Of a stretch of DNA of 64,000 nt, positions 1-64,000 are shown one piece after another. The position numbers and the translations under genes are program-made. The stretch is from the NCBI GenBank assembly GCA_002118135.1, contig BDIU01000160.1, positions 124,001-188,000 on the forward strand, written 5' to 3'. Origin of the DNA: Trebouxia sp. TZW2008 (lineage: Eukaryota > Chlorophyta > Trebouxiophyceae > Trebouxiales > Trebouxiaceae). The first letter of the stretch is position 1; each line of letters starts with the position of its first letter. Below the pieces are notes generated by a model. It made no database searches. It was not told where the DNA came from and saw only the letters and a program-made list of their open reading frames with translations.

Positions 1-37
1 ACAGACCACAATGACCACACCTATGTGCACTGCCCTT
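1..37 (+). repeat. Decayed copy of part of the neighbouring exon
   Basis: Bases 1-37 closely match 163-199 inside the first visible exon of the partial gene, with a few substitutions. It looks like a 5'-side tandem copy of exon sequence, the same pattern seen in many genes of this window. It is cut by the window edge. Confidence 0.6.
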
Positions 38-117
38 TCACTAGCACATATATATGCATGCTGCTCATGGTTGTTGCTGTGGTGTAGATGGGTCATGCAC
101 ATTGGCCATCAGCACAG

Positions 118-1166
118 ATTTGGAGGCCAGGTGCTACCTGGATGCTGGGCAAGCAGCATTGAGGACAGACCACAATGACCACCCCAATGTGCAGTGCCCC
201 ATCACTGTGGGGGTGGGGGACAGCAACCAGGGCCCAGTCAGCTTTCTGGCTGCTGAGGGCATCAAGCAGGCCAGGCGCTTCCCTCAAGGCAGATCAGAAA
301 GGTCAGTCTTCTTCATGTTGTTAAGATGCGTGATGCTCAGATGTCTTATGTTGTCCTGCTCTGCTCTAATCTGTTCTGTGCTCTGCTCTGCCCTGCTCTG
401 CTCGGCTCTGCTCCGCTCTATTCTGTTCTGTTCTGTGCAGTCCTTTCTGTTCTGCTCTGCCCTGCTCTGTTGCGTCCTGTTTTGGTCTAGGCTGTTCTGA
501 TCTGTTCTGATCCTGATCTGATCTGTTCTGTCCTTCGCTTTTCTTCTTCTGGTGCTACACCTGGCTCGTGTGTCATGTGTGATTTCATTGTTGTATGTTT
601 CTGCAGACTACAATTGTCCCCATCTTCCCTTTGAGCTTGGCTGCATACTCTGTTTGGAGCATTGCTGCTTGTCACAGCGTTTGTGTCACCAATTAACCCA
701 CATGAATGTCAGCAAAAGTATCTTCGTGTTAAGCATATTGATTGACCTGTTTGCACATGCGGCCTTGCAGCCATGCTGGGCCTAGTGCTGCCGTGAGAGC
801 TTGACTGCCTGCCCTGCTGAAAGCATTGCTGCTTGTCACAGCTGATTTGTCACCAAAAGATCCACGTGCATGTCAACATGCTGCAGCCTTCACATGCCAA
901 ACACATTCAAGTCTTGCTATGCATGTTGTGTTTCATTGAACCTGCCTTGCCCCTCACACTCGACACCAACATCAATTGACATCAGTCAAGTTGTCTGCGG
1001 CTGATGCTGCAGGTTCACAGGCCTAGCACACTTGGGACCTCTAGAGGATCCTGTCAGAGTAGCTGTCAGAGCAGTGCAGACCTTCAACGCCAGTCAGGAT
1101 GCAGCTGCCTGGGCATCTCTGCCCAGTGAAGAAACTATTGCACCCAATTACCAAGCCAAGCTGTAG
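118..1166 (+). CDS. Unrecognised protein, C-terminal two exons (partial)
   Basis: Two exons join in phase: 118-301 (acceptor CACAG before 118, donor GTCAGT at 302) and 1013-1166 (acceptor TGCAG, stop TAG at 1164-1166). Two bases carried from the first exon complete an Arg codon with the first base of the second. The visible 112 or so residues are soluble and mixed in charge. They include HPNVQCPITVGVGD and FLAAEGIKQARRF in the first exon and PLEDPVRVAVRAVQTF in the second. I do not recognise the family. The start lies left of the window. Part of the first exon (about 163-199) is duplicated at 1-37, and copies of the terminal exon continue past the stop to about 1550, as in other genes here. 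Splicing across the 711-base intron is inferred from phase only. Confidence 0.5.
346..530 (+). repeat. Degenerate TCTGY/TTCTG pentamer satellite
   Basis: This pyrimidine-rich stretch is built of 5-base steps such as TCTGC, TCTGT and TTCTG, with frequent substitutions. It is the complementary strand of the AGAAC-type repeat seen at 30352 and 50231. It lies inside the intron of the partial left-hand gene. Confidence 0.7.
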
Positions 1167-1550
1167 ACAGCAGTAATGCGGACTTGGAATGCCAGTCAAG
1201 CTGTAGATGAGAGCAGTTCAGACGTTTCATGCTAGTCAGAATGCAGCTGCATGAGCATCTCTGTCCATTGAAGAACCTATTGCACTCCACTCCAAAACAA
1301 GCTGTACACGTACAGAAGAGCAGGACAGACTTTTCATTCTTGTCAAGATGCAGCTACATAGGTCTAGCTGCATGGGTTGTACTGTCCAGCAAAGAACCCA
1401 CCAGTAGGTAGTCGGTGGAAGCAGTACTGGTGTCAATGACCAAGGCAAGTCCATGCTGGTGAACACCCACCTGCAAAGATCTTGTTGCCCAAGGCAGAAA
1501 CTGTTGCACCCAGAAACCCAAGTCAAGCTACAGGCAGTACCTCAGAAGGA
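1167..1550 (+). repeat. Tandem decayed copies of a terminal exon, downstream of its stop
   Basis: After the TAG at 1164-1166 the last exon's sequence recurs about three times, starting near 1190, 1217 and 1325-1490. Recognisable words are GCCAGTCA, ATGCAGCTGC, a 'catctctg' block and an 'aagctgta' ending. The copies are diverged and carry stops. They are best read as tail duplications of the exon at 1013-1166 rather than as further coding exons. Confidence 0.6.
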
Positions 1551-1846
1551 ATTTTGGGGACATGTGTACATACGCATGCATCTTGCTGATTTCCAACTTT
1601 ATGAAATGCTGTGCAGCTGTCACATTATTTGCAAAGGTTGTGTACTGCAGCACATAGGTCTACTTATTAGCTGCCAATATGTTTGGCACAGTTGCCTGCT
1701 GCTTCGGCACATGTGTGTTCAGTCTGCGTATTGACATGTAGCACAGTGGTACATCAGCTTGATACAATTGTTCCTGTGAAACAGGCTAGTAGAGCAAGGC
1801 CAGGGCGGAACATTGTGCCAATTGAGATCTGGTTCTGGCATTGCTG

Positions 1847-2105
1847 GACTTGCCAGTCATAAGTTATTTCATGAGCATTCATAGTCTCCAGACGAGTGGT
1901 TTACTGATAAGATGCCAGTCATAAGATTACTGAGCATTGGCAATCTCCATGGAAAACATTGTACTGGTGACTTGCCAGTCATTAGCTGTTTACTGAACAC
2001 TGGCAGGCTCAAGGCTTGTATCTATTGGTTGCCAGTCACAACTTGATGGCTGAGCACCTGCGGTCTCAAGACTTGTACTGAAAACATCGCTGTCACAAGT
2101 TGACT
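1847..2105 (+). repeat. Short tandem repeat array, unit about 60 bp
   Basis: At least four diverged units each begin near GCCAGTCAtaag (1852, 1914, 1973 and 2032) and continue with 'tgagca...tggc...ctcaag'. There is no coding potential. Bases 1551-1846 before it hold no gene that I can see. Confidence 0.6.
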
Positions 2106-4185
2106 ACAGACTTTTGGGAATCCTCACAAAAAGTGTCATACAGATTAGACCAGGTGGCGGTAGTCATGTCCCATATTAGGGCGCTCATTTGATAAAGTTG
2201 TGTTGTGCAGTTCCCCATTTGAGCTTTGATATTCATATATTACATACGAATTCAATGTGGTGTTGCTTCACGCTGTATCTTGTTGGGGTCAAATGAAAGT
2301 GCTTACGATCGCAATGCCAGCACAACTGTGATCAACATTGCTGCAAGCGAACGAAGCTGTGCATGCATTGAGCGCCTAGCAACTCTGCAATGTTATTGGC
2401 TCCAGTGCTCACACAGCTGTGAAAAAAATCACTGTTGGTGCTCAGAGCATTATGCAACGTTGCCAAGTCTGTGTAGGAAGCCATTCTTGGTGCAAGGTCA
2501 GTCATTGATGTGATTGCCAGGCTTCAGGCGCTACGCAACGCAGACGCGAGATCCAGTTATGCAAAGCCTTATAGACTATCATCACGTTGCAGTGCGGCTT
2601 TTGTAATGGTCTCCAAACAGTTGCTGGATCTGCTCAGGCCCATCAGACCTGTGTAATACACTGCAATTCATTGCGCTTGACCAGTGCACAACACGTCAGC
2701 TTTTGCTGACCAGCAGCATGCATATACGTGTACATATGTGGCTGCTTAGTATACTCTGTAATTTATGTGTAGAAAGGGCTTGGTGTAGTTCTAGCAGAGC
2801 TACTCAGAGCGCAGCAACTGTGATACAATGGTGTGTGAGCTTTGCTGCACCGTCTCATCTGCTGCAGCTGCAAGTGCTCATTCCAAAATCATCTGATCAG
2901 CAGGGCATTCATGACCAATGATCATGTAGACAGACAGCTTGTGCTGTAGGCTGAGTGCCAAAAGCCATTTTGAGAGTGAGGGTGTGTTGCATAAGATGAA
3001 TCTGTAGTTGCTGCTGAGAAGAATGATTATGCACATGTAGCTGCAATGCTCATGAGTGATCACTGACAGCAGATGCACATGCACAATTGATGCACATGCA
3101 CAATGATTGAGCTCAATTGGTTCTGGCGCCATCAGCTGCATCGAGCTACGTGCAATGTGACTGTCATGCAACGCAATCAAAACCACCCGTGCTCATGTCT
3201 GCTGTCTTTGAGCGGGAGTTAGTGGCAACGGCCATTGATCAAGAGGAGGAGTGCAGCTGCGGCAAGAATGGGTCAAAATTTTCGCGCAGTGAGGTGACTC
3301 ACTGTGGTCGCTCAGAGATTGACCAGTGAAACGCTCAGGTCTGACCTGAGGCTGCCGCCACGAGCCATGTCATCGGTGCAGTACTTTGTGCAAGAAATCC
3401 GCCAAAATCGTTTTGAACGCGTCATAATTTGCAAAATGATCAATTGGCGCCATGTCGGTCACAGTCTGAGCTGTCCGCCTTTGAGATTGACTTCGGTTGT
3501 CATGTGACTGACAACGCAAAGCACATGGTCTGCAGACGGCTCCTGGCTTGCGATTGACTTGCTTCCGTTTCGTTGCATCCCGGCACTGTTTTCTTTGCTC
3601 TTCAGTGCTTACGCAGCCTTCGTCAGCTTATTGTGAGTCGCTGCAGTCACCTGCTGCCGTCTGTGCTCGCGCTGCAAACAGCTTTGCCGAGATCAGCCAG
3701 GTGAGCAAGGCCCTGGTCCGTCAACCGAATGCATATCACTCGAGTCTCGCTTCGGCGCAGCAGTGCACTGCATCACTGCAGCGTCCCTCGCCATAGTCGT
3801 TGCGCGCTTCCGCATTTATTGCGTGCCGACAGTGCTCAGCAGCTTGACATACACAGCACATGTCTTGCTCGTGACTGACCAGACAGTCAGCCAATACGGT
3901 CCGTCTGCAATGCACGCCTGTCGGCATGTTGATGTCTGTCGATGTTCGATGAGCTGCTTTCCGAGATGTTCTACAATGTCCGTTAGCAGGCTTGAATTTT
4001 AGGTTCAAACTCGGATCGCCGAAGCTGACAGTCCAGTACTGCTTGCGCAAGTGTCGCCTCACTCCATAGAGTCAAACACTAACAGCACACTTTGCCTGCA
4101 GATCGCCACAGGCTGTTGCCTTCGCTGCTCCGGTGCAGCAGCTATCTGCAGCTCACAACTTGGGATCGCAGGCCAACCCCACGCT
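2106..4185. other. Intergenic region upstream of the expansin-like gene
   Basis: About 2 kb without a supportable gene. Open frames are short and lack family signals. Around 3600-3700 a GTGAGC-like donor follows pyrimidine-rich DNA, so a 5' UTR exon of the next gene is possible but unproven. Confidence 0.5.
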
Positions 4186-7100
4186 ATGACCGTTTCAGCT
4201 GTCGGTGCCCTTTGTCTGGTGATTTGCGCGGCTGTAGTCAATGCACAGACTGTGCTGGACTGGGACGGTCTGACCGACCAGAAGAACCTACAGCATGGTG
4301 ATGTAAGTAGCTGCTGTGCCTTCGCCTAAACTGCTTTCACTCAGCCTTCAAAGTCATAATCATGCAAGCTCTGCATCAGGCTTAGACGAGCTTCAACAAA
4401 ACACACATCACAACTGCATGGCTGAATGTGTCTTTTGCTCCTGCAGGGCACTTCCTATGGTGCTGGGCAAGACAATGCTGGCACTTGCAGTTATGGTACC
4501 AACATGGCCAACACAAATGGCTTGCCATGGAGCAGTGGTCTCACAATGACCATCGCCATGAATGATGATCAGTTTGGCAACTCGGTGGCATGTGGGATGT
4601 GCGTCACTTTCCAGGGCACAGGCACTGGCATTGGCACTGAGCCAATCCCAGGTGGGTCTCAACTGTTGTGCTGATGATTTTGAATGCAATATGTGTTGTA
4701 TAGTCCTTGCTGCTTGACTTTTTGGCAGAATGATGTGAAAAGGATGAGCTGCCCAATACCTGAGCTTAGTATGAGCAAGCAAGTCTCTGCACATCAATCA
4801 TCGCATGACGTGCCTGGCAAATCAGCTTGTGCGGTGCAGTGGCTCCAAGCTTGTGTAAAACCCACATGCTTTTGAGACCTGTCACCGCATCATGTCCATG
4901 GCACACTGTAGCACATAGTAATAGTCACCAAGTGTCCATGTTCTCCTTGGCATTCATTCTGTGTAACAAGACATACTTTGCATTTGCCTGCAATGAAGGC
5001 ACTGAGCAGCGTGTCAGTGCATGAACCTATGTCAAATCCTGTGCAGCCCAATACCTTCAAGCTCTGTGATGATGTATCTTAAATCTGGATTTTGACAAAT
5101 ATAAGCAGCAACTGTAAACGTGACACCTGATCCTGCATGTGCAGGAGGGCCAGTATGGCAAACAGCCCTGGTGACTAACAGATGCCCTGAGTGTGCACAT
5201 GGCTCCATTGACCAAGCCATCAATGGCAATGGCAGATGGCAGGTGCAGTGGTATGCCACACCCTGCCCTGTGGGCAACAGCAACCTCTTCTTCAGCATCA
5301 CTGTCATCGACCAGTACTGGTTCAGCCTGGTCGTCTCCAACACCTTGTAAGTCACTCAAGCCTCTGGCTTTGCGCTTTGTGCATCTTTGTCTGGTGGTCT
5401 ATTGCGTTTGTAAGTCACTTGGAACCGCTTATGAGCACCATTGTCTGGTGACTTCCAACACCTTGTCATAATTCCCTCCGATTCTCCATGCCTGCGTCTG
5501 CTCAAATGCATCTGGCTGCATGTCTTTTGAGAAGTACACTGCCATGTGGGCAATAGCAGCCTCTTCTACGTCATCACCGTCATTGACCAGTACCTGTTCA
5601 GATTGGTGGTGTCCAACGCCTTGTAACTTACTCAATGGTTGCACAATGCTTGCATGCTTGCTCCAGCTCGATTGCATCTGGTTGCGTTTGTTTTGAGAAG
5701 CACCAGCTTGGCTTGCTGTTGAGGTGTGTCTGACACATACTTGTCACAGACCTTCACGATGCCTATTGTGCAGCAGCAACTGCATAGCATATACATTGTA
5801 GTGAAACTCATCTTGTCACAACCACCTCATCAAGTTCCAACGCAGACGCAGCAGCAGCCAATCTGCTTGTGCAACTGCTTGACGTACTGCATGGTATGCT
5901 TTACGTACTGTGTTCTGTCTGCTTGTGCTTGTTTGCTGTTGCAGCTGCGCTCTTGCTGTAATGCATGACCAAGTGATAGCATGTTCCCATTGCAAGATCG
6001 TTCTGAGCTGTAACTGCTCCGTTTGTCTATGCAGTGTGCCCATCACTTTGGTGGAGTACCAAATCAACGGAGTCTGGTGGGCAGCAGCTCGCAGTGTGAA
6101 CAACCAGTGGCCATACCACCGTGAGGTTGGCAACTTTGGCTGGCCCCTACCCATCAGAGTCACCTCTGTGTCGGGTGAAGTTTTGACAGACATAGTACCA
6201 TCTAGCGCAGGTCAGCATCACCTTGTTCAGCTTTGCTGCTTTGTTGAATGACTGCCTTACTGTGATGGCTCCCAACTGTCACTGCACCCTGCATCTGCAG
6301 CTTGCATTCTTTCTGTCTATTTTGACAAGTTTGCGTCGTCATTGCACAGAGCAAGCTTTCATGCCTCATCTTCAGGATGAGCGTTTGACTGAAGTGCCTG
6401 AGAAGTTGCATCAGCTGATTGTCTCAAATTATGCCATCAAGCATGATGTCATGTGGCTTTGCGGCTTCTTGCTCTCACGATTTGATGTCACCTTGTTGGC
6501 ACCTTATCACACTGCAACATATTGCAATCTTGCATGCATGTCATTTTGCTTGTTCCTTTGACTTTGCCTTTCACTCTTTGTCCCAAGCCATGCTGCTAGA
6601 TTGCATTTCCTGCCCTGCCATATGTCTGCTTTCCCCTTTGACTGATGCATGCTGCAGCGACTGTATCTGCTGACCTGTGGCATACATACTAGAAGCCCTG
6701 CAGCTGCTGCACATACCCTGGCTGACCTGTGATGTGTACTGTTCAGGTGGCTGGGGCACCAAGCAGTTCACAAACACTGGCATAGACCCAGCTTTCCAGA
6801 GCTTGAGCACCTTCATGGACACCACCGGCCCCTTGGGCTCCTCAGTCATAGCAGGCGCATCAGAGTCATCCTCTGGCAACCAGGTCTCAGGTTCAACTGC
6901 CATCACAACAAACAACGCCTTGACGACAGTCAGTGCCAGTGCTAGCAGCTCTAGCAGCAGCACGCCAGCCCCTGTTGTGGTGTCACCCCCCGTGACCCCC
7001 CCTGTGGTGATTCCAGTCGTCCCAATCGTCCCAGTCAGCCCCCCAGTTGCGACTAACAACGTAGTCACTGAGGGTGTGGTTGTCACTTCACCTGTCGTGA

Positions 7101-7357
7101 ACTCAGTCACCATAGCGTCCCCTAGCAATGTGGTGGTGCCAAATCCGTTGCCATACATAGCGCCTTACACAGTGGTGAACTATGGTCAGTGTGGCGGCAC
7201 CAAGGTATACTGTGACAGAGTATCAGACTGCAACGATGCTGTATGGACAGGCGCTTCATGCAACCCAGGCTGGTCATGCAATAGGTATGATGCAACATGG
7301 TGGCAATGTCAGCCAGCCAGCAGACGTTTGTCACGAAGATTGCAGGAGTGGATATGA
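4186..7357 (+). CDS. Secreted expansin-like protein with C-terminal CBM1-type module
   Basis: Five exons join in phase: 4186-4302, 4447-4651, 5145-5346, 6035-6210 and 6747-7357, giving 436 aa. A signal peptide covers about 1-20. Residues 40-174 form an expansin-like double-psi beta-barrel with cysteine patches such as CGMC. Residues 175-234 look like the second expansin domain (CBM63-like). A Ser/Thr/Val/Pro linker spans about 265-375. The tail, about 379-423, has six cysteines and the YGQCGG start, WTGASC core and late aromatic residues of a fungal-type CBM1 cellulose-binding module. Expansins loosen cellulose-containing walls without hydrolysis. The order (expansin, linker, CBM1) is the reverse of fungal swollenins. 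Intron 3 holds a decayed copy of the end of exon 3. A role on the alga's own wall or on external cellulose is inference. Confidence 0.85.
5535..5640 (+). repeat. Decayed copy of the 3' end of expansin exon 3
   Basis: Bases 5540-5630 repeat the last 90 bases of exon 3 (about 5260-5350), including the end of the coding sequence and the adjacent 'ttgtaa' donor region. Substitutions are scattered. It lies inside intron 3 and is probably not used. Confidence 0.75.
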
Positions 7358-9085
7358 TGTGTCAGTCGTGACTCATAGTGGCAGCTGGAGAACCAGTGAC
7401 TGCACAGACATCATCAGCAGTCCTGGCAGCAGCTGCAGCAGCATGGACTGCTGAGCAGCCCAACAGGCCATGATGATTGCTGAGACTGATTGCCTGCAGT
7501 TTGAGCTACATCTGAGCCCAATAACGCAATGAGACCATGTACAGTATCAGTCATATGGGGTGGCGCCTTTTCAGATTCTGCTGCAGTGATTGCGAACAGC
7601 CGGGTCAGGTGTTGCTATGTCCACTGATACTTCATTATAGCTATTTCATGTACCTTGATATGCTCTTTTTGGCGTGCAACTCGTGTTGCTCGTTCGCAGC
7701 AGCTTTTTCAAGAACAATGTCTGCTTTTGTAGATTGCTTATGTAGCTTGTCATATACAGTAGGGTGCATGGCAGCCGTGCACCAGTTACAAGACTTTTGA
7801 TACTCAGGCAAGGCAACTTATGATTTCTGTCTCAACGCAAGGCTTGCTTCCTCTGACTTCACGTGTGTTTATGCTCACCTCTTTCTTGTTCGGCTCCTTT
7901 AAACGTGTTTTCCTGCTACTTGTAGACACCGAAAGGGTTTTTGAACATTATCACCACGCTCCTAGTTGATGATATAGGCAGCCTCACTAAAGGATTTAGC
8001 CATCATCTTGTTGCAATTGCGCTCTAGTTTGAACTGTTTGATTTCATGACCAGTTGTGGGCAATTGCCCAGTGACATGCTTTCTCTTACAGTGTGTCAAT
8101 AGTGTCACATGAGGCTTGGGCTCTTTAGTCACCGTGACTAGACAGCCAGCTCTGTGTATTAGTTGTGACTCTGTAAAACTGATCAAGTGACCATTGAGTT
8201 TCCAAATTCTTGCAGACCGAGCTGTGACAGCAGTCTGACCTTGCACACACAGGATCCTGGTTTCACGCTGCAATTGCACTTGCACCATACAGTCCACAGC
8301 ATTACATGGCTGTATGTAACCTCGAGCAGCAGCTGTGCTTGTGCCTGTACGCTTTCTGCCTCTGTAAAAACGCTGCAAACCTGGCTGCAAATGGATTTGA
8401 TCTGCACTATGGCTCGCATGCAACAGGTGCTGGAAGTGAGCTTCAAGGCATGCGCAGTAGAGCCAGGCAATAGTGTTTTATGTCAGCATATGTGAAGTAC
8501 TGTCTGCACTACAGAAATTGACAGCAAGAATACCAGCATCACTGTCACACTTGAACATCTAAACGGAATTACCACGGTTGAGACCACACCTGGGGCTACA
8601 CCCCATGTACAATGTGCTGACAATACAGGCACACATCTGTGTGAGACTGAGAGGTCAATTGGGCATGAAAGTATCTGTGAGACCACTCACACCTAAGCTG
8701 ATGCATATGCCGCACAATCCCGCACAGAGTATGGAGTTTGCAGTTGCTGCTGCTGATGCTGCTGCAGGTGTGTTATACTGTAGACTCAGCTGCAGCTGCG
8801 CTGTAGCTTGCCTACACAAATCTATATGAGATTGCCTAATCAGCTTCACAAGCTTCGGTCAAAATCTGGCATCCAACGGATGTCAGGATTTGTGTCTGTA
8901 TGCGTGATGTCAATACTTGCGCAGCTCCACAAAGAGTGAAGGCAGTACCCATAATAGTCTGTATACTTTCTAGCACATGTGCTAAGGGTATAGGCACAAG
9001 TTCTTGTCTTGTCAGGCCGGCTTGTTGACGGTTTCTGGACAAGAACATGCGATGATACATAAATGGTGACACTGGACATCATGAC
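7358..9085. other. Convergent intergenic spacer
   Basis: 1.7 kb between the 3' ends of the expansin-like gene and the mitochondrial carrier gene. I see no supportable gene. It contains an AGCACATGTGCT palindrome at 8972-8983 belonging to a dispersed repeat. Confidence 0.5.
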
Positions 9086-12000
9086 TCAACTATGTGCCTT
9101 TGCCAGCTTGAGCTTGACACGCTCGTAGATGAACCACTGAATTGCAGCACCAGGAGCTATGGTCAGGGTGCGTGCCAGCAAACCCTGCGTAAAACCTCTG
9201 ATCCCTGCATAAGCCACACACCATCTTTGCACATTTGACAGGCCTTTGGCATGAGTTACAAGAGACAGAGTTGATGACTGATCAACCAGTCAAACAACAG
9301 TTCTTCACTGGCTTGGGGACCTGACAGAGGCCCGCATACAGATGGTGTGGTACAAGCGTGTAGCATGCTGTGATGTGTTGCACCTGAACCATTGAGACCT
9401 GACAGTTTGCACAGCAGTCTAGTCGACCTCTCAAGCAACATGATAAATCCGTACTGCCAGGGATTACTGTGCTTTTCCTTAGCAGCAGTGTATAGAAAAA
9501 ATCTCAGAAACTGAGTTCCAGTGCCGCCATATGCATCGTGTGCTGCTGTAAGCAATCTACTGCAAAATCGATGTCGTATCAACTTAACAGAGCCGTAGAC
9601 TAGATGCGTTAAGTGCAGGCCGGCTGCAACGTCCATTGACAACCGTTCTGAGGCTCTCAGCCTGAATTTGCTGCTTGTTTGCTTGTGTGCAACTCCACTT
9701 CCAAAGCTGGTAACAGCAATCCATGAAATGAGAGCAGCAGTGGCTGGAATCCCAAGTGAAAACAAATGACAGACTTGCCTGGAGGCAGCTGATTGCACCT
9801 GATAAAACCTAGTTGCTGGGTTTTAAAGTCTGCCTAGCAAATGTTCTAAGGAATGAACGAATGAACAGGTGAAACAACTGAGTGTGCAGGAGAACACACA
9901 AGTATTCCATACCTTGTGCTGCCCATAGACTCTTGGCGACGTCAACAGCCTTCAGGCCATGTGCCCCGTTCCTGGCAGATAGCACCTGCGAATTCATGCT
10001 TGCAGGTATTGAAAGCAGAAGCAAGCAGGTTGGAAATGACAATTGCCTGGCATACAACTGTGAGCAGTGCTCAGATGATTTCACTGAGTGACTGAGTTGC
10101 TGATATACTAGACAAGTGTCTGGCTTAGCTCCAATACAGCCAGTCATTCTGTCGTAGCAGCAGGAATACCTGGAGGCAACTTCAGATGACATCTGCAAAG
10201 TGGGTGCACAAGGCAGTCAAGAGCAGACAGACAAGCAAACAAGCGAGACAGTGGTCGAGTGGGTGATACAGCAGCAGGTGTACCTGGAGGCGGGTTTTCA
10301 CAACATCTGCAGGGTGGGTGCACCAAGCCGCCAGGGCTGCACTACCCGCTGAGCTTGCAGCAATGCCCCACCCTGGCAACTGCTCTGGTCCTTCCAACTG
10401 CACAGACATTGACCAATGAACAATTCAGAAGATCAATGGCACATGAACATGATCCTTGGCATCATGTTCACTCACGATGATGTGAGACCATGCCTGCCAC
10501 TCAAAGCAAGCAGGGTCTTGACAACAACATCTGCAGGGTGGATGCACCAGGCAGCTGAGGCTGTGCTGCCAGCTCAGCTTGCAGCAATGCCCCAGCCTGG
10601 CAACTGCTCTGGCCCCTCCAACTGCTTGATGGGTTAGAGAGAGTCATGCCTGCTCACTGCAAGCAAAGGAGATCATGCTCCACAGAAGACAAAATTGGCA
10701 GCCCAAATGCAGCTAGACAACTGTTGAGTTATGTCCTCTGTGCAGCACAAGGTAGAGGCAACCTTGCCTGCAAGCTTTGTGTCAAGGACTGCTTGGACTT
10801 CTCATAGCAGGCAATGTAAATCATGTTCCATGGGAACCAAACTGAGTTGGTGGCCCAGTAGCCCTTCATTAGGCCTGCTAGCCCTTGCTGACGAGTGATG
10901 CTTGTCAAGGCATGGAAAGCGCTGCGGTAGCTGTAAGCTTGCTGCATGAGTGTTTGCACCTGAATTCAACAAGGACGCCATTTGTGGTTGGCAGTTGCTA
11001 GCTAGTGATTCTTGTCAAGGCACGAAAGGCACTGCGGTGAACGAGAGCTTGCTGCATGAGTCCTTGCACTTGGACACAACAAAGATACAATTTGTGTTTG
11101 ATATTTGCTGGGTAGTGATGCTTATCAAGGCGTGAAAAGCGCTGCAGTAATTGTAAGCTTGCTGCACGAGTTCTTGAACCTGAACATAGCAAGGTCACAA
11201 TTTTCATTCGCAAGTCAACTGTGACAATGCAGTTTTTGCTTTGCAGTTGCTGGCCAGTGATGCTTGTCAAGGCATGGAAGGCGGTGCAGCACGTGTAAGC
11301 CCGCTGCATGAGCCCTTGCACCTGACCACAATGAGGACATGCCTTATGCTCTGCATGTCAGCAAGGTCAAGCTGGCTGGAATGACACATGCACTGTGTGT
11401 TGACACATGGACCAAAGTTGGATAAGCATAGGAGACTGAATTTTGAATAGGTGCAGACTACATGGCATGCACACAATAAATGTCTGTTCTGAGGCATGCA
11501 GGCAATCAGGCCACATTTGAGATGCTACAGAATGTAGTCAACACAGGCAAAGCTCTCTCTGAATCTTTCATACTAAGTACAAGACGTTCCACAGCACGCA
11601 TGTTTGAAAATTGTAATGCTGATGACACAGGGGTTCTCAGTGCAGTAGTAGACAGCAGCAGTCAGTTTCGCAGCACAAAGCAGTCATGCAAGGCTGTGCA
11701 AGGCTGTGCATGACTGCTTGGTGTTGCAAGGCTGACCACTGCTGTCTAAGCCTGCCAGACAAGAAAGAAGAAGATGAACACAGGTGAAGGACAGATGCGC
11801 TGACGCCAGATGAAGCAAAGCTGACCGTTTTTATCATGATGCCATGAACAAGCCAGCCTGGCAAGACAATACATTTTTCACACACACCTAGCACATGTGC
11901 TGGATAGCGTACAGTAAGTTGTGCCCATGAGGACACTGGATGTACGCACATCATTGATGTAAGGACAAGGCAATTGGAAACTAATGACTGCAACCTGTCT

Positions 12001-12956
12001 ACACTGACATCTCTGAGTCAGGACACGTTGGTCCAAAGACAACTTCTCGGAACTGATGCGACTGTTTCATAGTGAAATCACTGTGAAGACTTTGATAGTG
12101 CTCAGATGAGGGCAGTACCTTACTTGCATGCGCTCCTTGATGACGTCGACAGGCGTAAAGACGATGCCAGCGATGGCCTGTGTGTAGCAGCCAACAAGCA
12201 TGTCCCCTAGCATGCCACAATCTGGCGGCAACATGCGCTTACCGCTCTCGTACCCACCAAAGTACAAGGCAGTGGCGGGTACGACACCAGACAGCACAGC
12301 CCCAAAGCCGCGATAGAAGCCAGCCAGGCCTTCAGCTTTGCCCACCTGTACATTGAATTGTCCATACACAGAAGTGCCACTCCAGCTGAAGTGCAGAGAC
12401 TGGTTAGTCAAGTGCCTTGTCCGTATATCAAGTGACCTGATATCAAGAAACTACTGTGAAGGCATAGTGAAAATGCACAACAGCATGTGTGTTCACAGCG
12501 CATTTCAATGCAAGAACAGCACACCCTCTCTGTAGCAACATTTATTTGAAGAAAATATCTTGGCTTATTCACAGCCTGCCAGCCAACAGATGATGAGCTG
12601 TTGAAGCCAAGCTTTGAGACCTCCAATAAAGACAAGTTGCCTGGGAGGAGAAGCAGGGGACTGCGAAAGGGATCAAATGGACAACACGAGTCACCTGCTG
12701 GAATGCCTTGAGCGTGCTGGCTCCATGTCTTGCACCTTGCAGCTGTTGTTGCGCTTTGATGGTGTCTGCTGGGTCTGCATTGCCAGATGCACGTCAGTAC
12801 TATGCTTTGTCACAGGTTGGGTTGACAGCAAGCCTTACATGTCAGCACTCGAGCAGCAATCGAGGATGCTGCTCCTGCTGCTGGTCCATGCCAAAGTGGT
12901 GTCAGTTTCGTCTCTGTCGTGGATGTGACATGCTTCGTATCATCGTTGCGCCTCAT
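9086..12956 (-). CDS. Mitochondrial carrier family (SLC25) transporter
   Basis: Seven exons on the minus strand: 12956-12839, 12774-12695, 12345-12124, 10959-10768, 10397-10284, 9985-9913 and 9204-9086. They give 305 aa, the usual length for the family. Three carrier signatures are visible: YPADTIK (about 40-46), TPVDVIKERMQ (about 130-140) and HPADVVKTRLQ (about 232-242), each after a small-residue-rich helix. The C-terminus is the usual helix ending APGAAIQWFIYERVK. Such proteins exchange metabolites across the mitochondrial inner membrane (sometimes other organelle membranes). The substrate cannot be read here. Intron 4 uses a GC donor (CAG|GCAAGG). Introns 3-5 contain tandem copies of the 5' parts of exons 4 and 5. 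The start ATG is the first in frame with no upstream exon needed. Confidence 0.88.
10145..10640 (-). repeat. Copies of carrier exon 5 flanking the real exon
   Basis: Besides the used exon (10397-10284), bases 10505-10630 repeat its first two thirds, with matching 'catctgcagggtgg' and 'cagcaatgcccca' blocks. Bases about 10175-10240 repeat a shorter part. Both are diverged, and only the central copy keeps the full reading frame and donor. Confidence 0.75.
10990..11335 (-). repeat. Three tandem copies of the 5' half of carrier exon 4
   Basis: Three diverged copies of the first 75 bases of exon 4, at about 11325-11240, 11185-11115 and 11075-10995, precede the functional copy at 10959. Each starts near an AG acceptor and repeats the codons for an ...LMQxAY...AFxALT segment. 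They stop where the exon's second half should begin, so they cannot replace it. Confidence 0.8.
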
Positions 12957-13417
12957 TGCACGATCTTACACAATTCGAAAGGCTTGTCGAGCACTGTTGC
13001 GTGATACTATTTGTTGTTACGCATAGGCGCATGCATGCTCGCTCAAGCATGCAGGGCACCGGCTTTTTAGGCCGAGCTATCTGCTTGTGAGCAGCTTCTG
13101 ACCGCAACCATCTTGCTAGCGACTACTTTGTGCTTCACAGGTTTGATCAAGGAACGCCATTGTGCAGCATGCTCGCTGAGCCAAGCTTGAAGCCTTTCTC
13201 GGTCAACGCCATATGTATTTGGCTTGAAGTGTCAGGTGACTTGACCCGGGGTCGCGACACTTTGTGCTATCTGCTTGGAGGGTGTTGTGAGACGCTCAAG
13301 CGCGTAGCACGCTTCGGTTGGCCCACGCCAGGTTGTTCAGACAGCTCGTGGGCCTGCCCTGCGCCTCAGCTTATCAGCGTTAGAATCTAGCGTTCCCTTC
13401 GGGCGCTTCCGTCGGCA
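12957..13417. promoter_or_regulatory. Shared divergent promoter region (carrier / CYP97B)
   Basis: 461 bases separate the start codons of the minus-strand carrier and the plus-strand P450. Both 5' UTRs and promoters must lie here unless there are upstream untranslated exons. I see no clear TATA element. The call rests on gene orientation alone. Confidence 0.45.
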
Positions 13418-16400
13418 ATGCAGAGCACTTGTCTGAATCTGCCCGCCTGCAGACATCTGTCAGTGAGACCGTGCTCTCGCGGCGCACCTTTCAGACCCGC
13501 GCCGCTGACTAGAGCAGCAGTGCACCTGAAGTCCCATGCTTTGTCCTGCCACAAGGCACGACAGCACAGCCACTTCAGCAGGCATCAACTCAGGGGACAT
13601 CAGCCTAGGCACACAACAACTTGCTCTGCGACTAGCACTGCCATAGGCATTGGGATATTCTTCACACCAAGTATAGTGGCAGTCATCTATGCGTATTTCA
13701 AAGGCAAAGGGAACGTCAAGGACGGCCTCAGCAGACTGCTGACAGAAGTCACACAAGGCTACTTCCAGCCCAATGTTGGAGGTGAAAGCATACCTGTCGC
13801 ACAAGGGGAGCTTTCAGATCTTGCGGGTGATGAGCCTCTGTTCAAAGCTCTTTACCAATGGTCAGTCATGCACTACTCTTGCATGCGTATGCATGCATGC
13901 CCTGAGTCAATCATGCTTTGTCCTTGCAACCATACGCAGTCATGCCCTGGGTCAGTCAAGCATCGCCCTTGCATGCAAATGCAGTCATGCCCTGACTCAG
14001 TCAAGCACTATTCTTGCGCGAACATGCACGTATGCCCTGGGTCAGTCATGCACACATTTGGTCAAGGTCATGTCTGCAGATAAGCTTGCAGTCGCCTTGC
14101 ACAAGTGCTTTGCACATGTTGATGCATCAATACAGGACCTTGCAGGGTGGCAGGCTGTTAGTGCAAATGCAGGTTTCTTGATAGTGGAGGCGTGTACAAG
14201 CTAGCATTTGGGCCCAAGGCATTCATTGTTGTCTCAGACCCTGTAGTGGTCAGGCACCTCCTCAAGGTAATTCTTGCTGCTTGGTTGAGCAATGCTGCAC
14301 ATGCTAGCCCCACAGATGCTATGCATTGCTGGTGGTCCATCTCCACGCATGCATCACATATGTACACATGTACGCATGTACACATACATGAGACGATGCA
14401 AGATGCATCATTTTGGCTAAATTTGCACGGCATTTCTTCACTAGCACTGCATGCAATCAGTCTGAAAGTCTGCCATTGGCACTTACATCAGCAGTCCCAT
14501 TCTGGTTCTACTGCCATGCAAGCACATGCTGTTCCAATCAGATTATGCCCTGACAGTTTTGATCATGCGCCGCCCATGCAAACTTGGCCAGCGAGCCGCC
14601 CTGTGCCTGCTGCATGACTAAGGTGCTTGGCTGCTGCAATATGCATTCAGCTCCTGCAAGAAGGAGTTGGAGCCCATGCAGATATAGATTTGACTTGTAT
14701 TATGCATGCTGGATGACCAGGGATTTTGATTGCAGAAATCAGCTTTCAACATGACATGATGACATCTGTTTGCAGGAGAACGCATTCAACTACGACAAGG
14801 GTGTGCTGGCAGAGATTCTGGAGCCCATCATGGGTAAAGGGCTAATCCCAGCCGACCTAGAGACCTGGAAACCTAGGCGGCGCGCCATAGTCCCAGCTTT
14901 TCACAAGGCCTACCTGGAAGCCATGGTCAACATGTTTGGCCGCTGCACGGAAGTGGCAGTGCAAAAGCTGGACGCCATTGCTGCATCAGGCAAGGTACAG
15001 AATGCCGCCTGGCTCTTGTGTTGTTTGTCATACAATTTGCAGAGTGTTCTGGTAAGTGCGGCAGCTGGCATCGTTTCAGCCATGAGTAAGTTTGGCATTT
15101 GTCAGCATTCTACCCATGAGTGACTCTGCTGCGGAACAGCAATGGTCAGCATGTGTGGCCGCTGCACAGAAGTAGCAGTGCAGAAGCTGGACGCCATTGC
15201 CGCATCAGGCAAGGTACAGACTGCTTCCTGGCATGTGTGCTGCTTGCTGTACAGTGTGCAGGTGCTAACACAACACTATAGCCAAAGGGATCTCAAGTTT
15301 GATGACATGATAGTATGCAACAGGACGCCATTGCTGCATCAGGCGCGGCACAGAGTGCTTCCTGGCATGTGTAGTGACTATGCTTACAGCATGTTGCCTG
15401 AAGTGGCCAAGCTGACAGCAGGTTGCCTGTGTTTTGCTTACTGCATGTTGCGTGTGATTGTTATGCTGATGCAATGTCGCCAACAGTAGCTATGCTCATG
15501 GCATGTTGCCTGTGATCGTCATGTCTTCAGGATGTTGCCTGTGACTGTCATGCCTACAGCAGGTTGTCATTGACTGTAGGAGACAGACATGGAGGCTGAG
15601 TTTCTGAGCTTTGGCATGCATAGAACTGGTTTGGGGCTTACAGCATGTTGCCTGCACTGCTGTGCTTACAGCAAGATGCCTGCAGTTGTCATGCTTTCAG
15701 CATATTGTTACTGCTCACAGGAGACAGACATGGAGGCTGAGTTCCTGAGTCTTGGCATGGACATCATTGGTCTGGGTGTCTTCAACTATGACTTCAGGTC
15801 TCTCACAACTGAGTCTCCTGTCATCAAGGTAAAGCACAACCCAATACGATAACACTCTCGACACTTGTAGCCATGTGCTAGGTGCCTGTAGCGCAACTCT
15901 TGTCTTGCAAATTTGTGCATGGCAAACAGCAAGTTGTGCAAGCCAGACATGCAATGAGAACATTTCACAGGACAGAGTCTCACTGCACACCTGACCTGCA
16001 TGCACATCATTTGTCATTTTTGCTTGTGCAAGACAGCATGAGATGCTGTGCAGCTGCATCAAGTTGCAAATGCATTGCTCAGCCCTGTATAAGGTATCAG
16101 AAGCAACATAGTGCATTGTATCATCAGCGGACTGCAAGCTTCCAGTCAAAAAGTGCAGAATTGCGTATGCAACAGACATCTAGCTGATGGATTGCCAGCC
16201 CACACTTGATCGGGTTTTCAAACAAAATGCCCACATTTTGTTGGCTACAGCAAAATTCTTACAGCTCGATAGGTTTTCTGGCAAATTGCAGGCAGTGTAT
16301 GGTGTGCTGAAAGAGGCAGAGCATAGGTCAACCTTCTACATACCCTACTGGAATTTGCCATTTGCCAAGAACCTGGTCCCGCGTCAGCGCAAATTCTACG

Positions 16401-19400
16401 CTGATCTGGCTGTGATCAATGACTGCTTGGATGGGCTCATAGCTCAAGCCAAGAACACACGTCAAACAGATGATGCAGAGGCTCTGCAGGCCAGAGACTA
16501 TTCCAAGGTACGCTGTTTTCTTGATGTAACAACTGCAAAAAGCTGTCTCTACATTGAGGTGTTGGCCATGATCAATGATTGCTTGGATGGGCTGATAGCT
16601 CAAGCCAAAAACACATGTCAGACAGACGATGCAGAGGCTCTGCAGGTCAGATTTACTCTCAGGCGTCTTGCAAACAGTCTGTGTGTCACATCATATAGTG
16701 AAGTCAACGCCTTCTTTCAAGTTTGTAAAGCAGGCATACAGTCCTGATGCCTGTGAGATGTTGTCCTGTCTTGCAGGAAGCTCATACATTTAGCATGGTT
16801 CCTAAAACTATGCTTGTCCCTTGCTGCTTCACAACTCTTGCATCATGTTGTTGTCACTGCATCATGTGTTTTCCTGCTTCCTGATTGTGCCCAAGATGAC
16901 TCTGCAGGTGAAAGATCCCAGCTTGCTGCGCTTCATGGTGGACCTACGGGACGCTGACATTGATGACAAGCAGCTGAGGGATGATCTGATGACCATGTTG
17001 ATTGCTGGGCATGAAACCACAGCTGCGGTGCTGACCTGGACCCTGTTTCAGCTCATGCAAGCGCCTGAGGCCCTAGCAAAGGCAGTGCAGGAAATCGACC
17101 AAGTTGTTGGAGACGCCAAGCCAGGTCAGCACAGCATTATGTAATAATCAGTAAGCACAGGGCTTATATGTCAACGAGCAGTAGTGTTGACTGATCGTGA
17201 GTTTTTGTTTTGCCAATGCTAATCTGGACCGTGTCAGCTCATGCAAGCGCCTGAAGCTCTAGCAAAGGCAGTGTAAAATGTTGACCAAGTTGTTGGAAAC
17301 CCAAGCCATGCCAGCACATTGTTTATGTGCTGATCAGTCATGAGGTGTAGCAACCGTTAGTAAGGGATCCTTGCTTGATCATTGCTGACCTGGACCCAGC
17401 TCACGCAAACGCCTGGGACCCCAGCAAAGGCAGTGCAGAAACTCAGAAAGTTGTTGGAGACACCATGCCAGGTCAGCACACTACGTATGTGACAGTGTGT
17501 ATGTGATGATCAGTAATGGTTACTAAGGAAATTTGCTTACTCAGTGCTGATGCAAGCTCCATTTTGGGTCATGTCAATTCTTGAAGCTCTAGCCAAAACA
17601 GTGCAGGAAATTGACCAACTTGTTGAAGACACCATGCCAGGTCAGCACAGGGTCTGCGTCATGATGAGCAAGATACCTTTGCTTAGTCAGTGCTGGTGTG
17701 GACCCTGTTACAGTAGACTCTCTTTGTAAGGACACTCGGTGTAAGGACAATCTGGATGTAAGCACAACGCCATTGGTAGCCAATCACTGCATTCTGACTG
17801 CACTGGTCCCTCTGAGTAAGGACAATTCGATGTAAGGACAAGTTTCTTGATAACCAAAGCAGTCGTTACAAAGAGAGTTTACTGTACAGCTTGTGCAAGT
17901 CATATTGGCAGAGTCCCTGTGGCTGTGCCTTGAAACTCCAATCCTGATCAGGCAAGCCTGATGGGACCAGACGATCCCCCCCCCCCTCCCCACCATCATG
18001 AAGCGCCCACCATTGTCCATCCTGCTGCAGGACTGCAGCACATTCAGCAGATACCGTATGTACGAGCCATTCTGGCAGAATCCCTGCGGCTGTATCCTCA
18101 GCCCCCTATTCTAATTAGGCGTGCCCTGGGGGATGATACCCTCCCTACGCCTTTAGGGGGGGACCCCAATGGCTACCCCATTGGCAAAGGAGCTGACCTC
18201 TTCATCTCTGTTTGGAACCTTCACAGGCAAGCTGCTGATTACATATAGTATTCATAACAATGATGATAATTATATCAAAAATTATTTGTAATATACACAG
18301 TAAGCACTACGCTTATCATTATTGTGAACAATCATGATTTAGGATTGTTCTAGCACAAAATCCTTGGTGAGTGTGAGATAAGCTGCGCATTGTCTGGCTT
18401 TAGACTGCTTTCTTGAACGTGATCATAAGCTTTAGTGAGACAAGTCGCCTCACTTGTGAGAGGATTCTGACAGCTGCAGCCCAGATCATTTCTTGTCATT
18501 TTGCTGACCTATGCAGCAGACCTTGTATTTGATATCGCACTAAAACTGATTTTGTGTCTGTTTGACAGGTCGCCACACTTGTGGAAGGATCCTGACACTT
18601 TCCGGCCAGAGCGTTTCTCCGAAACCAATAGCAATCCAGGGTTTGAGGGCAGGTGGGCGGGGTACAGGCCTGAAGCCCAGGGCTCTTCCCTGTACCCTAA
18701 TGAGGTGGCTTCAGATTTTGCCTTCATCCCTTTTGGTGGTGGCGCCAGGAAATGCGTTGGGGACCAATTTGCATTGATGGAAGCCACTGTGGCTCTTGCC
18801 ATGCTACTCAGGCAAGACTGTTTGTAGCATGCAATTACATCCTGATCTTCTTAGTGACAGAAGAATTCGTACAAAGGACGTTTAGCGTGTCTTTGTGTTC
18901 TTAAGGTAAGGGGTTAAATTAACAACATCTCATTTGCAGCAAATTTCATCTCGTTTATTACTTGTTGCAAATGAAGCAGTGTCTCAGCATACTGCTGGAA
19001 GCCACTGTGGCGCTTACCATGCTGCTCAGGCAAGACTCGCCAAATCCATTCAATCATTCATTACGTTCTGAACATGTGCTAAACCAGCTCAGCAGGCCCA
19101 GCTAGGTACTGGAGCAATCAACTGTCTGCAACCGGTCACAGCATGCAATGTTGTCCCCGTTTCAGCAGCTGCGCCATTGGCAGCGTCAGTTTGCATTGCT
19201 GGAAGTCACAATAGCGCTTGCCATGCTACTCAGGCAAGACTGTCACAGCATGCAATTACATCCCATTTGCCGCAAACTCCATCTCATTTGTCATGTGTTG
19301 CAAACGAAGCAATGTCTCAGCGTAGTGCTGCAAGTCACAGTGGCTCTTGCCATGCTACTCAGCCAAGACTCCTTGCAGCATGCAATTGCATCTCATTTGC

Positions 19401-19831
19401 CGCAATTACAGTGACTTCTCTTGGTAGTGACTGCTGTGGGTACCAAGAAGATTGGCCTTACGTTGAGTTGTTCTTGCTCAGGATTACCCCTGCAGTCACA
19501 GTGCAGTGTTTGGTCTCCAATTGCATTGTCCTTACATCAAAAACGTCCTTACACTGAGTGTCCTTGCATCGAGGATGTCCATGCGTAGAGTGTTCTTACA
19601 GTGAGAAGTGACTGGGTTTTGGCTCGCGGCAAAGCCAAGGTTTTGCCTTGACTAATGCAGACATCATTCTGCAGGCGTTTCACCTTCAGCTTTGCAACCT
19701 CAGCTGCGAGTGTGGGGATGGCAACAGGAGCCACAATTCACACTGCCAACGGCCTGAAGGTCAAAGTGGGCAAACGCCAGCCATCAGAGTCAGCAACGGA
19801 AAAATCTAAGGCTGACCTGGCTGCTGTCTGA
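13418..19831 (+). CDS. CYP97B: Cytochrome P450, CYP97B family (plastid carotenoid hydroxylase clade)
   Basis: Nine exons: 13418-13860, 14173-14266, 14776-14994, 15721-15828, 16292-16507, 16908-17124, 18031-18226, 18569-18811 and 19675-19831, giving 630 aa. The first 65 residues are basic and Ser-rich, like a chloroplast transit peptide. P450 signatures are the I-helix AGHETT (393-398), the ExxR motif ESLR (449-452) and the heme loop [10 protein letters not shown] with Cys560. Stretches such as [14 protein letters not shown] and [13 protein letters not shown] match the CYP97 clade, and the LYPNE segment before the heme loop favours CYP97B. CYP97A and C hydroxylate carotene rings; the role of CYP97B is less settled. 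Introns 7 and 8 have GC donors. Several introns hold tandem copies of the preceding exon end, and intron 6 carries a MITE. Confidence 0.92.
13861..14062 (+). repeat. Tandem repeat of the donor-proximal part of P450 intron 1
   Basis: Four units of about 50 bp are each built on 'gtcagtca(t/a)gca', which is the intron's own donor context, followed by 'cttgcatgc...catgccctg'. It begins exactly at the donor (13861). Confidence 0.7.
15142..15360 (+). repeat. Copies of the 3' end of P450 exon 3
   Basis: Bases 15142-15213 repeat the last 72 bases of exon 3 almost perfectly, including an intact AAG|GTACAG donor. A third, shorter copy lies at about 15318-15354. The first copy would keep a frame but duplicates protein sequence, so it is probably skipped. 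Confidence 0.8.
15585..15655 (+). repeat. Copy of the 5' start of P450 exon 4
   Basis: Bases 15590-15640 repeat the start of exon 4 (15721 onward: 'gagacagacatggaggctga') with an upstream AG, then diverge. Confidence 0.7.
16556..16650 (+). repeat. Copy of the 3' part of P450 exon 5
   Basis: Bases 16565-16645 repeat 16410-16490 of exon 5, including 'atgatgcagaggctctgcag', then enter different intron sequence. Confidence 0.8.
17225..17660 (+). repeat. Three decayed copies of the 3' end of P450 exon 6
   Basis: Copies at about 17233-17325, 17390-17480 and 17575-17650 resemble the end of exon 6 (17045-17130). Two of them keep the 'atgccaggtcagcaca' donor context. Internal stops and deletions show decay. 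Confidence 0.8.
17709..17886. mobile_element. Pogo-like MITE (copy 1), in CYP97B intron 6
   Basis: A 178-base element has terminal inverted repeats of about 21 bases. The left end, 17709-17729, is TACAGTAGACTCTCTTTGTA plus A, and the right end, 17866-17886, is its near-perfect reverse complement. The inside is non-coding, with repeated 'gtaaggaca' words. A TIR starting CAGT, bounded by TA, and the CTCTxTxTAAG pattern resemble non-autonomous pogo/Tigger elements. A second copy lies at 35624. Confidence 0.8.
18990..19400 (+). repeat. Three copies of the 3' end of P450 exon 8
   Basis: Copies near 18998-19037, 19185-19265 and 19325-19400 repeat 'cttgccatgctactcaggca' and following intron bases. 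The first two retain the GC donor context (CAG|GCAAGA), while the third reads 'cagccaaga'. Confidence 0.8.
19075..19132 (-). repeat. Dispersed repeat R1
   Basis: On the minus strand this reads about 'ctccagtacctagctggg...gctgagctggtt'. Related copies on the plus strand lie at 19985-20040, 25823-25891 and 38614-38657. The shared core is 'cctagctgg(g/c)cctgctga(g/a)cctgcctagca'. No coding capacity and no clear ends were found. Confidence 0.6.
19409..19605. mobile_element. Degenerate MITE-related fragment
   Basis: Inverted-orientation words of the MITE are recognisable: 'accaagaaga' and several 'gtcctta' blocks. The ends are badly decayed. Similar weak fragments lie near 11930-12060, 21840-21975 and 28165-28255. 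Confidence 0.45.
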
Positions 19832-21057
19832 GGTCGTGAGTCACTTTTCAAGGTGACATGCTACGAGATACAAAGCTCATTCGAAGGCAAATGTTTGGTG
19901 TCATGCATACCATCAGACTCAGCAAACAAAAAGTCTAAGGCTGACCTGGCTGTAGTCTAAAGGCACAAGCTACTGACTGGTTCGAGACAGCTGATTGCTC
20001 CAGTACGTACCTAGCCGGGCTTTCTCAGCTTGTCTAGCATGCATATTAGATCAACGAATGATGAACACTTATCATGTTGACATGGTGTGAGACACAAAGG
20101 TCGTTGAAGGCAGTTTCTTGGTACGCACGTACATATATGCATACCTGGGAGCAGCAGCAGCATGGGTGACATCATCTATCAATCAATAGAATCTTCAGTC
20201 CAGGGTAGAGAGCAAGAAGCAACACATCGGACTTCCTAGCTTGAAAGCACAGGTGCATGCGTCTGGCATTGAAGGCAGCTGATCGCGAGAAGTCTGGGTT
20301 TTGTGGCTTGCTGAGGCGTTGCGGACTCTCATGATCGCCAAGCATGAGACAGTGCTCGTGAGGGTTACATTCAGACCAGACAATGGACCATGGGTCCCTA
20401 GGCCTGGTCTAGGCAGCCAATAAGTGCACACATGTATACATTTATACATGCATTTACATATCTGATCTCTGATTATAGAGTTTACATTGTGATTTTCATG
20501 ATTTTGTCAAAGTCTGGGGTTTGAGAATGACAGTTATGCAGCTCAACGAAACTATCAGATGAGCTGTCAGATGGCTGTGCAAGGTTTTCCAATATATTCA
20601 TAAGATCACGCATAGATCCTTTTGACCACACCAAGGGCTGACGGTGTCAGTCTCCTGTGTCACCACTGAAGCACACTGCTGCCTGACTGGCTGTGGAACA
20701 CAAGACGGTACCATCAGCAATGGACGTTAGCACTAAAATGCCGCTTGTGCATATGTAGCTTTGTTACTCAGCACCGTCTTTACACTTTGTTACACCCTCA
20801 ATAGCATATCTGCACCTGTATAGCTATTGACACTGCTGCTCATGACTGCTGCTTCTCAGTGAACAATGCTTTTGACTGCAGTGAAACATCACTGTATAGC
20901 TGCCATTTTCGTCAACTGCTGTTTCGCATCATGTGACAGCAAGGGTCATGCCTTGGGATTACTCAAGCACTCGCTCACTAAACGGGGGTTGGCACGAAAG
21001 CATGAAATGAACAAAACTCTTTAGCAAAACATCACATGATGATGTCACATGAGCACA
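19832..21057. other. Convergent intergenic spacer (CYP97B / SDR)
   Basis: 1.2 kb between two 3' ends. It holds the P450 tail copy and one R1 repeat (19985-20040). No gene is visible. Confidence 0.5.
19910..19970 (+). repeat. Copy of the last P450 codons after the stop
   Basis: Bases about 19918-19965 repeat the last codons of exon 9 ('tctaaggctgacctggctg') 110 bases past the true stop, in the presumed 3' UTR. Confidence 0.7.
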
Positions 21058-24000
21058 TCAGTTGATGAGCATTCCACCAGTGACGCTCAAAATAGCTCCC
21101 ACGACATAGCTGGAATCTGTTTCTGTGGCAAGGAAGACTGCTGGAGGTCCATACTCAGCAGGCTGGGCAGGGCGCCCAATGGGGGTCATTTCTGTACCAA
21201 ATGTGTTTGTCTGCAACCAACACGAATGTTCAATGTCAGATGTGTGTACAAAGACGCTCAGAGCAAGCCTGCCTGGCAAGACAGGACTTGAGCCACGCAC
21301 ACCTAGCACATGTGCTGTCATTTGTAATCATCATGTTATTATTAACACAAATGCTTACACATCGCCAGAACATATTATACCTGATCTCGCATGCTTCCAA
21401 AGCTTGCTGATCAGTGCAGCTTTGAAAAGCTCCTTCCTGATGTCCAACAAAACGAGCAGAACAAGTCTGGGTGTTGGGCCAGGACAAGAAGAGGACCTTG
21501 ACATGATCCATACAGAGATGATGTTATTTCAGATGAAAGCTGTTGAATCATCCAGTTGAGCTTGATTGGGTTTAGGGTCTGATGGGTCCATTCAGCTGAG
21601 CAGTGATGATGCGCATGAAAGAGAGCATAAGAATGGCAAGAGCAAACTTGCCTGCAGTCAAGCTGACATGAGCTGTCGATGCAACCTGTCACTGCTGCTC
21701 TGCAACCAAAAGAGGGTTTTTGGCTCTTGTCATTGCATACGCTAACAAGCAACAAACTGACAACATTGCAAGACGATGCATCCCAGGCTGATGCATAGCT
21801 TGCCAACTTACCACCACCAACCGCATTGACTTCTTGTTGTCAGCACAGTTAATAAGAGGGCATCCTTGAGGTAACGGCAATGCAATTGCAGAACAGTCAC
21901 TAAATTTTGATTGCAATGGCACCTCTCAGCAAGGACAATGTTCTTGTCAGCAAAGCAGTCACTACAAGGAGAGGCCAGTGTACAAGAAACACACGCAGAC
22001 AGGGCAAACGCGGCAAACGACAGCTGACATGCTCAGGCGTAGAGGGCATACCAATTATTAGGGAACGATGACACAACCAGCACTATTTGTGACTTTCTCT
22101 TTTCATCCCACAAGACTGCAGCATGATGCATGCTCAGGCACTGTGAGTGCTTACCATTTCATCAGGGAAGGATGACACAACCAAGGGGGTCCACACTGGA
22201 CCAGGGGCAATGCAGTTCACGCGGATGCCTCTTGAGATCAGGTGGGATGACAAGCCCTTGGTGAAAGTCACAATGGCACCCTGCACACCAGCATTTGCTG
22301 CTCTCAGCCACTTTGACGAAGCATTGGAATTGAGAAGGGAAACATCACAAAGCATCCATCAGTTGCCAACATACCTCGATGCAGTCATAGTCAAAGGTGC
22401 AATCGTAGTGAAGGGTACCAATACAGTCACACATAGCCGGGCTTGACGCTACATTGCACAATTCCACAACATCACCCTTGAGAAGTTATTCACTTGCCAG
22501 CATACCTTGGTGCAGGCATAGTCAAGGATACCAGGCTCTGGCTGATAGGCCTGGACAGATGCCACATTGATAATAGCACTGCCCTTGCCCATGTGCTTCA
22601 CAGCCCTCTGAGCAATGGTGAAGTAGGCCAAAATGTTGGTGTGGAAGGTCCTTTCAAGCCTTTCACGCCCAATCTCCTCAAATTTGTCCACTTTCTTGTC
22701 TTGCAGGGCAGCGTTGTTGACTAGAACGTCGATGCGGCCCCACTTCTTGACTGTCTCATCAACAATTTTTCTGCACAGGAACAACAAGCAAGTCGGTGAT
22801 TGCATGTTGTAGGGCAGCGGTTTTGACCAGAATGTCAATGCGGCCCCACTTCTTGACTGTCTCATTGACGATGTACCTGCCCAGGAAGAGCAAGCGAGTA
22901 CATGTATGTTGTAGCGCAGCATGTTTGACCAGAATGTCAATGCGGCCCCAAATATTGACCGTCTCATCAGACGCAGGGCGAGGGCAGCATTGTTGACCAG
23001 AATATCGATGCGGCCCCACTTCTTTTACTGTTTCATCCACTGTTGTCCTGCGCAAGCACAACAAGCAAAGCAGTGGGCGTGACACTATTGCTTTCATGTC
23101 AACTCTCCCTACACAAGCAAACCAAACAAGTCTGCTAGGAACAACACCACTGCTGCAGGTATATCCAACTCAGATACAAGGATAAATAACACAAGAACAC
23201 TCTCTTGAGAAGACCATTGCATTCAGGGACCAATCACTATACCAAGTTGGCAGTGTCAGCGTTTGGAGTACAGACAAATGATGTACGTGAAGAGTCTGTT
23301 TCTGAAACAATGGTAGACTGTTGGTTGTGCAATGCATGTTGGAGAACTGCGAGCAGCATACACATGGCAAGTCTGCTGAATCTATCAAACTGAGAGCGCT
23401 CAGGTTAGTTTCTTTTTCTTCCTGCTTCCTCAATGCATTGTCAGACACACTTCGTCACTTTGGCCACACACACCTAGCACATGTTCTGGAATGTGAAATT
23501 ATATTATTGTTACTATAACTGTTATCATTACTACTTGAGTTGCAAAGCTTACTGACAGCGCGATTTGGGTACCCAGAAATGAGCCTGCCATTGTCCCACG
23601 TTGATCGTATGCTGAACCATGACTTCCTAGCCCTTAGCCAGCTATGCGCACATTGCTATCCATCAGTACAGTGCTTGCTGCATTGTGCTATCTTGTCTCA
23701 ATGCTTGAGTCATGGCAAAGCACTGGCACTCATGATCATGACAACATGCAATGTTGCATGCTTACTTGCATTGCGCCTCCTGGGTGAGATCGCCAGGTAG
23801 CAATATTGCTTCTTGACCTGCATCCTCTATTGCTTTCTTCGTGATTTCACCATCCTTGTCCTCCTTCCAATAAGACAGCCCAACATTTGCACCCTCCCGC
23901 GCAAATGCCAATGCAATGGCTCGCCCAATGCCAGAATCAGCGCCGGTGACCAAAGCAACCTGAAAGATGCAGCAGCATCAGCAGCAGCAACTGGAGGAAT

Positions 24001-24420
24001 TGATTGCTTTGCAAACTTTGTGCAGCATATGCATCAGCTTAGGTGTGAGTGGTGTCACAAATCCTATCACGCCCAAGTGACCTCAAGTCTCAAAGCAGTC
24101 TGTGAGGCATGAGCAGTTTTCCTCAGGCAGCAATTGGGCTACAAGCGCAATAACAACATGCTCAAAACAGCCATACCTTGTTCTTGAGTTTGCCAGTACC
24201 CTTGTAGCTGTCCAAGCCATAGTCTGGCTCTGGCTTCATCTCATGCTCCTGCACTGGCAAGCCTTGTTCCAAAATGGCTGTAAAAGCAGCTTAACGCAAC
24301 ATACAGCTCCACGAAAGGCAACGGGCACAATCTGTGGCGATGCACGTTGCCGAGGCTTACATTGCCAGGAGGGTCGGGGCTCTGAGGCGGTGCAGAGAAT
24401 CTGTCCTCTGGCTTAGACAT
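21058..24420 (-). CDS. Short-chain dehydrogenase/reductase (SDR), YhdF-like
   Basis: Six exons on the minus strand: 24420-24361, 24248-24177, 23959-23766, 22770-22506, 22280-22155 and 21210-21058, giving 289 aa. It is a classical SDR with an N-terminal extension ([17 protein letters not shown]) typical of the bacterial YhdF/YdaD and plant glucose/ribitol-dehydrogenase-like group. Motifs are the nucleotide-binding TGADSGIG (49-56), NNAA (127-130), catalytic Ser180, and Tyr193-x-x-x-Lys197 within YACTK. The end, [13 protein letters not shown], is the usual SDR C-terminus. It should oxidise or reduce a sugar, polyol or carbonyl substrate with NAD(P)(H); the substrate is unknown. No targeting peptide is evident. 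Intron 3 contains three copies of the start of exon 4. All junctions keep phase, so it looks functional. Confidence 0.9.
21250..21320. repeat. Dispersed repeat R2 with AGCACATGTGCT palindrome
   Basis: It consists of 'gcctgcctggcaagaca' followed by 'cacacctagcacatgtgct'. The palindrome is at 21305-21316. Similar copies have palindromes at 8972 (inverted), 11890 and 23476 (one mismatch). It may be a short MITE or SINE-derived element. Confidence 0.5.
22795..23052 (-). repeat. Three tandem copies of the 5' part of SDR exon 4
   Basis: Copies at about 23050-22985, 22985-22905 and 22880-22797 repeat the bases encoding the ...VKxWGRIDxLV segment at the start of exon 4 (plus strand word 'tcaatgcggccccacttctt'). 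They carry frameshifts or stops and lie in intron 3. Confidence 0.8.
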
Positions 24421-24735
24421 ATTGTGAGGTTTCAATCAACTGCAAAAGCATCGAGATGGTCATCGACTGGAATGTTTGGTTCAGTACCGAAGCGGCGTCA
24501 TCATACGCCAGAATGCATGCGGCAACAGCAAGCACGCTGATGCTTTGATCAAGGCTGCATGCGCGGCGAGTGGCAATGGTGACGCGCACCTGGTGCAGTG
24601 TGCAACAATAGCGCGTTGAAACTGTGCCAACCAGCAATCTGAATTGTGATCTGGCAATATGCGCCGCGATGTCCTGCCGACGATGAGCCTTACGCATCCT
24701 CTGGTTGACTACCCTGCGCCTTCTGGTGTAGTAAA

Positions 24736-24876
24736 ATGGCATCACGTGTCAAGGATCTCAGCAAAGGCGTCATGCAGAGCGTCAGTGGAAAGCCAAAACC
24801 GGTCCTACTGCTTGTGATAGCCAAGCTTGCTGTGCCCATGCTCTACCTAGTGTTACATGTACAAGTACATTGCTGA
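24736..24876 (+). CDS. Possible small membrane protein (46 aa)
   Basis: An ATG at 24736 opens a 46-codon frame ending TGA. A basic, Lys/Ser-rich N-terminus is followed by a hydrophobic stretch (VLLLVIAKLAVPMLYLVLHV). That polarity is not what random DNA usually gives. It sits divergently 315 bases from the SDR start codon, so a shared promoter is plausible. I do not recognise it. It could instead be a first exon or a chance ORF. Confidence 0.3.
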   Translation: MASRVKDLSKGVMQSVSGKPKPVLLLVIAKLAVPMLYLVLHVQVHC

Positions 24877-25229
24877 CACTGATCCAGTCTGCAGCATGGT
24901 AATTGTGCAAGACATGTCCCCCGTATACTTCTGAAGGCACTTGCTAAAAAGGCTGTGCTGACTACTTGTAGTGTTCAAAAGGGATGCTGCTGAGACACCT
25001 GCATGCTCAAACAAGGACAGGTGCCTCAGCCAAATGTGGCTATATGCTGGATACTTACACACAACATCCAACACACATCAGGTCCTGCGTCAGGTCTTGC
25101 AATAACAACATTCCGCAAAGCTTGGAACTGGACAGCCTAACTTAGTAACATTGCTGTTTTGCAAGATCTGAGCTACATTTACTTGTTTGTGAATGTTGTT
25201 TCTGCTTATTTGGGGCCTGCTTGCTTGCC
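24877..25229. other. Short intergenic stretch
   Basis: About 350 bases downstream of the hydrolase stop. No feature is recognised. Confidence 0.4.
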
Positions 25230-28200
25230 CTACAAATAGTCTCGCTGCCACTGTTTCCGAAGAGCAGCCACAGTTGTAGGATTGTCACCGTCAATGATGT
25301 CAAGGTGACCAAGACCCTCCAACACCTCAAATGTCCACTCGATTGGGGCATCGCCACGAGCTGCACGGCGTTCGTTGGCTTTCAACACTGCATTGACATG
25401 CTTCTGAACAGCTTTAGTGGAGACAATGCTGTCCTTTCCGCCAGCAATGAAGTTGAGACGCACATCTAAGAGATCATATAGGGCTGCCACATCGCGAGGG
25501 TCCTCATCCTGATATTCTATCTCATTCTTTTGCTTCCCATGGTCGAAACGTGTGAATCTACCAGTCTTGATTTGTTGCAGTAGGTGCAGCAGAATCTTCC
25601 AGGTCACAACAGGCATTCCTGCTGGGTTGTAGTGCTCCCTGCGTATTGCATCCGCCCATTTGCTTGTGTCACCGGCCAGCAATGTGCGCAGGGCATATCG
25701 GGCAACCTACACAACAAGCATTTGGCGTTGCACGCTAACCATGCCATGCCTCCTCCGACGGTTCTTGATATGCACTGCAATCAAGCCAGATTTGATTCAG
25801 GATCACACAGGACCGAAATGGTTGGAGACAGCTGATTGCTCCAGTACAAGCCTAGCTGGGCCTGCTGAGCCTGCCTAGCAAACTTTTGACTGAAATGCAA
25901 TGAAGCCAGATTTGCTAAACGAAATTGGCTTGCAATACAGTTTCTGGACTTGATCTGCAAGGATCAAACCTCAAACCGGCATGTGCCATGCTTCTAGGGT
26001 GCCACGTCAGTACAGTCATCAGATTGACTTGCTATCCTGCTGCACACATTTGCCAGACGCTACAGAGCCAGCAAACAATCACCACTGTCATCATTTACAT
26101 GTGTTCAAGTGAGGTTCCACGACCCAGCTAGGTCCATCAATCACACAACAATCAGATAACCCCACACACGTATCAGAAGGGTGCTCACCTTATCAAGACG
26201 CCTGAGGGATGTGACATCATTTAAGGCCTTGAAGATTATGACAGCACAGCGCTAGTCAAACTGAATGGCTTTGCCGCTGCACAATCTTGCCAGACGCTAC
26301 AGAGCCAGCAGACAATCACAGAATTGCATACATGCATGACTGTGTAATGTTTCATTTTACAGTAGTGCACACCTTGTCAAGAGGCTTGAGGGATGTGACA
26401 TCATACAGAGCCTTGAAGATGGGCTCTGATATGAGTGTCTCTTCTGTCAAGCCGATAGGGAAGGCAGTGATGGTCTGCCACTGTGGGGGTATCCGCAGCA
26501 ACAGTCTCAAAATCTGACTGCCAGCACCCAGAAGCCCTATGCACATCGGGCAGCAATGTCACAGCCATCAGGAAAAGGTCGTACAAGGCCTTGAAGAAGG
26601 GCTCTGATATGAGTAACTCTTCTGTCAAGCCATCAAGGAAGGCAGTGACGGTTTGCGCTTGTGGAGCTATCTGCAGCAACAGTCTCAGGATCTGACTGCC
26701 GGCACCCAGAAGCCCTGAGCACACAGTACAAGAAGTAATGACTAGATTGGATACTGTAGCACAGTCGCTAGGTGTGTGTAACCCAAATCCTGTCTCGCCT
26801 GGCTAGATTGTTCTGAGCATGGCACTGAGCATACAACATAGCTGGGCAAAGCAGCTTGAACACATCACATGTCACATGGCCCTGAGCTCAAGACATATAA
26901 GCAGTAGCTGCTCACTTGTGAGGCCTACTGCTCGCTTTGACACAATGAAGCAGTATTGCCTTTCAATATTATGTGTCAATCACAGTGCTAGTAAGGCTTA
27001 TGTGCAACATGAGCTGAAGCAAAGCTCCTGCTGTGCCTTGATGGGATGCACATGACATACATTGTCTCCATGGTGAGACTTGATTGGCAGCAGGACTGGG
27101 TGAAATGTAACATAGCTCAGTCATTCCTCTCTACAACACTGTGACTTGTCATAGACTTCAAGCCTGGAAGCTGTATCAAAGACAGTGCTCGCAAGCATAG
27201 CCTGCCCTGCCCAGCACCAACTCAAAACTTACCAACATACTGATACAAATTGTTTTGTTGATTTGACGCAGCTGCACTCACCTTTGGGGCGTTGGAAGCC
27301 TGCAGGACCAGCAGCAATGATCTGACTGATGCCATGTGCCTCACCCTTCACCAGGCAGTCAGTCAAGTAAATCATGACTGCAGCTCCGGCCATGCTGTGA
27401 ACAAGCTTGATGTGCTCAAAGGTGGGCTTGCTGCTGTCGCCTGGTGCCCTGCGCTAGCACTGCATTGTCTGCGCGACCAAACTTGGCATCATCCTTCACA
27501 GACATGCTTAATACTGACCTTCTATGACCCTGCTAGGTGCAGACAGAAGCCGATAACTGCCTGAACACAATTCTGTCGAAAGCCAGTTTGTGTGAACGCA
27601 GATTGACACCTGCGCCCGTTTGAATCTTTGCATGCTGGTGCATCCTGCCTGAAACTTAAGAATGCAATGATGGTAAAGCAATGCTTTGCAAAGTGACAAC
27701 ACTGATCACAGGGCTGCCTGGCTATGCGTATGGCACCAAGGTTGCTCTGAGTCAAGATACTGCATCAGCTCTCACAAAGGTGAGTCAGACAACCCACAGA
27801 CAAAAGATAGGGCTTTACTTTGACAGCTCTTGGGTGACCACCTTTGTGACAACCCTGTCAGCTGCCTTAATGTCTTGCAGACCCAGCTCGTCTATGCTGT
27901 AGTCAAAGTACTCGCCAGCTGCATCCTGATCTGCATCAGCCGCATTGGAACTTTTGGAAGCACAGATTGTCAGACAACGCACAGAAATTGGATAGGACTT
28001 TACTTTGACGGCTCCTGGGTCACCACCTTTGCAACAACCCTGTAAGCTGCCTTGCTGGCTTGCAGACCCAGCTTGTCTATGCTGTAGTCAGAGTACTCGC
28101 CAGCTGCATCCTGATCTGCATCAGCAGCCATGAGGCAATGTGCATCATCTTTCCTTCAGACACGCTCAATGTAGAAACATTTTCAGTGTAAGGTCAGTGC

Positions 28201-29745
28201 AGTTGGGGTGCAATCGCTGCGTTCTGACTGCAATGGTGCCTCCGCATTAGATTTACTTGATTTCAGGTGCGTTCTGATCTGCATGAGCAGCAGATGTCAT
28301 GTGGCGACTTTCCCATGATCACATGGACTGCATCCTTTTTCAGCAGCTGCTTACTCAGCTTGTTGATCTATCTTGCATACTTCTTCTTGTAAAGTTTGCT
28401 AAGCATACAGCATGCTGCAAGCAGAAGAACTATGATTTGCAGCAACTTTCGCCTTCATTGAGCATGCAACTGTGTTATATGGGTATGTAGCACAACGTCA
28501 CGCTGACAGTCTGTGCTCCAAGACACTTTTAATGCTGCTGGTACAGAACAGCTGTGATGTTACCTCTGACTGGTGGCCAGTCTTTGTTGCCAACAAAATG
28601 GAATTGTTGCAATCTATAACTATATCCTTTGCACCATCACCGTGATTGTCATTACTGTCACGAAAGAGTTGGCTTTACCTCTGACAAAAGGCGGGCAATT
28701 CCTGTTGCCAACAAGAAAGACGTCCAGACCGTCCTCCCGTGCTGAGGGCACCAGGCTTGCAGCGCTCCACAAGTCATCAAACATACCCAAGTGCATTACT
28801 AGCTTGCGCCGTGACTCTGCACGGTCAGCACCCCATCTTGTTTATGGTTCTTGTCAAACAAAATGCTGATGTGTTGGAGACAACGCTTTTGTCAGCACTT
28901 GGTTCCCTGCAATAACTCATAATCAATGCACCTTGGCTGAGTGCGTCACACAGACTAGGTTGCAATGGCTGTTGTGTTCTCATGAAATGTGCATTGGTCT
29001 TGAAGGGTTTGGCATGAATGACAATGCAGGACAGAGCAAAACAGCATCATGGACTTGACACACCAAGAGTGGGTTGCACAATCAATAAAGCATGGTCTGA
29101 TGCAATTCACAGTACAGGGCACAAGGCAACTACAGCCGAGCAATGCAATTAGCCGTCTAGACAAGAATGCAAAAGAATGCATGGATAACCATTGACTCCA
29201 ATTTGTGAATCTGAAGTCCGTATGTGAAAAGGCAATGGTATGATGAAAGCTACATAACAAAATGGGGCAGTACCATAGAAGGTCCGCACACCATGTGAAA
29301 AGGAGCTTGCTCATTGTGAAGAAATGCACGTAGAACCACTGAGCAACATTGCTTGCCAGATGATCATCGCACAGTCTGTACCTTTGGCTGGGATGCGCAC
29401 AACAGGTATCCAGTAACCATCATCCGTATGTGCATAGTGCATCTCCACAGGCAACTGCCTGTCCTTGAGCTCGTGTATCACATTGCGGAAGACGCCCTCC
29501 GTCTTGGCGTGATCACCATCCGGCTGGCCTTCATGCCTGATGGACTTGTCTTCCCTCTTCTTCTCTTGGCTGTGATCTTGGCTGTGATCAGACTTACTAG
29601 CGTCAGCACCCCCTTGTGCCTTTTTGACTTCTTTGGCTGCATCCTGTTGTGCCTTTTTGACTTCCTTTGCTGTTGGTTCAGAGAAAAAGCCACGTCTGCG
29701 TTTGGTGACTGGGCCAGCTGCATCAACATCACCAGTGTTTGTCAT
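25230..29745 (-). CDS. Alpha/beta-hydrolase fold protein (lipase/esterase-like)
   Basis: Six exons on the minus strand: 29745-29382, 28816-28679, 27930-27819, 27430-27282, 26536-26373 and 25706-25230, giving 467 aa. Residues 1-95 are a Lys/Asp/Ser-rich extension with short AKEVKKAQ repeats. About 96-125 matches the usual start of lipase-like hydrolases (MHYAHTDDGYWIPVVRIP). Catalytic candidates are Ser217 in VHSMAG, Asp401 in GGKDS and His443 in GHLD. The elbow departs from GxSxG, since both glycines are replaced. Exon 3 has an intact in-phase twin at 28115-28004, and exon 5 exists in three versions. Some acceptors are NAG-NAG pairs (27930/27918 and 27433/27430). The substrate is unknown, and a membrane-lipid or ester substrate is a guess. 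An alternative start at 29763 adds six residues. Confidence 0.8.
26578..26714 (-). repeat. Upstream copy of hydrolase exon 5
   Basis: It has an acceptor CTCAG at 26715 and then a full open copy of the first 45 codons of exon 5 (GLLGAGSQILRLLL...). It runs directly into the acceptor region of the used copy and has no donor of its own. A third fragment, with an intact AAG|GTGAGC donor, lies at about 26245-26190. Confidence 0.75.
28004..28115 (-). repeat. Intact duplicate of hydrolase exon 3 (candidate alternative exon)
   Basis: This 112-base segment has the same length as exon 3 (27930-27819), the same ATGCAG acceptor and the same AAA|GTAAAG donor. It has no stop and encodes a variant peptide (EYSDYSIDKLGL against EYFDYSIDELGL). 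Either copy would join in phase to exons 2 and 4. It differs at about a dozen bases, several of them non-silent. Confidence 0.8.
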
Positions 29746-30216
29746 AATGGTAAGTTTTAGCATAATTTGCTGAGTGTGTGCAGCACAAGTCCTGTCTCAA
29801 CAGGCAGGCTTGTCTTGAGCGTCACGACACGCACGTCTAACATTGAACTGTTGGCAGTGAGACAGAATAATGTCATCGAGACGACGCAATGTCATTTCAG
29901 AGCTTCCTAAGTCAACCTGGAGGGTTTGATCCCTTGACTTGGCCAAACATCATGCCTTTAGGCAACAGTGTCCAGCGACCCTTGCGTCAGCTGGCTGCAT
30001 TTAGGTGCATCTAGGTCTCAGATAAGCCTGAGATCAGCTGAAAATGGTGGTTGGGTGTTGAGTCTCACATGGGACAAGTCGTGCAGCATTCATGTGATCA
30101 TTCATGCATTCATTCATGCATTTGTTTGTTTGTTTGTTTGTTTGTTTGTCATGGGGTGCTTGATAGGCTCAGATGAGCCAAGCAATGCAGCGTCCGTTCA
30201 TCTATGTATTTATTTG
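29746..30216. other. Spacer with TTTG microsatellite
   Basis: The divergent side of the hydrolase gene. It contains about seven TTTG units (30121-30149). No gene is visible. Confidence 0.5.
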
Positions 30217-30887
30217 TTACGTTTTGTGGTCGTTGGGGTCAATCAGCAATTGCCCATTCTGGATCACAACCACCAATGGATCAAACACTGGGTGGCATGG
30301 CTGAGTGAGTGCCTTGTCAGGAGCATTTGCTTCCCGCAGCATGGAAGCAATAGAACAGAACAGAACAGAACAGAACGGAACAGAACAGAACAGAACAGAA
30401 CAGAACAGTTAGGTTTTTGTCAGAGGCACTCAGCAGGGGGTCATACAGACAATGTCAAATCAAAATCAGTATTAGTTGTGTGCATATGGCAGCCAAGCTT
30501 GCTGTATGTCCTGTGCTCTCAAGCAATGTGAGCAATGCATCAGCTGAATGAAGTGTTAACGTATCTCGCCGCAGACATGGCAAGCAGTGCAGTACCTTGG
30601 TAGTATTTGACTATTTTCTTAGGAGGCTCAGGGACCTTGTGCTCCCCTTTCATATCTGGCACAAGTGCCAACACCTTGGCATGCTTGGCGTACGCAGCTT
30701 GTGCTGGAAGCCCTGACAGGACACGTTTTCTCTTGCCTAATTTCGGCAGCAGCCGTGATGGGCCCTGCGAAGCCACCTGTTCACCCAGGTGTCGATGTTA
30801 GCTTCGCCAACATACCACACTCAAGCCAGCAACATGCTGTGCTAAGCGTACTTTGGCTAGCCCTTTCATCAGTTGCATTGAAGACAT
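30217..30887 (-). CDS. Small basic protein, possibly organelle-targeted
   Basis: Three proposed exons on the minus strand: 30887-30852, 30776-30596 and 30329-30217, giving 109 aa and ending TAA. The first two are well supported: donor GTACGC, acceptor AACAG, donor GTACTG, phase kept. The N-terminus (MSSMQLMKGLAK, then GPSRLLPKLGKRKR) is basic and amphipathic, like a mitochondrial presequence, followed by a Lys/Pro-rich EPPKKIVKYYQ segment. The third exon needs a weak acceptor (GGGAAG) whose pyrimidine tract is supplied by the complement of the AGAAC microsatellite. I do not recognise the family; a mitochondrial ribosomal or assembly protein is a guess. Confidence 0.45.
30352..30409 (+). repeat. 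AGAAC pentamer microsatellite
   Basis: Eleven or so AGAAC/CAGAA units with one CGGAA variant. The same unit recurs at 50231-50275 and, as its complement and degenerate, at 346-530. Confidence 0.95.
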
Positions 30888-32185
30888 GCTTGACGTGAGG
30901 CGCCTCTACGACAGAGGTGTCTGCTTTCGCTTCAAGACGATGACCTGGTCAAATCTGCCTGCAGACGCCTTTCATTTGCACCAGGCAATTGATGGCTGGA
31001 CAACGCTCACCAACTTTGTTAGGGCCATGTCGGGACTTTCACGTCGAGACTAAAGTTCAGTGCTCAATCCTTACAATGAAGACAGTGTACCATGGTTTCA
31101 GAGCGACTTGCACAAATTTGAACAGCCACGAAAGCTTGTGATCATGCATTGCTGCAGGCAGACGCGTGGCGTCACGCCAGATGTTGCCGCCTTCAGGATG
31201 GACGAGTTGATGATTGAATAAATGGCCTGCCTGCATGTTTGATAGGATCCCTCGATCTGTGGCCCACAATTTCAGTGAATGCTGCTGATCATGATGCAAC
31301 AGCAAAAGCTTGCACAGGAAGCTTGCTTCAAACGTTGCTGTTGCCTGTGTTACAATCTTCCAGCCAGGGAGCAAGGTCGCCACCCATCTTGCCAGGGCCA
31401 TCAGCTACACCACAGCGCATGGAACATGTACATCTGTGAGTTCCTCATGAACAACAATCGTGATCAGGCTTGAGGTTTGCAGGCCAAGAATGCCACAAGT
31501 TTTCAGACAAGTAGCAGTTGCTGACGTTGATGGTTGGTGAGTAAGTGCACGCATGTGGCTCGTAAAATCAGCCCAAATTAAGGCATGATGCACAACTTTA
31601 CTTTACGAAATTTGTCCTAGCTGTTAACGAGGCCAAAATCGCATGCATCCTGTTACGCACTGCAGATCGCATCGGTGCTAAGCTCTAACGAGAGACTGCA
31701 TAACACTCAGGTAAGCGAGATGTTCATGCATTGCATTTTGCAGTGAGGCGGTCAGCACTGGCCGTAAGCCGACGCAAAACAGCATTTACTTGATCAGTCA
31801 ACTAACCTCCGGCCTGCACTTGAACGCACCGGCATCGCTCAAGCACTGGGCGATGGCAGATGCATTTTTATTGCACGATGATTGAAGTTGCGAATGTCCA
31901 GTCAAAGCGTCTGTGAAGCCTGCATACGCGTTCCCGAAACCTAATCGCATGGACCGAGCAAGCCTGTTTTTGTGCATTGCGCTTGCGCACCTCCGTCAAT
32001 CGTTGTTGCCCAGCAGCGAAGGGTTTTCTTGATTGTTCGAGTTCGACAGCAAGCGTATACAAAACTCAAATAGCGAGCTCTGCAGTCGTCACCTATGTAC
32101 ACGAACGCATTTGCAGAGGCGTCCCCCCATCGCAAAGCCTTTGTCTTTCAGCAAGGACCTGGTGCTGCAGACGTAGCGAACGGTC
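30888..32185. other. Intergenic region upstream of formamidase
   Basis: 1.3 kb. Open frames at 31057-31401 (minus) and 30853-31053 (plus) show some protein-like composition but no family signal or convincing splice context. The promoter of the formamidase gene must lie toward 32185. Confidence 0.45.
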
Positions 32186-35100
32186 ATGGTTGCGCAAGCA
32201 TCTTACAAGCGCACCACACCAAGGTGTGTGGTATCCATCGACCCTGCAAAGCACCCTTGGGAGCAAGAAAAGAAATTGCACAACAGATGGCATCCTGACA
32301 TTCCACATGTAAGTTGCTTTTCTTGCAGCGTTCTTGTGCTGCAAACCCTTGCCTGCAACATTTGAAGCCTGATTGCTGTTCCTAACCATCGGCCCACCTG
32401 ACATAGCCATGTTTTGCAAGTCGGCACCTGTGCTTACATGCTGCAGCAGAGTGCAAGGCTGTTTTGCCTATCCTGCAGGTTGACACTGTCAAGGAGGGAG
32501 AGTGCTTCCGTGTTGAGACTCAAGATTGGACAGGTGGCCAGATCAAAGACAATGACTCTGCAGAGGACATGAAGAACATTGATTTGTCACTGGTAAATCT
32601 CACGCTTTCATTGTCTGCAGTGACAGCCATTAACTGTCTGCAGATGCATCATGTCACCGTGTACTGACAGCATGCGTTCATTTGTTGCGCAGCGAGACAG
32701 GTGTATAATGTGACTTCTGGCACAGAGGAAGAAGTGTGCATGCAAACAACCTCTAGCAGCTACAATTCAGTTACAAAAATTTAGCCTCTCATGCTTGATA
32801 TGCTATACCTTGCGCATATCTGATGCACAAGACGTCCATTTGTTCATGAGCTAGACATGTTGACACACAAGCTGCTTGCAGGTGCACAACCTGAGTGGAC
32901 CAATCCGTGTGGAAGATGCTCAAGGCAGACCAGCTCAGCCAGGAGACCTTCTAGTGGTTGAGATTCTGGACCTGGGACCCTTGGAGGGTCATGAGTGGGG
33001 ATTCACAGGAATCTTCGACCGTGAAAATGGAGGCGGCTTCTTGACTGATCACTTTCCAGATGCCTGCAAGGCCATCTGGGACTTTGAGGGCATCTATTGC
33101 TCTTCTCGCCACGTGCCAGGTCAGCATGTGGTCCTGGCTATCTTACATGTTTGAGTCAGAATTTTCTGTAGCAGTCACTATGAGACATAGAGTGGGAATC
33201 AAATGGCACGTGTGGTATCTTGACTGATCATTTTCCAGATGCCTGTAAGGCCGTCTGGCATGTTGGGGGCATCTATTGCTCTTCTCGCCATGTGCCGGGT
33301 CATCATTTTCCCTAGCAGATAGTGCATCTACTGCTCTTTACAGAACATGTTAGATATAATTAGCACATGTCAGCAACAGCAGCGTTCAAAATAAAGAATT
33401 TGCCAATCAAACGTAAAACAGAAAACGCAATACTATGGCCATCAAGAATGCGCCGATCATTTGTGTGTGTCACACTATCTGGCAGATGCTCATGCATGCA
33501 ATCAACGGTCTCAACAGCAAGCATGGAAGTAGTAACAACAGCCGTGTCACAATAGATTTCATTTTCCAGCAAAGATGTTAGGCTGTGTGGCAACTGCAAA
33601 TTTTGACATGATACGTCTGCAGGAGTGAGATTCCCTGGGCTGATTCACCCAGGGCTGATTGGCACAGCCCCCAGCCATGAGCTGCTCAAAATCTGGAATG
33701 ACCGTGAGCGCAAGCTTGTGGAGGACGGTGACAAGGCCATCACTCTGGGAGGTGTCCTAGCAACCCGCCCACTTGGTAAGCTGCTGTCTTGCCTGCATTC
33801 AATGGCCCCTGCTTCCCGTGTGTACTCAGGAACAAGCAGTCTCCTGCAAGGTGAAGGATGGCGGCAAGGCCATCACTCTGGGTGGCGTCCTGGCAACCAG
33901 CCCACTTGGTACGCTCCTGTCTCGCCTGCTTTCAACGGCCAATGCTTCACTTGTGCACTCAGCAGCAGTCAATTTCATGTAAGGTGGAGGACGGTGACAA
34001 GGCCATCACTTTCTGAGGCGTCCTGGCAACCCACCCACTTGATACGCTGCTGTCTTGTCTGCTTTTGATGGTCCCCATGAAAATGCTTCTGTATTTTCAT
34101 ATGCCTTCTAGGTCACCAATCAAGCTAAGCTTTGTGCAGTATGAGCCTTTTCTGAAGCAGTCAAGGCAAAAAAAAGGCTTTTATTTGGAAAAATGACATT
34201 CAAGGCAGAGGCACAAGTGTTCTTGGTGTCGCTGAGTTCTGAGACAACACAACAGGGTTTTGTGCTGTAGCCAACCTGTCAGCTCCTTATGTGTGCAGGG
34301 CGCCCTGCTAGGAACAATGGACAAGAACATTGAGGAGTTGCAGCATGTCTCAAAGTGTGGGGGATTCAATGAGGCATCATTGGGTGTTTTGAAGAATATC
34401 CCAGGACGTCACAGGCAGATCAAGGTGCTTTTGTGCTGCAGCTAATCTGCCAGAACCTAAGGGCACTCTGCTGGGATCAATGGACAAGAACAGTGAGAAG
34501 TTCAAGAAAGCAGCAGCTGAGGCGGTTATGACTGTCCCAGGATTTTTGCAAACCAGTGAGGTTTTTTGCTGCAGCTAACTTACCAGAGCCCAAGGGTGCT
34601 TTGCTGGGATCAATGGACAAGAGCAGTGAGGAGTTCAAAAGGGCAGCAGCCAAGGCAGTTATGACTATCCCAGGAATTTTTAGGCAAAACAGTGGGGTTT
34701 TCTGCTGCAGCTAATCTGCCAGAGCCTAAGGGCGCCCTGCTGGGATCCATGGACAAGAACAGCAAGGAGTTCGAGAAAGCAGCAGCTGAGGCTGTCAGGA
34801 CTATCCCAGGACGCGAGCACGGTGGCAACTGTGACATCAAGAATCTGACCAGGGGATGCAAGGTAATTTTGACATGTTGCCAGCATGGTGTGGCTCTCTC
34901 TGTTGTGTAAGGTTGGGCCACAGACTGCATCAGCCAAGGGCATTGGGAGTTAAGCACGGTAGTGACATCAAGAATCTGACGAGGGGTAACAAGGTAGGTG
35001 GACACGATGCCAATATGGTGTGGACATTTCTGTTGTTGTGTAAGATTGGGTCACAGACTGCATCAGCCAAGGAGGTTGGGATTAAACACAGTAGTGACAT

Positions 35101-38100
35101 ATCAAGAATCTGACCAGGGGGTGCAAGGTAGGTGGACACGACGCCAATGTGGTGTGGATGTTTCTATTGTTGTGTGAGGTTCAATTACAGACTGCATCAA
35201 CCAAGGACATTGGGAGTCAAGCATGGTACCCCAATTGTGACATCAAAAAGTTGACCAGGGGGTTGCAAGGTAGGTGGACACGATGCCAATATGATGTGGA
35301 CATTTCTGTTGTTGTGCGAGGTTCCAGTCACAGACTGCATCAGCCAAGGTCATTGGGAGTCAAGCATGGTAGTCCTGATTGTGACATCAAAAAGTTGACC
35401 AGAGGTTGCAAGGTAGGCTTGAGACCATGTCAGCATGCTATGCTCTGTGCGTGAGAGTGTAGAATGTTCTCTGTTAAGTCAGATCGAACGTCACAGGCCG
35501 CAAATCAAGCCAGGACAGTGGGAATGTATGGTATGGTGTATTGACAAGGGGCAGGTACAGTTTTGGTTGATGCAGCAATGTCAGTATTGTGCCCACCCTG
35601 CCTTTGGGGTCACAAAAGCATTCTACAGTAAACTCTCTTTGTAAGGACACTCAATGTAAGGGCAACCTCAATGTAAGGACAACGCCATTGGTAACCGATA
35701 AATGCATTCCAACTGCAGTGGTCCCTCTGAGTAAGGACAATTCGATGTAAGGACAAATTTCTTGGTAACCAAAGCAGTTGTTACAAAGAGAGATTACTGC
35801 CTTCAAGGCTCCTGTTCATTGCCTGTGCATTCACAACAGCTTAGCCAATTGTACATGCGTTCACAGCAGCTGACCCGATTGCTCATGTATGCTGAAGTTT
35901 GTGTATGTTGATAGGTGTACTTCCCAGTGTTCCTTGAGGGCGCCAACTTGAGCATGGGGGACATGCACTTCAGTCAGGGAGATGGAGAGGTGTCCTGTTG
36001 TCCAGCCAATTCAACATGCGTCCACGGCAGCTGAACTGTGTGTGTGTATTCAATAGGTGTATTTCCCAGTGTTTCTTGAGGGCGCCAACCTGAGCATGGG
36101 GGACATGCACTTCAGCCAGGGAGATGGAGAGGTGTCCTTCTGTGGTGCCATTGAGATGTGTGCTGCCTACCTCACCCTCAAGTAAGCCTCTGCTCACTAC
36201 TGACAGCTGTCTGTTGCCTCACACAGTCTTTGAGCTTAGATTCTAGACCTCAGAGTTGGGATGGTCCGTCTGTGGTGCTACTGAGATGTGTGCTACCTAT
36301 CTCACCCAATCAAGTAAACTTTTGTTCACCCGTGGCAGCTGCATACAGCATCCAAGGGTTTAAGATTCAGACTCAGGGTCAAGAGTGTCCTTCTGTGGTG
36401 CCACTGAAATGTGTGCTGCCTACCTCACCCTCAAGTAGGCTCCATTCCAGTCAGCACAGCTTGCCAAGCGTACAGAGTCTCATGCAGCCTCCAAGTGCAT
36501 AGCACGTAGGCCAAGTTTGAGCATTTGCCTGAGGGCTGTTGGTCAGGGCATTTCCTGATGTCCAAGCAGCAAAGCCTACCCAGCAAGGACCAGCTGCTGC
36601 TGCTCAGGGATGGTCTGATCATCAGTATGCTATGGCAGTCATGCTTCGGAGGCTTCAATGTGGGGGAGATCAGACTAGACAACATCCGGACACCCATCAA
36701 CAGTCCAGCCATCCCATTCATTGTACCCCAAGCAGCGCTTCAGCCTATCTGAGGACTGTCGGTCAACATCTTGTAGGGGAGCAAGCCAAGTAGAGTTGCC
36801 ACAGTTGCATGTCGCAGCTGCAGCACATGCTGTCCTAGCTTGTGTGCCAGCTCGCACCACACATGGCTGGCCTGAATAGTCAGCATGTGTGTCACCTCAA
36901 GACGCACTTCTTATGCACGAGCCAGGTGCTATGCTTGTGTGCATGCACATTGTTCCTCCTGACAGGCTTGGCTGGTCTGCTGGATCACAAAGTCAGCTAT
37001 GAATTGCTGTTGACACCTGCCACGTCTGAGCATGCGTTGCAGTATTGATCTGAAAAGCAGACAACCTCAAAACCTGCTACCATATTGCACATTCAAGGTA
37101 CACCCAAAGTGAGATATCTCGTGCAATCTTTGCACAGGTGCTCAATCATGAGGGGTGGCATGGAACAGTACTTGACGCCTATGGGTCCCACCAAACTGCA
37201 CGTGAACCCTATTTTTGAGATCAGCCCCTTGGAGCCCCACTTTGCAGAGTGGCTGGTCTTTGAGGGTCTCAGTGTTGATGAGCACGGCCGCCAACATTTC
37301 TTGGATGCGTCAGTTGCCTTCAAGCGGGCTGTGCTGAACTGCATTCACTACCTGTCCAAGTTTGGCTACACTAAGGAACAGGTAAGGCAACACACAATGC
37401 CACTTTTTGGATGCGTCAATTGCCTTAAAGCGGGCTGTGCTGAGCTGCGTTTACTACTTGCCCAAGTTTGGCTACACTAAGGAACAGGCAAGTCAGCACT
37501 TCTTGGATGCGTCACTTGCCTTCAAGTGGGCTGTGCTGAATTGCATTCACTACCTGTCCAAGTGTGGCTACAATAAGGAACAGGTAAGGCAACACATCCC
37601 GCCACTTTTTGGATGCGTCAATTGCCTTCAAGCGTGCTGTGCTGGACTGCGTTGCTACTTGTCCAAGTTTGGCTACACTAAGGAACAGGCAAGTCAGCAC
37701 TTCTTGGATGCGTCACTTGCCTTCAAGCGGGCTGTGCTGAACTGCATTCACTACCTGTCCAAGTTTGGCTACACTAAGGAACAAGTAAGGCAACACGCTC
37801 TGCCACTTCTTGGGTGCATCTGTTGCCTTGAAGCGGGCTGTGCTGAACTGCGTTTACTACTTGTCCAAGTTTGGCTACACTAAGTAACAGGCAAGTCAGC
37901 ACTTCTTGGATGCGTCACTTGCCTTCAAGCGGGCTGTGCTGAACTGCATTCACTACCTGTTCAAGTTTGGCTACACTAAGGAACAAGTAAGGCAACACGC
38001 TCTGCCACTTCTTGGGTGCATCTGTTGCCTTGAAGCGTGCTGCGCTGAGCTGCATTCACTACCCATCGAAGTTTGACTTCACCAAGGAATCGGCAAGTCA

Positions 38101-39132
38101 ACACTTCCTGACTGCATTTGTTGCCTTCAAATGTGCTGTGCTGAACTGCATTCACTACCTGTCCAAGTTTGGCTACAATAAGAAACAGGCACGTCATCAG
38201 GCCCTTACGTGTTTTGCGTTGCTGAGCCGAAAGCCCGTTCACAGCATCTTGACTTATGGCAAACAGCAGCTGCACTGTCCCATTGTATTGCATCTCTCAA
38301 GCTGTTATCTAAATCGGAATCTTTGGTACACTGCCTTTGCTGCAGTGCTTTCTTGTAGTGATAGGCCAGTATACACAGCAACCAGCCTACATGCTGCGTG
38401 TATAACTTGTGCTGGTTGCGATGCAGATCTATTTGCTGCTGTCATGCTGTCCATGTGAGGGACGCGTTTCTGGCATTGTGGATGCACCCAACGCCTGCTG
38501 TACGCTTGCCATTCCTACTGCCATCTTTGACCAGGTACACTGCCCATGAAAGTACGCTTTGTTGGCTTTGCTGCGCGGACACTGTGTGGCATGCATGACA
38601 CTGGCAGAGCCTCCATTGTGTACCTAGCTGGCCCTGCTGAACCTGCCTAGCACATGTTTAGAATGGTAACATGAGTAAAACGGAAGCGCCTGTGCCCAGC
38701 TGTTAGCATGTACCTGCCAGCTCCAAATGCAGATATACGTGAATGCCTTGCGACAGGGCGCCTCTGCTTGCAGTTTGTGTCAAGCATACAAATGAGTTGT
38801 CGCAAGACTCATTCAATGCTCAAACATAGCTGAACAGGGCATGGTCCATGACTTGTGTGTTCATCAGCGTGTTGAGCAAGGCAGCTCTAGCATAATCATA
38901 AGCTAGTGCACAATTGGTGACTTTGAGCATTGTTGCATCAAATCAGGCAGCTTGAGTGAGGCTTAGTCCTGCTTGTGTCTGAAGTTTGAGTTGCCATACT
39001 CTGCAGGACATTCGCCCCTGCAAGGACGGACCCCCAGTGGGTCCCAGACTGATCAACCGGGGGGACTTGGCAAAGGCCAAGTATGACGGCAGCCTACCCC
39101 TGACCAAACCCACATGCAACGGCTGTTGTTGA
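32186..39132 (+). CDS. fmd: Formamidase / acetamidase (FmdA/AmdA family)
   Basis: Nine exons: 32186-32308, 32479-32592, 32882-33119, 33623-33775, 34711-34862, 36057-36181, 37138-37381, 38427-38534 and 39007-39132, giving 460 aa. The first exon is found only by reading phase (WEQEKKLHNRWHPDIP), and its ATG is the nearest in frame. Family hallmarks are DWTGGQIKDNDSAED, the LSGPIRVEDA strand, GGNCDIKNLTRG, FSQGDGEV and the late SGIVDAPNACCTLAIPTAIF. The enzyme hydrolyses formamide, or short aliphatic amides, to the acid plus ammonia, so a nitrogen-scavenging role in the cytosol is likely. Length fits the family (about 400-460). Introns hold the densest exon-copy arrays in the window and one MITE (intron 5). 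Which copies of exons 5-7 are used was chosen by phase and completeness. Confidence 0.92.
33215..33305 (+). repeat. Copy of the 3' end of formamidase exon 3
   Basis: It repeats 'gcatctattgctcttctcgc' and the preceding bases of exon 3. The donor context has become 'ccgggtcatc', so the donor is still possible but the frame is damaged. Confidence 0.75.
33838..34055 (+). repeat. Two copies of the 3' end of formamidase exon 4
   Basis: Bases 33848-33912 and 33980-34045 each repeat the coding end of exon 4 ('acaaggccatcactctggg...cccacttg') with following intron bases. The second has a TGA within the coding part. Confidence 0.8.
34262..34682 (+). repeat. Three copies of the 5' part of formamidase exon 5
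   Basis: Copies at about 34268-34412, 34438-34546 and 34576-34682 precede the complete exon at 34711. Each begins near a TGCAG or TGTAG acceptor and encodes ...GxLLGSMDKxxEE-like peptides. They diverge after 'actatcccagga'. Confidence 0.85.
34925..35425 (+). repeat. Four tandem copies of the 3' end of formamidase exon 5
   Basis: Units of about 125 bp each contain 'gacatcaagaatctgac' or its variant, end 'gcaaggtagg(t)', and are followed by the same intron words. Several retain a strong AAG|GTAGGT donor. Confidence 0.85.
35624..35799. mobile_element. Pogo-like MITE (copy 2), in formamidase intron 5
   Basis: A 176-base element is closely related to the one at 17709-17886. It has the same TIR (TACAGTAAACTCTCTTTGTA at the left, its near-complement at the right) and the same internal 'aaggacaattcgatgtaagg' word. 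It is non-coding and in the same orientation as the host gene. Confidence 0.8.
35905..36000 (+). repeat. Copy of the 5' part of formamidase exon 6
   Basis: Bases 35915-35996 are nearly identical to 36057-36140, including the ATAG acceptor. The frame then ends at a TGA. Confidence 0.85.
36250..36440 (+). repeat. Two copies of the 3' end of formamidase exon 6
   Basis: Copies at about 36262-36318 and 36385-36437 repeat 'gagatgtgtgctgcctacct' and the 'caagta' donor region, with substitutions. Confidence 0.8.
37400..38200 (+). repeat. Array of about eight copies of the 3' end of formamidase exon 7
   Basis: About 100-bp units each carry the last 80 or so coding bases of exon 7 ('gtccaagtttggctacacta' core) plus a donor. 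Two unit types alternate: one ends 'gaacaRgtaaggcaacac' (GT donor), the other 'RaacaggcaagtcagcaC' (GC donor). Many units stay open in the original frame. Confidence 0.9.
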
Positions 39133-40161
39133 CCTGATTTCACCCTTGTACATAGCCGACAAGTCTGTACATATACATTCAGCATGGCAAAGCCTTGGAG
39201 GCAGCGCACATGAGCCCAGAACTTGTCATAGATATGTGACAACGCAGGATGCAGCTTCAAAGTGTACAGTGTGTTGGCATGGGGTTTGCCACAATGCAGC
39301 AAACAATCGACCTTCTGAGTGCAGCGTAGGCTATGACAGCATCCCGCTTTTGCTACAAGACGTGAGTCGAGGTTTACCTGCTGAGTGGTGAGGCTGTGCA
39401 ATCTGACAGTAATGCTGCAAGTTGACAATGAGCTTAAAATAAGCTCAGTCATAATATGACTGTCAGGATAGCATGTAATCAAAGCATACCCAAGAAGCAT
39501 GCCAACCTCGTTCTGTGAGAAACTTGGGAAAAAGTCCTTTGGTGCTCAGTATCATCATGGACCCTTGCAGCCTCATGCTTTGAGCAATCTTTCCTGACTC
39601 CTTTGCTTGGCAATCAGCTTGCACTGAAGGCGTGAGATGTTGGCAATGCTGATGCTGAAGTCATTGCTGCAATTGACTGCAGAATCTGCTCTCAAAGCAT
39701 TTGCACACATTCCACACAAGTCAGTATCAGTGTGTTTCCTGGCTGTGATTGATGAGTTCACTGTTTAGGCACTGCTGCACGACAGCAGCTGCAAGCAGCT
39801 GGGCCCAACGTTGAGCACATCTTCTTTGCCTTACTGATAGTGCCATGTCAACAGCTATTTCCGACTGTGCCATTATTGCGCTGCAAATGAAACGGCTTGC
39901 TGATCGCACCATCAACAACGTTGATCGATCCGAATCTCTGCTCTGTGCAATCTGTTCCACCGGCCGCCGGTCTTGCGGACGCTAAACAGTGTACCCAGCT
40001 GCGGATTGCAGATTCGTGTCCAACTTGCACAGATACAGCTCGAAGAGCCCTGCAATCCTGACCTCAGCCATGCAAGCACAGTGCTAGTTTCTTCTCCACT
40101 TACAGGCTTGTCAAAGCTGTAAACATCGGCTGGGCTAGGTGGACTCGCACTAAACCTCCAG
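39133..40161. other. Spacer between formamidase and ERGIC3 genes
   Basis: About 1 kb, head-to-tail genes. No coding feature. A short palindrome-like 'gagcttaaaataagctc' lies at 39428-39444. Confidence 0.5.
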
Positions 40162-43100
40162 ATGGATGGGGTGTTGGGCAAGTTGAAAAATCTTGATGCG
40201 TACCCCAAAGTCAATGAAGATTTTTTCACCAGAACCTTCTCGGGAGGCGTGATCACTGTTGTCAGCAGCATAGTCATGCTGTGCCTCTTTCTGTCTGAGC
40301 TAGGTGAGCTTGCGTTGTATGGTCAATCGCACTCGCCAGGCCATTCATCATTGCATGCCAATCTTGAATGCTATGCCAGCTTATGCACCAATACAGCAAT
40401 CTACATCTCATTGAACCTACAGGCCTGTGGTTGAGGATGAACACCATCAGCGAGCTATCAGTGGACACTTCAAGGGGAGAAATGATGGACATTAATGTAT
40501 GTACCAAACGCTCTATAGTTGCTTCCAAAGCTAGCGCCAGCATTGTGCTGTGTGCTCTATGCTGCATTTAGACATGTCTGTTGTTGCTTGCTGCAACTTG
40601 ACAATACAATATATGGCGTGTTGTGTGTGTGTACGGACTTTCTGTTGCTTGTGGCCGTTTGACGATACATCTCACAAGTCGCCATGGGCATGCACAAATC
40701 TTCCTGTTGCTTGCTGCAACTTGACAATACATTCCACAAGTCACCATGTGCATGGACAGATCTTTCTGTTGCTTGCTGCAGTTTGACATCACCTTTCACA
40801 AGCTACCATGCGCATGGACATCGCTAGACGCCATGGATATCAGTGGAGAGATGCATCTGGACGTAGTGAGTATCACTTTCAGTCAGTCATGCTCTTGCAC
40901 CCTGTGCATCATTCAGCTTTCTGCGAGCTGCATCTGTTGCGCCGCCAAAACTGTGCCAGATTGGAAGCTGTATCATTTGTGCATTCGTATAATTTGCCAG
41001 ACTGCTGCATTTGCAGCATTTGGCTGTCTGTGAGCTGTATCTTTTGCGCAATCATAATCTTTATTAGACTGCTGCAGACTGCATTGTATACAGCTTTCCG
41101 CTAGCTATGTCTGTCGTGTAGTCACAAACTTTGCTGGACATCTGCAGGATCACAAAGTATACAAATGTCCCAAGCCATGTCTCTTGTGTAGGCATGGAAT
41201 GTGCCAATATGCTATCAGGACTACAATGTGTACACTGCTTATGCATAGCATAATTTTGCAAGGTATGTTTGTTGTGCAGTCATACAGTGTGCCAGATTGC
41301 TGCAGGATCACGATGTGTACAAAAAGCGACTGCGAGAAGATGGCACGCCAATTGACGATGGCATCAAGCACACGATCGGTCCAGAGAACATTGATCTCAT
41401 GTCCAAGGACAACAAGGATGAGAATGGGACTGTATGTGGCAGCTGCTATGGCGCTCAGACTCCATCACAGCAATGTTGTAACTCCTGTGATGAGGTATGT
41501 GCCTGCTCTTGGCTGACCTGTCATTGCTGACCCTGGCGACAGGGACCTGTTGGCAAGCAGTCACTGCCCTCTGCACTTGCTCAGCAGGGTGTTGCGCCTG
41601 CCTGGCTTTGCCTAGCATGATAGCCATACAGCAGTGCTGTAACTCCTGTGTTGTGGTATCTGCCTGCCACGCGTCATGCTTGCCAGGTTTTGCCCACACA
41701 CATTATAGCTGAGGCTGGCGCTTGGAAGCTCATGGACCTGTTGGCAAGCAGTGGATGCCATTTGTGAGCAGAACTGCTTAATCTGCCTGAGTGTCCCCAG
41801 CATGCATGAAAGCAAATGTATGCATGAGTCAAGGCAATTTGAGCATTAGCTATGTCCTGAATGTCAGCTGTCCTGATGCAACATGCATAGCGAACTGGCA
41901 TGCCTAGCCAGGCTGCCTGTACATCTGTCAAGCACTCAGCCTCAAGATTCTCTGCACAGTTCAGGGCTGTCAAGCAGCTAGTCAGCATATATCAAAAGCC
42001 GCTAGTCTTGCACACACTGTAAATCGTGTTGCACAGCCTGCATCTGGACCATACAAAGCTCATCCAGGGTTGTGGCCACAGTCAGTATGGTGCATGAGCA
42101 AAGCGCGATTCAAGCTGCAGTAAGGGTCATGATTGAGCTTGCACAGGTGAGAAGTGCACACGGCAAGAAATCCTCACAGCCCATGTTGCACAAGTGAGAA
42201 GTGTATGTGGCACAAAAGCCTTGCAAATGAGCTTGCACAGGTCAGAAGCGCGTTTTGTAGGAATTTCCGCTACAGCTAGGTTCTTGCAGGTGAGAAGTGC
42301 ATATCGCAAGAAGGGGTGGGCGTTCACGGACCCTCAGGGGATTGAGCAGTGCGCCCAGGAGGGGTTCAGCAAGGCTCTGCAGGAGCAGGCAGGCGAGGGC
42401 TGCCACATGTGGGGGGCCATCTCCATCAACAAGGTTTGCACCCCTCATGCTTGCAGCTTTCAACAACATCAACAATGTCTGCATCCCTCATGCTTGCAGC
42501 TTTTGACAGCAGCGCCGCTTGGTCATTTCCAGTAGGGAGTTGTGTGTCAACCAGGTCTGCATCCCCCATGCTTCCCAGCGCTTGAGGCAGCAGGCGGGGG
42601 AGGGCTGCCACTTGTGGGGGGCCATCTCCGTCAATAAGGTTTGCACCCCTCGTGCTTCCAGCTCCTACGGCAACACTAAAGCTCGTCCTTCCAAGACAGA
42701 AGTTTTCTCCTGCCATGAAGAACTACTTTGTGAGAGACTTGCCAAGGAACGCAGTGACTTGAGAAAGTTGACAAAGTAGGTGCATGTTGGTACGAGCCAG
42801 ACATTCAGCAAGGCTGGTGCATTCATCCCTTTGCAGTACAATGTATTTATGGTAAGGCAGGTAGACTTCAGACCAAATTGCAGTCCACACATCAGAGGCG
42901 AGTTCCATCTTTGTGCAGAACCTATTCTGCACAAATGCTGCTGTACAGAACTTAGCATAGTGACCTTCGGCTGATCTTTGCTTTGGAAGTGAGCTTCAAG
43001 CTGTTGTTGCAAGCAGGCATGCTGCTTCAAGCTCTTGTGCAGAAGGGCTTGAGGCGCCATACCTGTTTGCAAAGCAGCCCAAAGCTCTCACACAAATTTG

Positions 43101-45625
43101 AGGAAATGCAGAGATAACGGAAAGCAGGGCTGGTCAGAGATGATCGTGGCCATTTGGTGGAAGCAAAGCCCCGCAAACGTTCTCACAGTCATGGGGTTTG
43201 ATCTGTGCCCTCTAGCAGGTGCTTGGAGCTGATTCAGTCTCCCAAATATGAAAGCACAGACTGCACATTTGACACGCCTGCATGCTGCTGACTTGCTTGT
43301 AAGCAATTGACCTGAACTCATTGACTTTGTGAGTTTGGAATATGCATCTCAGATGCGCTGATGAGTGGTGCTGACATGCTTGTAAGCAAAAAGAGTACAC
43401 CGAGAACTGAACACTGCGTCATTGCTGTTGCTAGGTGGCTGGAAATGTACACTTTGCCCCTGGCAAGTCATTCCAGCAGGGCAACATGCATGTGCATGAT
43501 CTGGTGCCCTTCCCTGACAAGAACTTTGACCTGAGCCATACCATCACGAAACTGACCTTTGGCAAGGGGTACCCAGGGCAGCAGAACCCCCTTGACGGGG
43601 TCTTCATCAATCAGACCACCTCCACTGCGTCACAATCTGCCACTGGAATGTGGCAATATTTCCTCAAGGTGATTCCAGCTGTCCCTGTCAGCCAAAGCTG
43701 CAACAAGAGCAATGTTTCGCACACAAGGTGCAGCTGTCTTGTTTGTGATTGGCAAGGGGTACTTTGAGCAACAGAACCCTCTTGATGGGGTCTTCACTAA
43801 ATAGACCACCTCCACTGCATCACAAGCTGCCACTGGAATGTGGCAGTGCTTCCTCAAGGTAATGTCAGCTGCCCATCTCAGTAAAGCTGCATTGAGAGCA
43901 TTGTGTTTTACAAAGTGAAAAAAGCGGAGCTGTCCCAGTTGTGGTTGGCAAGGGTCCCCCAGGACAGCAGAAGCACCTTGATGGGGTCTTCATCAATCAG
44001 ACCACCTCCACTGCGTCACAAGCTGCCATTTGAATGTTTCTCAAGGTGAAATCAGCTGTCCATGTCAGCAAAAGCTGCAATTGGAAATGGAAACAGAGCA
44101 TTCATGAAGGAATGCTCACAGCATAGCATCCTGGCTGAGCCTGCTCCAGAGTTGAGCGTGGCTGCAGTGTGGCGTAGAAGTGCAGCTTCACAGATGTCCA
44201 TGTCTGCAGAGAGAGCTGACTGAAGTGTAAAAGCACAACACTGCAGCTATTGACATGTGTGATTATAGCTCGCATTGTTGATATTGAGGTTCTGTTCTGT
44301 ATCTGCTGTCATGCAACAGTCTTGTATGCCTCGTGTGCGGAAGTACGTGTGATGGTGCATGCAACTCACTTCCTCTGCCTGTGTTGTACAATTGGGCCCC
44401 TATGTTGTGCTATTGTCACTCTGTGTTGTGCTGTTGGGCCTCTGTCTCGCATTTTGTCACTGAGCTGTCAATGAAGTGTTGCGCAAAGTGCCTCTGGCCA
44501 TGTCTGCAGGTGGTGCCCACAATGTATAGCGATGTACGAAATAAGACCATCAATAGTAATCAGTATTCAGTCACAGAGCATTTCAAGCGGGCTGACATAC
44601 AGCAGGGGCAGAACATGCCTGGCGTCTTCTTCTTCTATGATCTCTCCCCAATCAAGGTGATTTGCAACTGCAGGCCTTGCAACAGTGTAGTTTGGGCGTT
44701 TTGCATGCACATTGGCTGCCTAGTTGTTTAGGTTTCAGGGTTCATTGACTGTGCACATGCCATCAGCCTGCTGGTCGCACAATGTGCATTGTGCGCTTGT
44801 CTGATCTGGAAATGCTGTGCTTGCTGGCACCACAGCAACAGTGGGTATGCTTACATCGTGCGTGCACAGTAAAACGTGCTCTGCAACACTCATACATTAG
44901 CAGATACGTGACAAGTGAGACACTCAAGTGTATGCGAGTCAAAGAGTAGCCCACTTTGTCAGCAACTGGAGACATCATGTCAGCATCTCTGCACATTGCT
45001 GCAATGTTACAAGCATCTCTATGCCTATGGTGGTGTGACTCTCCTCAGCTGTGCTGCCACATTGTGACATAGACTCCTGTCTGTCATGTTCTGCAGGTTC
45101 AGTATCGTGAAGAGTACAAGTCCTTCACGCACTTCATCACAAGCGTCTGTGCCATTGTTGGTGGCGTCTTCACTGTGTCAGGCCTAATAGACTCCTTCAT
45201 CTATCACGGACAAAAGGTATGCAATGCAATCAGTGAATCACCATGTGTAACTTTCAATCATTCAGTATGCCATATGATACGCAATACCATGTATTTGAGA
45301 ATATGAATCGCTGAGCTGCAGTGCAAATTGTGAAATCAGCATGCTGGCAATACTACATGGCATGCAACACGCAAGTGTTTGAGAATTGGCAATCACTGAA
45401 GACGAGAGTGTGGTGACTCACTGGATGTAACCAGTGACACAGCGTCAAGCTCCAGACATTTGGACTGCATGTGCTCTTTGCATTACAATTCACACACACA
45501 TGCATGACAGAGCATGCTTTGCGTTACAAAAGCCGAGCTTGTATGCTGGGATCACCTGACTGCCTGTTCAATGCTTTCTCATGCAGGCAATCAAGAAGAA
45601 GGTTGACCTTGGGAAGCAAATATAG
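40162..45625 (+). CDS. ERGIC3: ER-Golgi cargo receptor, ERGIC3/Erv46 family
   Basis: Nine exons: 40162-40303, 40423-40496, 40782-40865, 41306-41494, 42290-42433, 43435-43668, 44510-44656, 45097-45216 and 45587-45625, giving 390 aa against about 383 in human ERGIC3. Membrane segments lie near residues 25-48 and 350-372, with a large lumenal domain between. Family marks are LDAYPKVNEDF at the N-terminus, LDAMDISGEMHLDV, the CGSCYGA...CCNSC cysteine cluster, FPDKNFDLSHTI and PGVFFFYDLSPIKV. The short basic tail (AIKKKVDLGKQI) faces the cytosol. With its partner Erv41 it cycles in COPII/COPI vesicles and retrieves or exports cargo. All junctions keep phase. Introns 2-6 contain exon-end copies. 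Confidence 0.95.
40570..40780 (+). repeat. Three copies of the 5' start of ERGIC3 exon 3
   Basis: Units of about 65 bp ('ttgcttgctgcaacttgac...') lead up to the real acceptor at 40781. The upstream copies have CTGCAA, or lack it, where the real one has CTGCAG, so their acceptors are dead. Confidence 0.85.
41060..41300 (+). repeat. Copies of the acceptor and start of ERGIC3 exon 4
   Basis: Versions of 'ctgcaggatcacgatgtgta' recur near 41080, 41150 and 41215 before the true exon start at 41306. Confidence 0.7.
41615..41665 (+). repeat. Copy of the 3' end of ERGIC3 exon 4
   Basis: 'acagcagtgctgtaactcct' plus a 'ggtat' donor repeats the end of exon 4 (41467-41500). Confidence 0.7.
42130..42265 (+). 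repeat. Three copies of the acceptor and start of ERGIC3 exon 5
   Basis: 'gcttgcacaggtgagaagtg'-type words at 42138, 42187 and 42231 precede the real exon start at 42290. Confidence 0.75.
42435..42665 (+). repeat. Copies of the 3' end of ERGIC3 exon 5
   Basis: The best copy, 42580-42650, repeats 'gagggctgccac..gtggggggccatctcc' through the AAG|GTTTGC donor. Two shorter donor-region copies lie at 42470-42500 and 42545-42580. Confidence 0.8.
43740..44050 (+). repeat. Two copies of the 3' end of ERGIC3 exon 6
   Basis: Copies at about 43750-43862 and 43948-44048 repeat the last 110 coding bases and donor of exon 6, with TGA/TAG or deletions inside. Confidence 0.85.
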
Positions 45626-47560
45626 CAAGGCGCAAAAACATAGTTTTTCTGTCCTGTGGCAATATGCTCAGCCACATTTGCTTGCTTTCTATCACGGTCC
45701 GGCAGTATGCTTATATTACAGGACTCAGTACTGACATATGCGCTTTATGATTATGATGTTACCTAATGTACCCCTGCAAGCTTGACCAATGCATCGAACA
45801 GCATGGCATCAGGTGCAGCAACACTGTCTCCTACAGCATCAGCGGTTGTGTGTGACCAGCGCTTTCCAGCACAGCTTTGGCAGCTGCTACAATCACAAAG
45901 CGATTGCTGATTTGCAGTCAGCTGGGCAGGCTGTGCAGCTTCATCTAGAGTCTGCCAAACACACAGACTGCATGGGCTAGCCACACAAACGGCTGAGCTT
46001 TGTGAGGCTGGCAAGTGCAGCACTCTGATGGACTGCGATCAGATGTGTTGTCAGTGCCAAAGCTGCATGACAGTCAGCACTTCCAGCATTTAATGATGTT
46101 AAGTCTGCTGTATGCATGTCTTGTTTAGTCGAACTGCACTCATGCGATCAGAAGGTTCAGGCACCGCTCTGCAGATAAACTGCAAACCTGTTCGTGATGC
46201 AGCACACAAATGTCGTACATGTGCAAACAATCTGGCATCATGGGAGAGACAAGACTCGACATCCTTTGACCAGCCAATACGTCTGGTCAGATAAGTTGAG
46301 AAACATGCCCTCATTGCTTGCTACCGCAGCTCACACGGAACAAACCGCCGATGACGGAGGTCTGACGCGTAGCGTGTCCGTCAACGCAGCATGAGCATCA
46401 GGCTGAGCATGGCATCACTGGAATGTCGACGCTCATGATCAGCTGTCTGCGCTTGGCGCTGATGCAACGCAGCAAGTTGGACTGTGCGAGCAACTAATCA
46501 GGTTTTGCGTCACGATCTTGGCAGTCTTGACCCTGGGTCCAAGTGCAAGCAGCTTGCCAAAGTCGCCACTCATTTATCAAGCGCCGCAGAGCCAAATCAG
46601 GAGATGTTATCATGGCTTTGATGCATGTGACTTACATTGATCTTCAAGAAGACGCTCTTGCTTTGTGGAAGACGCTGAAATGTGGTACGACATTTGCTGT
46701 TGGCATCTGACTCAGCATTTCAGCATTTAACAGCTCATGACACGCAAGCATGAGCGCTCAGGGCATCTCAGTCTGGGTACGCGAGTATCAGAAATTGTGG
46801 AAGAGAACACAATTTTTCCCTCTGCATTGCTTCGTTCAAGTTGCTGCTACAGGACACTGCTTTCTCGCAATACGTTGATGCACACACCATGACTTACCAA
46901 CACTGTGCTTTCTAGTACTACAGTGACCTACATTTGTGACAGACCTGCTATGGGAAATGATAAACAAGGCTATAGGACATGATAAACAAGAAGCCCAGAC
47001 TTTCATGTGGTACAATCTGAGTGGCCAGAAAAGCACTTTCAGAAATCAATCCCACAGGCCAAGACCTAAACAAACAGGCTGACAAGCGCATGTTGCCTCA
47101 GGCATTTGACATTGTGATAATTGGCATCAACAAAGACGAGATCTTGGGCAAGATTGCGACATTGAAAATGCTGCAGTCATAAAGTGCAGCTATAGGCAAA
47201 TAAACAGCCTGAGAGTGTAACATGACGTACACACCAAATACATCCGATGATCCCGCACATGTTTGCTATCTGCCCTTCCCAGTTGTAAGCTTGATAGTCC
47301 ATGATAAGAAAATTGTAAAATGCTGTCAGTACAATCCCTGCCCATGCCAGGTTGTGCATACTCTGTTGATGCTTGGCTCAGCCTTCTGGTGGATCTTTAC
47401 GGCAACAACAACAGCCTCATTGCCATAGCAAGCCTTTTGTAAATTCTTCGTAAGGCCTTGGACATGCATCAAAGTATGCATGTCTTGCGTGCAAAAAGCA
47501 TGACAAATTTCAGACTGTGAAGCAAGCCATGCATAGCAGTCATTTTAGGAGCCAATGCTC
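45626..47560. other. Convergent intergenic region
   Basis: About 1.9 kb between ERGIC3 and the minus-strand gene ending near 47561. Open frames are short; nothing is recognised. Confidence 0.5.
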
Positions 47561-49998
47561 TCATGTTGAATCGCCTGGCGCAATGTCAGCCACCGCTTCA
47601 AGCCTAACACCATCCTGAAAATTGACTGCCAAAGTCTTGTTGCTGGGTCGCGCTGTTGCTGGCACATTGTTGACAGTCTTGAGCCTAACGGGAGGTTTGT
47701 GCCAGCCCAGCCATTTCTCAATGGCCTCCCAAAGGACTTCATTGTTATATGTGGGAAGCTCAAACTCAGAATCTTGAAACTCACCATGCTCAGCTGTCAC
47801 ATCAAAAACAACTTTGCCCAGGTCTGCAAGGTGACACATTGAAAAGCTCAATTTGGTTGATTGCAGACATGTATAGGAGCCATGGAATGGCAAAACAAGC
47901 TGGTAACCAAATCTCTTGCTCTTCATCTGCAAAATGTTCAGGCAGAACCTTGACTGTCATGATGTTTCTAGCTTTGCTCATGAAGGCCATGCTGCAGAGC
48001 AAATGAGTCTGCGACAGTTTGGCCCAAAACCATGAAGCATTGTAACAGACTTTACAACTCAGTAAACAGTCTTGACGCTTCTGAAGAAATCTCTGGCGAC
48101 GAGGCTTGCCAAGATGAAATGAGCTCAATTGCACATGATAATTGCTGGTCCTGTGGCAGATGCGGCACTACAGAATCAAGCTGTTCTAACAAGCCATTTC
48201 ATGGCTGCAAAGCTCGCAGCTTTTTGATGGACAATTGCTGCTCCTCAGGAAAATCTGACAGCGCCATCTTGCGCAGCCTAGTTGGTCCTACAGTCTGGAC
48301 TGTGGTCTTGAGATGTTCTGCTTGTTTGTAGTAAGCTTGTGTTGGGGTAAGATCCTTCCAGACACACAGCTCCATATCGTGAATCTGCAGTAGATGATGG
48401 ATCTGCCCATCAGTCAGATCAAGCATTACTGGACACATGCAGTAGGCAGTTGCACCCAGAAGGGCTGCAATACTTTGGCCCCTGTGCCGACTGAAGCTAG
48501 TGGTTCCCACACCCTTGGGAACATCAGCCTGCACAAGGTAGAAAAGGGCTTGGAACAGCTGAATGGCATCTTTGCTGTACCTTTTTCAATCAGTATCAAA
48601 CTCAGATTGCATCTCACGATGCATACAAATGCATGCAAACGTAAAATGATGCAGCCAGCTATAGTGCAGCACTGCTGCATGTCATACCTTGACATGCATG
48701 CTTCCACATGATAAATAGATTTTGAAGGTGAGAAAAGTACAAACGAAGATAACAAGGTGATTGCCATCTGGTAAACAGTGTGAGAAGCATTGCATGCTCA
48801 CATGGCAGTGAACAGCATTGCAGTGATCAGCATGCTTACGTACAGTGATGAAAGAAGCATACCTGTGGCACCTCTGGGTGCTTCTCACGGTACGCATGTT
48901 TTTGCTCTTGCGATTGTCTATGCTCGTAAGCCACTATGCTACGTAATGCTGCAGAGCTCTTGAACAGGAACAGCCCATAGGGGGCAATGCCGCCGTCAAG
49001 TCCTCCAACGTAGCTTTATCCATGTGCTGAAATGGCCAAGCACTTGTTCTCGGAGTGCAGGTCATACGCTTGATATGCGCTATGACCAAACTGAACACCA
49101 AACTTCCGTAGCTGAGTTTCGTGGTGTTGCATGAGGGCCGGAGTGCCGGCATTCTCATCAGGATATATAGAGTAATCAAAAGAATCACATCGTGGTGCGG
49201 AACTTGCTTGTGAGTCAATTTCGTCTACTGCATGCCCATCCACCTCCAAGAGCTGCAATGTACACAGCAATCTGCTTGCCTCTGTTGAGCTGACCTCCGA
49301 AAATGCCTTTGTCTTGGCCGCTTGCTCTGCTAGCAAAGACTTATTCTCCTCTCGGATAAGCTTTTTAAATTCTGATGCTGAAGGCTGTCTGCAAGCCATA
49401 AGTCATGCTGAGAAATTGCATTGGACAAGTTCAGATGTCATTGCAGGTGCACAGATCGTGGGCATCAAAGTTGACTGCAGATGCTCATGCCACATGGAGG
49501 TTGCAAGGCTAAAAGCCACCAAAGAGGGTGAGACTTTGCACTGTATGCTCTCAGAAACATTAGCAACAGCTTGGTTGTTATAAAGTCAAATTTTGTTTGT
49601 GAGAAAAATGTCAACTTGCTTTTCAGTACTAGAAGAAACAGTCCTCGAGGCGCATCACAGTTGACACCAATAATGAGACAAACAACACTCTTGTGGTGGT
49701 CTAGGGCCTTGACAAGATTGTGACATGACACAAGTGTGCATGCAGCTTAGCCAACTCAGCCAAGTGGTGGCAACAAGTAACGTGGCAGGCAGTGCTCACC
49801 TGAGGCTTGGCCTTGCAGCCTGTTCTGCTGCTCAAGTAGGTGAATTTCTTTCTTGTCCAGGTTATCTAACCGTTGACGCCAAAAAGCTATAGCTGCTGGC
49901 CCCTCAGCAGCAGCAAGAGCCTTCTTACTGTCCACCATGTCTGCCTCCAGATCGTCCATCTTTCCGCGGAGCGTCTCCAGCTGACTGGCAGTCGTCAT
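47561..49998 (-). pseudogene. Coiled-coil protein gene, probably decaying
   Basis: Exon 1 (49998-49800) encodes a strong coiled coil (ETLRGKMDDLEADMVDSKKA...). Exon 2 (49377-48863) opens with ASEFKKLIREENKSLLAEQ and ends HAYREKHPEVPQ. It contains an in-frame TAA at 49016-49018, unless a 54-base intron (49067-49014, GT...AG, phase kept) is removed. Exon 3 (48528-48056) starts ADVPKGVGTTSFSRHRGQ, holds a TGA at 48199-48201, and then continues open in the same frame to a good GTAAAG donor. Further coding-like pieces start at 47991 and 47823, ending with TGA at 47561. I do not recognise the family. Either it is a recent pseudogene, or tiny introns or alternative ends rescue it. Confidence 0.5.
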
Positions 49999-50706
49999 CT
50001 TGACAGATGTCGGATGCACTGCACTGCACGTGAACGTGTAGGCGAAGGATCTGAAGAGGAGACTATGACAATTCAGAAGTTGAGACACGGCAAGTTTGCA
50101 AGAAATAAACAAGTGCAGCGTCAGACCTGACGTAAGGATGTGCTTGTCACGCTGCCACTAGCAAACAGTGTAAAAGGACAGTTCAGGAGTCTGACGTCAC
50201 CAGTCTTTCGTCAATGTGCCTAGCAAGAGCAGAACAGAACAGAACAGAACAGAACAGAACAGAACAGAACCGAACAAATCTACCGAGGACAAGGTCTGAG
50301 ACGCGCCAACAATGCACCAGATGCTAAGCTGCTCAGCAACAGCAGTCAATGCCTCGCTTGCGACGTTGCCTCGTGGGCTGAAGACGCATCTCCGTGCAGG
50401 GCCACCGCTCCGCCGAGCTCCTTAGGGGGCGGTCACGTCTCGGAGTTTCTTCGGGTTTCTCACCGTAACGTACCCGCCGCTCACGTGGAATCGTGCCCGC
50501 AGCTAGCTGCGCAGCTGGTCTGAGCTCTGATCTGTGACGCCAGTGATACCTGCCGCAAACTTGTCTGCAACGCCTGCACTGTTGAGAGCCTGCCTGCAGC
50601 CATTTTGTTTTGGCCTTGCGTAGAACCAACCGCACTCTCGCCCGGGCACAAGTTGGTAGTGCCCGGCAATCTTTTCAGCAAGTCCCCAGACGCAGCTCAG
50701 ATAGAG
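49999..50706. other. Divergent spacer with AGAAC microsatellite
   Basis: It holds an AGAAC pentamer array at 50231-50275 and a CG-richer stretch at 50330-50660. The latter could be a shared promoter for the two divergent coiled-coil genes. No gene is supported. Confidence 0.45.
50231..50275 (+). repeat. AGAAC pentamer microsatellite
   Basis: Eight perfect AGAAC units plus a CGAAC variant. It is the same unit as at 30352. Confidence 0.95.
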
Positions 50707-51606
50707 ATGGAGGCGCACAGAGCACTTTTGCAGCAGGAACTTGAAACAGTACACCAGGAAATTGCCGCTGCAAAACGAGAGGGTGAAAGCGCAACGTCAC
50801 TATAGCGGCTGTTCGAAAAGGCCAATTACTTCGCCGACTGCTTGCGCAAATATGAGCAGCCAGCTCTACCCCACCGTGAAGATACCTTGTTTCTGTGGAA
50901 CCATTGTGCACAGATAGTTGATCTCGCTGACCAGCAAAGACAGCATCACAAGGTCGTGTTGCATTCCAGCAAAACACAGGCATGTCACTGTCCCAATTTG
51001 AATGATCAGTGGACCAGTTTGAGACAGGCTATGACTTTCAGGTGTGGTTCACGCAGGCAGCTTATATGCCAAGCTTGATGAAGTGCTTTCCAATACTGAA
51101 ACAATTCGAGCTATACTGCCTGCTCTAACAATGATGTCCAATCCCGTTCCAATCTGCATCCAGTCTTACTAGCACAGAAGCAGAATGGCAAGCCTCTGAC
51201 TTCAAGTCAAGATTGCTTCAGTACTACTTTGCTCCACGTCCACCACCTGGGTTGTTCCTTCCTTCGCCACAAGCACAGCAGTCATACAGCAAGATGACCT
51301 GCATGGTCTCAAAGCTTATGTTGAGCAGCGACCTGATCGAGGCAGCTCACATCTTGCCCAAGGCACTGTCCCATGTACGGCTTGTGCCGCCATTTAACTG
51401 TAAAGCAATGCACAACACCCTGCCGATGCTTCTCTGCAGTGAGCAGCTGTGCTCTTGGAATTTCTGATGTATGGGATGAGCGCAATGGTCTTCTCTGGGC
51501 ACAGCCATGTGACAAGATGCGTAATCCCTTGGTGGAGTTTTTGTTCAACAAATTGCTGCTTTTTACAGTTTCTGCATGCAGGCATATCATGCAAACGAAG
51601 TGGTAG
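50707..51606 (+). pseudogene. Relic of a coiled-coil plus HNH_2-type nuclease gene
   Basis: From ATG 50707 a coiled coil (MEAHRALLQQELETVHQEIA) runs to a TAG at 50803-50805, after which the same frame stays open (RLFEKANYFADCLRKYEQ). Further on, in other frames, are IEAAHILPKAL (near 51340) and, after a TGCAG acceptor, DVWDERNGLLWAQPC (near 51470-51515). The pair AAHI-P and WDxRNGLLL is what the HNH_2 nuclease domain shows. Exon borders and the missing downstream part are unclear, and the internal stop argues for decay. Confidence 0.45.
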
Positions 51607-52333
51607 TCATGTTTCAGCCAAGCCTTGGTACTTTCAGATTTCGGGTTCTGACGGAGCACCCTATGCTTAAGACCTTGTCAGAGTGTGGCAAGTCTGTATC
51701 TGCAAAGTAAGTTTGCAACATCATCAACATTGCTTTGCAGATGCAAGTGCTTATGACATTGCCTGCATTGCATGACAGTGTTGCAGGGTCTCTCAAGATC
51801 TTCAGCAACATACTTTTGGCGAATACGACAACACCGACTTGTTGGTGCCATGCGGCAACATGCCTTTTCGCCGTGCACTTGTAGCTCCTGCAGCAATTTC
51901 AGTAGCAACACAGCAGCGTAGGCTTCGATCCAGTTTGTCTTTCACCATGAAAGACTTTGAAATACATAGTGATTATGATGATAAGGGCACAATTGCTGCT
52001 TAGGTTCAAGTTAGTCTTGCTACTACCATCGCAAGTCAAGATGCTCCAAATGTGAGCTCACAAACATAGCAGCTCACAAGGTGCATGACATTTTTCCTAT
52101 GGTGCTGTACAATTGCTTAAGCAGATCACAACACATCTGCAGCCCTAGCTGACCTCCCAACATATAATGTTGCCATCAACAGCATTTCATTCACCAGTGT
52201 GCCACAGTCAAGGTCATCTGATTCAAAAGCATGCCAGCAGCTGCTGTGGAGAAGCTGTTTTTTTTGCCAAACAGTGCCATGAACAAAGCAAGTTGGACTA
52301 ACCGTTTGACACTCTCAGAGTCTGCTTGAAAAG
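51607..52333. other. Unassigned stretch before the LINE
   Basis: About 730 bases without recognisable coding sequence. It may contain the decayed 5' part of the retrotransposon or the tail of the HNH_2 relic. Confidence 0.4.
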
Positions 52334-53790
52334 GTGCTCAAAGAAGTTTCCTGGCTGGGACAAGGAAAAAGACAAGCATATGCAAAGGTGACAACCATTC
52401 AGCATACAAGTGCCTCAACAAGCTCAGCAACCCCAAAAGCAAATCTGGCAAGGCTTTGCGGCAACTTGGCACTGGCCGTCTGCTACAATCAGCTGAAGAG
52501 CGAATTGCTGAGTGGACCAGCCACTGCACAGCCCTTTTCACAGCCCGCACTTCCATCTCTGCTGATGCGCTTGCACAACTTAGCCCCCCACCCTCACATT
52601 TCCCAGCCGCACCCCCCTACCTTGAGCCCGCTCTTGAGGAGGTGGTAACAGCCATTCGGCGCCTGAAAAACAAGAGTGCTGGCACCTGCAACATCTTGCC
52701 TGAGATGCTCAAGTATGGTGGCGAGCAAGTACACCAAGCAGTGCACTGGCTCATCCTTGGCATTTGGCGCACAGAAACTGCCCCTTAGGACTTCAAGCAG
52801 GACACCCTGGTCTCCATTGCCAAGAAGTGGCCATGGGACAGCTCTCCGTGCTCAAACCACAGGAAGATTGCGCTGCAAAGCATTGCAGCCAAGGCATATA
52901 CCAATGTGCTTAGAGCGCGTTAGTCCAAGCATCTTGCTGGGCAGCTACTTGAGCAGCAAAGTGATTTCAGGCTTGATCGTAGCTGCACAGACGCCTTCTT
53001 CAGTCTACGCCTCGTGTGTGAGTCTGCCTAGAAGAAGCAGCAGACACTCTTCCTCTGCATGCTGGACCTCACCAAGGCGTTTGACTCATTGGACAGAGAA
53101 ATGGCTTGGCATGTCTTGCTGAGCAGAGGAGTGCCTCAAAATTTGGTCACCTTGATCAAGGATCTACACAGCAACCACACTAACAGCCAGACCTCTTCAA
53201 CATTGTGCTCGACACCGAAGTGCGTCAGTTGCTGCCACAACTACAAAGGCTTGGCGTCACAATCAGCTACAAGCTTGATGGACAGCTCATGCATAGCAGC
53301 AACCCGACTGAGGAAGAGCTCATGTGGATCTTGCTATATGCTGATGACATTTCACTGGTGTGCGACAACATTGAGAGCCTGAGAACATTAGTCACTTTGC
53401 TAGATGACACCTTTTGCAAGTGGGGTTTGACAATCAGCACAAAGAAGACCAAAGTGCTGATAGTTGGCAGAAATGCTGAAAGCCTTTAAAGAAATTTCTG
53501 CTCATGCTGACACCAACATTTGGAGGGACAAGCTAGAAGTTGTGTCTAGTTTCAAGTATCTTGGTTGCCTATTCATGTCTGACTGTGTAATTGATATTGA
53601 AATTGCAAACAGGGTAGCTTCAGCGAGTGCTGCATTTGCTCACTTGCGCAAAGTCAAAGTCTGGTCAAGCAAAGCCTTAAGCTTGACCACCAAAATCCAG
53701 CTTTTCCAGGCTATTGTGATGTCTATGTTGCTGTATGGTGCAGAGACTTGGACTTTGCTAAACAAGCATTGTGCCACTTTCTGATGAGCT
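52334..53790 (+). mobile_element. Dead non-LTR retrotransposon (LINE), reverse transcriptase region
   Basis: Broken frames on the plus strand carry typical LINE reverse transcriptase blocks: AIRRLKNKSAG, then a TAG, then QDTLVSIAKK, LTKAFDSLDREMAW, ILLYADDISLV (catalytic YADD near 53336), and the C-terminal FKYLGCLFMSD and LYGAETWTLLNKH. At least four stops or frameshifts separate them. The endonuclease domain, 5' end, poly-A tail and target duplication were not found. No recoded or intact copy is visible in the window. Confidence 0.85.
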
Positions 53791-54153
53791 GTCTCAGAGC
53801 AGATCTGCGGCTGGAATCTGGTCAAAGCGGCTGTGAGCACATTCCCCACATGAGTCGAAATTGAGTTTGACCAGCTCATTCGGCTTTCGATTAGTTGCGT
53901 AGCAGACTGGCACAGCAATGTATGTCACCTAACTTGTATTGAGCTGCACTTTTGTGGGAAGCCTTCAAAAGCAACTACTCGACGATCATGCTCTGATAGC
54001 ATTGGCTTTGTTTTCGATTCTAGCTTTGTTGCTTGTTACGTCACGCATCCAGCGCGACCAAGTAAGTTCTCTCCGGTGTCAGCGTCGCTCTCTTCAGTCC
54101 TTCGATCGCCAGGTGTCGGAGGATTCCAAACAGCGACCACATCAGGCGCGTCA

Positions 54154-55072
<919 letters not shown>

Positions 55073-55883
55073 AACCGCCAGAATGTGGCAGTATGTGACC
55101 CTGTTAGTAACAGCTTCTTTCCATTGGTTTTGCTGCCTACAAGAGCAGATCACCATGTAGGTGCTCAGGCCACACGGTTGCAGGAAAGTAGCTGCAATTT
55201 AGCCACTTGTTGAGCACTGATGCAAAGTGTGGCTGTGATCACAACATAGTACAATCTGGTGCGTTTCCCAACACATGCAAGAATGCGGCATGCAACTCAT
55301 CGAGGTGTCTGCCAGCACATATGAGCAGAAGGGCACTCATCTGTCGACACGCTGTGTGCTGGATTGACATGTTGCGGTCTGATACTTTGTTGACAAACTG
55401 TTGTGCGCTGTAACGGGGCGCATGAAAAGGGTATGCTAGCTACGTGTCAGAGAGCCAATTAAGTTTGCCCTGTAACATACGTGTGGCGCAGCAACCTGCA
55501 TGCAGATGCTCGATACACCTTGGCTGGGCCCCCGGGTACTGAATGCATGTGTTCGTCTCACTGATGCGTTAACGACTAGGATGACCAAAATACATTGCAG
55601 GTGTCTCACATGTTGCTCATCAGCCAGTCACAAGACTCACAGTCTAAATGTTAGGTCAACAGTCCAAGTGAAGATGCGTAACATCAGGTGCAGCGTGTCA
55701 ACTTCTGTGCTAGGACAAGAAGAGGAGTGCAAAGCTCGACGTTGCTGTCCAGGTCATCATCACTCCTGGCTCGCGGTCTGCAGACTGGCATTTGTGCCTT
55801 GCCATGGTTCGTGCTGACACTTTATCTGCATCTGGAAATTCCTAAATTGTCTCAGCGAGCCCAACTCTCAAGTGTGCTCGTGC
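55073..55883. other. Spacer downstream of UBC
   Basis: About 800 bases with no supported gene. The promoter of the next small gene is expected near the right end. Confidence 0.4.
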
Positions 55884-56287
55884 ATGTCGCACCCTTGGCA
55901 ATTCTATGCGAAGGTTTCTGCCCTTTGCCTATGTGTGAGTCCTCCTTGCAGTTGCGTGGACTATCTGCGTCTCCATTGATGCACAACCGCGTTTGATTGC
56001 TTGAGCAAAGCTGGCTGTCTACAGATGGGAGCTGGTATGGAGGGCTTTATGATCAAGACAGGATTTTACGACAAGTACGCGTCCCTTGACAGCTACTGAA
56101 TCTTGCTTGTACCTCGCTGATGAAAGCAACGCTAAATTGCATGTACAGGGTTACTGAAATTGAGGCAGAGCGTCTGGAAGAGACACGTGGTGACAGAGAG
56201 GCGTTTAAGAAATTGTTGAGAGCAGAAATTGAGCGCCAAGCCAAGGAGAAAAACATTCAGATCAAGCTTCCAGAAGAACAAAGCTGA
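55884..56287 (+). CDS. Small charged protein (72 aa), unrecognised
   Basis: Three exons join in phase: 55884-55913 (donor GTTTCT), 56025-56074 (acceptor CTACAG, donor GTACGC) and 56149-56287 (acceptor TACAG, stop TGA). The product starts MSHPWQFYAKMGAGMEG and continues as a highly charged helix (EIEAERLEETRGDREAFKK). The size and shape recall small mitochondrial complex subunits or assembly factors, but I cannot name it. The first exon is the least certain; the ATG at 56025 would give 62 aa. Confidence 0.45.
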
Positions 56288-56336
56288 CATTGACACCTTG
56301 TCAAGTTGAGCAATTGTATTGCTGTTGTGGCAGGAC

Positions 56337-57775
56337 ATGGCACTTCCACCAGAATTGCTGAGGCATCTTGAGCTCAGTGGTAATGCGGACATTGTCAAGT
56401 TTGCCAAAGATACCTGGCAGCAGCTGGAGAGCCATGCTGCTCAAGGACCAGATCACTACAGGTATCTGTTTTTGCAGCGTTCACCTCTCTGCATTGAGTT
56501 GACAGGAAGTAGTACAAATAGGTTCTAGCAAGTCTTGCATAATATATAACCTGTTCACAGGATCAACAGACAGCTTGAGACAATATGCTGACAACACAGA
56601 CAAAGCAGTCCAGATTGTTGTACATCAACCAAGCAGTTTGCCGATCGCGTGCAAGAGTACACCAGAAGCATTTGTTACATCTGAAGTGCAATCACTGCCT
56701 CTGAAACTGTCGCAAGTGTCAAAACAAATCATCTCTGCATTGAGAAGCAGAGGAACGAACTGCGTTAACTCAAGATCAAAATGAGATAAGACCCGAACAA
56801 TACTGTCCCTTTCATCTGTCTGGCAAATGCCACAGATTCAGTCAGCAAGTGAGAGTTGAACTGCCTCTTCCATTTGAGTACAACATGCTTTGGCTGATGT
56901 TACCTGCATACACCCTTGCCTGCCTATACCCTGATTCAAGGCAGCATCTTGCGCAACTACAGTTGGTTCGACCCTGCTGCTTGTTGCAGGAAGTTTCAAG
57001 AGGCAACACTGTCAACTGCAATGGGCAACACACGTCCAGACGCATTGTCCAACAGGCAGGCTGTGCTCATGATTGAGACAAGTATCTTGCGCTCAAGCAG
57101 TAGCCTGCTTGTCAGCTCAGCACAGCTAACGGTCCGGATCTACCAAGCTTTTCCAACACTAGCTGATTCCATGTCTGGCTCTCTGACTGGCAATAGAGCA
57201 CAAGGTGCTGTGACTCAGCCAGCAGCCGGTCCAAAAGTTCTTTGGCAGTCAGGAAAGCTGACTGCAGATTCCAATGGTGCAGTCATAATGGATGTGGAGT
57301 GCTCAGCTAAAGCAGTGGATGCTGTGCTAATTGGTTGTTCAATGTCCAACAAAGCAAGCTTGATACAACAAGTGCTGCGGCACCTTGAGCGACAGTTTTG
57401 TGTCAAGCTTGCCAGCAAATCTGCCAAGGTGGGAGCACAAACTTCATGTAGCCTCATTTAGAACATGTCTTGCAGCATACTACAATGCTAAGTATCATTG
57501 TGCTGATGCAGCTGTCTGTTGTGCGATCAACGTCAGACCGCGCAAACCCTCACAAAGCGGCAGACAGGCATGAGGACTTGTCCAACATACCTGCCATCTC
57601 CTCACGCCTCCCTGCTTCGCTCTTGTCCAAGTTGTCTGTCATCAGTCCTGACGATGAGGCAAAGGACTTGCATCATGGGAACAGCAACAAGGACCAGATG
57701 CATGTAGCAGACAAATACAATGTCTCAACAGCAGCACCAAGTGGAAAGCGGCGGCCCCTGATTCAGGAGATGTGA
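56337..57775 (+). CDS. Unresolved gene, exon structure partly unclear
   Basis: Supportable coding pieces are 56337-56461 (MALPPELLRHLELSGNADIV..., donor GTATCT), a long open stretch from about 56916 to 57428 (GSILRNYSWFDPAACCRKF ... LIQQVLRHLERQF, donor AAG|GTGGGA) and a terminal exon from about 57512 (acceptor TGCAG) to TGA 57773-57775 (KLSVISPDDEAKDLHHG, KRRPLIQEM). Between 56461 and 56916 two frames show coding-like words (QYADNTDKAVQ in one, KQFADRVQEYTRS and IEKQRNELR in another) with intervening stops. The exon path is therefore not settled. No family is recognised; the end is Ser-rich and probably disordered. Confidence 0.4.
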
Positions 57776-58700
57776 CAAATTCTGCATTACAAGGTGCAGA
57801 TGACAGCACAAGCACTGCTCAAAATTTGCAGCCAGCAGCAGTAGGCCTAGCAAGGCTAGTTTGCACGACTCGTCCTTGCAGTGCCTTTGCATCTGTATAC
57901 GCTTGCATTCATTGTTTGAGCTGCTGACAAGCACATGCACAAGTGCTTTGCATTCGCGACAATTCATCAGAACTTCGTTTGACCCAGTATGGCCTGGCTT
58001 ACAGTCTTCAGATCAGATCTGTCAATAGCAATTCGTTCCATTTCATTTTACCTGTGAATATGCAATGAGAAGGCTACTGCAACACGTCGTGAGCAAGCAT
58101 TGCACGATGCCTGGATCCTGCAATACTGATAATCTATATCGAATTTTGCTTCAGTGTGTCATGGGGAGTGCCTCAGAACAGCAAGTAACCTGTCACGTGC
58201 TGGCAGAGTAAGCCTCACGTGCTCCAAGCTTTCATTGTGCATCCTTTTGCAGCGACATAGGCGTTCGGCGACATGAACGGTCACACGCTCGCACATTGTC
58301 GAGCAAGCCAGCATGCAAGGCTCAGAAAATCGCAACGCCCTGGACGGCTAGCGCTCACGTTGCACGACGCGCTCGTGAGTTGGCTTTCGGCAAAGCACAG
58401 CCCTTCACGGACTGTTGTGCGGTCCTTTAAGCTCGTCAATGGCTTGGTCCCAGAAGGATGAACGCGAGTCCATGTTAATTTCAGCAGCTCGCTCGCAGAT
58501 TGCATTGCGCTGATCGTCATCGGTCGACTATCATACTTCGCTGCTGCTGGAAGCTCGAAGATGTACATTCCAAGAGTCGGCACCCTCTAGACCCCTTGAA
58601 CAGGTCCCGCAGCATTGCAGAGATCAACAGTGCTTGGCTAGAGGAGTGACGTGGACTATACATTGCGCCCAGGTTCACGGTAGCCCTTGCAGCAAAAAGA
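57776..58700. other. Intergenic region upstream of the glycosyltransferase gene
   Basis: About 900 bases; no gene is supported. Confidence 0.4.
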
Positions 58701-60361
58701 ATGTCCAGAAGCAACAGCAGAAAAAGGGTTATTGCAGCTGCATACACAGCAGCTGCTATTCTGCTTGGTGCTGGTTTGCTGACCCATGTGACGTTCAAGA
58801 CAAGTCGAAGAGACGCTGCTGTCGTACCCTTAACCACAGACCCAGACTGGCTGCCATGGCTGAAGGCACAGAAGATACACGTGTCAGCGGTTGTGTTCTA
58901 TGGCCGAAGACGCTATGCCAGAATAGTTGACAAATACATCAAGCAGAACTTAGCATCCAACGGTGGCCTTTTGGAAGAGGTGCATTAGCTGCTCTGCTGC
59001 AGTTGTACGCCCCGTGCCGCAGTGCCATGTTTAATCAACCCATCTGCAAAGGTCTCAAGCTTGGCATTCAGGGACCCGTACACAGGTCATGGTGTAAACG
59101 CATTGCTTGACATTGCTGATGCCCATCAGGTGTTGTGGATTGTGCGAACAGAGGACCCAGAAGACCTCGCATGGCTGCAACAGACATTGCTGCCTAGTGA
59201 GACCAAGTTCTACAAAAGCTTGCAATCTTCAGGTCAGAATATCAGTACATGCTTTGCAGAGTAATAGCACGTGCTTTGCAAAGTATCAGTACTTGCTTTG
59301 CAGATTTTTCAGCATTCAGCTTTTGCCTGCTCGCTGCATCAATGGCGTTATGGCTCTCTCAGCTGCTGTGCTGTGCCAAGCAAGGATGCTATGTTTGCTC
59401 TCTGAAGCAGGCTGCAAATGCAGGTCAAGGCTTTGCTAAGCATTACAAGCAGCTAGCATCTGACAGATACTACGTCAAGCTGGATGATGACATCATGTAC
59501 ATCCAGCCAGGGGCCGTTGAAGCCATGTTGCATGAGAAGTTGAGGAACCGCTTTTGGATTGTGTCAGCTAATGTCATCAATCACTCAGGCAAGCCAAGCC
59601 CGCCATGCGTCTCTGCAAGTTACATGCAAAACTAAGACAAATGTGCATACAAAACTCAACTTCTGATCATCCTGAGCATCACATACCTTTGCACATTGCT
59701 CAAGGATGCAGCTGACATGACCCTTAAGAGCCGGTGCCAAAAGCACGTCATCTGTCGCAGCTAGAATAGTTTGCAGTCATGCACAATCTGTACGCATCCA
59801 TGCGTTGTCACGTGCATGAGCCTGTGTGATTTTGCAGTGTTGACTTTTGTACATGCTGCCATGGGGGCAATGAAGACCTACGAGCTTCAAGGTAATGACT
59901 TTGTCCCTAGTAAGTCAGCCAAGCCTCAAGGATTCCTGGACAGGTCGCCTTTTGAGAAGATGACATACAAGCCTTATGATATGTGTGCATTGCGCAACTT
60001 TGGTTGTGTAGCGACTGTGCACTACAACTTTCTGGACAATGTAGCTAAGGACGAGCTTGACAAGTACAATTTCGGCACATGGGATCTGAACGCATTCAGC
60101 TATGAACGCTGGAGCATCAACACAATCATGTTCAAGGGCAGCGACTTGAACAGGGAAGATATATCTGAAGATGATGAGCAGTCTATTTCAGAAACTTTGC
60201 CAAAATCAAAAGGCAGGCATTGTGGAGCAGTAGGCTCTGCTGTTGTTGCCCATCTAGCTTATGTCACCCAAAGAGGTACTGGGCTAGAGGAAAAGACTCA
60301 AGTGTTGAAGCGCTATGAAGACTTAGCAGAAAAGCTCACGGGACCTTTGCTGCCAGTTTAG
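58701..60361 (+). CDS. Golgi-type membrane protein with glycosyltransferase DXD motif
   Basis: Four exons: 58701-58979, 59130-59232, 59424-59588 and 59838-60361, giving 356 aa and ending TAG. A short basic head is followed by one membrane anchor (about residues 10-30), as in type II Golgi enzymes. The core has NGGLLEEVLWIVRTEDPEDL and then YYVKLDDDIMYI, with the acidic triad at 148-150 that would bind a metal and nucleotide sugar. A later WDLNAFSYERWSIN lies near the acceptor region. It resembles uncharacterised fungal/algal glycosyltransferase-like proteins; donor and acceptor are unknown. Intron 3 uses a GC donor (CAG|GCAAGC). Intron 2 has a small triple repeat of 'atcagtacttgctttgcag' type at 59240-59305, built around acceptor-like TTTGCAG words. 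Confidence 0.75.
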
Positions 60362-61296
60362 AATCCATGTCATTCAAGTCAACTTCGTCTTAGATCTAGT
60401 CAGACTGTGAGTCCATGTTCTTTCAGCGAGGATTGCAATTGTGGAACCAAAGACAATGCATTGCTGGCGTGGTTTTGCCATATCACCAGCCATCTAGAAA
60501 GGTTTCAATGTGTGTCTCATTTCATCAAGCAGGAGAGCAGAAATTATGTCAGATCCTGCTTGGCAATAGTGCATGTTATGCAGCGCTGCTAGCAGGGTAG
60601 TCTAGATCTACATAAGTCGGCTCGGGCAGCTCAGGCCACAGTTCTGCAAGTATCAACTTATATAGAGTGTGTTATGACAGGTGCACCCAAAGACTCTTAA
60701 GGGAAGAGTACAGGTGTTGGCGGGGGCACAATACATGGACTTTTGTACCCCCGCCAATACCTGATACACTATTGAGAGGCAAATGATGGAAGCTGTTTGT
60801 TCCACTGCCTTGCTGTTTGCGTTGTAGAGACAAACTGTGGCATGCGCACAGCACAGCATCAACTGTTATTGGTCAACAACAACTCCATCATCTCGCACGC
60901 CTGTTTTGAAGGCACAACTGCCATTGCTGTGTACACATGTGCGTGGTGTGACAGGCTTCAGATGTCACAACAGCCACAGGCTGTGTGAGTCAAAGTTGAT
61001 GTCACTCAGAGCAGAGTCTCAATGAGGACGGCTTACTTGGTGGCAGTGCATTTTGATAGCACTGATGTCTGTGCAAACGCCTTGCATCACAGTACAAGCA
61101 TGGTTGACAACAGAGAATTGCACACGTCCTGATTGCTTTCAAGACCGTCAAGACCACTGGCAAGCGGGGAGGGTCCAGTGATGCATACTTAACTACTTCT
61201 ATGATCAAATGCACAAGCTATCTAGAAGCCTCACGACTGGCGGAATGTACCTGATCCAGCTAAAATTCTGGCCCAGGCAAACAGGTGCATAAGTTG
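60362..61296. other. Convergent spacer (glycosyltransferase / ATP23)
   Basis: About 930 bases between two 3' ends, with a strong hairpin at 60716-60762. No gene is seen. Confidence 0.5.
60716..60762. repeat. Imperfect inverted repeat (hairpin)
   Basis: GTGTTGGCGGGGGCACAA and TTGTACCCCCGCCAATAC form an 18-bp stem with two mismatches around a loop of about 10 bases. It may act in 3' processing or be the end of a small element; function is unknown. Confidence 0.7.
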
Positions 61297-62286
61297 TCAG
61301 GGAATACGATCGAAAGGTGCTGTATCTTTATAGCAACCATCAAACACTCTGTCAACTGCTGACCTGCCCCGCACACCTTGACAGGATGGGTTCATTGACA
61401 TTGACAGCTCAGCACGCCGCCTGACGCAGATCTGATGCTGTTTTCTGATCCCATAGTTTCCTCTCAGCAGCTCTTGCTTGAAATTGCAGTCACCGCTCAA
61501 AGTGGCTGCTCTAACTTCACTGCATGCGTGGTGGTCGCAGTTGTGCCAGTCAACATTAGCCGCCCTACAGTGATCGTATGCATGCAAAAGCTCATGTGTC
61601 AAGGCATGATTCACCTCCTGTTGGCTGATCAAATGGTTGTGGCACAAGATCACCTGCAACAGGACAATATACAAAGTCGAACTTCCCATTGTGATACAAT
61701 CTGACATGCACTGCAAGCAGCGGGCTGAAGATCAAAGAAGCATGTTGGCAGGCACGCTGGCAAATCTGGATGACGTGCTGTCAAGCGCATACCCCATCAG
61801 GTGGCCTGAATCCACCACCAGCCTGAGCATCACAACTTTCAACCCTGAAAAATCCCTTTCCCACTTCACAGCCAGCCTGCAAAGTGAATGCTCAGTTGAA
61901 ATAGCTTTCTCCAAAGGCTTAAACCCGTCATAATCAGTGAAATGGTGAGCACCACAACGTAGAAGCTGTTATCCAGCCACAAAGGCGATCACAATGGCAA
62001 AGCGGCAAAGCAGCATATCTACATACTGCACACAGGATGACTGCAAGCAGTTCAGCGAGCCACAGGGCTTCTTCACAAGCAAGTCACAGCTTTTGCACTC
62101 GCTTGTATGCATTACAGCATTACCCTGCATAAGCAGCAACTGCACCTCCTTCATCTTCTCAACCATGAACTTCACTGTGGGGTCTCTGGTCAGTGCGTAC
62201 TGCAGCATCTTCTCGCAGTCTGAAGAGGCCACGCCCACCCATTGCGGGTGCGGCGGTTGCGCAGGCTCTTCCGCAGGCTCAGCCAT
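61297..62286 (-). CDS. ATP23: Mitochondrial inner membrane protease ATP23
   Basis: Three exons on the minus strand: 62286-62099, 61844-61793 and 61653-61297, giving 198 aa, close to plant and yeast ATP23. The zinc site is HELLH (100-104), followed by AYDHCRAANVDW and the family's HHACSEVRAATLSGDC segment. The end, FDGCYKDTAPFDRIP, also matches. Exon 2 supplies the CDAQAGGGF stretch that precedes the VILCHN strand. In other eukaryotes ATP23 processes mitochondrially made ATP synthase subunit 6 and aids its assembly in the intermembrane space. The exon 1 donor (GA|GTGCAA) is weak but is the one found that keeps phase. Adjacent in-frame sequence makes a slightly longer exon possible. Confidence 0.9.
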
Positions 62287-62862
62287 AGAAGGTCTTCCAA
62301 ATCAGACAGGTCTAAATGTCTCAGCCACAGTCCAGAGGCACCTGCCTGCACAGGTTACACTGGAATGTGCAGCCAGCCCCTCCTACTGCAGCGATGCAGC
62401 TTCCGGCGGCGACAACGTGAGCTCACAGACTACGGGCTGCGCTCTCAATGGCAGACACTCAATTGTAGTTTGCTGCGCCAGAAAGACGCACAGCGCTGCT
62501 ACGAGCAACTCGTGAGTGTCCTGTTAGTAATGTGCAAAGTGATTGAAATTTTAATCTCGAAGCTGAGTGATCACCACACCCTGTTGACCTTCTCAAAAGG
62601 TGTTGACCTTTTGCCATGCTATTTGCGTTGCGCTACTCAGTACTCCAAGGAGCGCCGAGAAAGCACGTTGCGATGTGACGTGATCGGCTACGGAGTCCTG
62701 ATCTCACTCCGATCCGGCGTTTGAGCAAGCCAACGCGGCTTTGACAACGACAACAAGCAAACACTGGAGTACCCTCTGATACTGAGCTTTTGCTGTCCAT
62801 CATTTTGATCACGCATGGACAAGCTCGATGACGAGCCGGCTTGATCAAGGACATCTGCCAGA
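62287..62862. promoter_or_regulatory. Shared divergent promoter region (ATP23 / chorein protein)
   Basis: 576 bases between two divergent start codons. No specific element was identified; the call rests on orientation. Confidence 0.4.
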
Positions 62863-64000
62863 ATGCCTGAGAATATAGTATGGTGGGGAGCCGGTGTGGC
62901 CTTCACAGTTACAGCGCTGGTTGCGTCTGTCTGGTGAGCTCCTCATGTCGCCCTTGCGAGGCAAAGCTCAACATCTGATGGATCGACATATCAGTGCAAG
63001 CGCGACTGCAGGTGGTTTCAACTTGTGCAAGCTGGTTTCTCACGCATCTTTACCTCGTCCCTGGGTCCTTGGTTGGCAAAAGGAGCTGATGTTCCTATCG
63101 TCTCCTGCAACATATGGCAAGGTGCGCTGAAAGTGACAAGCAACCCTGCAATATGTCTTTATCTCATGGAAAGACCTGGCCAAGCTTTTGAGCATTTGAG
63201 CGCCGAATCTTGATAAAGTTGCGATCATGCAGGCATTCTACAGCTTCAGCAGCTGTCCCTGAAGACCAGCCTTGTAGATGCTGCTGACTTGCCCTTTACG
63301 TGCACAAGCGGTGAGCTGTCCCTTCATGCTGCTCCATTGACATTGCTGTAGCCTGTATGTGACTATTCTGGCAGCTCTGCTAAGACATTCAAATGATGTC
63401 TCGCCTGCAGCGAGTGTGAAGGCAGTCAGCATCACCTGGCCATGGTGGCGTGGACTTGGCATGTCAGTCACGGTTTCTGGCCTGGCATTGAAGGGCAAGA
63501 CAAGAGCATTGCCGCAGGTTTGCAAGCAGCAATTCCTATTCATACAGGTTCATGATCTTCGGCAACATAATCTGTGTTGAGTGTGAATGCAGGCTGTGCA
63601 GCAGGATGCAGCTGTCAAGGCACAGCAGAAAGCTGCAAAGGCACTGTCTACTGCAAAATTGAAGGCTGTCGACACGCTTCTGTGGGGTCACAAGCAGTCC
63701 CAGAAGCCTGGTGAGGCCTTTCACATATCCAGCTGTCTGCCTTTGCAAGTGCTGACCGTGTTTGCACTCAGTGTGAAGTCAAGTCACTGGCTGTAAAGTA
63801 GCAAGCACTTCACGCTGGTCTGCCAATTCCTTTGTCCCATATCTGCAATCTGGCATTGCTTCGCTGACACAGCTGCAAGCAGAGACTGTCAGCTGTGTGT
63901 GCAGGTCGTCATTTCAAATCTTACATATCCAGGCAGCTGGCATACCTGCTGGTCCGTCAGTTTAAGTTGCTGATCAATGACTTGAGCGTGAGCATAGAGT
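62863..64000 (+). CDS. Chorein-domain protein (VPS13/ATG2-like bridge lipid-transfer protein), N-terminal part
   Basis: Six exons join in phase: 62863-62933, 63012-63121, 63233-63310, 63411-63517, 63593-63710 and 63905 to beyond 64000. The first 193 residues are visible. An N-terminal hydrophobic helix (about 6-24) leads into FTSSLGPWLAKGADV, then the chorein pattern NIWQGILQLQQLSLK, LPFTCTSG, KAVSITWPWW and VSGLALKG. After a Lys/Gln-rich stretch comes YISRQLAYLLVRQFKLLINDLSVSIE, the next typical segment. Such proteins form long hydrophobic grooves that move phospholipids between membranes at contact sites. The membrane helix at the start recalls the BLTP1/CSF1 and BLTP2/SABRE groups more than VPS13; this is inference. 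The gene continues past the right edge. Confidence 0.75.

Follow-up and report, generated by a model that had tools for sequence, protein, structure and literature searches.

Introns of the green alga Trebouxia sp. TZW2008 contain many diverged copies that combine the end of the adjacent exon with its splice site. These copies are probably short tandem duplications that have been filtered by selection and are kept visible by the constrained exon from which they came. In the window, a 64,000-nucleotide stretch (positions 124,001-188,000) of contig BDIU01000160.1 (assembly GCA_002118135.1), copies lie in the intron adjoining 25 of 104 junctions, with 49 copies in genes A to G, that is, in seven of the 10 genes modelled; two of the 49 rest on a BLAST pair only and one is a whole-exon copy. 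An earlier note on this DNA reported more than 40 copies in seven genes and called the pattern a genome-wide habit. The count agrees, and a sample of 21 further loci (193 kb of the same genome) supports the wider statement: 15 of the 21 loci contain exon-end copies, and window and loci together have them at 68 of 404 junctions (29 donors and 39 acceptors, one acceptor case being a whole exon). Traces at about one-sixth of the junctions examined therefore make intron growth by duplication measurable within one genome.

The assembly comprises 68.5 Mb in 527 contigs, and window GC content is 47-51% per 4-kb block, in line with published Trebouxia genomes such as A48, for which PMC12712428 gives 69.1 Mb and 49.68% GC. 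Window gene models were set by hand, and those of the sampled loci come from a two-strand HMM for which the window genes served as training set; seven copy-like exons in four loci, HMM genes shorter than 300 bp and HMM exons shorter than 20 bp were left out. Together the models contain 202 introns. Hand assembly on sequence anchors gave genes A, C, F, G, and I, all of which translate to uninterrupted proteins. Models of B, D, E, K, and the partial gene P followed later, which brings the window total to 10. The K model reads through cleanly. In B, D, E, and P the anchor joins were interrupted by stops, owing to shifted frames or wrongly placed anchors; models of D and E were taken from the HMM, and B and P (the latter an HMM prediction) were used as exon coordinates only. 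Pfam matches were obtained for formamidase (F), cytochrome P450 (C), ERGIC (G), short-chain dehydrogenase (D), UBC (I) and, from hand-joined reading frames, mitochondrial carrier (B); gene E has a sub-threshold alpha/beta-hydrolase match, and genes A and K have no Pfam match. Gene A is presumably expansin-like. GC-AG introns occur in genes B, C, and K (4 of 52 modelled window donors are GC). The arrays are as follows, in window coordinates.

1068..1309, plus strand: partial gene P, end of the coding sequence and stop codon copied into the 3' flank.
5260..5635, plus strand: gene A (presumably expansin-like), donor 5346 and one donor-type copy (core 5563-5626).
10300..10625, minus strand: gene B (mitochondrial carrier), acceptor 10397 and one acceptor-type copy (core 10566-10625).
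10885..11338, minus strand: gene B, acceptor 10959 and three acceptor-type copies (cores 11011-11072, 11120-11183, and 11262-11325).
14919..15372, plus strand: gene C (cytochrome P450), donor 14994 and two donor-type copies.
15382..15776, plus strand: gene C, acceptor 15720 and an acceptor-type copy (15578-15635).
16407..16651, plus strand: gene C, donor 16507 and one copy (16604-16651), the match stopping 12 bp before the junction.
17029..17650, plus strand: gene C, donor 17124 and three donor-type copies.
18439..18618, plus strand: gene C, acceptor 18568 and one copy (18440-18493) with AA at the junction.
18765..19405, plus strand: gene C, GC donor 18811 and three donor-type copies.
19781..19958, plus strand: gene C, end of the coding sequence up to the stop codon copied into the 3' flank, the unit spanning the stop.
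22028..22183, minus strand: gene D (short-chain dehydrogenase), donor 22154 and one copy, from a BLAST pair only.
22701..23068, minus strand: gene D, acceptor 22770 and three acceptor-type copies.
26019..26723, minus strand: gene E (alpha/beta-hydrolase, sub-threshold), donor 26372 and acceptor 26536 with one copy each.
27784..28128, minus strand: gene E, whole-exon copy (acceptor, exon, and donor), the true exon being picked by eye.
33039..33306, plus strand: gene F (formamidase), donor 33119 and one copy.
33718..34075, plus strand: gene F, donor 33775 and two copies.
34234..34811, plus strand: gene F, acceptor 34710 and three acceptor-type copies.
34826..35446, plus strand: gene F, donor 34862 and four copies with conflicting exon and intron relationships.
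35843..36138, plus strand: gene F, acceptor 36056 and one copy (35911-35973).
36132..36440, plus strand: gene F, donor 36181 and two copies.
37292..38205, plus strand: gene F, donor 37381 and eight donor-type copies in a 202-bp two-unit pattern.
40582..40820, plus strand: gene G (ERGIC3-like), acceptor 40781 and 62-bp acceptor-type units, from a BLAST pair only, the nearest copy having AA.
41462..41667, plus strand: gene G, donor 41494 and one copy.
42384..42663, plus strand: gene G, donor 42433 and one long copy, with shorter ones seen by eye only.
43559..44080, plus strand: gene G, donor 43668 and two copies.

In gene C, a further tandem array at 13860-14052 extends from a donor almost without exon sequence and was counted as intron-only. 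The pattern is patchy from gene to gene. No exon-end copies occur in genes I (UBC) and K (54-60 kb). Self-comparison of the window (pairs less than 3 kb apart, E<=1e-3) gave 73 same-strand versus 6 inverted pairs, and all 73 sit below 44.1 kb; no local direct BLAST repeat was found at that threshold in 44100-64000, although UBC and K have introns there, and TRF reported merely a few short-period arrays in the last 20 kb. The 21 loci, summed, have 178 direct versus 10 inverted local repeats (E<=1e-4, less than 1.5 kb apart).

The formamidase model (gene F) is 87% identical to its counterpart in Trebouxia sp. A1-2 over the aligned part and 75-76% identical to those of Coccomyxa, Myrmecia, and Pleodorina. 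Its source exons are clearly genuine because the junctions are gap-free in alignment to the last three, out of four relatives. The annotated A1-2 protein is missing a stretch and carries six additional residues, beginning with AS, exactly at the junction of the eight-copy array (37381), and this insertion looks as if a GC donor had been missed at the counterpart of that site. The nearest copy in the array has a GC donor (GCAAGT) and the source donor is GTAAGG.

Alignments bear out the two classes first described, with donor-type copies carrying the exon end and donor and acceptor-type copies the acceptor and exon start. Tandem whole-exon duplication also leaves a coding copy in the adjoining intron, but here the unit includes both splice sites in only 1 of 68 cases; whole-exon duplication was rejected on this count, and the units straddle a junction as the earlier note maintained. 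In locus L010, a 52-bp exon (6135/6187) is flanked on either side by copies and could be a second whole-exon case. The exon part of a copy has a median length of 76 bp (middle half 50-98, maximum 152), and copy-to-copy distance is 62-294 bp in all but one of the 68 cases, with a median of about 154 bp. Intron sequence, described earlier as a regular component of the unit, is present to a variable extent: among 67 cases the match runs more than 30 bp into the intron in 37% but 6 bp or less in 31%. Introns with copies have a median length of 713 bp (n=64) versus 395.5 bp for those without (n=138), and about 20% of intron bases lie inside the span of local-repeat arrays (spacers included), in keeping with the proposed intron growth.

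A tandem duplication should leave the stretch between exon and copy resembling the stretch beyond the copy. Such resemblance was found in 41 of 67 cases (17 of 24 in the window) by an anchored comparison and, after three cases were dropped, in 36 of 64 at p<0.05 (26 at p<0.01) by an indel-tolerant local comparison, which detected no homology between spacer and DNA beyond the copy in the other 28. Within the window, the local comparison detected homology in 17 of 23 cases, some shifted by 20-115 bp; most window cases are therefore probably tandem duplications, several of which were broken by later indels. Tandem duplication is thus the best supported of the causes originally suggested, and R-loop, RNA-templated or template-switch causes may contribute but are not needed for the pattern.

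The splice junction itself, which the earlier note suggested as a possible site of origin, is not necessary. In 2 of 10 window genes (C and partial P), the end of the coding sequence has been copied into the 3' flank. The match in C includes the first base of the stop codon, and that in P continues for two bases past the stop. The two cases score 91 and 63 versus control maxima of 27 and 28, and in both the spacer resembles the sequence on the far side of the copy (p=0.014 for the case scoring 91 and p=0.002 for that scoring 63), so the duplicated units spanned the stop. A splice site is therefore not required. No such copy was found upstream of seven start codons.

These observations fit a simple sequence of events. 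Duplications lying wholly within a coding exon would damage the protein and be lost. Those over a coding/non-coding edge (donor, acceptor or stop codon) would be harmless as long as the exon-proximal edge is used, because the second copy falls in the intron or 3' flank. That copy could then decay freely while selection holds the exon member, and because selection does so, an exon-copy pair would remain recognisable for longer than one in which both members drift freely and soon have their intron portions broken up by substitutions and large indels. Repeated rounds would give arrays of up to eight copies and longer introns. We infer that splicing uses the first donor and the last acceptor, that slippage or unequal exchange produces the duplications, and that selection acts as the filter.

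Whether survivorship suffices was assessed against a null model. Geometry alone would place about half of tolerated duplications (781 of 1500 in simulation) across a junction. Once ages are fitted to the identities seen and large-indel rates are assumed, the null predicts 68 straddling versus 48 intron-only duplications, or about 1.4:1. Exon-anchored and intron-only arrays stand at 24:3 in the window (P=0.0006 at a ratio of 1.4; 0.008 at 2.0) and at 43:11 in the loci (P=0.0008 and 0.027, respectively). These ratios omit 23 arrays in unannotated locus DNA (70.3 kb outside models; 10 of them in L028), and if none of the 23 touched an exon the overall ratio would change from 67:14 to 67:37. Under this model, the window excess is about three- to six-fold, whereas that in the loci hinges on the unannotated arrays; the junction-versus-elsewhere comparison suggested at the outset thus indicates an excess at junctions in the window and is less sure in the loci. 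A more sensitive scan (>=30 bits) recovered 91 direct exon-to-noncoding repeats (3 inverted) versus 19 intron-only repeats (2 inverted), 31 direct and no inverted repeats in unannotated parts of the loci, and one direct repeat in the 11.2 kb of the window treated as intergenic, from which stretches that probably hold unmodelled genes had been removed. It revealed no hidden pool of weak intron-only repeats.

A neutral simulation with small indels only predicts more intron homology than observed. Large indels with fitted ages give better extension lengths but do not improve the ratio: modelled fractions, from short to long extension into the intron, are 0.28/0.20/0.51 or 0.43/0.20/0.37 under two assumed indel rates, and observed fractions are 0.31/0.31/0.37 overall and 0.12/0.33/0.54 in the window. 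A fixed age of T=0.2 takes the model to 4.98:1, but identity (79.4) and extension fractions then fit worse. With unannotated arrays left out, intron-only arrays are about three-fold scarcer than modelled, a shortage that is not fully explained. Faster decay of native intron sequence, a burst of older duplications, self-renewal by exchange or an exon-end preference may each contribute to the excess.

The last of these is the strongest competitor, although we consider it unlikely: duplication itself could be biased towards exon ends by transcription, splicing, chromatin or base composition, which would make the enrichment mutational and not only a matter of survivorship. Both array ratios, the often short intron side of the copies and the near absence of repeats from intergenic window DNA favour such a bias. 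Stop-codon edges are affected without any splice site, though, the spacers of most window cases are tandem-homologous, and the ratios are judged against a null with assumed indel rates and, in the loci, HMM gene models, with the 23 unannotated arrays omitted. On a bolder and doubtful version of this idea, coding/non-coding edges (junctions and stops) would seed copies at several times the rate at which intron or intergenic DNA duplicates, and introns would grow outward from exons; if so, the spliceosome would have to pick the true site by position alone among up to eight near-copies.

A second alternative, which we rate as very improbable, is that the exon re-seeds its intronic copies through unequal exchange or gene conversion, so that exon-anchored arrays outlive others. 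It would account for the lack of any gradient of age with rank: mean identity to the source for copies ranked first to sixth from the exon is 0.855, 0.852, 0.825, 0.892, 0.810, and 0.860 (n=24, 24, 12, 4, 3, and 3), a flat series at odds with the decay with distance claimed earlier. It would also suit the 202-bp two-unit pattern at donor 37381 and the array at donor 34862, in which copies 3-4 match at 0.97 in the exon part and 0.63 in the intron part, as against 0.81 and 0.97 for copies 1-3. Mismatches in the exon part are clustered when gaps are counted, but this first sign of gene conversion vanished once gap columns, their neighbours, and the outer five columns were removed (53 pairs, p=0.225 and 0.201), and gene conversion was rejected.

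The selection-filtered duplications favoured here would leave copies free to decay, and the copies indeed behave as unconstrained, near-neutral debris. The identity series by rank, the copy-to-copy mismatches and the single-copy changes come from a stricter cut-off, with 107 copies from 59 junctions (8 of 67 junctions gave none). The exon part is 84.5% identical to its source, whereas the intron part is near the random level (0.738 versus 0.716). Mismatch between source and copy by codon position is 0.139/0.116/0.220, and between copies it is 0.205/0.154/0.228; between coding sequences that are both under constraint, third positions would be expected to diverge much more strongly than the others. 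Changes confined to a single copy number 94, 62, and 106 over the three codon positions (p=0.002), an unevenness that leaves a mild codon-position bias. Median site scores are 4.4 for donors and 4.2 for acceptors in copies versus 6.2 and 6.0 in sources. An indel or stop is present in 27 of 61 copies and 34 are free of both; the unit length is a multiple of three in 18 of 67 cases, and use of the copy's site keeps the frame intact in 5 of 61. The alternative exons once envisaged were rejected on these last two counts. Copies that function as alternative or decoy exon ends under selection are extremely unlikely: the GT/GC dinucleotide kept in 27 of 29 donor copies, the copies free of indels and stops and the mildly uneven single-copy changes speak for them, but AG is kept in only 29 of 39 acceptor copies, and copy-copy differences, unit lengths, and frame all speak against them.

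Decoys close to a real exon end share its intron, and such arrays therefore provide a natural test of splice-site choice; that the proteins are intact implies use of the exon-proximal site. They are also a warning for gene annotators, in that the HMM gene finder took several copies as exons.

Other repeats occur in the window. One dispersed repeat, about 160-175 bp long and 68-89% identical from place to place (17709-17884, 35624-35799, 11930-12083 and, inverted, 19407-19568), sits in several introns and is perhaps a small mobile element. A second short family, 75-82% identical, is present in both orientations (21261-21317, 11846-11902, 23457-23515, 26758-26818, and 29765-29848). A broken reverse-transcriptase-like coding stretch at 52400-53900 appears LINE-like by eye, and a 100-base inverted repeat at 11649-11748 is 78% identical to its own complement. 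No match came from scans for tRNAs or, at the gathering threshold, for Rfam families.

Introner elements are near-identical and dispersed in many genes. That reading was rejected, as was any dispersed element: a 141-bp exon queried genome-wide matched, among the matches listed, itself and at least eight copies in its own intron only, and none of the eight far same-strand pairs in the window overlaps a modelled exon. Tandem duplications within genes, some across splice sites, have reportedly been described in one study. Among the matches listed in a literature search, no title or abstract opening mentions genome-wide exon-end copies in Trebouxia introns. A single junction-crossing tandem duplication has already been published in potato, where one event over an intron-exon boundary created an additional spliced intron and inserted a piece of exon, and the same gene also has an 83-bp tandem duplication within an intron (PMC4974935). 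As in potato, the Trebouxia units can span an acceptor and inherit splicing signals from the parent junction; unlike in potato, junctions with copies are numerous, the copies lie inside existing introns, and the models contain no new intron. Tandem duplication is a genuine route of intron gain according to a review (PMC3443670), and the AGGT tandem genomic duplication model outlined there shares with our case a tandem duplication that interacts with splice sites. In that outline an exonic segment is duplicated and an intron is created, whereas in Trebouxia the duplicated element is a junction that already exists, and the intron merely grows. The density and build-up of many decayed copies within existing introns are what set Trebouxia apart.
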